Shown piece by piece: positions 1-64,000 of a stretch of DNA of 64,000 bases. This DNA is from Scleroderma bovista (Eukaryota; Basidiomycota; Agaricomycetes; Boletales; Sclerodermataceae): NCBI GenBank assembly GCA_037178675.1, contig JAYMGJ010000555.1, forward strand, positions 60,198 to 124,197, given 5' to 3'. The notes beneath the pieces are model-generated. The model searched no databases and had not been told where the DNA came from. It saw only the letters and a program-made list of their open reading frames with translations. The position numbers were made by a program, and so were the translations under genes. Every line of letters starts with the position of its first letter. Position 1 is the stretch's first letter.

Positions 1-535
1 AAGTTGTCGGCGATGTTCACCATGGTTGGCACAAGTCATCAACGAACTTTGCCTGGGACAATACAGGTGCTCAACTGGGAGCTCACTGTCTGGTGCAAGT
101 TGTTGACCGACTTCACCTTGTGGCTGTCCAGGGGCTCAGCTAGGAGCTCACTGTGGTCCACAGCATCAAGCTAGTTAAAGTGACACTTAGGGAGCTGGAG
201 TGCTGTCTGATGCATTGCTGCACACAGTGTGCTCACAGGGCTCATAACCTGTTGAAGCAATACCTATATATGTAGAGGAACTGCTACTCCAACTCACCTG
301 TTGGGTGGAGTGCACAACCAGAGATGGTAGCAGTAGCTGGTCAAGAGCTGCTCTATTATATAAGTGATGTATGCTGTTTATATACAACAAATAGTGTCAC
401 ATGTGACTGTGATGCGTGACATGTGACATGTAACATCTACTCTAAAGAGGACTATTACTAAGTCTACACTAATATGGGTCGCAGTCTTGTGCGCACTTCA
501 TTGACAGTTTACGCCAGGTGCATGTGCAACTTCAA
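1..535 (-). mobile_element. Copia-family LTR, cut by the window edge
   Basis: This stretch aligns almost base for base with 42482-43023, the sequence just upstream (minus strand) of the Copia gag gene, so it is another LTR of that family. Both copies contain a TATA-like TATATAA read on the minus strand and end at ACTTCAA, after which the two loci diverge. The left boundary lies outside the window. No internal Copia sequence follows it, so it is a solo LTR or the edge of a truncated element. Confidence 0.7.
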
Positions 536-1772
536 ACAGGCTATCGATCATTCAATGACAGAATCTCAAAATTGAAACAGGTCACTGGTCATGACCACCA
601 TGCTGTCCAGCACTACCTTATTGGTGCTGTAGCTGGGAGTGTCCCACACAGATTCCTCATTTCCATTCACACACTCCTTGATTTTCACTATCTTGCACAG
701 GTGCTGTCATTCATCACCCAATCCATTGACAGTGTCACTAGTGCCCTACAAGAGTTTCACGACCACAAGGAGGCTATCCGGGATCAGGGTGTGCAATATA
801 ACTGGCATATACCTAAGCTTGAGCTCCTGCAAAGCGTAGTCTCAAGCATCAGTCAATCCAGGGCAGTGATGCAGTGGTCAGCTGATGTTACTGAACATGC
901 CCACATCAGTGAAATCGAAGTTCTGGCTTGGTCAGGCAAACAACCAAAACTACTACAGTCAAATAACACATCATCTCAACCAGTTGGACAAGTGTTTCCA
1001 TTTTGACTTGGCAACTTACATTGCAGAGCATGTGGATCAAGTGGAGGCTCAAGATGATGGTTTTTCTGACTCTGACTCTGAAGAACATGAACCAGATGCC
1101 AAGAAGGACCACCTCTCTGAGTATCACACCCCAGTCTGTCAAACCCCCAACTATTTCTCTATCTCGTCTGCTCTCCTCCTTTGTGCAAAACCATCTGCTC
1201 CAAGACCATATCGCACATTTGTGACATCAACAACTGGATTCCATCTTGCCATCAAACCCTCACTGCAAGTGGGCATTGACAAGGCCGCCACCTTGTACCA
1301 ACTTCCTGACCTCAAGGATGCTATAACTACATTCTTCGCTAGTCAAGGTCTTCAACTTTGTGTTGATAGGCTCCAAGTGTGGCATAAGATCTGCATACAA
1401 CAGTTGGCATACCACAACAGGAAAAACCCCTTAGCGCTGCAGATGCTCTGTGCTGCCCCCCCTTCAAACACCAACCCATATGGACAGCATGACACAGTCA
1501 TCATCAGTCCACAGTCGCAGAGTGACTGGCTGGAGAGTGGATTAAGAGGTCATTCCGTGGCCCAGTTGTGGATAATCTTCCACCTTACGCACTCAGATCA
1601 TTTCCTCACTTATGTCCAGCACTTTACTGTTGCTGCTCACTCCAATCCCAGTCTGGTGACTGGCATGCATAAGTTGCAACAGGCGACAAGGAGGAATGGC
1701 AAGCATATTGGTTGTTATTTTACTTACCCAGATTCGATCACCAGCACATCTTATCTCAAACTTCGGCAATGA
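536..1772 (+). pseudogene. Plavaka-type transposase, C-terminal remnant
   Basis: Two overlapping reading frames (518-1006 and 885-1772) together give the end of a Plavaka-family DNA transposase. Family landmarks are LLDFHYLAQ, the segment YNWHIPKLELLQ, and a TEHAHISEIE stretch matching the conserved TExLHI region, followed by NQNYYSQI and LDKCFHFDLATYI. A one-base shift near position 940 is needed to pass from one frame to the other, so the copy is dead. The N-terminal catalytic part is missing, replaced by the LTR at 1-535. The acidic stretch near residue 65 of the second frame and the C-terminal variable region fit the family. Family assignment is from remembered motifs, not from a search. 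Confidence 0.6.
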
Positions 1773-1786
1773 AGCCCATTCTCATC

Positions 1787-2575
1787 TCACAAATTTGAGT
1801 AGCTATGAACTGACCAATGAATTCTGGCTAAACAAATATTGGACAAAAGAGTTGTACTATGCACTGTCTTCATCCTCTTCTGTCCATTGGTTTGTGCAGG
1901 CCCTTGCTTTGCACAATTCAATATGCATTGCATCAAGTGACCCTTTCTGATCATTGTCATCCTGGGAAGCACCATGAACCCTCCAGATCCACAAAAAGGT
2001 CTGGTGGCCTTCTGTGTCACTGTCCAGCATGACCATCATTGAACAAATATCCTCTGGTTTGAGGATGTGGAGAGATGTCTCCCACCAGTTTTATTCAGAA
2101 GTGGGGCAAGGGATGTGAGCGCAGCATGTACCACATGGTAGCATAGTGTTGTGGTGGAAATCTTAGCCTCAACACCTTTCAGTGTAGCATGAGCATGGGT
2201 ATTCAAACCCTGACCAGTGAGGTTTTGGTCCTTGAATTTCAGTAAGTAGGATCAATAACATAAAGTCTGCTGGAGGGAATGCAACACATCATGAGCTTGG
2301 GAATGACAAAGTTTCCATTCATGATTCATCAATGTTTTGTCACAGGTAGCATCTGCAGCTACAACTGCAGACAGTAAGCAGAGAGGATAGTCTTCTGGTT
2401 GGTCAGTTGCTATGTTTGTGGCATTGAGGCATTCACAAATAACACTGACAACTGGCATGTACAGCTGTTGAATTATTGTCCACGAATCTATACAGCACTG
2501 TAGCAAAATATGTTTCTGAAGTAAGGTCCCTTCCTGACAATCTGTGGGATGGTTTCCTAAGGAGGCCTTATCCAA
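1787..2575 (-). pseudogene. KDZ transposase, C-terminal remnant
   Basis: Minus-strand frames broken by stops and shifts match the tail of KDZ transposases. They contain a region like YMPVVSVICECLNA, then HEWKLCHSQAHDVLHSLQQ (the same place as LRQGQANDTLHEIR in the transposase at 29319-34034), then LKFKDQNLTGQGLNT, FLWIWRV and ELCKARACTNQWTEED (compare LREKAKRDRWTEE there). At least two frame changes are needed, so it is not functional. Bases 2188-2632 of this relic were copied to 29863-30305 between two TIR-element ends. Confidence 0.5.
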
Positions 2576-2634
2576 ACACAGATGGTGCCTGCCAATAGTA
2601 TGAGGTAGTTACATTACAAACAAACCAAAGGTAC

Positions 2635-3185
2635 TAGAGTTTAAAAGTCCAGTCCAGTCCGGTTTTTTTGCCTTTTTTGGAAGAGGACCGGACTGGACCG
2701 CTTTTGGAAGCCTGGGAATGGTTCATGGACCGCTTAAAGACTGGTCCAAAGTGGTTGCAACCGGTTTTCAAAAAGACCGGTCCAAAACTGCTAAAAAAAA
2801 CCAGTCCAAACCACTAAAAAACCGGTTTTTTTGCATTTTATTGATGTTTTTCACATCAAAGGTGTGTCAGATAGCATCTAAATACTATTTATAGACTGTA
2901 GTAATTATATACAAGTCATTATATATTTATTTGTGCCATATTTCATCCAAAAAGATCAGTTTTACACCCCTTAAGACCCACTGCAGGCCAAAATTAGCCT
3001 GTAATATAGGGGTTTTTATACCATATATGTATTGCTTACATAATGCGGTTGCAACCGGTTGCAACCAGTCTTTTTCATCATTCTCAAAAGTAGGCAACTG
3101 GCAACTGCAGTCCGGTTGCAACCAGTCCAGTCCAGTCCAGTTTCTGGTCTTTTTGCGGTCCTATGGACTGGACTTTTAAACTCTA
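2635..3185. mobile_element. 0.55-kb TIR element (hAT-like MITE)
   Basis: The element is bounded by inverted repeats beginning TAGAGTTTAAAAGTCCAG and ending with the complement. Inside are many CCAGTCC, CCGGTTTTTT and GGTTGCAACCGG motifs and no coding frame worth reporting. A near-identical full copy lies at 30307-30856 and a left-end piece at 29653-29862. The flanking octamers at this copy (AAAGGTAC and GTATTGAG) do not match. The 29653-30856 unit does have an 8-bp duplication, which together with the TAGAG terminus points to a hAT-type element. Confidence 0.75.
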
Positions 3186-3642
3186 GTATTGAGGGCCTTT
3201 ATAGGTTTGATGACGAAGATGATGCATCACTGGCAACAAAAGGTCTTGATGTGGTAAGTGGATGTGATGCATCACTTGGATCTTTTCTGATGCACTAGTC
3301 CCTTAGGCTGTTGGTAATATTTCAGAGCTTACGGAGTCCCACACATGCAATAATAAGAACAATCATGTGACAGTAAGTAATTTTGATGCATCATTCTCTC
3401 ATTATTCTCTCATACTGATGCACAAATTCCTAGCAATCTGTTGACACTGGCCCAACCTTGATGCAACAGTTCACAGCAACCCACATGTTGTGCACTCACA
3501 CCAGGTGTGTACTAATTCTCCATTGATGCACTGTTATTGATCTCATTCTGTAGCTCCCTGGTGTTGCATCATGTTTAGAAGAAAGGTCAACAGCAATATC
3601 ATCAGGAGAGGTAGGCTTGTGCAGCAATGATCAGTCCATAAG
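3186..3642. other. Gene-free spacer with repeated TGATGCA motif
   Basis: No coding frame is supported here. The heptamer TGATGCA or its complement recurs about eight times between 3216 and 3570, once as the palindrome GTGATGCATCAC near 3264. Clustering like this resembles the subterminal motif arrays of DNA transposons, but no TIR was found. Confidence 0.35.
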
Positions 3643-4460
3643 TGTAATGGTCTGACTTTTTATCTTATCTAATCTCTGATTAGATGTCATCTTATCTAGT
3701 GCATCTTATCTGTAGGTCTGTCTGGACCACAGCCTTGTGCTGTGCATGCTGTATCCCTTGATGTCATTAGCATAGCCTTACCACAGGATGGCAGCTGTGT
3801 TCACTGCCTCGTACAGCATGCAGCCTCATGGATAGCCTCACACAGGACACGTGTAGTATAGTATATATACCATTGCAATCCAGCACCCAGAGGCTCTCCA
3901 TTCAAGCTCTCTTTGGGTCTTCGCTCTAAGATCTCTAGTTCTATTCCTCCTCAGAGTCCCATGTGGTAGTTCTTTGGGTTGTCGCCCTTAGGGTTGTCTC
4001 ACTAGAGCTCGAATCTACCCATTCACACTTTGTCTACCACATGCTGTTCCCCAGCCTTATAAAGGGAGCTATACCCGGACTCCAGGGTTAAGGAGCTTTG
4101 TTTCAAACCTTTCATGTTCGTACACGGCTAGCCTTTAGTGCCATTCCCTGTAGCCCACTTGGGTTTGGGAGTTTCTAGTACCAGTTTGTTTACGTATCAT
4201 ACACCAGCCCAGGGTTGTGCCTGGTGTCTGTAGGGCAGCTCCCATTCAAGCGTGGTTCGCACTCACAAGGAGATTGAGCCGTAGTTACCCAGTAGTTCCT
4301 CCATCCATGGAGAGGTAGACCCATGATCTGCAGCCAGTGGCCATTTGTTTTCTGCATAGCTGTGCCACTGCCCTGACCCGGTGTGCACGACAGGCAAACA
4401 GAAGCTTATGCTTAGTTCATTGGAACACCTGTGGGGATCTAGTCCTGGTATAACCTTACA
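3643..4460 (+). mobile_element. 5' LTR of a degenerate Gypsy-type element
   Basis: The block starts TGTAATGG and ends CCTTACA, giving the short TGTAA/TTACA inverted ends expected of an LTR. It contains a TATATATACC promoter-like box near 3863, followed by pyrimidine-rich transcribed-leader sequence. It lies about 350 bases upstream of a gag-like frame. A matching 3' LTR was not found, so the boundaries are inferred from the termini only, and no primer-binding site was recognised. Confidence 0.5.
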
Positions 4461-4808
4461 TCTATGTTACCCTACCACTTAGTCACCATACATCCCTACG
4501 AATACTCCTTCAGTCAGGCAGGTCGCCTGACAGTTATCTATGATACCCGATACCCCCTTCCTCTCATGCCCGCTCAAGAAGCTGCCTGAGAAGCAGACTT
4601 CAAGAGGATTGAGCAGATGAACACCTCCTTCTGCTGCTACAACCTCATTGTCCACACCCTTGCAGACCTCTTCCTTGACAACCCCCGCTTCTATGTTGAA
4701 GCCAACCCTAACCTCCCACTCGCACACCACTGTATGTTTCGTGCTTCCCGTCTCCACCCTGCACGTCCCCAAGGAGCCTCCTACTCCTGCTACCACCCGT
4801 ATTAGGCA

Positions 4809-5798
4809 ATGGATCAGCAGCAGGGTGCCCTTCAGAATCTTTTCCTTCAGCTCATGCAGGGCCAAATCAACCTGCAGAACAGTATCCAGGCTGTTGCTGA
4901 TGCGCAGCAGGATCTCGGTGCCCCCACCAAAGGCAAAGCATGAGGTACTAAGAAGATTGTCGCTGAACCTGGGAATTATGATGGCTCCCCCCAGGTGTTC
5001 AGGGTATGGTGGAGCAAGATGAAGTTGTGGGTCTTTATGAACCAGAGGGCCAGTCTCCTTAAAAAGAATAGCGAGATCATGGCGGCCATCCTCTCTCGGT
5101 TCAAAGGACCTAAAGCTGGGTGTTGGGCCCAGGTTAAGTTGGAGTACTACATGGGCCCAAATGTCCAGTACCTGACTTGGGAGTTACAGGCAGAGATAAC
5201 TGGTTATTTCATGCCTGGCAACAATGCCGACTGGGCTAGGTCCCAGCTGTTGAAGTTGCACCAAGGGCCTCGTCAGCGAGTAGATGAGTTCCTTGCGACC
5301 TTTGAGTCGCTGAGGATAGAGAGTAACTGTCCTGATGCCTATGCTAGGAACTTGTTGGAAAGAGGCATGCAGAAGCAGGTCCTCCAACAAGTGTACCTGC
5401 TTGGCAAACCTCGGTTGACCTATCCTCGAGTTAGCCGCCTCAGTCAGGACCATCGGAAGAGCCCAGGAGCTCTTCTTGATTAATATGCAGGGTAATACCT
5501 GCTATTTCCAACAGGGCGGAAGCTCTTCTCCTTATGGAGTAACCCTGGGTGCTGGCACCCCAATGGATATTGTGCTGCTCAGCAGCAAAATCAGCAATGG
5601 AGTAAAGGGCTCCAATGCTACAATTGTCAGGGGTTTGGACACATCACTCATGAGTGTTTGCAACCGCGTCGCCCACAACAAGGGCAACCCTAGCAAACCT
5701 GGGCTGTACAGCCCCAAGCTGATGATGAACAAGTCAATGCCATTTGCGGTATGTCCTTCTCTGAAATGAGGGACTATTTCAAGAATTTAAAAGATTAG
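4809..5798 (+). pseudogene. Broken Gypsy gag
   Basis: One frame runs from ATG (MDQQQGALQNLF) to TAG at 5796. It encodes a retrotransposon Gag with a helical capsid region (LTWELQAEITGYFMPGNNAD, then LLKLHQGPRQRVDEFLATFE) and a CX2CX4HX4C zinc knuckle near 5616 (CYNC...GH....C). It ends SEMRDYFKNLKD. Three in-frame stops (about 4941, 5481 and 5493) break it. Protease and polymerase are absent: an unrelated LTR-derived block begins at about 5822. Confidence 0.7.
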
Positions 5799-5821
5799 AG
5801 AGTGAGGATACAATGGGCACC

Positions 5822-8514
5822 TGTCAAGTCCGGGTCTACTCTGGTAGGGGGTCCAGTCAAGTCTGGACGAAAGCGGATGAGAGGGGAGGTCAGAGGTTTG
5901 GGAAGAGGTTAGCCCGGGCCGGAGTTGCAACTGTTTGGATTCAATGACAAGGACAGTGAGCATTGATCCCTTGTGTAGGTTCCGGTCAGACAGAGATGGA
6001 GACAGAGACAGACAGAGGAACAGGAGTAGTGACTTAGATGATTTCAGACTGAGGTGTACAAGGTAAACTAGAGGGTACTTATACTAAGTAGAAACTAGGG
6101 TCAAGTACATACGGTGACAAGTAAACAACCTAATAGAGGACAAGGGATGACTGGAGTTAGGACTAGGTCAGGTCCAGTGAAAATACTACAAGGTCTAGGA
6201 TATATTGAGTTCATGGAGAACTCATGTCAAGGCAGGGGAGATGGTGAAGTGTAGTAAGAGTGAATGGGGTATAAACCAAGGGTCATACTTAATGGAAGGT
6301 TATCTGCACGTCCGTGACCGGAGCAAGTGATGAGCAACTGGAGTTGGGTTAGAGAGCTGCGATGTGACTGGAGTGACCGGTGTGAGTCAAAGTGTGGATT
6401 TGGGTCGGAGTAATAACCCAATCACAACACCAACAAAGGACTACAAAAATGTGCGAGTGATGGTTTACCTCCACGGTGTCCAGAGAGGATGTGCTGAGGA
6501 GGGGGGAAGAGGATCTACACCAACAGGGTGATGCAGACGATGATGCAGGATACTCCTGGGGTACAGGAGCAATAGATGATGAAGGGGATAGGGGTCTGGA
6601 CTCTTCCTAAAGCCTAGGAAGTGTCAAAGCGGGGATTGAGGTGACTGGGACTGAAGTAGCAATACTACACCTAGAGGTTGGTGCAGCAAAGGGGAAGAGA
6701 TGCCTCTGATGTCCAGAGGTGAGGAAGATAGACTGGTATGAAGCCTAGACTCCGCTTGAGCCTAGTAAAAAGAATAGATCTTGAATAACTTGGATAAACT
6801 TGACAATATTGAGCCTTTAGACCTTCACTGAAGCCTACAAGGACTCAAGGACTGAAGGGATACTGATTGAGAGAGTCTGAGAGAGGGATAATTTCGTGCA
6901 ATTGGGTCTTTTCACTGGGCTGAGCCCAGGGGTTTAAATACATGGGGGGGGCACAGCATTAAAGTACAAAAAGAGAAGGGAGTAAGCAGAATTTTTCAAG
7001 GACTGGTAAGGGATTGGTAAGAGCTTTGTAAGGGGTTTGTAAGCGATCAGTAAGCAAGGGATAAGCAGGAATGAGTAAGCATAGGAAGCATGAATAAGCT
7101 GCTGAGTAAAGGAATGAGTAAACTGCATGACAAGATTGATTGGTAAGGGAGTGAGTCATCAGCTGAGTAATATACCAAAAATGCGAAAGGGATAGAGTAA
7201 TACTGATGACAAGAGAGCATCAGTAAGCAAGGGATGAGTCACTGCACAGCAGAAGGAGTCATTGATGCACAGCCTAAGAAGTTTGATGGGGGGCTGTGTA
7301 CCATCAGGAATTTGATGGGACAACAATGGGGAAGATCTGAGATTAATAGGGGGATTGATCCGAGACAAAACAGCCACAAGAAGGGTACCAGGGGTCCAGA
7401 GGTCTTTTTGGGGGGTCAGCATACACTAAGGTATAGTGCATGTGTTCTAGCACCGCTGAAGCGCAACCATGGGCTCCCTTGACGAGCTCTCTTCTAGGAA
7501 AGAACGAGAGAGGGTTCTTCTTCCTAATAGCACTATAAAGTGGGGAAATAACTGTCATGGTGCTGGGGGACATCGTCTGAAAGTAGGGAAGCGGATCTAG
7601 TATTGAATTCGACGCATCCAGGGAAGCGAGACAAACGACAGAGGAAGATGGACATGGCAAGTATCTGGGAGGAAGGGACCATAGTCTGAGGGCTCAGGGG
7701 ACACAGAGACAACCAGAGAAGTCTTCTCAAGCTTGACAATAGACCTAAGATGACCAAAGTACATCCTTGACGCAGGACTGACGAGGAGAACACACTGACC
7801 GAGAACGAGAGGGACTGAGGGAGCAAGCTGGGAAGATATGTGCCAGGCAGTGCACGGGAACTCTGGGAGAGGCTGTCCTAAGAGCAGGACATAGTGGAGA
7901 TCTGCAGCAATAGCGGAGAAATGATCCAGAGAAAATACAGACTCCATAGTGAGTGATGAAGTGAACGTCTGGATTGTGGGGGGAATATCTCTGTGTGAAA
8001 TGAACGGATTTGCGTCGAAACTTGACAGGCAGATAGACCACGTTCTAGGCTCTCTGACGGTATAGTCACATGCCTGATAGCTTCAGAAATGACAGAGCTA
8101 TTCAAAATATCAGAATGCCGGCACTGGGTGCCTAAAAATGACATTTGGGTGCTAAAAATCATTTCTTCTCTTTCTCCTTCGTTTCTCCATCAATTCTTCG
8201 GCTTCTTTGATCGTTCTGGTATGGGAGTTGGACTGCAGACGTGTGCATTCCTTTCTCATACCACAATTGACGTTATTCCTTCAGTTTCTTCTGCTTCTTG
8301 GCGGTTCTCATGCGATAGATGACTGTCTGCATTGGCATTCATCTCTTGCATCAGGATAGTCTTCTTGTGCGATAGATGGCTATGATGAGGGTCCGTCGTG
8401 CTTATCCTTCACATAAGGATCATTCAATATAGGCATTATCTTCCATGTTCACTGTACCAAACCTGTTTGGTGCGTGACACCGGATAAGATCTGGAGTTGG
8501 ACATGGTTGTTACA
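5822..8514 (-). mobile_element. LTR-derived block, minus strand
   Basis: Read on the minus strand, the right boundary is typical of the 3' end of a Gypsy element: a polypurine run (AAGGGGGGGATAC) followed by TGTAACAACCATG at 8514. The left boundary ends GGACTTGACA at 5822. Between them, 5980-6140 matches 11749-11900 (including a TATAA box and leader) and 6380-6570 matches 39988-40160. Relative to that copy these two segments are in a rearranged order. The block is long (2.7 kb) for one LTR, so it may be two pieces. A 116-residue open frame at 7597-7947 (minus) has no recognised family. About 7000-7230 is unusually rich in GTAAG. Confidence 0.45.
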
Positions 8515-8642
8515 GTATCCCCCCCTTAGGGGCCAAACCCATGAGGCCCCAATGAGGCTGTCATGTGGTTGCCTAGAAACAATGCAGAGTCCGGAGTGAT
8601 TGTCTGAGTACGGAATCTGGATCTATAAAGATCAGACTGGTT

Positions 8643-11345
8643 TTGCCTTTACCCCCAATTTACTGCCATCTAAGAATGTCTGCCACTGCCAAGTCCACCA
8701 CCCCCACTGCCCCTATAGAAAGGTGGTGGTCTGCACAGGGAAGGTCTAGCCTGGGAGAAGGGAGAAGGAGCTGTAGGATAACCTCAGTATGCTGGCAAGC
8801 TACTGTTATATTAGTATATACCTGTAGGGTAACTACAAGGTATCAGTAAGTATGTGTGTGGTGGTTAGTAGATGGTACTCACCCTCAGTATGCTGGCAAG
8901 CTACTGAGGGACTATGGTAATAGACTCTACTGTATGTGCGCTTTATGCTTATGTAAGTAAGTAAACAAACCATAACAGTTCTGTTTATCTCCAACAGCCC
9001 CTTCTGTGGTCGAGTCCAAGGACTGGACCAAGGCTGCAACACCAGAGTTGCAATCCAGCAGCGAAGATGAGTTGGACGTCCTCAACACCAAAGCGAAGGA
9101 GCGCCATCGACGTAACGAAGCCAAAGCCCCACATCAAGACATCTTTTGCTTGTGTGCAACAGGTTAGTGGTCAATCAGGCGCCAACTTGGTGTGCAATTC
9201 TTCGCATCCTCAAAAGTCTACACACTGACAATAATGTCAGCCTAGTCAGAGCTTACAGGAACCTGCAACTCTCGACGGAGTGCCTCCACCTACATATCAA
9301 GTGGCTATTCAAGGTTCTCGTTATGGCTTTCATCTTGACTCAGAACAAAACAATACCAATGCGGTTTGTTTGGACAGCTGCACAACGTCGCTGTTGCACA
9401 TGTCTGTCGCATCTTCTGTCGCTTTTACATCTCATGGAGGATCTGTTATCACTGCATCCCGTGGAGGAACCGTGCCCCCAACGTCTTGCAGAGGATCTAC
9501 TGTTGCAAGCTTTCACGGGGGATCTGCTGCCCCAAGTTCTCGTGTGGGATCTGCTGTCCCAAGTTCTCGCATGGGATCTTCTGTCTCAAGTTCTTGCGGG
9601 GGATCTGTTGTCCCAAGTTCTCACAGGGGACCTACTCCACCAAGTTCTCAGAGCGGGTCTGTTCCAGTCTCTCGCAGCACATCCACTGGCAAAGTCTCTG
9701 GTTTGTGAAATGAATTGTTAATGGCTGATGGCACACTCCCTAGGTCACAGTATTTGTCGGGTCTACCCCCGATGACGATGCACATCCCCCAGGAGCGTCC
9801 CATTTCCCCTGCACTGCCTTCAGTCGGATATAATTCAGACGAGCAGGAAAGCCAGCTACTGGACGAGTACTACCATGGACGTGCAACAATCAATGACGAT
9901 GATGTTCCTTTTGAAAGTACCCAGTGCCCACGGTTCAGTGATGGTATCATAAGTATTCACTATGGCTCTCCCCTGTTCCCCTCTGCTATCTGATATTTGA
10001 CTGAGCAGGATCCTGACATTGATGAAGTATCTCCCAATGAAGATGACAGAGCGGCAGCAAGCTTGATTCAAAATCATTGGCACACAGGTGGGCAATTGGC
10101 CATGATCAAGTTACTCACACCTACCCCACCTCATCCTGTAGAACGTCATTCACAACAGCCACACAACTCTTATTGTTTTCCTGACCGTAGTGTCCCTTCC
10201 CCCCCAATTGGTAAGCAGTACTGTTTACATAGAACGTTGCTAACTTTATTTGGTCAGATCCTATACTACTTGCAGAGGATGCGCGCACCCAAACCAATGT
10301 GGTCAAGGAGCACCACCGCCGAAATCGTTTCTCTCATGCTCCAGATCCTCAACAACTATGTGACATTCAACAACGACACTATCCCGACTGTTCTTCAGTT
10401 CCATGTGATGTGCTGAATGTTTCATCTTCTAACATAGAACACGCTGCCCAAGATGTTGTGGAACAAGGGCCGATCCCGCCTGGTGAACTAAGTGGTCCTG
10501 CAACGAAATTCTGCTCGTATCCTTACAAATTCTGTGAAGTTATTGAGCGAGCCAAGCAGCTTGCACATTGTGGTGGCGCTACAGATCCCTTCCCCAGCCG
10601 AGCGTGGTTCATAGATGAGAAGAGCACTGTTTATATCACTGAAGCGATTGCTGAACAGGAGGAAAAGGGCATCATCATTCCGCCCGGTGAGCGTCATGCT
10701 GCTTCAATGAACTGCACTTCCTGACAACAGACAGGATACTGGCCACAGTATTGCCAAGAACTTGGCACTCTGGTTCGTTTTTTTACTTTCTTATCACCTG
10801 CACTCATATTTGACAGCTCTGGGAGGCACTGGGGATGTGGCGATCAACCCTCAAAGCCAAGGCTCGTGAATATGTCATTCAGCACTATCCTTTGGGTGGC
10901 CATTGATCGGGTGAAGAAAACTTGGCAACTGCACAAGCGCTTGTCCGTGGTGCAATGTTTGTTAGAGACGGTGTCGACACAGACGTCTGTCCTCCTATGT
11001 TTCACATCACATGCACTAACTAAGATTTATTTTACAGGGAACAACAAGGAATATGGCATCTCCGGCTCTGGCTGGTCTAATTGTGGAATTTTTCTACACT
11101 GGATCCTCTGCACTGTGCTCTTTTTCAGGAAATGTTTTCCTGGGAGGTCCCAAAGACCATTGTTTGCCTCACTCCAACAGCAGTATATGGTCATGGGAGT
11201 TCGACAGGACCACCATTTCGAATCTGGCACTTACTTGCAAGTCTTCATGCAGCTCATGGGCATGCAAGCCAGAATTGACGCCAATCCCAAGCATGCCACA
11301 ATGACTCATGCACTTAGGGTTGGTTGGGCAACTACTGGGAGGTGA
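8643..11345 (+). pseudogene. Decayed DUF6532-family gene
   Basis: Several plus-strand segments separated by intron-like sequence resemble the repeat-associated DUF6532 proteins of basidiomycetes. The N-terminal part (about 8674-9162) reads MSATAKSTTPTAPIERWWSA and, after an AG acceptor near 8997, a Lys/Arg/Glu-rich segment. The middle (9280-9708) is a Ser/Gly repeat with a recurring GGS-PSS-R unit. The C-terminal domain (about 10840-11345) has KAREYVIQHYPLGG, EENLATAQALVRGAMF, LIVEFFYTG and, in another frame, LMGMQARIDANPKHA and ALRVGWATTGR. In-frame stops and frame changes (for example after PLGG and at 9706) indicate a pseudogene. Function of the family is unknown. Confidence 0.5.
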
Positions 11346-11748
11346 GTACTTGTGTTTTCCCACTGCATCGCCTTATTTATTGTGCAGTGCCTTGCTTGAT
11401 GATGGCAATATGATTATCAGTGACGAGGATGATTTTGGCGTAGTTCTCGATTAGGATTAGTGCGGATCTTTTGTTGCACTGTTTTATCCGAACCATTTGT
11501 TTGTAGTAATATGATATTCTGTGCAATATCATACATGGTTTTACATTTCTGTGCAGCCTGTGTGGTTTTCTTGGCAATGACTGTACAGTATAGGTGCATG
11601 CTATCAAACCACCACTATACAGTACTAAAGTGAGAATGATTGGCTTGTACAACCCTCTAGAGCTCTGTACCTTTCTGTGGAGTCTGTGACTCTGTACAAG
11701 TCTGTGTAAGGTCTGTACAGAAGAGGGATGTTTTGCTGATGTTGTCTG
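11346..11748. other. Gene-free spacer
   Basis: About 400 bases between the DUF6532 remnant and the LTR fragment. Repeated TCTGTAC words occur near 11660-11720. No coding frame or repeat family was recognised. Confidence 0.4.
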
Positions 11749-11902
11749 CTATTAGGTTGTTTACTTGTCACTGTATGTACTTGACCCTAGTTTCTACTTA
11801 GTATAAATACCCTCTAGTTTACCTTGTACACCTCAGTCTGAAATCAACTTAGTCACTACTCCAGTCTCTGTCTCTGTCTCCTTCTCCGTCATCGTCGAGC
11901 CC
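11749..11902 (+). mobile_element. Left half of an LTR split by the giant transposon
   Basis: The sequence TTGTTTACTTGTCAC, the TATAAATACCC promoter box and the following leader match 5980-6140 (reverse complement). The same LTR resumes at 39801 on the far side of the giant element, where ACCAGAACCTACGCAAGGGAT corresponds to the next part of the minus-strand copy. The giant transposon therefore landed inside this LTR. Confidence 0.6.
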
Positions 11903-12100
11903 ATGCACCTACTTAGGCCGTCTTACACGGCCACCCCAGGGTGAAAATCAGCCGAGTATGACGGGCCAGCGGACAGAGGGCCCTGGATGAGTTGTTATCG
12001 GTTTGTACGGGTTGGCTAGCTACTAGGATATTGTTGCAATGTGTGAGGATGGGCTAGGGTGTCAATTAAGGGGAGGGTATATAGATCAAATTAAATATTA
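11903..12100. repeat. Left terminal inverted repeat
   Basis: Reverse complement of 39605-39800 with substitutions and small gaps. The first 12 bases are identical. Shared internal blocks include ACACGG, AGGGTGAAAATC and ACGGGCCAGCGGA. The inner edge is gradual, so the end coordinate is approximate. Confidence 0.7.
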
Positions 12101-13978
12101 TCATGGAATCATACGAATGAGCCCTGAAAAGATTGTGCCGCATATTAATGGGGGGTACATAATGTGTTATCACCATATCTGTGGGTTGGACCCAGACATT
12201 GCTATCATCCATGGTAATTGATGGGCCCATATTGCATTGTAATCAAAGCATACAGCAAAGCTGTATAGAATCAGCACAAAGCAGGGCATACCGCTAGGCA
12301 TGCAGGACCGCGGAAAAGGAAACACCCGCGGGCTTTTTGTAGTAAATGGAAAAAGGGAATACTTAATGGGATGGAAACTGTTGTTGGTGATACTACAAAG
12401 CACCATGAGGGGGGGGGGGGGGAATAAATAGGATGGGATCCGCGGATGCTACATATCCATGGTTTGTTTGGTTGGTACACCACAAGAGATAGGAAAGGAA
12501 ATGAGGTAGCATAACAACTAGAGCAGGACCTTGTGGGTGACATACCGCAGTATACTAATAAGAATGATGGAATGCTACAGCAGGTGTGAAGACGCACATC
12601 AAGAGCAATTAAATACAGTATCCTGTTAGATATATTAGTATATCACCCGCAGGAACAAATTACCAGCGGATACACGATATTGCTAGAGAGGTAACCCAGC
12701 ATACAAGTGCTAGGTAGTACAGTGCCAAAGGTAAATTTGCCTAGAATGAAATCCGGGTGCGAATGAGTTCATCACCGTGGGTGCAGCGGGTAGATACAGG
12801 GAATGGGTGCCAATGATTACTAGTGATTATGTTCCCTACTGGTAGCACAGGAGAATGGTACTGCGGTGGCGAAGTATACTAATCAGCAGTCATTAACACT
12901 TATTGAAATTTATTAGATTATGGTGAAATTAACAAAGTGTAAGGTTTTGAAGGTAATTAGTCAGTGGGATGTTGCTGAACACATGAGCCGTGCGGTATGT
13001 GACTGAACCCGCAGTCATTTCAGCAGGCACAACTGAAACACCCACACAAGAATACATTATGTTCAAAATAGCATAGTAAGAATGTGTAGAGAAACATTAA
13101 TATATAGATCAGGACACATTAAATATGAACCAAGCCATGGTTGCCTCAAGGCTTAGAACCCACGGTGAATTAGTTTTCAGAGGCCTTAGAAAGACAATGC
13201 AGGTACTTCCTGGAAATTAACCGATTATATGGAGGTGTGGATAACAAGTGGATGATACTATATACACTATATACACTATCTACTAGGATAACAGTACCAA
13301 TCAAAGAGAAGAGGGATACCACAAACAGCATGCTATGCTGCAAAATGATTGGGTAGAAACTTATGCTAGATGAAAACAACAGATAAATATACAATAACTT
13401 AATATGGCATGGGAACTGACAATGGATTGGTCGGATTGGGTTGGGCAGTGCCAGGTACCACAGTCAATTCAATTGCATATAGCTACTGCTGTTCTGCTGG
13501 TAGGATGCTAGTTGAGGAACTACATAAAATAGACCGTGGTGACGGTGGGTAGATACAACCTTATCCGATCACCATATCAGTGTTTATTCAGATCATGGTA
13601 GTACCCACAAAAAATGGGGTGTACACTAGTTTAATTAATATAGAAAAAACATAGAGACATGGTCTACAAAAATATAAATTACACTGTGAAGAACAGGGGT
13701 TCACAAAGAGTTTCATATTCAAATACCTAGCCTGCTGAATGTTCAAAAGCCGCGGTTAGCCTCATTTGACATGGAATTAATTAAATTAATCACACCGGGT
13801 ACATTAAATCACTATTGAAAGACACAAATTATATATTCAAAGAATGCATGCATGACATTCCAGTACTCCAATGACACAAGTAAGTAGAAGACTTGCATAA
13901 AGGGAAAAAAGAAAAATTGTTTGGGTGTACAAAAAGAATAGTCCAAGAGGGAAACGTACAAAAAATGTAAGTAACAAA
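12101..13978. other. Left subterminal region without genes
   Basis: AT-rich sequence with no supported coding frame. It holds four CCGCGG palindromes (near 12308, 12326, 12440 and 13750) and a run of about 14 G at 12408. It probably belongs to the non-coding end of the giant transposon. Confidence 0.5.
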
Positions 13979-15844
13979 TCATGCGGTTGTATCCATTTGG
14001 GTATCCACCCCATCACCTACTGATCCTTCAACAATACCCGCGGGACCCGGTGCCGACACATCCGGTGATGTGACCACAATGGTGGGAGGGGGGACAGCGG
14101 GAGAGGGGACAGCGGGAGGGGGGACAGCGGGAGTATCCACGACCATTGTGGCATCTGAGGCATTTGTTGGAAGAGGGCGGGGGGGTGGCGCGTAGTCTTC
14201 ATCAACACCAGAGTCCACCGACCGCGGTGAGTGTGCATCCCCGGTGGGCAACCACAGAGTCACCAGCAGGTCAGTTGGCACATCGATTGGATGGGGATCT
14301 GCAACTGAGGAATCCTGGCCCTCCAGCAACGCAGGTGCTGTAGATGGAGACTGACCTGGCACCTGGTCGTCGGGCATATCGGCGGTGGTGTGGAAGGTGA
14401 GGCCAGCAGATGCAGGGACCGAGGAAGGTGAAATGGGACCTGGATCGGATGCAGGACCGTCCACAGGTGTGGATGTTTGCACAGCAGCGGTGGGCAATGG
14501 CATTGGAGGGGCAGCAAGCGTACTTGATCGCAAATCTTCCACCAGCTGACGAAGGGTGTCCATTTCCAGCTCCTGGGCATTGAGTCTTCGATTAACATCG
14601 CCCAAATCCTCTTTCAACTGTGAGCATTCGCTGCAGGCACTCGTTGTCACAGTGGTCGCATGCTCGCTCCATTCCGCACTTGTGCTGCGGTCGCAGGATT
14701 TTGACAGCCATTTTGGTCGGACTATAACCACTCCATCAAATTCTGTTTAGACTTTCAGAAGAACACAAAAAGGAAATATAATCACTCACTTTCACGCCTG
14801 CCCCTTGATGGCCCAGGTGTAGGAGGGCGGGGTGCAGACCGGGGATGTGGGGTATCATCTGTGGGAATGGGACTCTGAGCTTTGCGCTTGCGAGTCGAAC
14901 GGGAAGGGTTGACGCGAGTAGGTGCCAGTGGGACTGTCTTCGATGGAGGAGACACCCTGCGACTGGCTTGCCTGGTTGGTGCACGCGACCGCGACCGAGA
15001 CCTCCCCCGTTTGGATGCCAGGCTGCACCCATGCTTTGATTTGTTGCATTGGAAGCATGCACGATCTTCTTTCCTCGCACAGGGCAGCTGGCGACGGGCA
15101 CAGTAGTCGCACCAGTCCACAGCTGGAAAGATTGGAAAGTCGGGTGGGGGGTGTTGATCCTCGTCGCTGTCAACCATCGGAGCAGACTTGACACATTTGC
15201 GAGGGCGACGGGACTGGCTATGTCCCCATGTCTGCCCATGCCCACGACCGCGGCGACTCCCTCTGACTTCCTCACCACCTGCTGCCTGTGACGAGCTAAC
15301 CTCATCATTACTCACCTCATATTCCCTTCCCTTCCCCTTATCCACAGCCTCTGTCACTTCCTCCTCTCCGTCCATCTGGGTGTCTTCCATTGCTGCTGGA
15401 ACCGCTCCACCGTCCTGACATGGCAGACTGCGGTGTGACCATGGATGGTCAGCGACGGTCTCCAATGGGCACTGTAGAAGTTCAGGCCACCTCGGCCACT
15501 CCGTAATACCGTCGTTTGGGTCTTCCAGGTACCAGTCAAGGGCCATGAGCATGGGAGGAATGCTCAAACCGTGGGGTACGTCTCCCGCAACTGCTCTAAC
15601 ACGGTTCTGCCAGGTATCAGCTAAATGAAACTAGCATAAAATGATAACTTACCAACTGAGTCCAGACATCCCGCTGAACCTGCATCCACAGCGTCATATC
15701 CTTCGTTTTCTTAATGGTTGCGACCGTTGAGATGATGACGGATGTGGCATCCGCAATAATTTCGGCAGGCATCATGGGAGTGTCAAAAAGACCGGACAGG
15801 TCAGATGTGGGTGCGAGTAGGGCAGTTGAAGGCTGGGCAGACAT
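13979..15844 (-). CDS. Zn2Cys6-like protein of the giant transposon
   Basis: Three exons (15844-15653, 15606-14790, 14742-13979) joined by GT-AG introns of 46 and 47 bases give an uninterrupted frame of 590 residues. Near residue 230 lies a cysteine cluster C-x2-C-x6-C-x7-C-x2-C-x6-C (CDYC...C...CFQC...C), which fits the spacing of fungal Zn(II)2Cys6 DNA-binding domains. It is followed by an Arg/Ser-rich basic stretch. A likely coiled coil (CSQLKEDLGDVNRRLNAQELE) precedes a Pro/Ala/Ser/Asp-rich tail with a repeated AVPPP/AVPSP unit. The DNA-binding role is inference; Zn2Cys6 domains are known to read CGG triplets. It is transcribed away from the gene at 16665. Confidence 0.65.
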
Positions 15845-16664
15845 AGCAGAATGAGACAAAGGGTGATTGGAGGTGGATAGCAAGGACGCGGTGTGGAATC
15901 CTCACGGCAAGGTTGAATATTTATTATGGTTACGTCATCCAGGGTCCACTACGGCCGCGGTGTCAGATTGACAGATGTACATCACACTGCGTGGAAATGA
16001 TGGCCGATGACCTAGAATGTCGGAGAAGCCTGCCACATGTCTGGAAATAAATGTATGTAAGAATTGTATGTTACTCCACCAAAATATCATATTGAATAAT
16101 GCTGGTAGAGAACACGTGACAATCATGAATTTATGAAGATCATTACATTGCATCTGCTTCCATTGACTACGGGAAAATAATACATACTTCAGACTGTTCA
16201 AACTACATGAAAAAATGGCAAATTGTACAGACAGTAATACCACAATCTCACCCAAAATATGAAGTTAGACAAATCAAACCAGAGTCCACTCCATGGGTAA
16301 AGCCGTGGCTGACAGGTAATTAGTAAAATTTGACTGCCATGGCCACCACATGATGGACAAGTCAAATAGTCAAATACCTACCATTATATGTAATATGTAC
16401 CACTATCTGCCTGGAGGATAACATTTGGGATATTGCCCGTGATATTATACACAATTACCACGGATGATGCCCTATTACAACCTAAATATGGAATAATGGG
16501 CGCATTGTAGATACATTCCAGGCTGCATTCCACCGATGACATCACGCGGCTCATTGTGCCTGCGGGAAATGTCTTATATAAGCTAGTCCATACAATATAT
16601 ATTTATTCCGGACCTGTCCATCCCACCCTTGCACTCCGTCGTACCTCGTTCCTCTATTTACATC

Positions 16665-18132
16665 ATGAGTGGGCAAAGGAATGTGAGATTCATAGATGAT
16701 GGCGCAGCCAACTCAGGTATGTCTATGAATCCAAGTCTCCTCAAAGTAACTCCCAAACTTATTTTCATTAGCTTTATTCGGTAGCCCAGGATGGATACCT
16801 CCCATTAGAAATGCTACATGCACCTTGTGTTTGTATATCTCTCTCGATATTAGGCACTGCTAATCTAATCATCGCAGCGAGCAATAGTAGCACTGGATGG
16901 TCTCCACCGCGGATTCCAGCAACCGCGGATTCCACAATGCTGGTGGACACCAAAGTTTCAAATAGTCCTTCCGTGAGGTCTCAAAGGGATTCAGGTATGT
17001 ATTTATTGTTTTATATTTCTTATAATTCATTTCATGTTTGCAGCTAGTGAGAGGAGCACAGGCGGGTCTCCAACACAGTATCTGCCGTCCATGACCGCAG
17101 CTATGATGATTTCTCGGAGTGGGTCATGTATGTATTCTATTTGTTGCCTTTATTGCACCTTATAAAATCTTTTCAGCAAGTTCCAGTAGCAGCAGGGGTT
17201 GGTCTCCACCACACGTCCGGCCGCGTATGATCCCCGGTGCTGCAATGTCGGTGCACAGCACCAGTCCAAATATTCTCCCGGCCTTGGAAGTCACGCTTCG
17301 TAAGGATGAACAAGAGCAACTGTTGCGACAAGATCAATCCTCCACTACTGATTGGGATCCTCCCACACTCCCACCAACAGGGAGACATCCCCACGATGCT
17401 GGGCCCCACAACAAATTACAAGAGGTACCCCTCCCCAAAGACCCCAAGAAATATTCCGCGGGTTATCCACACCACTCTCACCGCTAACTCAATCATCCAT
17501 GTCGATGTCGCCACACCCTGCATCAACTATTGATAGCGATACTGACAGGGAACAAATTTCCCACAAGGACCAGTGGCCAAGGGTTATTGGTACCAGTCCC
17601 ACCACCCACAATAGAGTGCTGGAGAAAGGAAAGGCGCCGGAAACCGAGCTGAATGAGGTGACCTGTCCAAAGGTTGCGGAGGGTAAGTTTGCCTTCGAAT
17701 TTGATACTGTTAGCTCACAGGTCCATAGATAAATGGTGGCAGTTAGTCTACAGTATGGCCAACATGGACATCTATGGCGGTAGGTTCAATGGGCCGCGGC
17801 ATGAATGTGAGTTCTCGTTGGATAATATTGTATTGATACTTACACAGAAATAGTAACAACAGCCCGTGAAATAGCTGCAAGATTTCACCCAAAGGATAGA
17901 AGGGTCACCAAACTGGACGACCTCTATGACAAACCGATGGTCGCGATGTACAAACAATATGTGGATAGGTTGGTAGAAGAGACACGAGAATGGAGAATGG
18001 AGAAGGCTTGTCAATGGCCGGGCACAGTATGCAGAGATGAGGGAGAGACTGGTGCACATGGACAAAGGTGAGGGATCCGACTCAGACAATGGCATGTATG
18101 ATATGGAGGACTTGGATCCTACCATGTTGTAA
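16665..18132 (+). CDS. Ser/Pro-rich protein with repeated small exons
   Basis: The start MSGQRNVRFIDDG is followed by several small GT-AG introns. At least three successive exons each begin with a variant of the same unit (ASNSSTGWSPPRIP, ASERSTGGSPTQYLP, ASSSSSRGWSPPHVRP), each about 45-100 residues long, so exon duplication is likely. The C-terminal part contains a Lys/Arg-rich helical segment (REIAARFHPKDRRVTKLDD) and an acidic end (GSDSDNGMYDMEDLDP) stopping at 18130. The exact exon set between 17500 and 17900 is uncertain. No family is recognised. It shares an 820-base divergent upstream region with the zinc-cluster gene and contains several CCGCGG sites. Confidence 0.5.
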
Positions 18133-18920
18133 TTACATTCCTGTGTATATAGTGAACTGGAAAACAATACTTTCTCACTAATATATTTACATGCATGTAT
18201 GGTAACTACTTTCGGGATCTCTTTGGAATGCGGTCGTCCAGGTAGTCCTCAAGCCGCGGTGGAAGCCTCTTATGCTGGGTGGACTGCCGCTGTGCAGGCG
18301 CAGCCATGGCGGTAGGTGGCTCAGGAACCATTGGCACGATGCTGTCTGAATTTGCAGGCTCTGTGGCAAATTGTCCCGGAGGTGCCTTGTCACCGGTGGC
18401 AGGGCCCACGGTTTCAAACTGCACCCAGCGAGTACTTGTTCTGGCGTCTGGGAATTCTTGTTGTAAATATATATTATATATATAAGATACACAATGACAA
18501 ACTTACCTGTCATCTTGGCACCTCGCTTATCCTGTGGCTGGTCAATTGATGTTTTGGAAGGACCAGTGATTGCCTGCTGAGCTGCGGGAATACTTTTACC
18601 TAACGTAGATTTTTTTCCTGAACATATGTTAGAAGTATGATAAGATGTGTGTATATATTAGAATACTGGTACCTTTAATTTCAGTTGCCGTCTTAGCCGC
18701 AGTGACCGATGCAGCTCCATTTTTTGTCCTATGGGCAGCAGTGCTTTTCCCTGGGAGCACACCATGTTTCTCTGAAGTTATGTAATATATGAAACGCATT
18801 GAAGGTTTAACAGCACACAATACTCTTACCTTTTGTCTTGGCCCCTGGTGTAGTTGCTCCGACCTCTGCTGCAGGAAGGGAAGGCACCGACGTTTCCTGC
18901 TGCATTGTAGCACTAGTCTC

Positions 18921-19543
18921 TGTCACGACCGTGACATCCGATCACCCTGTACCCTATTGTCCGATCGCGTCCACGCGTTCGCCGTCCGTCTATTGTATGT
19001 ACTCCCTTTTCCGTTTCTTGCTATCTGTCCTGTATCGCCACCGATCGGTGAGCGCGTTGTCCGTTCTGTCTCTCTGTACTATTACCTAATATGTTTCCTT
19101 TCTTGTTTCCGGTTACTATACGTTCCCGTCCCGTTGCATTACTAATACGATACTCACCGGTAATCCGGTTATCGCACTTACCGTACTTACTCAGCGCGCA
19201 GCGCGACTGCGCTCGTCATTCGTCGGTAATCCCGACTTCCCGTACATCGCCTCATCCGTTCCACTCAGTATAAATACCTAGATACTCGGTCTGTTGTAGT
19301 TCAGTTCGAATATCGAATAAGATACTTCTCATCTGTTCTCCCTGCGCACTCTCCGTCTCTGTCTCGTGCAAGCACTCGGTCGTAGACCGTTTACCCTCGG
19401 ACTCTCCGTCAGACCCTCGGTCGGCCTTCCTATTACTCGGGAAGCGCGACTACGCTACGTAGCATCTCGGTCTTACCGCTAGACCAACCCCTGACCCCCT
19501 GACCCCTCGTAGAGATCAGATCGGTGAAGAACCGGTCTTGACA
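18921..19543 (+). repeat. 5' LTR
   Basis: Begins TGTCACGACC and ends TCTTGACA. It contains a TATAAATA box at 19269-19276. AGTTCGAATAT at 19303-19313, 34 bases downstream, is where transcription is expected to start and is the proposed self-primer. Confidence 0.95.
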
Positions 19544-19545
19544 GT

Positions 19546-19556
19546 ATATTCGAACT
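19546..19556 (+). promoter_or_regulatory. Self-priming primer-binding site
   Basis: ATATTCGAACT, two bases after the 5' LTR, is the exact reverse complement of AGTTCGAATAT at 19303-19313 in the LTR, 34 bases after the TATA box. In Tf1 of fission yeast the first 11 bases of the transcript anneal to such a site in place of a tRNA. I saw no obvious tRNA 3'-end complement here. Confidence 0.7.
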
Positions 19557-19584
19557 CGAGTCTTGTACGAGTTCACAACCATCT

Positions 19585-20928
19585 ATGTCCAGGACAATCC
19601 AAACCCGCTCGCGCACTGCTCGCGCAAACAACCCAGAACCCTCAGCGTCCGACACTCGTCGGGCAGCTGCTTTGAGCGCCTTGACTAGCCTCAGGCGCTC
19701 ACCCGACTCTGTCTCCCAGTTCCAAGGCTTCTCCGCTCGGAGAGCCTCCTCCCCCGCTCAGCGTCGCCCACCTGGGGCCTTCGTCGAAGACCTCGGCGAT
19801 GACCTAGGTGATGACCATCCCGATGACAATGGCCCCGGTGACGGTGGTCCCGGCGGTGATGGTCCCGACGACCCAAACCCTGATGATGGCGGTGAAGACC
19901 CTATTGAGGGCATCCCCGACCAAGAAGAGGCCGGTCTAGTCATTTTCAATAACCTCTCCATCGCTATCGACAGACTCGCGCGATCTTCGCGCTCGTCCGA
20001 GTCTTCGTCTCGCACCAAGGTGCGCGAACCCGACACCTTCGACGGGACCGATCCAAAGAAGTTGCGCACATTCTTAGTCCAGTGCGAGCTCAACTTCCAG
20101 GACCGACCGAAGGCGTTTCGTACTGACCGAACCAAGGTCACATTCGCGCAATCCTATCTGAAAGGAATGGCTCTCGAATGGTTCGAGCCAGACCTACTCG
20201 GTGCAGGAGACCCCCACAACCGTCCAATCTGGATGACCGATTGGGAAGAGTTCGTCATTGAACTCCAAACCACCTTCGGTCCTCACGACCCTGTTGCCGA
20301 CGCTGAGCATCAGCTCGACCACCTCCGCATGAAGGAAAACCATCGTGCCAACAGATACGTGGTTGACTTCAACCGTATCGCGTCCCAGATTCGGGGCTAC
20401 GGCGATGGCGCCTTGCGTCATCACTTCTACACAGGTCTCCCCGACCGAATCAAGGACGAGATCAGCCGCGTCGGTAAACCGCGCACTCTGAACGGTCTTC
20501 GCGTCCTCACCCAGGAGATCGACGCCCGATATTGGGAACGCAAGGAAGAGGTCGCTCGTCAGAACAAGACCTCTACCAACACTAGTACCAACACCCCCAA
20601 CACCAAGTCGGGTAAAACCGATAAGGGTAAATCCTCGGGCAACGCTGCCCAGTCCTCTTCGTCGTCAACCCCGACTCAGAAAACTAACAAGTCGGGCAAG
20701 ACTACTGAGCTTTCGGACAAGCTCGGCAAGGACGGCAAGCTGACCTCTGAGGAACGCAAGCGCAGGTTCAACATGAATCTGTGCATGTTCTGTGGTGCAA
20801 CTGGCCACAAGGCCAAGGACTGCCCCAAGTCAGGCTCTCGAGCAGCCAAGGCTAGGGCGGCTACCACCACCACTACGAACACCACGTCGGAAGCCAAACC
20901 GACGGCCTCCACTGAGGCAAAAAAATAG
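19585..20928 (+). CDS. gag: Gypsy Gag polyprotein
   Basis: 447 residues. The N-terminus is basic and disordered, followed by an acidic Gly/Asp/Pro-rich segment (about residues 70-112). The capsid-like retrotransposon gag domain spans about 145-330 (KVREPDTFDGTDPKKLRTFL, ALEWFEPDLL). A Ser/Thr/Lys-rich linker leads to one CCHC zinc knuckle near residue 405 (CMFCGATGHKAKDC). The frame ends at TAG (20926), immediately preceded by seven A bases that form a -1 slippery site into pol. Gag forms the virus-like particle and binds element RNA. Confidence 0.9.
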   Translation: MSRTIQTRSRTARANNPEPSASDTRRAAALSALTSLRRSPDSVSQFQGFSARRASSPAQRRPPGAFVEDLGDDLGDDHPDDNGPGDGGPGGDGPDDPNPDDGGEDPIEGIPDQEEAGLVIFNNLSIAIDRLARSSRSSESSSRTKVREPDTFDGTDPKKLRTFLVQCELNFQDRPKAFRTDRTKVTFAQSYLKGMALEWFEPDLLGAGDPHNRPIWMTDWEEFVIELQTTFGPHDPVADAEHQLDHLRMKENHRANRYVVDFNRIASQIRGYGDGALRHHFYTGLPDRIKDEISRVGKPRTLNGLRVLTQEIDARYWERKEEVARQNKTSTNTSTNTPNTKSGKTDKGKSSGNAAQSSSSSTPTQKTNKSGKTTELSDKLGKDGKLTSEERKRRFNMNLCMFCGATGHKAKDCPKSGSRAAKARAATTTTTNTTSEAKPTASTEAKK

Positions 20929-20966
20929 ATAGCAACTCCCGAGACTCCGCACAGAGTGGGAGTTGC
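20919..20966 (+). promoter_or_regulatory. Gag-Pol -1 ribosomal frameshift signal
   Basis: The heptamer A AAA AAA at 20919-20925 is in the gag frame directly before the TAG stop. After a 6-base spacer a 9-bp stem forms between GCAACTCCC (20932-20940) and GGGAGTTGC (20958-20966), with a further 4-bp inner stem (20944-20947 with 20954-20957). After a -1 slip the frame is open with no stop straight into the pol ORF. All three elements of a canonical -1 frameshift site are present. Confidence 0.85.
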
Positions 20967-23900
20967 GTTGTTCCCGACTGTGCACCTATGGAGGCCCGAC
21001 TCAACGCAGCCGCTCTTTCCGATCCAAATTCTCTCCGACCCTCTGTAACAATCGTTGACCATACTATGCCTTCCTTTCCTGCGTTAGTAGATTCGGGTTC
21101 TACCCACTGTTTTGTAGATCCGTCATTTGCCAATATGAACACTCTTTCACGTTACTCGGTATCCCCGATCGTTCTCCGTCTATTCGACGGTACCACCACC
21201 ACCATAATCACCGAAGCAACCGATCTACCTATCCGTTTTCCCTCTGGCGACGTCACCCCGATGACATTTTATGTCACCCCGTTGGACTCTGACTGTAAGA
21301 TCGTTCTCGGACACAACTGGCTCACCCGATACAATCCGTCGATTGACTGGGTACTGAGCAGTATCAAGTTCAGAACATCTACGCAGCAAGTGCCAACCCC
21401 GAGCTCACTCCCCGACCCTGTAGCGCCCTCACCGAGCGCGCTGAGACTCGACGTTACGTCAGTCTCGTCTCCTTCCCCGACCGACTCGCCTCAGGCTCCC
21501 GGTCTTCGGGCACCTCCTATCGCTCTCATCAACGCTGCAGCCTTTCTGAAGGCTTGTCAGCTAGATGGCTCTCAACAGTTCTCTATCCAGCTGAAGCCTG
21601 ACGGTAGCTTTCGTGCTGCGTCGGTCGACGCTACTCCCGACCTCTCCTCTGTCCCCGAGGCATACCACGACTTTGCCGACGTCTTTAGCAAGGCGAAAGC
21701 ATCGGTACTCGCGCCTCATCGGGAACATGACCTCAAGATAGAACTGGAAGAAGGAGCGCCTCTACCGCCCGGTAGACTCTACTCTCTCTCCCCCGTCGAG
21801 CTCGAAACCCTTCGGGCATTCATCGACGAAAACCTACGCTTTGGTTTCATCCGTCCGACCTCATCCTCCCATGCAGCCCCTGTCCTCTTCGTCAAGAAGA
21901 AGGACGGCTCTCTCCGACTCTGCGTCGACTACCGAGGACTCAACAAAATATCAAAGAAGGATCGGTACCCTCTACCTCTCATCTCCGACCTACTCGACTC
22001 TCCGAGTCGGGCAAAGGTCTATACTAAAATCGACCTGAGACATGCTTACCACCTGGTTCGCATTGCCGAAGGTGATGAGTGGAAAACCGCCTTCAGGACT
22101 CGCTACGGCTCGTACGAGTGGCAGGTGATGCCCTTCGGTCTCACCAATGCCCCTGCAGCTTTTCAACGATTTGTCAACTCGGTCTTCGCAGACATGCTCG
22201 ATGTCTGCGTCGTAGTCTACCTTGACGACATCTTAGTCTACTCGGACAACATGGAGGACCATACTGAACACGTTCGGGAAGTGCTTCGGCGACTTCGCCA
22301 GCACAAGCTATACGCCAAACCCGAAAAGTGTGAGTTCCATTCGGACTCGGTGGAGTACCTCGGGTACTTCCTTTCCCCCGACGGTTTGACGATGTCGCAA
22401 GACAAAGTCAAGACAATCTGCGATTGGCCCGAACCTCGCAAGGTGAAGGACATTCAGTCCTTCCTGGGCTTCGCGAACTTTTACCGTCGATTTATCTTCA
22501 ATTACTCCGATATAGTGGTTCCCTTAACTCGGTTGACACGGAAAGATGCCCCCTGGGATTTCTCCGACGTCTGCCGACGGTCATTCAACCAACTCAAGAA
22601 GGCTTTCACCACAGCTCCCATCCTCACCCATTTCCAGCCAGGCGCCCAACTAACAGTCGAGACCGACGCTTCGGACTATGCGATCGCCGGTATCCTATCC
22701 ATCACAGGTTCGGATGGCGAGATACGACCGGTTGCATTTTACTCTCGCACTCTGACCGCGCCCGAGCTGAACTATGATACACACGACAAGGAACTTCTCG
22801 CTATTTTCGAAGCCTTCAAGGCCTGGCGTCATTATCTAGAGGGCCCTGCCTTCCCGATTGACGTCGTGACCGACCATAAAAATTTGGAGTACTTTTCTAC
22901 CTCTAAGGTTCTTACCCGTCGGCAAGCGCGATGGTCAGAATATCTTTCTTCTTTTAACCTGATCATTCGTTTCCGACCTGGTAAACTTGGTGCAAAGCCC
23001 GACGCCTTGACTAGACGCTGGGACGTCTACCCCAAAGAGGGGGATAGGGGCTTCGCCCGAGTCAACCCACAGAACCTCCGACCGGTGTTCACGGCTGAAC
23101 AGCTCACCAACTCCCTTCGCGCGACATGCCTACACGCCCCAGTACTCAGAGCTAGTGCACTCATGGACGTCGAGCGTCTCCACGCCGATATCCTAGCCAA
23201 CCTCCCGACCGATCCCATCGCTAAAGCCCACCTCTCGGACACCTCAAATCCCCGATGGTCGACCGATGAGACTGGTTACCTACGTCTCGATGGCCGCATG
23301 TACGTCCCCGAGGCCGATGACCTACGTCTTCGTGTTCTCAGATACAAGCATGACCATCCCCTATCGGGACACTTCGGTCAGAACCGCACCCTAGAGCTCA
23401 TTCGTCGCGAATACACATGGCCAGGCATTCGTACCTACGTGAAGGACTACGTTAAGTCCTGCACGGCCTGCGCCCGAGCCAAGACGCCACGTCACCGACC
23501 CTATGGGATGCTCAAGCAATTACCGGTCCCCGACCGACCATGGAACTCCATCTCGATGGATTTCATCGAGCAACTCCCATCCTCATCCGGCTTTACAGCC
23601 ATACTGGTAGTCATTGACCGACTATCAAAGCAAGCCATATTCATCCCGACCCACGACACAATAACCTCCCCCGAGCTCGCACAGCTCTTCTTACTCCACG
23701 TCTTCGCTAAGCACGGCGTCCCCGCGCATGTAACGTCTGACCGAGGCTCAGAGTTCGTCTCGCATTTCTTCCGATCACTCGGTAAGGCCCTAGATATGAA
23801 ATTACATTTCACTTCGGGCTATCACCCAGAAGGTGACGGACAGACCGAGCGAGCTAACCAAATACTCGAGCAATACCTCAGGATGTACTGCAACTACCAG

Positions 23901-24644
23901 CAGGACAATTGGTCGGATCTCTTACCTCTCGCCGAGTTCGCCTACAACAATGCCCCTAGCGCTACGACTGGTGTATCACCGTTCTTCGCGAACAAAGGAT
24001 ACCACCCGAACCTCGCTGTGCACCCCGAGCGCGACCTCTCGTCGGCTCGGGCACGGGAATACGCAGTTGACTTAGAGTCATTGCATGAGTACCTACGTGA
24101 AGAGATGGCTGCTGCCCAGAAAAGGTACCAAGGCCCTGCTGACGCCAGAAGATCACCCGCACCCGATTTCAAAGTCGGTGATCAAGTATTCGTCAAAGCC
24201 AAGTACTTTAGGTCTACCCGACCGTCAAAGAAACTCTCCGAGAAGAATCTCGGTCCCTACCCAATCATCGCCCAAGTCGGCACTCTATCATTCACAATCC
24301 GTCTCCCCGACTCTATGCGTGCTGTCCATCCCGTCTTCCACGTCTCACAACTCGAACCAGCGACACCGAATACAATACCGAATCGGTCACAACCTCCACC
24401 ACCTCCCATCGAAGTCGACGGCGAACCCGAGTTCGAGATCACCGAGATCCTCGACTCAAAGTTCGACCGACGTCGACGCCAATGCCCACTCCTTTACCTA
24501 GTTAGATGGGCTGGTTACGAAGGTACCGACGAAGAAACATCTTGGTTGATCGCGACCGAGCTAGGACACGCATCAGAACTCGTGGCCGACTATCACAAAG
24601 CCTACCCGACTAAGCCAGGCCCCTTAGAAAGCCTCTCACGCTAA
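20925..24644 (+). CDS. pol: Gypsy Pol polyprotein (protease-RT-RNase H-integrase-chromodomain)
   Basis: The frame is open from the slippery site. Counting from the first Met (20988) it has 1218 residues. In order: aspartic protease (DSGS at 35-38), reverse transcriptase (about 280-460, catalytic YLDD at 411-414), RNase H (TDASDYAIAG near 560), integrase zinc-binding HHCC region (about 787-830), DDE core with Asp858, Asp918 and Glu954, a GPY-type segment (KNLGPYPII near 1090) and a C-terminal chromodomain (about 1147-1200, LVRWAGYEG). No stop or shift is visible, so the element may still be competent. The chromodomain is expected to guide integration to marked chromatin. Confidence 0.93.
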   Translation: MDSNSRDSAQSGSCVVPDCAPMEARLNAAALSDPNSLRPSVTIVDHTMPSFPALVDSGSTHCFVDPSFANMNTLSRYSVSPIVLRLFDGTTTTIITEATDLPIRFPSGDVTPMTFYVTPLDSDCKIVLGHNWLTRYNPSIDWVLSSIKFRTSTQQVPTPSSLPDPVAPSPSALRLDVTSVSSPSPTDSPQAPGLRAPPIALINAAAFLKACQLDGSQQFSIQLKPDGSFRAASVDATPDLSSVPEAYHDFADVFSKAKASVLAPHREHDLKIELEEGAPLPPGRLYSLSPVELETLRAFIDENLRFGFIRPTSSSHAAPVLFVKKKDGSLRLCVDYRGLNKISKKDRYPLPLISDLLDSPSRAKVYTKIDLRHAYHLVRIAEGDEWKTAFRTRYGSYEWQVMPFGLTNAPAAFQRFVNSVFADMLDVCVVVYLDDILVYSDNMEDHTEHVREVLRRLRQHKLYAKPEKCEFHSDSVEYLGYFLSPDGLTMSQDKVKTICDWPEPRKVKDIQSFLGFANFYRRFIFNYSDIVVPLTRLTRKDAPWDFSDVCRRSFNQLKKAFTTAPILTHFQPGAQLTVETDASDYAIAGILSITGSDGEIRPVAFYSRTLTAPELNYDTHDKELLAIFEAFKAWRHYLEGPAFPIDVVTDHKNLEYFSTSKVLTRRQARWSEYLSSFNLIIRFRPGKLGAKPDALTRRWDVYPKEGDRGFARVNPQNLRPVFTAEQLTNSLRATCLHAPVLRASALMDVERLHADILANLPTDPIAKAHLSDTSNPRWSTDETGYLRLDGRMYVPEADDLRLRVLRYKHDHPLSGHFGQNRTLELIRREYTWPGIRTYVKDYVKSCTACARAKTPRHRPYGMLKQLPVPDRPWNSISMDFIEQLPSSSGFTAILVVIDRLSKQAIFIPTHDTITSPELAQLFLLHVFAKHGVPAHVTSDRGSEFVSHFFRSLGKALDMKLHFTSGYHPEGDGQTERANQILEQYLRMYCNYQQDNWSDLLPLAEFAYNNAPSATTGVSPFFANKGYHPNLAVHPERDLSSARAREYAVDLESLHEYLREEMAAAQKRYQGPADARRSPAPDFKVGDQVFVKAKYFRSTRPSKKLSEKNLGPYPIIAQVGTLSFTIRLPDSMRAVHPVFHVSQLEPATPNTIPNRSQPPPPPIEVDGEPEFEITEILDSKFDRRRRQCPLLYLVRWAGYEGTDEETSWLIATELGHASELVADYHKAYPTKPGPLESLSR

Positions 24645-24732
24645 GTCTTTCGGATCACCGAACAAAGTCTATTGATAGTATACAAAAACAAAGTAAAAAG
24701 AAAAAAGAAAACTAAATACAAATACGGTCCGA

Positions 24733-25786
24733 CTACTCAGACTCGCCCTCTCCGTCTTCGTCTCCCGACTCTTCGCCTTCCCCGTCCGTCTCGTCCGACT
24801 CCTCCTGCTCTTCGCTCCCCTCGGGCATCGCCTTGCCCTTGCCTTTCGGATCCCTCGCATCTGCGACCCTCTTCGTCTCCCAGGCTACCCCTTCTACCTT
24901 TCGACCGAGCTTGACCAGTTCCCTGGTGTTGCGGTCGATCGCCGCCACAATTTCCCCGAGTCGGCGGTCTAGGACCAGCGCGACTGGGTCTGGCCGATTC
25001 GATGGCCCAGCCACCGAGAACCCTCCCATCGCCGCCTCGATCTCCTCTGTACTCGCGGCGTCGGCGATCGTCTTCTTCGACCGTTTCCTCTTTTCGCCTC
25101 CTCTCGGCGACGTGTTTGCCTCCACCGTCTTCTCGCTTTGCTTTCTCTTCTCTCCACTCGCCGACCTCTCCATCGCGGCCGTCGACACACCGAAGGTGCA
25201 CTTGATCTTGGATCGTTGACACCGACTGCAAGTCGGTGTGCGCGCACCGTCGGCCAGCTCGCACCCGCCACTGTTGCCGCTTCGCCTGCATCGGTCACAA
25301 GGGGGCCTGAACCCCATTATGCCCGTGTTCGAGCGGGCAGTCACCTGTCGGGGCTATTTCAATAATAAATCAGCAAAAATCAAATAAAGAAAAAAACCAA
25401 CGGCGCACCTTAGGCTTCGGCCCCAGCCCTAAATGTTCCCGCATCGCCTCGCCAGCCGCCAGCGACTCAGCCTTCTCTCTCGCCCTCACCTCGGCCTCGG
25501 CCTTGCGCCTCGCCTCGAAATCCGCTCGCGCCTTCACCTCCTCTTCGGCTTTCCGCTTCTCTTCGGCGACCCTTCTCGCCTCTTCCTCAGCCTTCTTCCT
25601 GGCAGCCTCCTCCGCCAACCTCCTCGCCTCTTGCTCGGCCGCCTGTTTCATCAATCGCTCCCGTCGCCGACGCGACTGTTCGTCAAACTTGGCGATTTGG
25701 ACTTGGATCGAATCGGTCGGCTTCCCTTCCAACTCGGGCGAGGGGGCGCGCGTCCAGTCGACGTTGTCGGTGTTGCTAGCGGACAT
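24733..25786 (-). CDS. Antisense zinc-cluster and coiled-coil gene inside the Gypsy
   Basis: Two exons (25786-25409 and 25353-24733) joined by a 55-base GT-AG intron keep one frame and encode 332 residues. The start is a true ATG. The N-terminal half is an Arg/Glu/Ala-rich coiled coil (EEARRVAEEKRKAEEEVKA). After the splice comes a cysteine cluster C-x2-C-x8-C-x10-C-x2-C-x6-C (CDRC...CSRC...KIKC), close to the Zn2Cys6 layout, then a helical region (DRRLGEIVAAIDRNTRELVK) and a Glu/Asp/Gly-rich tail. It lies between pol and the 3' LTR, opposite to the retrotransposon transcript. Function is unknown; the layout resembles the zinc-cluster gene at 13979-15844. An acquired regulator of the element is one possibility. 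Confidence 0.7.
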
Positions 25787-25951
25787 GTTTAAATCGAGGG
25801 TGGTATGAAGGAAAGGATTTGTTGGGCTACCGTCACCGAAGGCCAGTCTTAAATATGCCCTAACCGATTTTCAAACCCAGACAATGGTCACGCACATTCG
25901 GTGTGGAATACGCGTTGCAGCCTCGTGGGCTCGGCCCTAAGGGGGGGATAC

Positions 25952-26543
25952 TGTCACGACCGTGACATCCGATCACCCTGTACCCTATTGTCCGATCGCG
26001 TCCACGCGTTCGCCGTCCGTCTATTGTATGTACTCCCTTTTCCGTTTCTTGCTATCTGTCCTGTATCGCCACCGATCGGTGAGCGCGTTGTCCGTTCTGT
26101 CTCTCTGTACTATTACCTAATATGTTTCCTTTCTTGTTTCCGGTTACTATACGTTCCCGTCCCGTTGCATTACTAATACGATACTCATCGGTAATCCGGT
26201 TATCGCACTTACCGTACTTACTCAGCGCGCAGCGTGACTGCGCTCGTCATTCGTCGGTAATCCCGACTTCCCGTACATCGCCTCATCCGTTCCACTCAGT
26301 ATAAATACCTAGATACTCGGTCTGTTGTAGTTCAGTTCGAATATCGAATAAGATACTTCTCATCTGTTCTCCCTGTGCACTCTCCGTCTCTGTCTCGTGC
26401 AAGCAAGACCGTTTACTCGGTCCGTCAGACCGTTACTCGGGAAGCGCGACTACGCTACGTAGCATCTCGGTCTTACCGCTAGACCAACCCCTGACCCCCT
26501 GACCCCTCGTAGAGATCAGATCGGTGAAGAACCGGTCTTGACA
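25952..26543 (+). repeat. 3' LTR
   Basis: Matches the 5' LTR from TGTCACGACC to TCTTGACA, with a 31-base shorter stretch after CGTGCAAGCA and about three substitutions, all reading C in the 5' LTR and T here. Followed directly by the duplicated target GTCTC. Confidence 0.95.
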
Positions 26544-29318
26544 GTCTCACCAATTGCTGCAGGTTGTTTCTCTTCAATGATATATAAAAGATTTAACTAT
26601 TAATAAATGTGTGACCGCATAACATTAGACAAACCTTTGGTCTTCACCCGCGGCTTTGGTTTGTCACTGACCACAGGATGATTTACCATCGTATCTGTGG
26701 GTGCATGACCCATATCATCCGGTATTGTTTGTCAATTTTCACCGTCATATAATGTATTTCTCACCTTTTTGTTTCACAGGTTCAGCATCCTTATGTTGAT
26801 CGGATCCAGCAGGAATAAAATATGCCTTGTTGGGCGGGCCAACCTTGATATTGTGACTGGAACCATTGTCCCTTTCATCCAAAGCGGAGTCTTGGCATGT
26901 TAGTTAGAGTACCTTCCTAGGGTAGTACGCCTTCCCACTTACTGTCTGCAATTTTGTCACCAGCTTTTCCCTTTGAGTGTCCTTTACCACCCATGCGTTG
27001 TGGCTCAGCACCTCCTAACATATGTCAACAATATTAAGACACATGAAGGTAAATCCTTACTGTGAATATTTGCGCCGCTGTGTAGGTCCTTTGGCTGGCC
27101 TCCGGCCCTGGAGGGACCCGCGGGCCCTGTATGCCGCGGCATTCCCTCTTCATCTGCTTCCACGTCGTCATCTTCATTGATGGCAGGTTCTGACCATGGC
27201 TCAGTAGTGGCATATTTAATATGATTATATTCACCTTTCCTGCGACCCTTGACTGGTGCTTTTTGGCCGGAGTGTCCCGCTGCAGAGCCGCGGGGCCTTT
27301 CCTGCCGTGGCAATGCATCTTCATCGTCATCCTTGTCCTTGTCCTTGTCCTCATCACCCTCTTCACCCTCATCATCATCCTCCTCATCATCATTGTCATC
27401 ATTGTCATCCGGTGAAGGTTCTAATCATGCCTTAGTAGTTCCTTATTCAATAACATTATCCATACCTTTCCAGCGTCTTTTGACACCACTCTTTGCAGAA
27501 CCGCGGTGGGATTGGCTAACTGCGGATTGGACTGACCCGTCAGACTCCAACCATCTCTTGAACCTGAAGGTATCAGTTGGATAAGTCACCTGCCTGTCTC
27601 GCCACCACTCCAATATGGCAGTGGCCTCCTGGTTTGTAAGCCTAGAGGGTTCCCTGAAGGCTACATTGGTTGGCCAATACCAGCCAGAGATATATATGCC
27701 GCGGTCTTCTGCAATGGCAGCCCAGGGAACAGTGACATCTTGGCGGTCACAAGCCTTTCCTGTGTGACACCATTAGTCTTTAATTTCCAGATCTTATTTA
27801 CATTACCATAATGAAAACCAATGAATGCCCGCATGACATCCTTCTTGTCTTGTGCATTCATATTGAGAATGACAGGGATGGACAGCATCCCATCCTCATT
27901 GGAGGGGAGGTTAATCCGCGGGCACCGTTTACCTTGGCCGGGCTTTCTTCTTGGCACCTGGTTTTTGTCCTCGTCCTCGGAAGGTTCACCGGCATCTTCC
28001 TGCACCCCAAACACCTCATGGGCATATCGCTCCCATTTGCTCTCTACCCTGTCCCACCCCTCAAACATCTTTCCATCACCTATTTCATCATTGAAGTCGT
28101 GCCTGCTGGTGTTAGTAAAAGTATCCACACCCAATGACCGCACCTACAGGCCATACATAATATCCCCTGCAGCATCTTTCCAAGCCGCCATCACCACCAC
28201 TCTTGCACCACATTGCTTCCACATTTCCTTTGAAAACTCCTGTGCAAACTTCCGGCCTTTTGCTTCCGTGGTTCTACCCACACCTGAGTGAAATTTGGGA
28301 ATGGAATAATATACTCACTTTGCTTGAATCTCTGCAGGGGGGTGGCTGTTGTTCCATTCCTTCACCATCCCAGCTGCTTGCTCGATCTGCTTTGGGCTCA
28401 TTTTCTTGATCACCTTTCCCACTGCCTGTTGATAAAATTTAATATACCCCTTGGATCCGGGTGCATGCCCAGCTCTTGTCAGTAAAGAATCTATTTTCTC
28501 CTTGTGTTGGTGTGCTACCACCATGTGGGTATTCCATCTCCGGCCATACTTGACAAGTTGCTTTTTCTTCCGGGTATGACTGTGGTTATAGAGCCACGTC
28601 TGAATTGCCTATGAAGACACATTATTGTAACACCTCTAAATTGGGGGAAGCACTCACCTTCTTCTTGACCACCCATTGGTTACTCTTGAGGGTCCTATTG
28701 GCCTCCAGCCCTTGAACAGTGTGTGCAATGTCCTTGAAAATAGACTTCCTCTTTGTCGCATCAGCACCCATCCACTGTTCCAATTTCCCCTGGATAATTG
28801 CGACCTCATCTTTTCGGAGGGGGGTCTTGCCTTGGCCTGAGCCATCAGAGTGCCCACCACTGTTGCTGCTGCTGTATTCAGAATCAGACATGACTGAGGT
28901 GGAACCCTTGCCACAATTCCTAAGTTCTGGTGTGCATACCGGGTTGTTGAACAAAGTTCCCGCGGTCACCTCCTTCCCATGTCACAGGGACCCTTGATCC
29001 TCCCTTCCCATTTATGTGCAAATATAACACGGCACTCAAGGCCTATTTGGAAAGGTTCTGGGAATATTTGCAAATGTTATACCATACATGGAAAGGTCCA
29101 TTTCGTCAGCGTCCATTTTCCCGACCCTTATTCGCCTATCTCAAGATCTCATTCCATATTTGGAAATGTTTCATTTGTACCTGAAGATTGTCCCGAACTA
29201 GATTGGGAACCGAGGATCCCAATGCAATCATTGAAGTTGTTCGAGTTCAAGGTATTGCAATGAGGCATTTTGAGTTCAAAAGCAATCCTTTCTGTGAGCT
29301 TTGCGTCCAGAGACCATC

Positions 29319-32300
29319 ATGGGGAAGTCCAAGGTAGTTAAAGCTGGACCATCTACACCTGTAATGCAGGTGACATGGAAGACAGTAAGATCAGGTAGAC
29401 GATCCAAGGACAAGATAGTCAAGGCTCCACCCCGAAAGAAGGCACGCATTGAAAGAGCTGATGACAATCAATCCCCAACTCGGGCTGGTTCATCTGCATT
29501 AGAGCACACCAATTTCTTTCCTGATGAACCTGTAGAGGCATATGCTGCCATAGATGACCCACCTCTGCGAGCATGTAGATTGCCAAGGAACCAGGTCAGA
29601 TTGATCCCCACCCCCCTTTAATTTCAGAGTTTATTTCATCCGACCATAGGATTAGAGTTTAAAAGTCCAGTCCAGTCCGGTTTTTTTGCCTTTTTTGGAA
29701 GAGGACCGGACTGGACCACTTTTGGAAGCCTGGGAATGGTTCATGGACCGCTTAAAGACCGGTCCAAAACTGCTAAAAAAACCAGTCCAAACCACTAAAA
29801 AACCGGTTTTTTTGCATTTTATTGATGTTTTTCACATCAAAGGTGTGTCAGATAGCATCTATGAGCATGGGTATTCAAACCCTGACCAGTGAGGTTTTGG
29901 TCCTTGAATTTCAGTAAGTAGGATCAATAACATAAAGTCTGCTGGAGGGAATGCAACACATCATGAGCTTGGGAATGACAAAGTTTCCATTCATGATTCA
30001 TCAATGTTTTGTCACAGGTAGCATCTGCAGCTACAACTGCAGACAGTAAGCAGAGAGGATAGTCTTCTGGTTGGTCAGTTGCTATGTTTGTGGCATTGAG
30101 GCATTCACAAATAACACTGACAACTGGCATGTACAGCTGTTGAATTATTGTCCACGAATCTATACAGCACTGTAGCAAAATATGTTTCTGAAGTAAGGTC
30201 CCTTCCTGACAATCTGTGGGATGGTTTCCTAAGGAGGCCTTATCCAAACACAGATGGTGCCTGCCAATAGTATGAGGTAGTTACATTACAAACAAACCAA
30301 AGGTACTAGAGTTTAAAAGTCCAGTCCAGTCCGGTTTTTTTGCCTTTTTTGGAAGAGGACCGGACTGGACCGCTTTTGGAAGCCTGGGAATGGTTCATGG
30401 ACCGCTTAAAGACTGGTCCAAAGTGGTTGCAACCGGTTTTCAAAAAGACCGGTCCAAAACTGCTAAAAAAACCAGTCCAAACCACTAAAAAACCGGTTTT
30501 TTTGCATTTTATTGATGTTTTTCACATCAAAGGTGTGTCAGATAGCATTTAAATACTATTTATAGACTGTAGTAATTATATACAAGTCATTATATATTTA
30601 TTTGTGCCATATTTCATCCAAAAAGATCAGTTTTACACCCCTTAAGACCCACTGCAGGCCAAAATTAGCCTGTAATATAGGGGTTTTTATACCATATATG
30701 TATTGCTTACATAATGCGGTTGCAACCGGTTGCAACCAGTCTTTTTCATCATTCTCAAAAGTAGGCAACTGGCAACTGCAGTCCGGTTGCAACCAGTCCA
30801 GTCCAGTCCAGTTTCTGGTCTTTTTGCGGTCCTATGGACTGGACTTTTAAACTCTACATAGGATCACTATCTCCAAGACTGGCTGCCCTTCAAGGCCAGA
30901 TATTTGTCCGTGCTGCTGGAAATGGAGTCACCCATGGAATCAAAAATCTGCATGTGCTGTGGAAAGGATGCGACATTTAGGTGCACAGAGTGTGCTCATA
31001 GACCAATGTTCTGCAGTAACTGTTGCTTGGATGCACACCAGCAGAGTCCCTTCCATCGGATTCAGAGATGGACTGGAACCTTCTTTGAGGACTTCTCTCT
31101 TTGCCTGGTGTGTCATTTCTTTCACCATATCTACATGATAATTAATAGAGTAGATTGGTTTTGTGATGCACTTGGGCCACGGTGGAAAACCTTGTCCCAG
31201 AGGGGGATATAGCCGCGGGAATATTGCAAGCAACGATGAAGAGGCTTGGGAAGATATGGAGGATGATGGGCGACCGCCTCATCTGACTAGACCACAGGAC
31301 AGAGGTTGTCTAACCTTGGTGCACACAAATGGAGTGCACTTTTGTGATATTCAGTACTGCAGCTGCAGTGGTTCCAAGGATTCACACCTACAGCTCATGA
31401 TGGCCGGCCTTTTCCCTGCAACAACCAAGAGTCCCAGGTCCGCATTTAGCTTCCAAGTGCTGGATGATTTTATTTGGGATAATGTGGAATGTGGAACGAC
31501 CGCGATGAACTACTATAGTAAGCTGCAGAGAGTGACATCCAATGCATTCCCGCATTCTGTGCCGGTGAGTAAAGTAGCCCATTCATTACCGTGGTACTGA
31601 TGTAGCCATGACAGAATAGGTACAAGGAGCTTCTGAGAGTGTCCAGGGCATGGAGACTTCTGAAACTTCTCAAGTGGCAGGGATTTCATGCAGGGTCGTC
31701 AGACCCTGGGCCAGGGGAGCTGGTCCTCTTTTGCCCGGCATGTCCTCAACCGGGGGTCAATATTCCACCCGTGGGAGAGGTGGATCTAGCGCAGTGAGTT
31801 ATGATCTTGTACCCTTGACAAATCCTACTGATAATGGTAGCTGGAAATATGCTCACATAATTGCGATGGATGGAAATTTCAAAGCCGAGCATATGTTGCT
31901 CAAATCAGCTCCTAATGAGATCTGGTTGATGGATGGGAAGGGATTCATGGTAACATCAGGGGCTTATAGAACATATTTAGCAGGGAGTGCGAATCGAATA
32001 GAGGTAAGCTATCCATCCCTTGAGCCGCGGTCATTTACCAACCTGCGGTGGCTGTCAATGCCGCGGTCAGAAATCGGACTGCAGCAATCACCGGGCAGTC
32101 AACCAGGCTAATTCAAATAGAAGTCAGTTGGCTTCAACCGGAATTGGTGGGTGTGCCTGTGCAAGACATGGCTGCTTTATTCCCCATGCCATGGTGGATT
32201 TTCAAAAGGGAGAGCAGTATGTCCGCGGTATACCATGACAAATTGACATTGACTGGTGACTAGGCAAATCAACATGGACTATGCCCTGGTGCACGCAGTG

Positions 32301-34034
32301 CGCCATGGAATGGGCCAGGAACAGCAGGTGGTAAATTTCTATGACATCAATTGTCAATACAGCAAAAATCTGCAAAGGCAGATAGAAGGCAATTGGTTCA
32401 TATCTCTTCCACCAGCGTTAAGGATCCAACCTGGAATTGGAATTTGGCATGTCCATGGACACCAAAGTGAATGTTTTGTGAGGTATTCCCCAAATTTCAT
32501 TCCTGGTGTTGGCAATGTGGACAGGGAAATAATGGAAACTCTGTGGGCTTCCTTAAATATTGTTTCCCCTTCTACACGAGGAATGGCTGCCCCTCATCGG
32601 CAAGAAATGCTTGACTTCCAAATGAACGATAGTAACTTCTTAAAGATGGTCCGCATGCGTGAGTGGTCCTCAAGTGTGCAATATTGGAGCAGTATTCACA
32701 ATTTCCAGCTTTGTCTTTGAAGAGGAAACTGACAATTGCAAGATGAAATCTCACATCATCTAGTGATTCCTTTGCAAATTTGGATGCAACAGTTCCCCAG
32801 CACCTCCGTCAAATTTGGAAGGACCAGGAGACAAAGGCGCTTCTTGAAAGGTTGACAAATCTGAAGGCAATGGATATATTTGAAGTCCAATTGGAAAAAG
32901 GTAAGCCTCACAGTGGAAGATAGATAACAATTTTGATTTTGTGGGGTAAGCCCCAAGCATTAAATCCGTGGAGATGAAGCTCATAGAAATGCCAACCGCG
33001 GGTTCACCGCGGGGATCCACCACATGGATGGCCAGAGCCCTGAGAGTGGAAGAGGCACAGGTAGTCCTCTCATTGGATGCACGAAAGATTGATGCAAGGG
33101 CTACTGAATCCCAAAGGCTCGACCTTTCACGCCAACATGACAGGCTACAATCCCAGATCAATAGTTTGGTGCAGACCATGGCAACATTTCTGGGCCCAGA
33201 CTGGGACAGTACACTTGATGGGATTCACGGAGCAGATACTGATAGTGATGAAGATGATACATTCATTACTCTGGCTCCAGGGCATGCTGAGCACACCATA
33301 CTACCACTTCCGTCCTATATAGGTGTGCCGCGCTGCCATGAGCTAGGGCTGATTGGCCTGGTGGAGCAAGAACTTCAGCTCAGACAAGGTCAGGCCAATG
33401 ACACTTTACATGAAATACGACTTGGTCTAGCAGATAAGGTGGTGTTGTTTCGGACAGAGGTCAGACATGGGAGGAACTATGTGGGGACCACCCGTGCATG
33501 GAAAAAGGTAGCTGACCTGGATGCAATGGTAAAAAGATATGCCGTGGTCTACCACCGTTGCAGAAAGCAAATGATCGCCTTAGAGGCCGAGCCGAGGATC
33601 CTGGACCGCTATAAAGTACTTTCCAAAAAGGATCTCACAGTCAGCACCGCGGTCTCAGATCCCAATGCAAGGGGACATCACCATGACTCTTTGGCATGGT
33701 TTTGGACTATGGATATACCCAAAGACACTGATAAAAATGATTGGATGTCAGAATGTAAGCCTTTCCATGCACCATCATATACCCTTCAGAATAATGATTC
33801 GGACCAGTTTACCATGTCCACTGGCTGCGGGAAAAGGCAAAGCGAGACAGATGGACTGAGGAAGTGGAGTTGATAACTGCAGAACAGGGTTGGACACATA
33901 CTTTCTTCAGGACCCGGGCAAATCGCTGGGAGGAAAATGCCTCCGAGGCTTCATTATGTGGTGACCATGGCTTGGCATGTTATGCAGCAAGGCAATATGA
34001 CATGTATAACAAATTGGGTAGACTTTGTCAGTAG
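29319..34034 (+). CDS. KDZ transposase with CxC2 cysteine cluster
   Basis: About ten exons. The first eight boundaries hold phase: 29319-29594, 30862-31107, 31154-31564, 31615-31793, 31841-32003, 32071-32216, then from 32264. Residues after the second exon form the CxC2 cluster (CMCCG...C..C...FCSNCC...H) and the HRIQRWTGTFF motif of KDZ transposases. Later come RYKELLRVSRAW and LVLFCPACPQPG, then the catalytic core with Asp in MDGNFK (31869), the conserved CACARHGCF/VDFQKGE region, Asp in FYDINCQY (32343) and Glu in VDREIMETLWA (32526-32537). The tail has QLRQGQANDTLHEIR and LREKAKRDRWTEE. The last part (from about 32650, and 33755-33850) needs uncertain introns or a frame change, so intactness is unproven. 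A 1.2-kb element sits in intron 1. Confidence 0.85.
29653..30856. mobile_element. Composite TIR element in transposase intron 1
   Basis: Outer ends are TAGAGTTTAAAAGTCCAG and its complement, flanked by the exact 8-bp duplication CATAGGAT (29645-29652 and 30857-30864). The content is three parts: a left-end piece of the 0.55-kb element (29653-29862), a copy of 2188-2632 with part of a decayed KDZ gene (29863-30305), then a full 0.55-kb element (30307-30856). Two element ends therefore moved the passenger fragment as a unit. The duplicated octamer contains the intron's 3' splice site. Confidence 0.85.
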
Positions 34035-34360
34035 TCCCATGACTGCTGCATATTATTTGTGTCGTTGAGTCATAATTTGTGATGTTCATTATTATGGGGA
34101 ACATCAGTCAGATAATTCAACTATCATTCAATGTGGACAGGAAAAAATCATAATTGTCATGTGTCACTATTGGGATGGCCACACTACTCATTTGTGCCTC
34201 TCCATAATCTATCCGCGGATGCCGCCCATTTGTCCTCCAGTTCATCCCCTGCATTGGTCAAATATTCCACCATAGCCATGCGGTCAACCAGATGTTGCAA
34301 CACCATGTTTTGATGAAAGATCTTCTCATCAGTTTCTTCCAACATTTGCTCAGTTTGTAG
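34035..34360. other. Spacer between transposase and the 171-residue gene
   Basis: About 330 bases at convergent gene ends, with one CCGCGG near 34213. No coding frame is supported. Confidence 0.4.
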
Positions 34361-34977
34361 TCAGAGATCCTTCAGGCCAATGTGGGGGGTTTCTGGGACA
34401 TCAAATAAAGCCGGGATTGCAAAGTCCCCAGGCTATTGACAATTTTATTAGCTTATCATCACACATGAATGTAACCTTACCTGGTATTCGGCAAAGAATT
34501 TCTCTGCCTCTGTGACCAGCTGGGTGAAGGTTGTCCGCGGTATATCTCCACTATTCCCCCACACCCACCACTCCCACGGTGTACTGTGTGTGCTGCGGAC
34601 TCTAGCCTCCCGATGATACACCTTGAATACATTTATTTCTTTGATTTGTTCCATCAAAGCTTCTGCATCCGGATCCGCCACGGATACCCAATCCATCACA
34701 TGTGCTGCGACCGCGGGGACTTGCATCACTAGCCCCTTTCTGTTGCACGCGGCAAGTAGCTGCTCCAAAAGTGCCTACATGGGGGATATGGTCATATTCA
34801 AAGTTTCAATATGGAAGAACACACCACTTCTGCATGAACATGTCCATACCAGTTGATCTTCTCCAGAATGGCATGGTCACTGCTTTGCTGCAAAGAATAC
34901 ACGAACCACCTGAATCGGATGCCGATATATTGCAATGTCAGGGACAGCCTGCGCGCAACAATTGCTTCAGAATCCAT
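34361..34977 (-). CDS. Unknown 171-residue transposon protein
   Basis: Three exons (34977-34828, 34774-34481, 34432-34361) with GT-AG introns of 53 and 48 bases. Each exon is a multiple of three, giving 171 residues from MDSEAIVARRLSLTLQYIG to ETPHIGLKDL. It is rich in helix-forming and Trp residues (TPWEWWVWGNSGD) and has no signal peptide or membrane segment. I recognise no family. It lies between the KDZ transposase and the TET/JBP gene and carries CCGCGG sites within its codons, so it belongs to the element. Confidence 0.55.
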
Positions 34978-35426
34978 CGATGCAGGATCAGGATCAAAGG
35001 TCAATATTTATAATAGAATCTCTTGTATTCCCACGTGCCACCGGACCATTGTTCCTCAAACAATGATCACGGTACAATTAAAAGTTAGTTATTTCCGCGG
35101 ACACAAAATTACTGCCACATTGCTTCCATTCAAATCTGATTGGTTTATCATTTGTGTTCCAATTTGAATGAGATATATCAGTTCGGCAGTGGCTACCCAC
35201 AGTCAGCATATAGGTTGTTCCCTGGCATGGCTAAATTCCATTTTTGCAATTGGTAGGGATATTTGGCAGTTATTGTTATTGTTATTTATTTTCAATTGGT
35301 GACTGATTTCGGTAATTGGTGACCAATTCCTGCCATATCCTGATTGCCGCAGCATGGGATCCCGGGATAGGTCAATACGCATTCTGGCATATCTTCCTTT
35401 CTTTTCCCCTCAATTCAATCCCCTCC
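34978..35426. other. Divergent spacer upstream of the TET/JBP gene
   Basis: About 450 bases between the 171-residue gene and the TET/JBP start. It has one CCGCGG (35095) and AT-rich sequence with TTGTTATTGTTATT near 35274. It probably holds both promoters. Confidence 0.4.
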
Positions 35427-36688
35427 ATGGCTAGTCCTGTGTCATATCCAACCAACTATGCGCTCTCTCAACGTGTTGCTGGATACATGCGACGGCGCTT
35501 TTGTTCTTTGGCATTCCAGGACTCACTCCCCGTGGTACCTCCCATTCCTCTTGATCTCCCTGTTGACCTTTCGGTTGGGATGCATCAAATGGTGGCCACT
35601 TTGGTCACTGCATATCAAAATTGAGGTATGTATTTCCAATATCTATTTGGCAAGGTACTTATGTGTTTCTAGTTGAGTCTGGTGTGGACCTCTTGAGACT
35701 GGCGGAGTCATTGGCAGCAATGGAGCCTGGTACCAATGTGGATAGGGAGCAGTCCTTTCTTTCCAAGTTCGCTCCAACTCTCTCTGGTGTCCTGGATGAA
35801 CCCTCTATTATTTTGGGGGAGGGTGGGACTGTAGCACTCTGGTATCTCCCTGGTGCCCTGGCACGCCCAACATAGGTATGCCCCAATACTGCCTATTTTT
35901 GACCATGTTCATTAATAAATGCAGGCAAATATTCTGCATGCTTTAAGTCTGCTTCGTACACAACTGGCCAGCAGTATAACTGGGCGGACCTGGCGATCAG
36001 AACCGCGGTATTTTAATAGGGAAGATAGGCAAGTGACCGGTTGTCTGGAGTTATCTCCTGCAATGCACCAGATGGGTCATTATGTGGGTATATATCTATT
36101 ATCGGATGGACCTACTCATCATCCCATATTCAGCATGAAAATGCCTCTATATCAGCGGACCTTAACACACCCACGGGATTTCAGTGGCTGCAAGATATGA
36201 TATATCCTTCTGCCATCGTATCGGGTGCGTTGTTGATTATGCATCCACAGCTCTATGAGGACGGTATGTGAGGAATGAGTACATTGGAGGATTGGTCTTC
36301 TATGTATGACCCGGTAATGAACCACGCCCTATCCCTCTGGCCTACTGCATTCACCAATATTTCCCTTATCGCCAATCGGTCGACCCCACTTCACCGTGAC
36401 CCCCAGTCACGTGCCAGCTGGTACGACGTCATTGTCAATGTTGGGGAATACACCGATTGTGTAATGGCCATCCCCACCCTCGGCATCGAGCTAGTCTATA
36501 AGCCAGGTACCACGGTTGCATTCTCCGGGAGGCTCCTCCGGCATGGGGTCAATGCTGTTGAAGGAAACCGGTATTGTTTGACTTACTATATGAGGGATAA
36601 TATCCATCAGTGGGCACATGTTCCACGGTGTGCCGACTGGATGAGGATCAATGGTGTGGAGCATTTGTTGAGGGCTACTGTAGTGTAA
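35427..36688 (+). pseudogene. TET/JBP-like 2OG-Fe(II) dioxygenase with three nonsense codons
   Basis: Exons 35427-35625, 35673-35875, 35925-36083 and 36134-36688 splice in one frame. The C-terminal domain carries the double-stranded beta-helix signature: iron ligands His-x-Asp in TPLHRDPQS (36392-36400), the strand ELVYKPGTTVAFSG, and the distal His in LLRHGVNAVEGNRYCLTYYMR (36542), with the Arg expected to bind 2-oxoglutarate. This fits the fungal TET/JBP family that oxidises 5-methylcytosine and is linked to KDZ transposons. Stops at 35622 (TGA), 35873 (TAG) and 36269 (TGA) lie in the frame, each one C-to-T change from a sense codon. A shorter product from the ATG at 36275 would keep the catalytic residues but lose the N-terminal half. 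Confidence 0.75.
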
Positions 36689-36733
36689 ATACATGGAGGT
36701 ACTTGTAGAAATATGATTGTCATAGAAAATTTA

Positions 36734-37012
36734 CTAAAAAATCTTAAAATATGGTCGCGACTTACTTAGTGACTTATCCTGTGCTCTGGCTGTCTGGAAG
36801 TGAGCCATTCTGCTGCGGCTGCTTTTAGGGAACATCTCCTGAGCATTCATTAACTTACCCACCTGTATATTTTGGTACATCAATAGCGTCCCTGGGGCCT
36901 TTATAGATAAATCATTGTGCCATAGCTTAGGCACCATTACCCTGCCGCAGCTTTGTCCTAAACCGGATTCCAGCCCACCCCTCATTCCTGGGATTGCAAG
37001 ATATGGGCTCAT
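36734..37012 (-). CDS. Small open frame, unknown
   Basis: 92 codons from a real ATG. The residue pattern (KLWHNDLSIKAPGTLLMYQ, AQEMFPKSSRSRMAHFQTAR) looks protein-like rather than random, but I recognise no family and no splice partner. It may be an exon of a decayed transposon gene next to the right subterminal repeats. Confidence 0.3.
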   Translation of the reverse strand: MSPYLAIPGMRGGLESGLGQSCGRVMVPKLWHNDLSIKAPGTLLMYQNIQVGKLMNAQEMFPKSSRSRMAHFQTARAQDKSLSKSRPYFKIF

Positions 37013-37079
37013 CCATATTAGACAGTAAATTTAATATCAGCCCACCTATTATACTTGAAGCTGCAAACTATAGGCCCTC

Positions 37080-38000
37080 TTATATGGTAGGGGACAGTAT
37101 ATTTGTAGCCTACCCATGACACATGGGATTGTGGAATTACATTTGGGCTTACTCGTATCCCATTGCAACAATCAGTTCTCAGCCCACTGGTACTACTCCG
37201 TGTTAATGTATGCGGGCTCACCTGTTTGTTAGGGGACACAATTATTTCGGCTGACCTGATACACACGGGACCATAGAAAAACAGCCCTTTCTATACACCA
37301 TATGACCATGCTTGCCCCAGCCCACCAATTCTACACAACATCAATGAATATGGGCCCACTCACACAACAAGGGCCAGTGTTATTTGGGCCCACCTATATC
37401 ATAGTGGACAATAAATATACAGCCCATTGGTGTCATATGGGATGATTAAATTTTGAATGGGCTCACCTGTATCCAATTGAAACAATGAATTCTCAGCCCA
37501 CTCGTGCTACCTGTGTCAATGTATGGGGGCTCACCTGTTTGTCAGGGGACAGCATTCCCTCGGCTGACCCGTGTCACACAGGACCATATAATAACAGCCC
37601 TATCATACACCATGTGTACATGCATATCACAGCCCACTCGTGCTACATGACAGCAAAGAATATGTGCCTGCCAAAACTGTAGGGGACAGTGGTATGTGGG
37701 CTGACCTATAGCATAGGGACATTATATACACAGCCCACCTGTGTTATATGGGATGATTAAATGATACATGGGCTCACCTGTATCCCATTGGAACAAGCCA
37801 CTATCAGCTCACTTGTACTACTCGGTGTCATTGTATACAAGGCTCACCTGTTTGTTAGGGTACAGTAGTAATCTGGCTGACCCGTATCTATGGGTCCATA
37901 TAATAACTGCCCATCCATTTTACATGGGGTGGTGTAATATCACCATCCCCCTATAAGAAGGATGATGGAATAATATATGCGCTCACGTGGAGCTCATTGG
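37080..38000. repeat. Right subterminal array A: three units of about 315 bp
   Basis: The block starting CAGCCCACT, then a GTGTCAATGTAT-like word, GGCTCACCTGTTTGT, GGGGACA and GGCTGACC recurs at about 37171, 37492 and 37803 (spacing about 321 and 311). Partial units extend on both sides, with repeated TATGGGATGATTAAAT. No genes are present. Confidence 0.7.
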
Positions 38001-38139
38001 CACACATATTTGTGTGCTACTATGGAACATGGGCCCACTAAGCCTGCCTTTATTCCACCCGCGGGTAATCCATAGTTCTGGAACTGAATAGCCAACTAGT
38101 GGTGATAAACTTGTGGTAGTATTTTGTTGTGATCAATTG

Positions 38140-39540
38140 AGATAGCCAAATGCCTGATGGTCAACCACTCCCGGTTGCCCACAGTCTTCCTGTGGTGGCA
38201 TTGATAAAGGAATTTCTTGTCAACTACTGAGAGTAAAGGCCAAGTAGGTTTTCCATCTCTGTTGGAATCCATAGTGGTTGGTGGTCAACCAACAGGAGGC
38301 AGTAAACCCGTGGTAGTGAAGCCAGTGCTGCTGACAGAGTGGTTGAATCACCCCTTATTGTATGTACTGGTACTTCTCCCACAGTAGATCACTCGGTAAA
38401 TATCCAACTGGCTGTAATCCATCCGTGGTAGTAGAGCCAGTACTGCTAGCCCACACATTACCTTTGCATTCCGGTAAATCAATTAATGCGCATTGGTAGT
38501 GAAGTCATGGTGGTCAACCTGGTGGCCTCAACCTAGTAAGTTAACCTGCGGTATGTTAACCGCGGTATGTCACCCCCTGTCCACCCGGTAGGATAGCCCT
38601 TGACAGGTTTGGTTGGATCACCCCTTACTATATGTACTGTTACTTGTCTTCTCTAGCCAACCAATTACCTAGTGAATCTATTAATGTACATTGGTAGTGA
38701 AAGCCATGGAGACCAGGTTGACTGAAAGTATCAAGCCGACCCGCGGTAAGTGAACCCGCGGTAGGTGGTAAGGTCAACCCCTGTAATCCATCTGTGGTAG
38801 GACAGCCCTTGGCAGAGTTGGTTGGATCACCACTTACTAGATGTACTGGTAGTGTCTTCTATGGCCAACCAATTACCTTTGCATTTCAGTGAATCTATTA
38901 ATGTACATGGGTAGTGAAAGCCATGGAGTGGAGTCGACCTGGTTTACAGAGGTATTGAGTCAACCTGTGGTAAGGAAACCCGCGGGAGGTAAACCTGCGG
39001 TAAGTCAATTCCTGATAAGTCAACCCATGGTTTGTCACCCTCTGTGATCCATGGTAGGTCAACCTTTGACAGGGTTGGGTGGATCACCCCTTCCTAGACA
39101 TACTGGTACTGGTCTTTTCTAGCCAACCCATTACCTTTGCATTCCAGTCAATCTATTAATGTTCATTGGATGTTATCAAAGCCATGGTAGTCAAACTAGT
39201 TGACCGGAGGGAGTGAGCCAACCTGCAGTAGGACAGCCCGCGGTAGGTCTACCTGCTTCAATCCATCTGCGGTAGAATAGGCCCTGGCAGGGTGGTTGGA
39301 TCACCCCTGTCAACCCGCGGTAGGACAGCCCGCGGTAGGACCCCCTGCTTCAATCCATCTGCGGTAGAACAAGCCCTGGCAGGGTGGTTGGATCACCCCT
39401 GTAAACCTGCGGTAGGTCCCCCTGCTTCAACCCATCCACAGTAGAACATGCCCTGGCAGGGTTGGTTGGATCACCCCTTACTAGATGTATTGGTACTTGT
39501 CTTTGCCAGCCAACCCATTACCTTTGCATTACAGTAATCC
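38140..39540. repeat. Right subterminal array B: degenerate units with CCGCGG boxes
   Basis: A block GGTTGGATCACCCCTTACTAGATGTACTGG (written here in parts: GGTTGGATCACC, TACTAGATGTA) followed by AGCCAACC, ATTACCTTTGCATT and CTATTAATGTACATTGG recurs at about 38331, 38612, 38820, 39075 and 39463. Between the blocks lie ACCCGCGGTAGG-like boxes and decayed forms (CCTGCGG, CCGTGG, CCATGG). No genes are present. Confidence 0.7.
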
Positions 39541-39604
39541 TGGGCTGGTCCATTAATGTGCATTGGAGTAAAATCCTGGCTGGCCCATATGACATGGTGA
39601 CAAC

Positions 39605-39800
39605 AACTATATCCCCATCCATCACACCTCCTTAAACACCATCATAGCCCACCAAAATCACATGGTGACAATATTGGTGTGTGTAGCCCACCCGTGTTAC
39701 ATGATAATAGTTAATGCTGGGCTTGTCCTCCGCTGGCCCGTGACACACGGCCGATTTTCACCCTCGTCTGACCGTGTTACACGTGACAAAGTAGGTGCAT
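39605..39800. repeat. Right terminal inverted repeat
   Basis: Inverted partner of 11903-12100, ending AAGTAGGTGCAT at 39800. The inner edge is approximate. Confidence 0.7.
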
Positions 39801-40167
39801 TATGTGCATTGTCACCTTGACCAGAACCTACGCAAGGGATAAATGCACATCGTCCTTGTCATTGAATCCAAGCAGTCACCAACTCTGGCCAGACTAATCC
39901 CTTGTCCAGCCCTCTGCCCTCCTCCTTCTTCCACCTTCGTCCGGACTTGACTGGACCCCCTACCAGAGTAGACCCAGACTTGACATACCCCAGGAGTATC
40001 CTGCATCACTGTCTGCATCACCCTGTTGGTGTAGATCCCCTTTCCCCCTCCTCAGCATATCCTCTCTGGACACCATGGAGGTAAACCACCACTCACACAT
40101 TTTTGTAGTCCTTTGTTGGTGTTGTGTTTGGGTTATTACTCCGACCCAAATCCACACTTTGACTCAC
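39801..40167 (+). mobile_element. Right half of the split LTR plus element leader
   Basis: Continues the LTR begun at 11749. The segment 39817-39985 matches 5822-5990 (reverse complement) and ends CAGACTTGACA. It is followed by 39988-40160, which matches 6380-6570 (reverse complement). The sequence then joins the truncated Copia integrase near 40168. Confidence 0.55.
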
Positions 40168-42348
40168 AACGTGCACCATTTCGAGGAAATCTTTGGCAGC
40201 CGTAATCGCTGCAGCTTTGGAGCGAAGAGGCATAGTCCAGGCATGAGAAGTATAGTCGTCGTAGAAGGTGATAACATATTTAAACTTCCGGTATGATGTA
40301 ACTGGGAAGGATTTGAGATCAGAGTGCACCAGCTCAAAGGGCCTGGAAGCATGTCTTTCGTTCTCTGGGAAAGCTCAATTGGGCATCTTCCCAAGAGCAC
40401 ATCCAGGGCAAACACAGTCCTCAGTAGGAAAGTGGATCTCCGGAAAGCGCTGTGTATGCTTTTGCACGTGTCGGAGTACTTCCTTCGAGGGGTGCCCGAA
40501 TCTCCAGTGCATAATGTCATAATCGACTTTGCTCACAGAGGCAACATAGTTAGATCTAATTATCGGGATAGATCTAATCCTGAAAATGATGTTGTGATCA
40601 TCTTCTGGGTCTGGCCCAAACCATAGGTGTTCAGCTTTGTGAGTGAGGCTAATGCCTCGCTTATTGCCAGTGACTTTGTAGTTATGCTGGAGCATTTCAC
40701 CCATAGAAATAAGGCGTGCAGTAGCGCCTGGCATATGGAGCACTTGGGTGAGTGTGATAACTTTCTCATCCCCAGAATTGTGGTCTAGGCACCAGAGTAA
40801 TACCGTGCCAATACCAGCAATTAGTGCTACACCATTAGCCATTTTGGCATAGTGCGCTCGCTTTAGCACGTTATAGGAGGCGAAATTGCCTATGTCACTG
40901 GTGAAGTGGTGTGATGTGCCAGAGTCTAGGAGCCAGAAGGCACCAGATAGTTCACTATCATCAATCATTTTTCCCTTACAGCCAGCACAGCATGCATCAT
41001 TCAGACATGAACAGATATATGCATTGCTCGAGGGGACATGACACGACATATTGTAGTTACTACTTGCTATATACAGTGACGGCATGAAGCGCACATGTAA
41101 AGGGAGCGTGTCAGTGTCGGTCAGTATGCGTGCAGAAGGTACTTGCCTGAAGAGGCTGGCCTCTGCGCCCATTGCCATCGACGTCGCATTGTAGCGGTCA
41201 AGGACCATCACGTTGATTTCGTCAAACTCGTCATCGGCGAAGGGCTCGTGGGCAAAGGGTTCATCATCCCCAAGGGAGATGGCATCCTCCTCATACATTG
41301 TGATGCGCTCCTCAAGATGAGGGCGCTTCAACAAGGAGGGATTGGCCTCGGGCTGGTCCAGGTTCACACTTGCCAATGACACAACTTGGTCAAGGGTGCA
41401 GATGGTCTGGCAGGAGGGTTCTACCCCCAGACGGTGTGCCAAATCGAAGGCCCGAATGGAATGCAGGGGGCCGTAGTTGGTAGCACCAGGGGTGTGAGCC
41501 AGGGCGCGAGGGTCGACGGTGGGTTCTGGTCCATCGTAGTGGACGTAAGTGGCGAAGGCTGCCTGTTGGGCATTTTCATGGTGAGCATGAGCCTTCTTGC
41601 TGCTGCATCAGATGCGGCCTCCCTATCCTTGGGCAGGAGTGTTTCCACTCGCACCGCCATTGGACCCGCCTTGCTGCTGCTGCTGCTGCTGGGAAAACTT
41701 TGGGTCAGCTGGCTTGCGCTTTACAGTGCTAAGCTTGTTGGCCTAGGGGCCCTTACCACCAGCACGAGAAGAGGCACCTTTCTGCTTGAATGAAAGCGTG
41801 GTGGCCTTGACGATCCCGTCGGGCTTCAGATTCTTGATCTTGTCTGGTGATGTTTGGCTGAGTATCTGAGCTACAACCTCCATGGTGGGAGGGAGCTTGC
41901 AAAGAATAATCATTGCCTGCACAGGGGCAGGGAACTCGAAGCCAGTGTCCTTCAGGTAGGTGAAGTGGCTAAGCAACTTCATAATGGCGGGAGCAGGATG
42001 GGAGCCAGCAGGGATGTTGGTGGCCAGGAGCTTGCTAAGCTCAGCATAGGCGGAACCAATACTGGGGGCGCCGAAGTTCTTCTTCAGGTGGTCCCATACT
42101 TCCTTGACAGATGCAAGTTCGGAAACGGCAACTTGAATTGAGGGGGCGAGGCACAAGGTGATGTTACCGAGCACTCTCTCAGTATTGTCATCCCATTCCT
42201 TTCGGTCATCGTGACTGTCAGCAGGTTGCATCGTCGAATAGACATACCATTGGCCTTTGGCCCAAAGGTAGGCCTGCATAGAGGTGTGCCACTGCTGCCA
42301 GTTGGAGCCAGTGAACACAGGAACCATCTTGTCGAGAGTGCTGGACAT
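40168..42348 (-). pseudogene. Truncated Copia gag-pol
   Basis: On the minus strand, a gag-like frame from 42348 (MSSTLDKMVPVFTGSNWQQW, UBN2-type Copia gag) runs to 41743. A second frame (41442-40375) has the protease active site LLDSGTSHHF and the gag-pre-integrase region (MHWRFGHPSKEVL, CPGCALGK). A third (to about 40168) begins the integrase core (YVITFYDDYTSHAW). Frame changes separate these parts and the reverse transcriptase and RNase H are absent, so the copy is a 5' fragment. Its LTR lies to the right at 42482-43023. Confidence 0.8.
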
Positions 42349-42481
42349 GGTGATATTCTGTTGGGAGTCAAGGAGTCAGCAAGTGAATGCGACAACGGAC
42401 AAGCACGAAAAGAAGAAACACCTGAGTGCCAGTGAAGGCACTTCTGTCAACAGCTAACTCATGACTAGGGTATGCCAGTGC

Positions 42482-43026
42482 AAGTCGTCAACGATGTTTG
42501 CCATGGTTGGCACAAGTCATCGACGAACTTCGCCTGGGGCAATACAGGTGCTCAACTAGGAGCTCACTGTCTGGCGCAAGTCGTCGACCAACTTCACCTT
42601 GTGGCTGTGCAGGGGCTCAGCTAGGAGCTCACTGTGGTCCACAGCATCAAGCTAGTTAAAGCAACACTCAGGGAGCTGGAGCACTGTCTGGTGCACTGCT
42701 GCACACAGTGCACTCACAGGGCTCATAACCTGTTGAAGCAATACCTATATACGTAGAGGAACTGCTACTCCAACTCACCTGTTGGGTGGAGTGCACAACC
42801 AGAGATGGTAGTGGTAGCTGGTTAAGAGCTACTATATTATATAAGCAATGAACATTGTTTATATACAACAAATAGTGTGATGTGTGACTGTGATGTGTGA
42901 CGCGTGATGTGTGACATGTAACATCTACTTTAAAGAGGACTATTACTAAGTCTACACTAATATGGGTCACAGTCTTGTGCGCACTTCATCAACAGTTTAT
43001 GCTGGGTGCACGTGCGACTTCAACAT
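42482..43026 (-). mobile_element. 5' LTR of the Copia fragment
   Basis: Near-identical to 1-535. It includes a TATATAA box on the minus strand followed by the transcribed region. It lies upstream of the gag start at 42348, with about 130 bases of leader between them. The right end is near TGTTGAAG (minus strand) at 43026, but the boundary is approximate. Confidence 0.65.
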
Positions 43027-43901
43027 AGTTAAGTCCACCTCCAACCCTTACCTGTCCTCTTCCGACCTAGTTCCCTTTACTTCACTGTCCCTGCTTTTCC
43101 TCCGTCATCCCTGTATCTCTAGTTCCCCATGTCTGCTCCCGCTCCAGTTTATTTTCCTGTACCTGCTTTATTTTCCTGTCCATTTCTGCTCCATCCCTTG
43201 TCCCAACTAAGGTGTTTACTTGTCACCATATATACTCACCCTAGTTCTCATTTACTATATAAAATACCGTACTCCAGCCTAGTAGATCCTTCATCAGGGA
43301 AATTTTGAGGGAAAGATAATCTATTATAATCATCAAGGGGGGGTTGATAATGATAGATATGGGATTATAATCCATTGTCAACCCCCCTTTGGTGATTATA
43401 ATGGATTACCTTTCCCTCAAAATTTCCCTGATGCTTAGATCAAATCTCGACTAAGATACTCCCCACTCTGTACTACCCACTATGCTCTCCTAATCCATCT
43501 GTTCACCTGAACTCCTGAACTCCGGCCAACTCTGGCCTCTGTCCTATCTCGTCCCCTTGGTCCTATGTCCGATCCTAGCAAGTCTCCTACTCGCACGAGG
43601 GCAAAAGCCACCTCTGTCCCAGACTCAATGCTAGACCTCTCAGGACTTATCCCACCTCTGGGATGTCCTTCACTCTGGACAAGCTGCGCTCAACTCCGGA
43701 CCACTTTCCCGTGGTCCAGACTTACTCCGCAAAAACCTGGACTTACTCCCTGTGCTTCTCTAGTGCCCAGACTTCGTTCGTTTGACCCGGACTTGACTCT
43801 CTGCACTAACTAGCACCTACTAGTGTCTGGACTTACCTCCTCATTAGTTCCCTGCACCTCTGGACCTCCTAGTAAGATCGTCGAGGAGAACCAGTTTTGA
43901 C
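43027..43901 (+). mobile_element. Solo LTR carrying a small foldback element
   Basis: Contains GTGTTTACTTGTCACC and a TATATAAAAT box like the LTR at 11749, a region with repeated GGACTT words, and the end GTTTTGACA at 43901. It is interrupted by the inverted-repeat element at 43292-43433. No internal retrotransposon sequence follows it. Confidence 0.5.
43292..43433. mobile_element. 142-bp foldback MITE
   Basis: Almost a complete palindrome. CATCAGGGAAATTTTGAGGG at the left pairs with its complement at the right, and the inner arms continue through GGAAAG, ATAATC and GGGGGGTTGA with a loop of about 30 bases. CTT flanks both sides as a possible 3-bp duplication. No coding capacity. Confidence 0.75.
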
Positions 43902-44560
43902 ACTCAAGCTCATTCATTTGTAGCTGGTGCATCCAGGAATACTCTGCAGATGGTGGCAAAGATGTCCCAAGGACAACTTGGGAGGATTTAAAACAATTCC
44001 ATATTTGCTAGAAATCACAATGGGAACTGAAGTACTGACCATTCGGTCGATTTGCCTGATTTGTTGCAAATGGGCATTAATGGGCAGTCACATATTGTAC
44101 TGCACATGAAGGGTACACCTGACAGCACTGCCACCATCTCCGAGTTCCGAACCGGGTTGGTTGCGACCTCCACATGCTGTTGCGTCACTTTTTTTGCGCT
44201 GGTTGGTCCCAATGAACTTACAGGCCCGCTAATGCGACGTTCCGCCATCCAATCCGATGTTATCAGGCATGAGGTGAACTGAGACCAATGGGCTATCCAT
44301 TGGATCCCAGAAATACAGAGCACGGTTCGCAAAACGACTTGCGAAAGCATATTTTCTGTATTCTTTTATTGCACTTGATTCATCTCAAATGCATCAAGAA
44401 TGCGACAAGAGAAGGTTCCAGGGGCACTCTACTATCCTCGCAGCACTGTGATCTTTCGCCTTCTCGCGTGTACATGGACTCCTTGTTGCCACGTAGTGCG
44501 TCCGACCGAGACCGACAACAAGGACCAGGACACTGTCAAAACCGAGTTCAGGGACTGCAC
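43902..44560 (+). other. Unrecognised sequence with one protein-like frame
   Basis: The frame around 44052-44282 (VDLPDLLQMGINGQSHIVLH, FRTGLVATS) reads like a coding remnant but ends without a splice partner, and I know no match. No gene is called. Confidence 0.25.
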
Positions 44561-44599
44561 CAGTTACTGTGCAATTTCTCGTGCGTTCAACCTGGTGGT

Positions 44600-44793
44600 T
44601 TCTTGTCAAGCTATTCACGCAGGATCTCGGATCATTTACATACCATCGATCATGTCCTTGTGATGGATGCTGGTTCTGTAGCCGTGAGCTCTCGTTTATC
44701 AAGTGCATGCTCATCGTTGGCAAAAACGTTACCGTGCATCTGCCGGAATTTGACGCACTTCATGATCTATACCAGAAACGTTTTGAGAATTAA
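44600..44793 (+). pseudogene. Possible ABC-transporter C-terminal fragment
   Basis: RISDHLHTIDHVLVMDAGSVA followed, after a short intron-like gap lacking a proper AG, by EFDALHDLYQKRFEN and a stop resembles the D-loop/H-loop region to the end of an ABC ATPase domain. Walker motifs are absent nearby. Short and weak. Confidence 0.3.
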
Positions 44794-44799
44794 ATCCAT

Positions 44800-45243
44800 G
44801 GAGGTCACGGTAGGTCTTTGAGCAGCAGGATGGATAAATGGGTGTTCATGCCTTTAAACTATTATTGGGCTTGAGTGCCATTTGTGCCTAGTCTTTTAAA
44901 GCCGCAAGCAATGAGGCAGAGAGAAGAGGGCATGAACTGATCTTTGTCGAGCCCCCGTCGATTGTGTTTGTAAGATCACCTTCCGTCGAGTATTTGGTCT
45001 GCCTGGGTGACTAGGAATATTGTGCCATTCAACGAAAACCTCCCTCTCCCAGATTCTCTACCGTCTGGATGAGCTTCCATCAAACTCTGGATATTATCCG
45101 ATGGAAGCCAAATCATGTATCGAGAGAGAAGACGAGTGGATTAACCGCATACTGGTATAGTAACCTTGTTGTATAATTAAAGTATGGTGGGTAAGTGCTC
45201 AAGACTACTACCTCAGCATATCCAGGTAAATGGCCCGTTACTC
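44800..45243. other. Gene-free spacer
   Basis: No coding frame, repeat or RNA gene recognised in about 440 bases. Confidence 0.4.
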
Positions 45244-45879
45244 TCAAGGAAGACAATGTTGAGATATGAGACCATGAACAACCCGCAGAGAATATGCGCG
45301 TTTTTGCTGAAGAACTGGGTCGCCTGGTGTGTCAGGTAGAGCTGTTACGCATGCGTGGCCACAAAATGCCAATTCTCCATACCTATCACCATTCTCCCTC
45401 CACCAGCTATCCATGTCGTTTAGCCGCTCGCACTCAGTCAGGACGACAACTATCGGCACCGTAGACTCCCCACAAACTTTGGAATAAAATGTTTCATAAT
45501 GCTTGAAAGTAGTCTCTTTGGCTCTGGAAGCACGCACGCAGTAGACCAGAAGACCCAGTTCATTCTTCTCGAGCATCTGCGACAGGAAAAGCTTCAGGTT
45601 CCATGCTGCAAGTCGGGCCCTGAACCAGCCACCACTGCCAAGACCAACAGTGTCCCATATTTTGAACGCGCAATGGCCAATGGTTACATTGTATCCGTGG
45701 TTGTTCCCGGTACATGGATTTACGTCCGGGGATGTCCGAGCTCGATCCTGACTGGTTATTAGATTGATTAGAGAACTTTTTCCGACGCCCGCCTCCCCGA
45801 ATAAAACAACGTTGGCGAAGTGGGCAGAAGGATCAGGATCCTGAACGGTGATGATCGACACAGCAGAAGTCAGAGCCAT
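45244..45879 (-). CDS. P-loop GTPase-like protein
   Basis: 211 residues from the first ATG of the frame (MALTSAVSIITVQDP). The Walker A motif GEAGVGKSS lies near residue 27. A switch-like DTVGLG follows, then a hydrophobic strand (LGLLVYCVRA) and VVVLTECERL in place of the usual NKxD guanine-specificity motif. This is the AIG1/septin-like G-domain type common and expanded in mushrooms; substrate and partner are unknown. An upstream exon cannot be excluded. Related to the gene at 47125, which points the other way. Confidence 0.65.
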   Translation of the reverse strand: MALTSAVSIITVQDPDPSAHFANVVLFGEAGVGKSSLINLITSQDRARTSPDVNPCTGNNHGYNVTIGHCAFKIWDTVGLGSGGWFRARLAAWNLKLFLSQMLEKNELGLLVYCVRASRAKETTFKHYETFYSKVCGESTVPIVVVLTECERLNDMDSWWRENGDRYGELAFCGHACVTALPDTPGDPVLQQKRAYSLRVVHGLISQHCLP

Positions 45880-45929
45880 AGAATTACAACAAACCTTCGT
45901 ATTCGCCCCAGTGCCAGCAAGTCTCACAA

Positions 45930-47072
45930 GTATCTTTTGAAAAAACTGAACACACAGTTAGTCGCAATTAATAACAAGAGTGACCTGAATCGTACCGCCA
46001 TTAACAGCTCTCTGGTGTGGGAAAATCACTACGATGTGTAAAGGATATAAGCTGAAGCTGCTTGGCAGAATCCGTCATGCAAAGCTGGGAAGTATTATTA
46101 CACACGGCGTGGTGGGCATGGGGCATCCTGGTGTGGCTTGTCAGTACGTAGCGCCAGGAGGATCAACATACCATATATCAGACCAGATCTGAGACACCGC
46201 ATGTTTCTCGCAACCCAACTGCCAGGCTGAAAATATATGAACAGTTAGTGTTACTGCATCTTGTCTGCGGACAAACATCATTACCTAATGCTGCAGTTTT
46301 CTATCCTCCGACTCGTAGACCATCATACTACAGACTGGCTGATTTATTCACTCACATCCGATCGCATTCCAGTGGTTATGGGTTCTGTGTAATACACCTG
46401 ATAACAAGCAGATGCAAGCGTCTGTGGGCCGCTGTCTTTAAGGGAAATTTTCAGAGTTTCATTGTCTCGCTTTCGTTTCCGAGAGTCCCGGCCTGCCAGG
46501 GTTCTGGTCGCGCACTGGAAGCACACACACCACCACTCATCTACACAGCACCCTTACAAACGTGGACCTCAGGGTAACCGTGCGCCGCATGCCGACCACG
46601 CACCCAGCATAAGGACGGAGACGGATCTAGACATATGGGAACCTTTTGCGCCCCACTCCCTGCGGTATCTTCTAGGTGCCCCTCCCCACTCTCCCTGTAT
46701 ACAGAGAATGCCACGCGTTTTCGCATGACTGCATTTGAAGTATCAATACGCTCAGGACATCGCGGATCGATGAGATAATTACACATTCAACCAATTAAAG
46801 GTGGGGCAGTTACTAGATCGTAACTATGAAGGTCTGCACCACTAACTGTATTTCATATCGACAACTTCGAGATCACGCATGCAAGCGAACTCATGGTAGC
46901 CTCATTCCCTACCCATCATGTTCATTTCCAGCAGGTCGGAGAATGCAACAACTACTTCAATGCGCATTGTGGTAGTTCCACGCACCGTCCGCGTCCCCTT
47001 CTAACTCAAACGTACCAACGACCTGCGCAGCGAACTCATCGAAACATCTCAAACTATATCTCACCAACTAGT
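45930..47072. other. Spacer between the two GTPase genes
   Basis: Holds the shared divergent upstream region. Open frames here are short and lack codon structure. No gene supported. Confidence 0.35.
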
Positions 47073-47124
47073 ATGTCTGAAATACGGGTCATTGAGATTG
47101 GACATCTGACGCATCACAGGTCGA

Positions 47125-47895
47125 ATGGACGGGCCCTTGAACGTCATCTTGTTCGGAGAGACGGGGGTAGGGAAGAGTTCCATCGTCAACCTCATCGCGG
47201 GCCATAATGTGGCGAAAACCTCCCAAAACGTCAATGGATGCACAATGAAGGCAACGGAATATCGGCTAAAGGCCCGCCAGATGCCTATTAACATCTGGGA
47301 CACCGTCGGACTGGAGGAGCCGGAGATGGGAGTAAACGGCTACCTTCCAGCAATCGAGAAAGCCTACGCTCTCATACAGAGGCTGCGTGAAGTCGGAGGT
47401 GTCAATCTTCTCCTCTTTTGCATACGAGGAAACAGAATCACCACTACCACGCAGAGCAACTACAGACTCTTCTACGAGGTGCTGTGTGGGAAACAGGTGC
47501 CAGTCGGGATCGTGATCACACATCTCGAACGCGAAGTGAATATGGAGGATTGGTGGGTTCGGAACGAGAAGAGCATCGAGAAGTATGGCATAAAATGCGC
47601 AGGACACGCCTGTGTGACTGGGTTACCAGATAATGGGAAGTATGCGAAATCGCGGGAAGCCATGTGCGACTTACTGCATCAACATGATGGGTCTGGAAGA
47701 TATATAATGCCAGAGGGGGATTGGCTAGCACGACTTATAATGGGTTTGAAGGCCTTCCTTACTGGGGATAAGATAGGCATACCAAGGGGGAAGAATCTCG
47801 AAAGGGCCTTGGTCAAAAGGTGCGGGTTGGATGCAGGAGCCGCTCAGCGTATCATGGAGACGATGAAAGAGAACGAGCTTGCTACACATAATTAA
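47125..47895 (+). CDS. P-loop GTPase-like protein
   Basis: 256 residues from MDGPLNVILFGETGVGKSS (Walker A at residues 11-19) with a G2-like Thr region, the DTVGLEEPE switch at about 57, VNLLLFCIRG, and VGIVITHLERE where a guanine-specificity motif is expected. The C-terminal part (KAFLTGDKIGIPRG) is helical with no membrane anchor. The start is uncertain: an ATG at 47073 (MSEIRVIEIG) with a short intron before 47125 would give an N-terminus like that of the minus-strand paralogue. Confidence 0.7.
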   Translation: MDGPLNVILFGETGVGKSSIVNLIAGHNVAKTSQNVNGCTMKATEYRLKARQMPINIWDTVGLEEPEMGVNGYLPAIEKAYALIQRLREVGGVNLLLFCIRGNRITTTTQSNYRLFYEVLCGKQVPVGIVITHLEREVNMEDWWVRNEKSIEKYGIKCAGHACVTGLPDNGKYAKSREAMCDLLHQHDGSGRYIMPEGDWLARLIMGLKAFLTGDKIGIPRGKNLERALVKRCGLDAGAAQRIMETMKENELATHN

Positions 47896-48443
47896 TCAGT
47901 TTTAGTACTCGCTTAAATTAACGATGGTTGCGATAGATTAAGTTTCGAGGCCTGAGCGAAGATTGTCCGAAGTGACTTCGTTTGTCACATTATCTACCCG
48001 TGGCCGGTGTCCATTCTTCCAAAATCTCGGACAAGGACAACGGTGTAGGAAATTCGGAGTACAGAGAAATTGGAGACAGGCGAGGCCGATGCCAGAAATT
48101 TCTGAAAGGCAGGAATCAGAAAAACGTAACATACCGGATAGACTCCTGGTACAGCGAATGAATGTAAGCGACGTCCGGGCGTGCTGGTAACAGTATCATA
48201 CGACGAGTTTTCTCGCCGGCGTTCGAGAAAAAAACACTTGTTTTGATGTAGGAGCAGGATGTTGTCACCGCGCCGAATAGTTAAGCCTAGCGAGAATTCC
48301 TTTCGCGCTGGGCCTCGGCGTGCCCTACGAATATCAGAATCGCACCCCACTCACCAGGTGGTACACGTATGTCCTTGTGTATGACTAAAGTGTTGGGACG
48401 TAGTCAAGGGTATATCAAACACCACCGTCAAAATACACCATAT
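47896..48443. other. Gene-free spacer
   Basis: About 550 bases between the GTPase and phosphatase genes. No supported coding frame. Confidence 0.4.
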
Positions 48444-49850
48444 TCATACAAAATACTGCATTCCAACCTGTCATAGACCTGATCAGCCTGCCAATACTAG
48501 TAATACCACAAGAAGTCGATAATGAACAGCGGGAAAAAATTGAGACTCACATTACGCCGCCCCACGCCTTTATCCCGCTCGTTCTCTGGTGCAGGTCCAA
48601 ATACCTTGAACTGGTGGTCTCCCCCGTCGCGCACTGTCAGTACAGATGCCATGTTCCCGCACCGATAGCAGTAATTTGGTGCAGACCAGACCGTCACGAG
48701 GGAATTGTCGAACATATACTTATACCCTTCTTGTACAAGTTGGTGTGCACGTGCAATTAGTTTGAGCGAGTTAACATGGTTGAACTGGGTAGCATCGCCC
48801 GAAATAAACACAAGTATGGATGTGAAAACAGCATCGAGACGCACCTCTCGAGTTACATCACCACCAAACAGCCAGCCAGCTCCACGTGGGCTCACTGCCC
48901 AATTATCGATATCATCCGGGTCAGACCACATCAAGTCTGTGGCAGCAATGCAACGTCACGGGATTTCAGGAATAGAATGGAGTTGTAGTCATAGCGCTAT
49001 TAATTTACCCATGATCACAAGGAAGCGATAAGGGCATACCACAAAATGCGCCCTCGTGGGGAATCTCTTGTGCTCTTGAAAGGACGCGGATCTGATCCAG
49101 GGTACGAATATCTGGAGAAAGTCCCCCGTGCACACAGAGCGTTTCGCCGTCAATGATCTTTCATGCGTGTAATATAAGCGGAGGATGTAGTGTGCGTGCA
49201 GAGGCGTACCGCTGCCAAGTTGAGATAGTCGAATACATTACAGCAGGCTTTCCATACCGCTGCGCTTCCGTACTTTTGCTGGCACTCGTCTTGGAAATGA
49301 AGGTGATGCATACGTCGTTGGTTACCATAGACAAACTCACCATAGAATCCATATACCTGCGTAATTTGTCGGCTTTCGTGGTTTCCCCGGAGTAAAGTAA
49401 CCTTGTCTGGATATCTACGCCGAGACGTGGGTCTGCCAAACGGAAGATGGACGGTCGATATATGACCTACCTTGCCTTGAGCGCCAGCAGTAGTGAAACA
49501 GTCTCTAGACTATAATGCCCCCGATCCACAAAATCGCCCTACGAGTTGCACGAGTTGAGGACCGCGAATTTAATCAGTCGCCACAGTCCCGATAAACAGG
49601 GGGACACATAACATGCCATGAAGATGTAACTTGTTTCTGGGACATTTCCGCCCTGTCTGAGGAGTTCGAGGAGGTCCCAAAACTGGCCGTGTATGTCGCC
49701 GCAGATGGTGACGGGAGTGGAGACGGGTTGAATGTTGGACTCTTCGAGGAGGATGGCACGGACGGTATCGCAGAGAATCTTCATATCTTGTTCTGGGAGA
49801 TGCTGGCATTCCATGAGTTGGGCGATCCACCGGTCGGGGTCGTATGCCAT
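48444..49850 (-). CDS. PP2A-family Ser/Thr phosphatase catalytic subunit (PP6/Sit4-like)
   Basis: Eight exons (49850-49617, 49538-49471, 49414-49341, 49289-49210, 49157-49040, 48936-48845, 48784-48551, 48467-48444) total 924 bases, giving 307 residues, the normal family length. Metal-binding and catalytic motifs GDIHGQ, GDFVDRG, GNHES, HGGLSP and the [11 protein letters not shown] loop are all present. The end MQYFV resembles the conserved C-terminal tail. Wording such as [17 protein letters not shown] and [19 protein letters not shown] is nearer PP6/Sit4 than PP2A or PP4. It dephosphorylates Ser/Thr in the cytosol and nucleus. The first intron is GC-AG. The start lies 114 bases from the divergent EMC1 start. 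Confidence 0.88.
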
Positions 49851-49964
49851 GGTTGGCGAACAGAATTGACGCGAAATAGTAACGCATTACAAATGTAGCT
49901 ACACTTTCAATTCAAACCACGTCAACACATACAGCGCACGGGCCAACGTACAGCGGCGACTCAG
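49851..49964. promoter_or_regulatory. Shared promoter region, phosphatase and EMC1
   Basis: Only 114 bases separate two divergent ATGs, so both promoters must overlap. No TATA box is evident. Confidence 0.5.
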
Positions 49965-52900
49965 ATGCGCTGGCTGACATCTTTTCTGGTTGCTTCGGTG
50001 CTTCACACGACGGCTTGGGCTCTGCACGAGTCTGATGTTGGCGTCATCGACTGGCACACTAAACTGGTCGGTGTCCCGCTCGTCGGTTCACGTAACACTG
50101 CACCTGTCTTTCACGGAGATTTTATTCTTACCGCAACGGGAAGCAATGTATTGTCTGCGCTCAATGCTACTGATGGATCAATAGGCATGTGTCATTTCCA
50201 CTGCGCAGAAAGTATGTGACGAGCTGACATCCTGCAGTGTGGAGAAGTGTCCACGACGACGACGATCCCATACTGGCGTTCAAAATACACGATTCCAGTA
50301 TGTTTCATCGAATCCGGAATAGTTCGACGTGTCACTTTCTGTCTTAGCTGTTACCGCTCTTTCTGGCCCAGGCGGGGCAACCTTCCGCTCGTATAATTTA
50401 CTCACCGGCGACCTTCTCCTCGAGAGACGTCTCCATAACCCAGTAGACGGTCGCAGCCATGAATTTCAAGAAGTAGAAATCACTCCCGCACATGATTCGA
50501 CTCCCGAGAGTAATACAATATTCACGCTCACCAATGGCGACACCGTCAGTCGCATTGATGGGCAGCCCGGAGATGTTGTTTGGAAATGGAGTTCTCAGGA
50601 TAACGGGTACATTCTGGACTTGCTTTCTATGCGCGGCTTCTGACGTTGAACAGCTACCCTATTGTCTATACTAACATACTCGCAAGTCCGGACGTTATCT
50701 ACGCTGTTGGCCTCGTCAAAGGCAGCACCGCATACACGCTCCACGTCACCTCGCTGACCACCTCCAATGGCTCAGTCATGGCCTCTGTCAGTATTCCCGC
50801 CAACCTCGCCCGTGGCCGCGGAGATTTCATTCTTCTTGCTCCACCTGCGACCACGCCAGCAGGCGACGCTCCCCAAGGGCCGTGTCTTGTGTGGCTTGAG
50901 GATTCTTCACTGCGGGTTGCAGTGCTCAATTCAGCGCTCAAAGGTCAGGTACACATGATTCCCGGCATCAATTACACGCGCATACACGATGTAGGGCTCG
51001 CTAGCGTAGGGCAGTTGGTTGCGTTCCAGGAAGTTGGCAATGCTCATGTCATGAGATTTAATGGGGTGTCCCTCCTGGCAATTTGGGAGTTTGTCGGTGT
51101 GGTAGGCATTGAATTCCTACTTATGCGATGTTTTCGCGTCTAACAACTTGGCAGGCGCCTCCAAAAGCTCTGGCCGAATCACTCTTCACGGGAAGCTTCG
51201 ACAAGGACGGCGAGCCTCGAATCGCACGCATATATTTGTCACAAAAACACGGCGTAGCTATCTTGTCTTTTTTCATCGTTTCTTCTGGAACTGACACCTC
51301 CCATGTAGCAAGTAATCCAGCAAACATTTACGCCACGCCTCGCCGAGAATCGTGGTATTGTGACTGGATATACCTTTTCATTCAAGACAAACGGATACGG
51401 CATTATCAGACACGTGAGCGATCTTGTTCATCATTGACCTTGTGCTTAGTTTATCCTTGCATAAAGGTCGCATTTGATGGGCGCTCTAGTGACACCCAGG
51501 AGACGACGCGGCTGCTCTTGACGACTTCGACAGGTGCATTGCAGCTGTGGCAGCATGAAAAGATGCTGTGGTCCCGCGACGAGGCGCTTTCTACCGTTCG
51601 CGTTGTTGCATTCGTCTCTTTTCCCCCGCCAGGTGCGTCATTGGGGCTACCTGTTGAGGCCAGCGTAGGAGAGGGTATAGGTGAAACCATTTTGAAGCAC
51701 GTTCGACGATTCTCCGAAAGAATGTTACAGCACTTCTATGCGCCTTACTCTGCATCAGAGAGCACTGGCTGCACTGGTCATTGCGTACTCCACGGAGATA
51801 CATTTGGTCTTCGTCAGGTAATTGTCGCAGCTACTGCAGAAGGGGCGCTATACGGGATTGATTCGAGCACCGGTGAGGTGCTCTGGCGGCGCTTGTTTGG
51901 ACTCGGCTGGGCGGCAGAAGAACGTGTGGGAGGCAGAATTGTCCCTGTGAAGATGTTCGTTGTGCTTAGAAAGGTAAAGAGTACGGGCAACGAAGAGGAG
52001 GAAGAGAGTGGCAGAGAGACGGTGGTGCTTGTGACGCAGCGAGCAGCCAACAATGTGTGTCATATTCGTGTTTTCAGAGCTAGTGTTGGTTAATCCTGCA
52101 TGACAGGGCCTAGTGGACACAGTTGTCTTTGAGTTCGACCCGTTCACGGGGGAGGACACACGACCTATCGAGGATATGCAAGACACAGAGCTAATCCCGA
52201 ATGCAGGACGCGGCCCACTGGAGGGCAAGGACGTTATCCATGGCCCACTAGTTGACACTTTCCTGCTCCCTGATGGCAACGGGACCGTCGTGCTCCTAGA
52301 CGAGTTCATGCAGGCACGTTACCTTTTGATCACATTATCTACTATCTTGACTAACCCTGAGTAGGTCCAGCTATACCCAGATACCCCCGCAACACGCGCG
52401 GTACTCGGGCGTCTCGCACCCACGCTTCACCTTGTCCTTCCCGCACGCATGGCTGCTGATCCACGCGTCGAACCAGATAACAAAGCATCACTGTTACATA
52501 CGCAACTCGTCGGGCACCGACTTACGCTTAACGAGGAGCTGTCGTCTGACCATATTGCATACCCAACATGGCGCATCTCTCTAGCGCCTGGCGAGATTGT
52601 ACGCGAGCTCTCAGCAAATGTGAACACGGGACACGTCGCTTCGTATGGCCGAGTGCTCGGCGACAGACGCACACTATACAAGTACTTGAATCCACACTTG
52701 AAAATGATCGTCACGGAGTCAGTTGGATCGATTTCGTCGATGAAGACCTGTGGCTTGTATCTAATCGACGGTGTGAAGGGAAAAGTGTTGTACCATGTGA
52801 GTGTAAATGCTGCAGAGAGCCGGTGTGATGTGCACGCTGCGCTTGTGGATAACTGGTTTGTGTATTCGTATTATGATGCGGATGAAAGCGATGGCGATGA

Positions 52901-53670
52901 TGGTGCTAAGGGGTGGCGGCTTGTTTCGGTGGAGATGTATGAAGGAAAACCAGACGACGTAACGCGCAGGTACGTATCCGTATTTGTGCAGTGTCATAAG
53001 ATTGATCATTCACTAGCTCGGAGCTTTCCGCGTATGCAAACGTAACGATGGAAATGACGATGTACGAACAAGCCTATCTTGTTCCGCACGGGATCACGGC
53101 TCTCGCACCGACATCAACACGATTCGGGGTGACACTCCGGGATTTGATATGTAGGTTTTCGTATCGAAGCTAACACCCGCTCTCCACTGACGTCATCATC
53201 ACAAGTGGCGACACGCAGACATAATGTGCAGTCTGTCCCGCGGCGGCTGTTGGATCCACGCAGACCCGTAGGCAAGCCGTCACATACAGAATCCGAAGAG
53301 GGACTCGTCACGTATGATGCGGTGCTCCCGGACAACGGAGCGCTTGTCTTATCGCACAACTATGAGGTTTGTCTTCCTTCTGCCAAATGTCTCACAGTCC
53401 AATGAGTCACTCTTTCACCTCCAGGTCGCCAACGTACGCCAAATTGTCACAGTGCCATCACGCCTCGAATCGACATCGCTTGTCCTCGCGCTTGGGCTGG
53501 ACCTTTTCCTCACGCGCGTTGCGCCATCGGGGACGTTTGATGTCCTTAGTGAGAGCTTTAACAAGGCGCAGCTTGTGTTGACGATTGGAGGGCTTGCCAT
53601 TGCCGTTGCGGTGGTGAGGCCTATGGTGGCGAGGAAGAAGTTGAAGGAGAGGTGGTATACCCATCAATGA
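49965..53670 (+). CDS. EMC1: ER membrane protein complex subunit 1
   Basis: Many exons with short introns. The N-terminus is a signal peptide (MRWLTSFLVASVLHTTAWAL) followed by the typical start of the lumenal beta-propeller (SDVGVIDWHTKLVG), then repeated propeller strands. The conserved C-terminal DUF1620 block is complete: PHGITALAPTSTRFG, VPRRLLDPRRPVGKP, LSHNYEVANVRQIVT, LESTSLVLALGLDLFLTRVAP, DVLSESFNKAQLVLT, a membrane segment (IGGLAIAVAVV) and a basic end KKLKERWY. EMC inserts tail-anchored and multipass proteins into the ER membrane; EMC1 is its largest lumenal scaffold. Intron 1 (50185-50237) uses GC-AG. Exact exon borders in the middle are not all resolved. Confidence 0.9.
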
Positions 53671-54091
53671 TGAATATTACCTTGGGCGAGCATTTGAACC
53701 TGACCAGCAACCGTAATCTTGGTTGAAGAAGTATTCCTTATCATGGCGAAGGCTGAAAACACCTATGCAGACTTCGCGGTGCATACCACACCAACTGGCC
53801 CCGAGTGTTGGTCTGAGTCCGTTTCGGAACCAAATACATAGGTAGTACGCGGAAGATTTTGGACTATTGTGTTTCTTCATGCTTTGCATTCATATCTCCC
53901 TCACTACCTAGACTATTCAACCTCAAAAGGGCCAAATGATTCCACTTCCAGATCCAATTATAAAGATGCGGCATACCATACTGTCTGAGAGTAAAGATTG
54001 GTAAAGGTGGACTCTTACAGGTCATACGCCAGTAGACATGGTAAGCGCACCAAACAGACTTCATTGCGAGCGTTCCCGCACACCAACCCAA
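53671..54091. other. Gene-free convergent spacer
   Basis: Lies between the ends of EMC1 and the P450. No supported coding frame or tRNA. Confidence 0.4.
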
Positions 54092-56266
54092 TCAACCATC
54101 GTATCGTTTAATCCGCAGCGGTATCTTTGTACCATCTTCTCCGACTATCCTTGGTCTGGGCAGTAGTCCTTCTCCTTTCTCTACCTCCATGTCCGGCCCA
54201 TCTCTCATCTCGAGCACAAAATTTTTCACCAATACCCACAACACAGTCTACGAAGTTAAAGTTTTTAAATACCCAATACCCACATTGTAGACATGACGAC
54301 ATGCCTTGACTTCGGCGATAGCAAACAGCTTCCCCAGGCATGCCTTTGGTCCATCGCCAAATGTCAGTAAGTGGTGATATCCCTGAAGTTCTCGCGCCTG
54401 CTGTGTGACACCATCTGTCTCCAGCCATCGTTCTGGCCTAAACTCTTTACCGTCCGGGCCCCACAGCGCATCGGGCCGGTTTATAAAGGCGATAGGAATA
54501 CAAACAAATGTCCCCCGTGTTACAAAAATACTGTGGACAACTGCATCGGACCTGGTGCGCACTGGTTGTGACAGAGGGATAACGTCATCCTCCTTTGCCT
54601 ACAAAAGTAATTTCAGCGAGGATACAACACGTCCAAGTGTTTTGGGTACCACGCGTGCCGTCTCTGATGCGGCAGGGTGCAACCGGAAAATTTCATGTAC
54701 CACGGCATCAAAATAAGGAAAGTCCTTGGAAAGTTGATCGTAGGTTGGTTCTCCGTCGAAGGCAAGGATTTCTTCACGCAGCCTTATCTGGATGTCGGGA
54801 TGTCGAGCAAGTTCGAGCAATGCCCATATCATGGTTACTGGAAGCAGACATCACGAACAAGTCAAGATATTCTAAGGGTACACCTACTTGCCGTCGTTTC
54901 GTACCCAGCGACGAGTAAGGTCATCATCTGGTAAATGAATGAGACCAATTTATATAGAAAAGGACATTGTCTGCTCACCTGTGCCAGGACTTCTTCTCCA
55001 GTGAGATATACGTTGGTCTCCGCATCCTCCGTTTTGACTATAGGAATGTTAGCGACAAGCATGTGCAGCGGCAAACAGCGCACTCAGTAACCCAATAACA
55101 GAGCTTTCCTCTTTTCCATCCAGGTGCCCTTCCTCCTTCTCTTTTTTAGCCTTTTCAAACAAGGTTTTGCTGATGTCTGCCATGGCTTTGTAAAGCGCAT
55201 TCAACAATCCGTCATTTTGCGATGAAAGGTTGAAAAGTACAGGGAACCTTCGCAAGAAAATAAAAAGGCCAATGGTAATGAAGCTTGGCTTCGGCAAGGC
55301 TTCAAAGGCCTCAAGCGCCGAAATGACAGGACCTTTTCTTCCATCTAAAGCAGCAAAATCATGGGAAAACCCGGCAAGGCCAATGGAATCCAGCCTTGTG
55401 GGCAGTCTAACTTGAGATTGTGTCTAGTGCAAAACAGCGATGAACTCACGAGACGTGGTTCATCCTTTGTAGAGTTAACCTGATTCCTGCTGAGAAAACT
55501 ACGTTCAAGTGCAACATACCAATTCTGAATGTCTATAATAGTGCTGCCACTACCATCGGCATCGATTATTGCTTCCCATTTCAGTTTCAACTAATGGACA
55601 ATAATTGAAGTGGCTAGGAAAGGTGTGTAAATATCTCCGGCTTACCTTGTGAGCAGCGTCATAGAAAACCGGGGTTAGCTTGCGAATAGAGGTTGAGTTG
55701 AATGCTGGGGCCAAGGACCTCCGCTGTCTGCCAGAGGTAAATCACCGGCTGTCACGTTAACTTTGAATAGGATAATACTGGTGCTGTCCATACCTTCTGT
55801 GAATCCCGCCGTCAGCCCACAGCACACCCTTGCCGACCTGGATATTTCGCAATGAAAGGGACATGGAGTACATAGGAATTGCACATACTGTTCTCTCAAG
55901 AGCAATTTTGCTTTCCGGAGTGAGCGCGTATGACCATGAATCCCTACCAAAGAAGTACGCGATAGCTTTAGGATCACATAGAATGACACTCCTCTGCCCA
56001 AGCATCAGCGGGATCTCATATATTGCACCATATTCCTTGTACCAAGCCTCGTACAGAGCCGCAGAGTCGGACGATTCAAGGATGACCTTGGCCGCACCAA
56101 AGAAAATGCCAGGTTTGGGTCCCCTCAGCCTCGTGGTCCTTAGTCCCTTACGATTTGCAAGATAAGCCATACGAAGGGCCAAAATCGCTGTCAGGCCAGC
56201 TGCCAGGTCGATGGCATTTGCTGAGCGGATGATTCCCAGCACTCTATCGAAGGCAAGAGAGAACAT
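54092..56266 (-). CDS. Cytochrome P450 monooxygenase
   Basis: Multi-exon gene from ATG 56266 (MFSLAFDRVLGIIRS) with an N-terminal membrane anchor (AGLTAILALRMAYLA) to the stop at 54092. Visible P450 landmarks are the I-helix VAGYETTA, the K-helix Glu-x-x-Arg in HEIFRLHPAA, the PERW region (KEFRPERWLE) and the heme-binding loop FGDGPKACLGKLFA (Cys near 54340). After a GC-AG intron (54304-54248) the end is TVLWVLVKNFVLEMRDGPD and IVGEDGTKIPLRIK, a normal P450 finish. It acts at the ER, oxidising a small substrate with a P450 reductase. Family number and substrate cannot be told. Some middle exon borders are uncertain. Confidence 0.88.
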
Positions 56267-57260
56267 GGATGTGGGGTCAACGAGAGCGGCGTGAAGGCTG
56301 TGTGGTCGACCACCAGTTATGTATGGATCCGAAGTAGCGCCATTTAATTATCGCCTCAGCCTGCAGCGGGCTCTCTTTCTTTCAGCTCTGCCTTTCTCCT
56401 CGCTGCTTGTTTTAAATTCCCTCGCCCTATGGTTTAGTTTTTTCAAATGCCAGTCGGAATAGAGCTGAACCGATTCCAATGCAATTTTTGCAGGATGCGT
56501 GATAGGCTCGAGTCGTTGTGCTGGTGCTGTGGAAAACCGCACCCCTGCCATAGTAGTTGGGGGTGTGTGGCGACGAGAAGTAGGATAACCTACAATTTAC
56601 GTCAACAAAGGAAGATCTTCAAAGATTCCAGACAAATAGTATCTGTATTCTGAAGAAGACTGAAGGAAGTACATCGAACGAGTGTGACTATTTATACTGT
56701 GCTACGGAGGGATTCGGAGCGATGACATGATTGAATGTTGATGTGTGCATGAGCAGTTACTTCAAGACAGTCGGCCGAGTGTGAACGTTAACATTGAGCC
56801 ATCACATACCCCCCTTCAAGGACATATAGTACCCTTCATTATTTTAGTCGCACCCTTCATATCTACGTTACTTTAGTAGCTTGCCCGTTTATAGAGATGC
56901 CATCTCCGAACAAACCAGATATCCTCGAGTTCATCAGCGAGGAGAGGCGTGCTGGGATCCGCGATGGAACCTTCGCGAGAACGTTCAGGAGAAGATCCAG
57001 GGGGGCGACGAAGAGTGCGCTCAGGGGACAGACTCGAAGATGAACGGCGAACCCCGCCCTCGTACTGGCAGCACGACTTCCACTAGTCCGTGGTGCGCGA
57101 AGGCCCATGCGCTGGTGCTTATCCTCTCGCTCATCGTAAGCCCTCTTCTCCAATTGATCCATCCACAATACTTCCAGGCCATCTTGCGTAGAGCGTTATC
57201 CCCTTCGTGCGTGATCTTACGGCTTCCCATCTTCCCAAAGGGACCTGAGGTCCACATCTA
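56267..57260. other. Spacer without a confident gene
   Basis: A plus-strand frame from 56899 (MPSPNKPDILEFISEERRAG) stops after about 45 codons and is rich in Arg. A longer overlapping frame (56881-57261) has a hydrophobic segment but no recognisable family. Nothing is called. Confidence 0.3.
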
Positions 57261-57573
57261 GTCACAACACTTCCCGGACAGTGAGCGAGCGGGTGTCAGC
57301 ATCCCAGGCTATGGAATCGGACTCCAGTCCCTCGTACTGGACAGAAGCGAAAGCGGCGGCGGCGAAGTCGACATCCCTGTCGAACGCGCTCTTCATATCC
57401 TCCAAAGGTCTTTATAGGAAGTTCCCTTTTGCGCAATTGATGTTCTAGAGTAAAGAAATCATGGATCTGTTCTTAATGGTAGCTTTCATACACCGTCCTT
57501 GGTGACGACGCGGACGTTTCGTTGTCGAGGTGGATGAACTCGGCAGGGGAATCGGCGGGATCTCCAGCGTTCA
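57261..57573 (-). CDS. Possible small two-exon gene, unknown
   Basis: A minus-strand frame MNAGDPADSPAEFIHLDNET can be joined over a GT-AG intron (about 85 bases, ending at AAAG before 57420) to MKSAFDRDVDFAAAAFASVQ and a stop near 57261. The second part has good codon texture. No family is recognised and the first exon may extend upstream. Confidence 0.3.
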
Positions 57574-57579
57574 TCACGA

Positions 57580-58569
57580 AACAATCGAGGTGGTAAGGTT
57601 GTCGTTTAGTTTTGCGACTAGGGGGTGTGTGCGCTAGGCGCTGTGTACGAGCGGGGCGACGATGCTTCTTGCAGAATCGGCGCCCTGGAGATGCCTTTGT
57701 CCTAGGTGAAACGCGGTGCGTGGATGGATGATCCTCGCCTCTTCTTTAACTCCCGCGTCGTCCCCTGGCTCTCGGTGCGGCCGCGTATCGTCTGGTGGCT
57801 CTGTTTGACCCAGCGCCTGAGGTCCGTTAGTTGGCTCGTCGAAAGGGATCCGTGAGGACATATCACAGACGATTGCCTCAGCGGGCAATGTTGAGGTCAT
57901 CGTTTCAATGAGATGATACGGTAGTACCACCGTGGTAGCTTGATGCCGAAGCGGAGTGTCGCTCCTGCGTGTCCTGATGGACAGGGCAATATTTGTTAGA
58001 GCGACATATGCACTATGCAACATACCCGGCTGCCACGTCGAGCTCGTCCTCCACCCGCCAACAACACTCCGGCCGCCGCCCCAAATCCAACTTTGTCACG
58101 CGCACGATATCCAATAATATGGGCTTGGCGACACCGGTTTACTCCCTACTTCCTCTCGAAGGCACTGTCTTCCTTCTCGTTGTGGGAGATAACGATCAAT
58201 CGACATAGCTAGGAAGCACACAGCTTTTCCAATTATTAGGGTTCCCCCATGTTTGGCCACTGCACAATAGTAGTGGCCTCTAAGTGAGCGGCATCATAGG
58301 ATCTGGAGCCAAGACGAGGTGGCAACTATGCTGCGTGGGGTCAATTGGAGTCACTATGAATACGCGGAACCAGGACTGCCTCCGAATCTGAGTCACAATC
58401 TGAGGCGCTTCACTCTTGGCCTTCGTAGTTCACACTCACATCACAAGTATGTCCGGTTCCGTGCAACCATGACTCGTTCAAGTCTAGGCTATGTATATAT
58501 GGCGATCAACGGTCTGAACTTCATATCGCATTGAACACTCTGCTCCATCACCTCGGACAACTTGCCACC
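57580..58569. other. Spacer upstream of the first APH-like gene
   Basis: Frames on both strands are short or compositionally odd. No gene supported. Confidence 0.3.
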
Positions 58570-59793
58570 ATGTCAAGCATTGCTTCCACCAACGACACGC
58601 TAGCCACAGAAGCTGGCATCCAAACCTACTTGCAAAATACTTCATTTGCTTCACATACCGTCAACTTACTGAGCAGAGGGTTCGCCAACTGCACGTACAG
58701 GATCCATCTCCATGCGCCTATTGATGGGATGTCGACCTTCGTCCTGAAATACGCAGCACCATTTGTGTTGACATTAGCCAACACCACTCAGATCCAGGTC
58801 TCCACGGAGCGTCAGGTATTCTTCCACTCATCCCAGCTGTGTTAAAAATTGTCCACTCACATGGTAATCGAACAGAGACTTGAAGTGGAGGCCCTTAGAC
58901 TGGCCCGTAATATTCCCAGGCTGGATGATGACAACATCGTGACAGCTCCTGTTGTGCGTTTCTTCGACGAGGAAGCCCATGTGTTGATCATCGACGATGC
59001 CGGATCGGATACACGTACTCTGAAAGAGACGTTAATCGACGAGACCTTGCCTGGGCCTTTACTTGAGGACATCGGGGCCGCGCTCGGGCGGTTCCTCAGC
59101 CACATACATGGGTGGAACGAACATCCGGACGTTGACCTAAACCTGTTCGCAAATAATGAAGTTGGGAAGAGGATCTCGGCCTTCGCGACGTACGATCGCC
59201 TCGTCTCCACACTAACAGGTGGAGACAATGATATTCCTCACCTTCAGGATCCTTGCCTAGATGTTCCAGAGGAGAAGTTAACGATCGTCTCAAAGCTGGC
59301 AGAGACGCGGACAAAGGAGATCTGTTCCTCGACAGTTGTCATGACCCATGGCGACTTTTGGCCAGGGAATATCATGGTGTCACTGCGACGGGGAGCGGAT
59401 GGCGAAATCGAGGCTCTGGATAAACTGTACGTCATAGATTGGGAGCTGGCAAAGACAGGTCTGCCGGCGTTGGATTTGGGCCAGCTCTGCGCGGAGCTTT
59501 ATCTCATTGCGAGGTTCCACCCACATCGTGAAGAGTCCGCCAAAACCACAATCAGGTCTTTCCTCTCTGCATACAAGCAGACTCGGAGTAGAGCGATAGA
59601 CACTTCAACTGCACGTGTTGCATTGGGTCACATAGGTGCGCATTTGGTGGCATGGGTCCCTCGCATTACGTGGGGCGGTCGGCAGGAAACAAGGGATGTG
59701 GTTCAGGAGGGCGTCGAGTTACTTGACTTGAGCTGGACGGGTTCAGAGTCATCGTTATTAGATAGCATTGTTAGACCGCTACTTTCTGGGTAG
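58570..59793 (+). CDS. APH-family kinase-like protein, copy 1
   Basis: Two exons (58570-58815 and 58876-59793) with a 60-base intron, 387 residues. The ATG has a good context (CCACCATGTC). The fold is that of aminoglycoside/choline kinases: N-lobe NCTYRIHLHAP...FVLKYA, Brenner motif HGDFWPGNIMVS (Asp and Asn catalytic), and the metal-binding VIDWELAKTG. Fungal members phosphorylate small molecules, but the substrate is unknown. No signal peptide. Copy 2 begins 3934 bases downstream with the same gene structure. Confidence 0.85.
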
Positions 59794-60185
59794 ACCAGAG
59801 TGGTTATTACGACTCGGGAAAGATTAAAATGCCCTGTTTGCGGCTACGTGAAAGTCGTTTTCACTACCGACGCAAATATAGTGGTAAATATATTGACCAT
59901 TCTTCTCTGCCTTTCCGATTGCATCATCTACCAGACGAATACTAACGATGAATGCAGTGTCTTATTACTTTATGGACCTTCCGTTACTCGAAATGCCACC
60001 TGCGTCGGCAGAACCCTTGCATTGGATAAGACAGCCAAATTCTCTTTGGAGACTAGGGAGTTGATCTACTACGGCCGTGAAGGGTGTTGACCACATATAT
60101 GCACAGTGATCCAAGGGCGTGGCAGCCTGCAACCGCAAAGATCGCCAACCGTACAGTACAGTCTACAGCTGTTCATTTTCATGTC
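59794..60185. other. Spacer
   Basis: About 390 bases downstream of APH copy 1. No recognised gene. Confidence 0.35.
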
Positions 60186-60189
60186 GCAT

Positions 60190-60455
60190 GTTGTAAGAAA
60201 CATTGATCGTCCACTGAACGTATCAAACTTCTATCGCGATAATAATAAGAAAGGATCCCCTGTTACTGCAAGATATCTGGTCACTGGTGGTCACGCTTTT
60301 ATTGTGAGTAGCTTTACTTCCTCTCATGGAGCACTGCGAGACATGGTGCTACTTCTTGAACGGCTCTCTTGTGGCGAAAGCACTGATCGATCGTGGAGAT
60401 TTTGTTCGTCTTGTGGATATCAGTCTATCATCTGCATTCTGCGAGTGCGCAGTTA
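60190..60455 (+). pseudogene. NAD-dependent epimerase N-terminal fragment
   Basis: ARYLVTGGHAFI, then after an intron-like gap GSLVAKALIDRGDFVRLVDIS, gives the Rossmann TGGxxFIGS motif and the following strand-helix-strand of NAD-dependent epimerases/dehydratases. The gap begins GTGAGT but lacks an AG where the frame resumes, and the rest of the enzyme is missing. Confidence 0.55.
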
Positions 60456-60607
60456 GGGTTATCGTGCATGAAATATTCGCGCACAACAAGCGGACAACGC
60501 ACAATTACCAGTGTACCACAGCTCAGAAGTTATGGGTCCCAGCGGTCCCCTCCCGGCCTGGGGAGACGGACCCGACCTTTACGACACAGCCACGCCCTAA
60601 GGGTGGG

Positions 60608-60745
60608 CTGGAGTCTTCCGACACCATCAATAACATCAAGGCCAAAATCCAAGACAAGGAGGGGTGAGTGGAATCAGCTCCGATTTCAAAAGCATGTCCA
60701 CTGATATGCTAGACAGCATTCCCCCAGACCAGCAACCTCTGCTAC
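60608..60745 (+). pseudogene. Ubiquitin gene fragment
   Basis: LESSDTINNIKAKIQDKEG joins across a GT-AG intron (60664-60716) to IPPDQQ, matching ubiquitin residues about 15-41, after which similarity stops (PLLPRMG). The intron falls inside the Gly codon before IPPDQQ. The beginning and end of ubiquitin are absent. Confidence 0.65.
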
Positions 60746-60759
60746 CGAGAATGGGAAAC

Positions 60760-61100
60760 ATCGAAGGGAGGTCAAGATTGCCATTAGAATCACAAGGTTT
60801 CGAGTGTGATTAAACAGAACGAACGAAAATCTCACATGAAAAATCCAGTAATATCACCTATGATAGTCATGCATGCTGCCCAGGCATTTCCCTTGGGTCG
60901 TTGGGAGGTATGGAGGGTATCAACAATGAGGACACGATTGAGTACTTGGACTTCACATGGTGTCAGTCGACTCGTTGATACGCGGAAACGTTCGGTACGC
61001 ACCAACATTGATAGAGAAATCTATACAATAGATAGCAAGAATAGCGAAGTAGGTTGTAAGAGCATCGTTCTGCTATACGTTCTATAGGTGAGCACGCGTA
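60760..61100. other. Spacer
   Basis: No recognised gene between the ubiquitin and transporter fragments. Confidence 0.35.
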
Positions 61101-61106
61101 ACGCAG

Positions 61107-61690
61107 TCAATTGAAGACACACACAGAAAGCGAGCCTAAGCTTGTAAATATAGACGCGACAGGTCGAGTATAGACAAGGAGGAGTGTTGCACAAAAACAG
61201 AGCACCGTGCCAACGAGGATGAAGGGTCGGTGTCGGCCGAACCGTGATTTGCAGTTGTCCGCAAGAATACCTGCAAGACGACAATAATGAGGCTGGGCAC
61301 ATGGGACGCGCACCAAAAGCATACCTATAAGTGGTTGGACAATGAGGCCCAACAGTGGGCCAGCGGCCATAGAAGACTTGGATATTAAACCAAGTGAGAC
61401 CACGTATGGGGAGGCTTAGAGCATGAACACAGCGAATTTGACGAGAACCATACAGAGGACATTTCAAGAGACCAAAGGACACTTACACCAAGGTGTCCGA
61501 CAGTGAGGGCTGGCATACGCGCTGTCCATGAAGGCCCCAGTATGTGAGCATCCCCAGCAAAGCGCGCGCTCTACAACATCGTCCTCGTACATTGACAAGG
61601 CTCGTGGGAATTTGGTTGGCAGCTGAACAACTTGCCTTTTAAGGCGATGTAGGGAAAGATAATAGCATGCAGAATCATTACTCAAGTTCG
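61107..61690 (-). pseudogene. MFS sucrose-transporter-like fragment
   Basis: Minus-strand pieces LISKSSMAAGPLLGLIVQPLIG, then GILADNCKSRFGRHRPFILVG and ATLLLVYTRPVAS resemble the second to fourth membrane helices of sucrose/alpha-glucoside transporters of the GPH/MFS type, with the cytoplasmic RxGRRRP loop. Introns look degraded and the rest of the protein is missing. Confidence 0.5.
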
Positions 61691-61699
61691 CTTTGGCTT

Positions 61700-62503
61700 T
61701 GGATCTACGGACGGTTTGTTCTGCTGTGATTTCGAGTTACTGCCTTTACCCGATTCGCACTAGTCTCATCCAGCTCCTTCAGCCGGTCGTCCTCTGCAAA
61801 CAGTTCAGCACTAGTACGAGACGCTTTTGGCGTCGAAATTACACAAGAGATGAGTCGTGGATCGGCCTGAACAGGCTCTAGTAAACACTACAAACTCCAA
61901 CTACCTATGTCTTGAAATCTGTTTAGCCGGTTTTCAACGAGTGCGCCCTCACACCATACTCTCCACCCAGTTCCCTTCGCAGGTCCTGAGGTCCAACCTC
62001 CTCCCCACCTCCGGACCTTGTTGCAACAAGAAGAACTTGTCGATGACGAGGCCGACTCGAATACCTTGTTCAATGGATGGGTTTTCCTCGTGAGGAACGC
62101 GAGTGGAAAACGACCGCCAAGCTCAGTCATGCGAAAGGGGCCGTTGCGGACTTCCACTGCCTTCATCCTGCCAAACCTCACCCTATGCCCACCATAAAAC
62201 TTCGTTTCTGACGTCTCAAGAATCTCACAATCCCGAATCCAATTCCCCGTTACTATTCAATTTGGAAAACGGTATATTCGAACACGTCGAACGTCAATGT
62301 GACAACGAAGAGTGGTTTGACGCGCTGGAGCAACAACCTTGAATCGCGAGACGTGATTCTTGGGATGGGGTAATGTTACGAGCGCCTACTTTTCTGGGTC
62401 CATGCGCGCTGCGTAGTTAATTTCAAATACGTTTCGTCATATGTGTCTGAACTTCATATCACATTGAACACTCTGCTTGAACAGCATCGGACAACTTGCC
62501 ACC
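61700..62503. other. Spacer before APH copy 2
   Basis: No recognised gene. The last about 60 bases (TGAACTTCATATC onward) match the sequence just upstream of copy 1, showing that the duplication includes some promoter sequence. Confidence 0.4.
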
Positions 62504-63724
62504 ATGACAAGCATTGCTTCTGCCGACGACATGCTTGCCACAGAAGTTGGCGTCCAAACTTACCTGCAAAATACGACGTTTGCTTCACATACGGTCAATC
62601 TACTGAGCGGAGGGCTCACCAACTTCGCGTACAGGATCCATCTCCACGCGCCTATTGATGGGTTGTCGACCCTCGTCCTGAAATACGCACCTCCATTAGT
62701 AGCATTAGCCAACAACACCCGGATTTGGATCTCCCCAGAGCGTCAGGTATTCTTCCACTCATCCCAGTTGTGTTAAGGGTTGTCCACTCACATGAGAATC
62801 GAACAGAGACTTGAAGTGGAGGCGCTTAGACTGGCCCGCAATATTCCTAGGCTGGATGACGACAACATCGTGACAGCTCCTGTTGTGCGTTTCTTCGACG
62901 AAGAAGCCCATGTGATGATCCTCGACGATGCCGGATCGGATACACGTACTCTGAAAGAGATGTTAATCGACGAGACCTTACCGGGGCCTCTACTTGAGGA
63001 CATCGGGGCCGCGCTCGGGCGATTCCTCAGCCACATACATGGGTGGAACGAACATCCGGACGTTGACCTGAGCCTGTTCGCAAATAATGACTTTGGGAAA
63101 ATGATCTCGGCCTTCTTGACGTATGATCGACTTGTCTCCACACTAACAGATGGAGACAATGATATTCCTGATCTTCAGGATCCTTGCCTCGATGTTCCGG
63201 AGGAGAAGTTAGTGGCCATCTCAAAGCTGGCAGAGACGCGGACAAAGGAGATCCGCTCCTCGACAATTTTCATGACTCATGGCGACTTTTGGCCAGGGAA
63301 TATTTTGGTATCACTGCGACGGGGAGCGGATGGTGCAATTGAGGCTCTGGATAAACTGTACGTTATAGATTGGGAGCTGGCAAAGACAGGTCTGCCGGCG
63401 TTGGATTTGGGCCAGCTCTGCGCAGAGCTTTATCTCATTGCGAGGTTCCACCCATGTTGCGAGGAATCCGCCAAAATCACAATTAGGTCTTTCCTGTCTG
63501 TATACAAGCGGACTCGGAGTAAAGCGATGGACACTTCAACTGCACGTGTTGCATTGGGTCACGTAGGTGCGCACTTGGTGGCATGGATCCCTCGCATTAC
63601 GTGGGGCGGTCGGCAGGAAACAAGGGACGTGGTTCAGGAGGGCGTCGAGTTGCTTGACGTGAGCTGGACAGGTTCAGAGTCATCATTATTAGATAGCATC
63701 GTTAGACCGCTACTTTCTGAGTAG
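62504..63724 (+). CDS. APH-family kinase-like protein, copy 2
   Basis: Exons 62504-62746 and 62807-63724 with a 60-base intron at the same place as copy 1, 386 residues. Nearly identical to copy 1 over the C-lobe, with the catalytic HGDFWPGNILVS and VIDWELAKTG kept. Differences concentrate in the first exon and the mid-region (SLFANNDFGKMIS against NLFANNEVGKRIS). Both copies are open, so both may be active. Confidence 0.85.
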
Positions 63725-64000
63725 AATAGCCACGACCTGGCAAATACTCTGTCGATGGATACAAGGGCAGGCTTAAAGCAGGAATACTGTAATATGTAGT
63801 TGGCAGTATAATTTAATCTCAAACGAATTTCTTGCAGGGTTTGAAGGAAACTCATCCAGACGGTAGTGAATCCGGGAGAGGAAATGAGGAGCCAGATAGG
63901 AAGGTTTTCGTTAGATGGTACAACATTCCTAGCCATCCAGGAAGACCAAAAACTGGGGGGTTGAAGGCAATTTTTCAAACACAATCGACGGCCCCAGTTC
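63725..64000. other. Right edge
   Basis: No recognised feature in the final 276 bases. Confidence 0.4.

Follow-up and report, generated by a model that had tools for sequence, protein, structure and literature searches.

A CGG-containing word enriched throughout a TET-bearing KDZ transposon of Scleroderma bovista, and a zinc-cluster gene that may encode its reader

Background

The maize transposon Spm encodes TnpA, a protein that binds CpG-containing repeats in the subterminal regions and promotes demethylation of the element itself. The VANDAL transposons of Arabidopsis have family-specific short words in tandem arrays and a diverging element-encoded reader, VANC, with DNA methylation as the opponent; related VANDAL families of one genome have different words, and the parts of these reports that deal with VANC demonstrate both word binding and loss of methylation (PMC5735166, PMC10398659). 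The TET-bearing KDZ transposons of Agaricomycetes (Kyakuja) are characterized, in the relevant passages of Kojima (PMC12730594), by a KDZ transposase, a TET/JBP gene and a 7-bp target-site duplication. Those passages report neither a dispersed word nor a zinc-cluster gene, and CCGCGG and "subterminal" are absent from the text of the paper (text search). They contain the speculation that TETs of such transposons act without target specificity, and oxidised cytosine is also reported there on retrotransposons of Coprinopsis and Laccaria. The site of Pdr1/Pdr3, as given in the pertinent section of PMC3091778, is CCGCGG, with CGG triplets in opposite directions.

The transposon described here lies in a window of 64,000 nucleotides, the whole stretch of DNA that was analysed. 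Like Kyakuja, it has a KDZ transposase, a TET/JBP gene and a 7-bp target-site duplication. Like VANDAL/VANC, it shows enrichment of a family-specific short word, which is clear for CCGCGG, while other families share their CCGG-type words to some extent; noncoding tandem arrays are seen for families D (15-bp) and B (17-bp), and in part for CCGCGG. Unlike VANC words, which are mainly noncoding in the parts of the reports cited, CCGCGG prevails over codon choice within reading frames too; the candidate reader is of the Zn2Cys6 type, a TET/JBP gene travels along, and superfamily (KDZ) and kingdom are different. Anti-silencing by VANC is demonstrated in those parts, whereas binding and demethylation in the Scleroderma element are proposed from sequence. 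The word is that of yeast Pdr1/Pdr3, and GAL4 is the sole PDB sequence match of the element's zinc cluster up to E 10, but the similarity of the cluster to these proteins is very weak. Pdr1/Pdr3 and GAL4 regulate host genes, and each promoter has few of their sites. Sites of Spm TnpA are known from element ends only; that protein has another fold, and Spm is not known to include a dioxygenase.

The element and its genes

The limits of the element were set by an end-to-end match with a copy at C288, the flanks being unrelated; at C212 both ends are likewise matched and the flanks unrelated. The following features were recognized.

11897-39806, plus strand: KDZ/TET-JBP DNA transposon, GAGCCCATGCACCTACTT ... 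AAGTAGGTGCATTATGTG; 19,084 bp of its own DNA, broken by two insertions
11890-11896: left target-site duplication, 7-bp CATCGTC, read off the element ends
39807-39813: right target-site duplication CATTGTC, differing from the left copy by one CpG transition
18921-26542, plus strand: nested LTR retrotransposon of Gypsy type, without CpG depletion; zero CCGCGG
29653-30856: insertion of 1.2 kb bounded by 22-bp terminal inverted repeats, missing from C288; zero CCGCGG
30862-33873, plus strand: KDZ transposase gene; CxC2 cysteine cluster 31154-31600, KDZ domain 32253-32720, more ORF stretches to 33873 (extent judged from ORFs)
35919-36688, plus strand: TET/JBP dioxygenase gene; domain stretch 36272-36688 (PF12851, E 1.5e-14)
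27005-28981, minus strand: further element gene(s); ORF stretches 28622-28981, 28315-28608, 27661-28143, 27443-27772 and 27005-27424
34448-34774, minus strand: small element gene (ORF)
38412-39563: right subterminal repeats, which contain CCGCGG and decayed versions of it, including two pairs of words at a distance of 15 bp (e.g. CCGCGGTAAGTGAACCCGCGG)

Pfam matches of the transposase (CxC2, PF18803, E 1.7e-24; KDZ, PF18758, E 1.1e-30) place the element in the KDZ superfamily, and the dioxygenase match identifies it as a TET-bearing member; the matched TET/JBP frame of the window copy has one TGA (C554:96361-96792), and the gene is also found within the matching C288 and C212 copies. The four stretches of the further gene(s) between 27443 and 28981 gave no Pfam match above the cut-off. 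ORFs resembling the small gene were noticed by eye, unscored, in the C280 and C17 elements.

The 7-bp target-site duplication of the Kyakuja lineage is present in the window (CATCGTC/CATTGTC) and at C288, where GACTAAT flanks both sides; none was found at the ends of the C212 copy. The 5'-CA..TG-3' termini of Kyakuja are not matched, as the window element starts with GAGCCC and ends with ATGTG. Just within the ends lies a short inverted ATGCACCTACTT / AAGTAGGTGCAT, which may or may not amount to the terminal inverted repeats that the Kyakuja lineage lacks.

Enrichment of CCGCGG

The window contains 43 CCGCGG words, two of them outside the element (50816 and 53238) and the others as follows.

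12308-39336: 41 CCGCGG words, at 12308, 12326, 12440, 13750, 14038, 14222, 15248, 15955, 16907, 16923, 17456, 17794, 18254, 26648, 27118, 27134, 27288, 27501, 27699, 27916, 28960, 31213, 32025, 32061, 32223, 32996, 33007, 33647, 34213, 34535, 34711, 35095, 36003, 38059, 38560, 38741, 38756, 38980, 39238, 39315 and 39330

The recount agrees with the original prediction of about 41 words in some 19 kb, none in the nested Gypsy and two elsewhere. Both insertions are indeed skipped; the element itself extends past the span of the motif (12308-39336) on either side, as given above.

Against 1.1 words expected from dinucleotides, the 41 observed give a z of 37.7 and the first rank among all hexamers. 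The ranks just below are held by words overlapping CCGCGG, followed by its CpG-decay product CCGCAG/CTGCGG (22 vs 5.1 expected); CCACGG/CCGTGG (22 vs 7.1) comes after a few AT-rich words and CCAGTC. Among the other CpG palindromes only ACCGGT is slightly raised (10 vs 2.9), and seven of its ten occurrences fall in the Gypsy edge or the small insertion, leaving 3 vs 2.7 in the trimmed element. Markov simulations (100 each) gave a mean of 1.2 and a maximum of 5 words at first order, and 3.0 and 8 at second order; order-3 chains, whose parameters already capture much of the word, gave a mean of 17.7.

The word is found in spacers and reading frames alike. Twelve reading-frame stretches (6,204 bp) contain 18 occurrences, at 17 distinct places, two stretches overlapping; 2000 synonymous-codon shuffles of these stretches gave a mean of 3.0 and a maximum of 9, so that CCGCGG overrides codon choice. 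The sites are mostly dispersed, with tandem arrays in part only, and most have unrelated flanking sequence (by eye); pairs 15-18 bp apart occur near both element ends. Genome-wide there is no excess of CCGCGG (7400 vs 7239 of the reversed word GGCGCC).

Sister copies and decay of the word

A 20-kb stretch with the intact C288 copy has 38 CCGCGG against 1.3 expected. Neither of the two outcomes that would have refuted the original prediction was obtained: other CpG hexamers are not equally enriched, and the sister copies are enriched as well. The window copy and C288 differ at 41 of 60 sites, and all these differences are CpG transitions. Within the left 2.3 kb, five copies together reveal 14 sites, 6 of which are seen in the window copy. 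The ancestral active element was denser in CCGCGG, with roughly one per 160-170 bp by extrapolation from this end, and dead copies lose the word through methyl-CpG decay.

The CpGs of the word differ about as often as other CpGs, both in C288 (19.6% vs 19.3%) and in C212 (20.5% vs 21.7%). They therefore look methylated, without special protection in the sister copies, and protection after insertion is not visible in the copies compared. The proposal of a methylation-readable tag has indirect support only. Between two subfamilies with near-saturated synonymous sites (dS about 1.05), the word has been kept; with the override of codon choice, this makes the claim that it is selected well supported.

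Words of other TET families

Observed/expected counts of CCGCGG are 51/1.3 in the 188-aa TET class (7 loci) and 9/0.2 in the C306 class (3 loci). They are 3/4.5 in the B class (14 loci), 4/1.4 at C280, 0/1.7 in the 181-aa class (5 loci), 2/2.1 at C17 and 1/0.6 at C539. CCGCGG does mark the transposon in the sense of enrichment; it is not unique to it, being common to several related KDZ/TET subfamilies and absent or near chance in the genome's other TET families. The latter are rich in CCGG-type words, often as arrays: CGGCAC in B (288/21.1), CTCCGG at C17 (101/9.6) and ACCGGT at C539 (54/2.0). CGG is present in every family word.

The words other than CCGCGG, which were picked for families B, C and D after looking at the data, overlap between families and are only imperfectly private. 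In B, CTCCGG too is high (116/11.2), and ACCGGT is raised in the 188-aa CCGCGG class (17/3.1) and at the 181-aa loci (19/3.4), where CCGGTC (54/5.7) leads among the words counted, ahead of CTCCGG (22/4.8). The B, C and D words lie largely in noncoding arrays; in reading frames they exceed shuffles in B (CGGCAC, 7 vs 2.4) and D (CCGGTC, 7 vs 2.2), and the C word shows no excess (66 of 500 shuffles reach the observed count).

A candidate reader

13979-15901, minus strand: candidate reader gene; ORF stretches 15617-15901, 14782-15630 and 13979-14746; relatives across the genome
15025-15111, minus strand: Zn2Cys6-like cluster CDYCARRQLPCARKEDRACFQCNKSKHGC, spacing CX2CX6CX7CX2CX6C

With these stretches as putative exons, the product would have the Zn2Cys6-like cluster, a basic RSRSR linker, a coiled-coil-like stretch (by eye) and a proline-rich tail. 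Zn2Cys6 proteins read the DNA triplet CGG, and the consensus spacing of their cysteines, CX2CX6CX5-12CX2CX6-8C, is matched in the window and in L052, L054, L061 and L063-L067. A search of PDB sequences up to E 10 aligned the cysteines with GAL4 chains only, and weakly (E 0.6-2.4). The cut-off of Pfam Zn_clus (PF00172) was not reached, with a best E of 0.059 in 2 of 14 members and the window sequence unmatched; AlphaFold2 models are of low confidence (pLDDT 45 and 52).

A related gene is present in every family examined; it encodes a CX2CX6CX7-8CX2CX6C cluster, and the loops of this cluster vary along with the word: LPC..KED loops are seen in four CCGCGG classes, and PG(R/W)AC loops in the classes with CGGCAC, CTCCGG or ACCGGT. 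In family C, C17 supplied the word and C441 the cluster; the C17 stretch analysed yielded no relative of the gene. Outside the window family the zinc-cluster gene lies 9-20 kb from a TET match on the same contig, and the two presumably form one element. Between two CCGCGG subfamilies the cluster is identical at 26 of 29 positions and the remainder at 141 of 245, and dN/dS of 0.26/1.05 points to purifying selection. CCGCGG co-occurs with KDZ, TET and zinc-cluster genes.

Possible role of the word

Since the word differs between family groups and a matching DNA-binding protein gene is present in each family examined, it probably serves an element to recognise its own copies and to shield them from silencing; self-recognition, as the original prediction had it, is well supported. 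A more specific reading, in which the element's own zinc-cluster protein reads CCGCGG and works with TET against silencing, is one that we favour with some reserve. An active element would have gained and kept CCGCGG throughout genes and spacers; its Gal4-type Zn2Cys6 protein would bind the everted CCG/CGG site and bring the TET/JBP dioxygenase, or TET-dependent derepression, to every CCGCGG-bearing copy. With CpG methylation undone, the family would go on being expressed and moving, while unrelated transposons in that genome would not be woken. Sister families would rely on the same principle, with a different CGG-containing word and a zinc cluster that has diverged, and copies dropping out would become methylated, their words decaying via CpG transition. 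Word binding, TET recruitment and demethylation are the steps that we infer here. The retrotransposon signal and the speculation in the cited passages of Kojima (PMC12730594) count against a word-directed TET.

The KDZ transposase could instead bind CCGCGG for strand exchange, through the CxC2 cluster or another domain, much as the subterminal repeats of CACTA or hAT elements serve strand exchange. The word pairs by both ends would fit, and the word accompanies the transposase in the copies seen; yet CCGCGG extends across the whole 19 kb and into reading frames far from the ends, where end-binding needs none, and the words are CGG-based with a Zn2Cys6-type gene in every family examined, so that we regard this explanation as unlikely. 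Somewhat less likely again, the zinc-cluster protein could regulate the element as a conventional transcription factor or repress its copy number, with TET independent of the word. Zn2Cys6 proteins are typically promoter-binding regulators, and the succession of cluster, linker and coiled coil resembles Gal4 architecture, but 41 sites (formerly perhaps 100), coding and noncoding, far exceed the needs of promoters, and the element also encodes a DNA-demethylating enzyme.

That the excess is a by-product of CpG depletion, codon usage or repeat expansion is hardly credible: right-end sites are partly repeat copies, and the order-3 chains come part of the way, but unrelated flanks, the shuffles and the lack of equally enriched CpG hexamers all oppose it, only about 3 words would be expected in 19 kb even without CpG depletion, and other TEs sampled in the genome have different words or none. 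Least probable of all is a host methyltransferase or RIP-like system that prefers CCGCGG, since a host target should vanish and not accumulate, decay of the word, although of the kind seen at methylated CpGs, is equal inside and outside it, and the other TET families lack it.

To return to the zinc-cluster reader, its extension to all KDZ/TET families, each with a private CGG word and a diverging Zn2Cys6 adapter guiding TET to word-bearing copies only, is tentative and slightly more apt to fail than to hold. If true, dozens of selfish elements in one genome lift their own silencing and no others', and new families arise when word and adapter change jointly. A word and a zinc-cluster gene per family offer a concrete, testable answer to how the many TET/JBP enzymes that mushroom-type transposons carry reach their targets, and to why this genome keeps at least 150 TET/JBP matches. 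Sequence-specific anti-silencing of the VANDAL type would then have arisen a second time, apparently independently, and here with direct oxidation of methylcytosine by an enzyme; natural word-and-reader pairs may also serve targeted DNA demethylation.

Word pairs across the genome

Closely spaced word pairs are in excess genome-wide: CCGCGG-N5..13-CCGCGG occurs 148 times vs 10 for the reversed pattern, ACCGGT-N9-ACCGGT 346 vs 14, and CGGCAC-N11-CGGCAC 314/324 vs 22/58. For 11 of 50 listed CCGCGG pairs, the nearest TET, KDZ or Zn-gene match, among the matches listed, is over 15 kb away. The zone within 3 kb of Tet_JBP matches makes up about 1.7% of the genome and holds, among the places listed, 17 of 50 pairs for A, 27 of 50 for D and 84 of 100 for B.

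Structure of the element and its copies

The element that carries the CCGCGG word is a DNA transposon, in which Pfam identifies a TET/JBP dioxygenase (TET) and a KDZ transposase that bears a CxC2 cysteine cluster. It also contains a gene with a Zn2Cys6-like cysteine cluster, which we call the Zn-cluster gene, and additional genes. In 20 ORF stretches, CxC2, KDZ and Tet_JBP were the only convincing Pfam matches, with CxC1 slightly below its cut-off. The relevant features of the window are as follows.

11897-39806: DNA transposon; matches the copy on contig C288 of the same genome over its full length, apart from insertions
13979-15901, minus strand: Zn-cluster gene
18921-26542: nested Gypsy retrotransposon, missing from the C288 copy
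29653-30856: 1.2-kb insertion with 22-bp inverted ends, missing from the C288 copy

Minus both insertions, the element's own DNA amounts to 19,084 bp. Another copy, on contig C212, matches the window copy at both ends, and the flanks of the C288 and C212 copies are unrelated. The target-site duplication of the C288 copy is a perfect 7 bp, GACTAAT; that of the window copy, CATCGTC/CATTGTC, differs by one CpG transition, and none was seen at the ends of the C212 copy. The 51.8-Mb assembly (850 contigs) contains at least 150 Tet_JBP and at least 166 KDZ matches, both lower bounds, because scoring covered the best candidates only.

The terminal inverted repeats of the 29653-30856 insertion are perfect and its left end recurs inside it, which suggests a nested small TIR element. 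The observed/expected ratio of CpG lies at 1.0-1.3 in the nested Gypsy (19000-26500) and, for most of the host element (12000-18900 and 27000-39800), at 0.3-0.7; either the Gypsy arrived much later than its host, or it evades methylation.

Enrichment of CCGCGG in the element

The original prediction of about 41 CCGCGG words in the element, none in the nested Gypsy and two in the rest of the window is borne out by direct counts of 41, 0 and 2; the small insertion likewise has none. The dinucleotide expectation for the element is 1.1, and CCGCGG tops the ranking of all hexamers, in which the other CpG palindromes show nothing comparable. The suggestion that the word imposes on codons also holds: 12 reading-frame stretches of the element (stop-to-stop, of putative exon status) contain 18 words, 17 of them distinct, where synonymous shuffles average 3.0 and never exceed 9 in 2000 rounds, and a further 24 are found in the 12,986 bp outside these stretches. 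CCGCGG thus overrides codon choice in the element's reading frames, and composition or codon bias as the cause of the excess is ruled out by Markov and synonymous-shuffle controls. Genome-wide, CCGCGG is not in excess (7400, versus 7239 for the reversed-word control).

Decay of the word in sister copies

Block-by-block alignment of the window and C288 copies gives 60 places with CCGCGG in one or both (19 in both, 22 in the window only, 19 in C288 only), and all 41 differences are made up of CpG transitions. Comparison with C212 gives 44 places (13 in both, 16 in the window only, 15 in C212 only), with CpG transitions accounting for 29 of the 31 differences. In the left 2.3 kb, five copies yield 15 union sites, two of which are one gap-split site, leaving 14, compared with 6 in the window copy; the only states other than CCGCGG and its CpG-decay forms are a single CCGCTG, a gapped row and an insertion edge. 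The ancestor was thus denser, and the window pattern is its decayed remnant: the element that spread had about 6 words per kilobase at its left end and perhaps, extrapolating from that end, about 100 in total.

CpG positions differ between the window and C288 copies at 19.6% (47/240) inside the word and 19.3% (211/1092) outside it, and between the window and C212 copies at 20.5% and 21.7%, respectively; about 0.6% of other bases outside the word differ. CpG differences are thus far above those of other bases and equal in and out of the word, and therefore the copies decay like CpG-methylated DNA; special protection of word CpGs was not found in C288 or C212. Among six relatives that are 84-87% identical at the left end, five of seven word sites are common, with a few odd states, and two of seven differ by changes beyond the reach of CpG decay, so lineages also gain or lose words during evolution.

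The candidate reader

The product of the Zn-cluster gene contains CDYCARRQLPCARKEDRACFQCNKSKHGC, whose cysteines are spaced CX2CX6CX7CX2CX6C. A linker rich in RSRSR comes after it, and the next ORF stretch holds a sequence that, by eye, resembles a coiled coil. The PDB matches of the cluster up to E 10 are exclusively GAL4 chains, with cysteines aligned (E 0.6-1.2 for the single sequence, 2.4 for the profile). Since Pfam Zn_clus matches weakly (2 of 14 members, E 0.059 at best) and both AlphaFold2 predictions have low confidence, the Zn2Cys6-type assignment rests on the spacing, the GAL4 alignment and the context. Zinc-cluster proteins recognise CGG triplets. Pdr1/Pdr3 are described in one account as reading exactly CCGCGG (PMC3091778).

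The genome has at least 156 matches to the Zn-cluster gene, and public sequence sets contain proteins of its family. Between the window and contig C210, whose TET match is a 188-aa frame and which holds a CCGCGG pair, the cluster is identical at 26 of 29 residues and the remainder of the product at 141 of 245, with a dS of about 1.05; sequence comparison shows purifying selection on the gene. In the six contigs tabulated, the Zn-cluster gene is 9-20 kb from a TET match. The loop LPC..KED is common to the clusters of CCGCGG families, and PGRAC or PGWAC to those of families with other words.

Zn clusters of other contigs and the words of their families
Contig; cluster; word
C210; CDHCARRMLPCARKEDRACFQCNKGKHGC; CCGCGG class
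C64; CDHCAHQMLPCARKEDCACFQCNKGKHGC; CCGCGG class
C306; CDRCIRRALPCGVKEDGRACYQCMHTKHAC; CCGCGG
C280; CIKCVQRDRRCAANPGRACWQCCCSKIAC; CGGCAC
C441; CERCKRAGRACPVKPGRACWYCNRGKAKC; CTCCGG (taken from C17, whose TET is of the same 181-aa class)
C539; CDQCRKGDKMCLVKPGWACLNCNKVKMKC; ACCGGT

Zinc-cluster-like cysteine patterns are also seen inside the nested Gypsy (24733-25353, minus strand; CX2CX8CX10CX2CX6C) and next to a Gypsy-like ORF of C539 (L059:6586-6684; CX2CX6CX11CX2CX6C), so retrotransposons of this genome may carry zinc-cluster proteins as well.

Words of other TET families

Words were counted in 30 TET loci with 1.5-kb flanks, of the at least 150 matches, and in longer stretches of C288, C212, C280, C17 and C539; L022, covered by L053, was excluded. 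CCGCGG is rich (observed/expected) in the window element (41/1.1), C288 (38/1.3), the 188-aa class (51/1.3, 7 loci) and the C306 class (9/0.2, 3 loci). It is poor in the B class (3/4.5, 14 loci), C280 (4/1.4), the 181-aa class (0/1.7; five loci, including one 213-aa frame), C17 (2/2.1) and C539 (1/0.6); the window flanks and the Gypsy, as controls, give 2/3.6 and 0/3.1. The CCGCGG-poor families have CCGG-type words, picked after inspection: CGGCAC in the B class (288/21.1), CTCCGG in C17 (family C, 101/9.6) and ACCGGT in C539 (family D, 54/2.0). Different family groups thus bear different words; long loci are few, two and a partial one for family A (CCGCGG) and one each for B, C and D. The words overlap to some extent: CTCCGG is 116/11.2 in B, and ACCGGT reaches 17/3.1 among the 188-aa loci and 19/3.4 in the 181-aa class, whose top word of those counted is CCGGTC (54/5.7). 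The assignment for family C is the weakest, TET flanks giving ACTATG, ATGGAA and CCGGTC, and the longer C17 stretch CTCCGG.

Beyond the element bounds in C280 and C17, words drop to background. Many B and D words lie in arrays, with periods of 17 bp and 15 bp, respectively; 10 of the 54 ACCGGT sites in C539 are isolated. That every family word invades coding sequence does not hold: the tendency is strong for CCGCGG, modest for B and D, and fails for C.

Genome-wide, there are 148 CCGCGG-N5..13-CCGCGG pairs versus 10 for the reversed control, 346 ACCGGT-N9-ACCGGT pairs versus 14, and 314/324 CGGCAC-N11-CGGCAC pairs versus 22/58, all counted as repeat copies, not independent events. Among the places listed, 84/100 (B), 27/50 (D) and 17/50 (A) have a TET match no more than 3 kb away; with a 15-kb radius, and with KDZ and Zn-gene matches counted too, the figures among the places and matches listed are 91/100, 42/50 and 39/50, leaving 11 of 50 CCGCGG pairs with no such match.

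On C43, C140, C263, C472, C572 (57-61 kb) and C816, CCGCGGTAATTTTCCCGCGG- and CCGCGGGTTAACTACCGCGG-type CCGCGG pairs have no TET or Zn-gene match near them among the matches listed, and KDZ matches lie near those on C140 and C263; these are possibly TET-less KDZ elements sharing the word, or non-autonomous relatives. TET genes of CCGCGG families (L021, L022, L029, L032, L033, L041, L045, L046 and L048) are surrounded by an excess of a second repeat, AGCCCA or GCTCAC, which lacks CpG (AGCCCA 29 versus 3.0 in L045). The right repeats of the window element also contain GGCTCACC-type units. This second repeat may form a distinct array that has a reader of its own.

A probable self-recognition system

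The word is enriched, and it co-occurs with KDZ/TET and the Zn-cluster gene. The main rival explanation is that CCGCGG is the binding site of the transposase; against this, the word is spread over 19 kb. The simplest account is that the word, the Zn-cluster protein and TET probably form a self-recognition system. The Zn-cluster protein would bind wherever the family has written its word, and TET would oxidise 5-methylcytosine nearby, letting the element's own copies escape silencing. We propose that the word has a CpG because there is one in the triplet that its reader recognises; with the reader lost or silenced, methylation would return and the word would decay.

Our literature search, covering titles and abstract beginnings, with most subscription journals outside its coverage, found no report of KDZ elements carrying a word of this kind. 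The VANDAL elements of Arabidopsis, as presented in two sources, meet the same problem by means of words specific to each family, arrays of them, and VANC proteins (PMC5735166, PMC10398659). Unlike VANDAL, the Scleroderma element has its word dispersed through coding sequence, a Zn2Cys6-type candidate reader and a dedicated dioxygenase.
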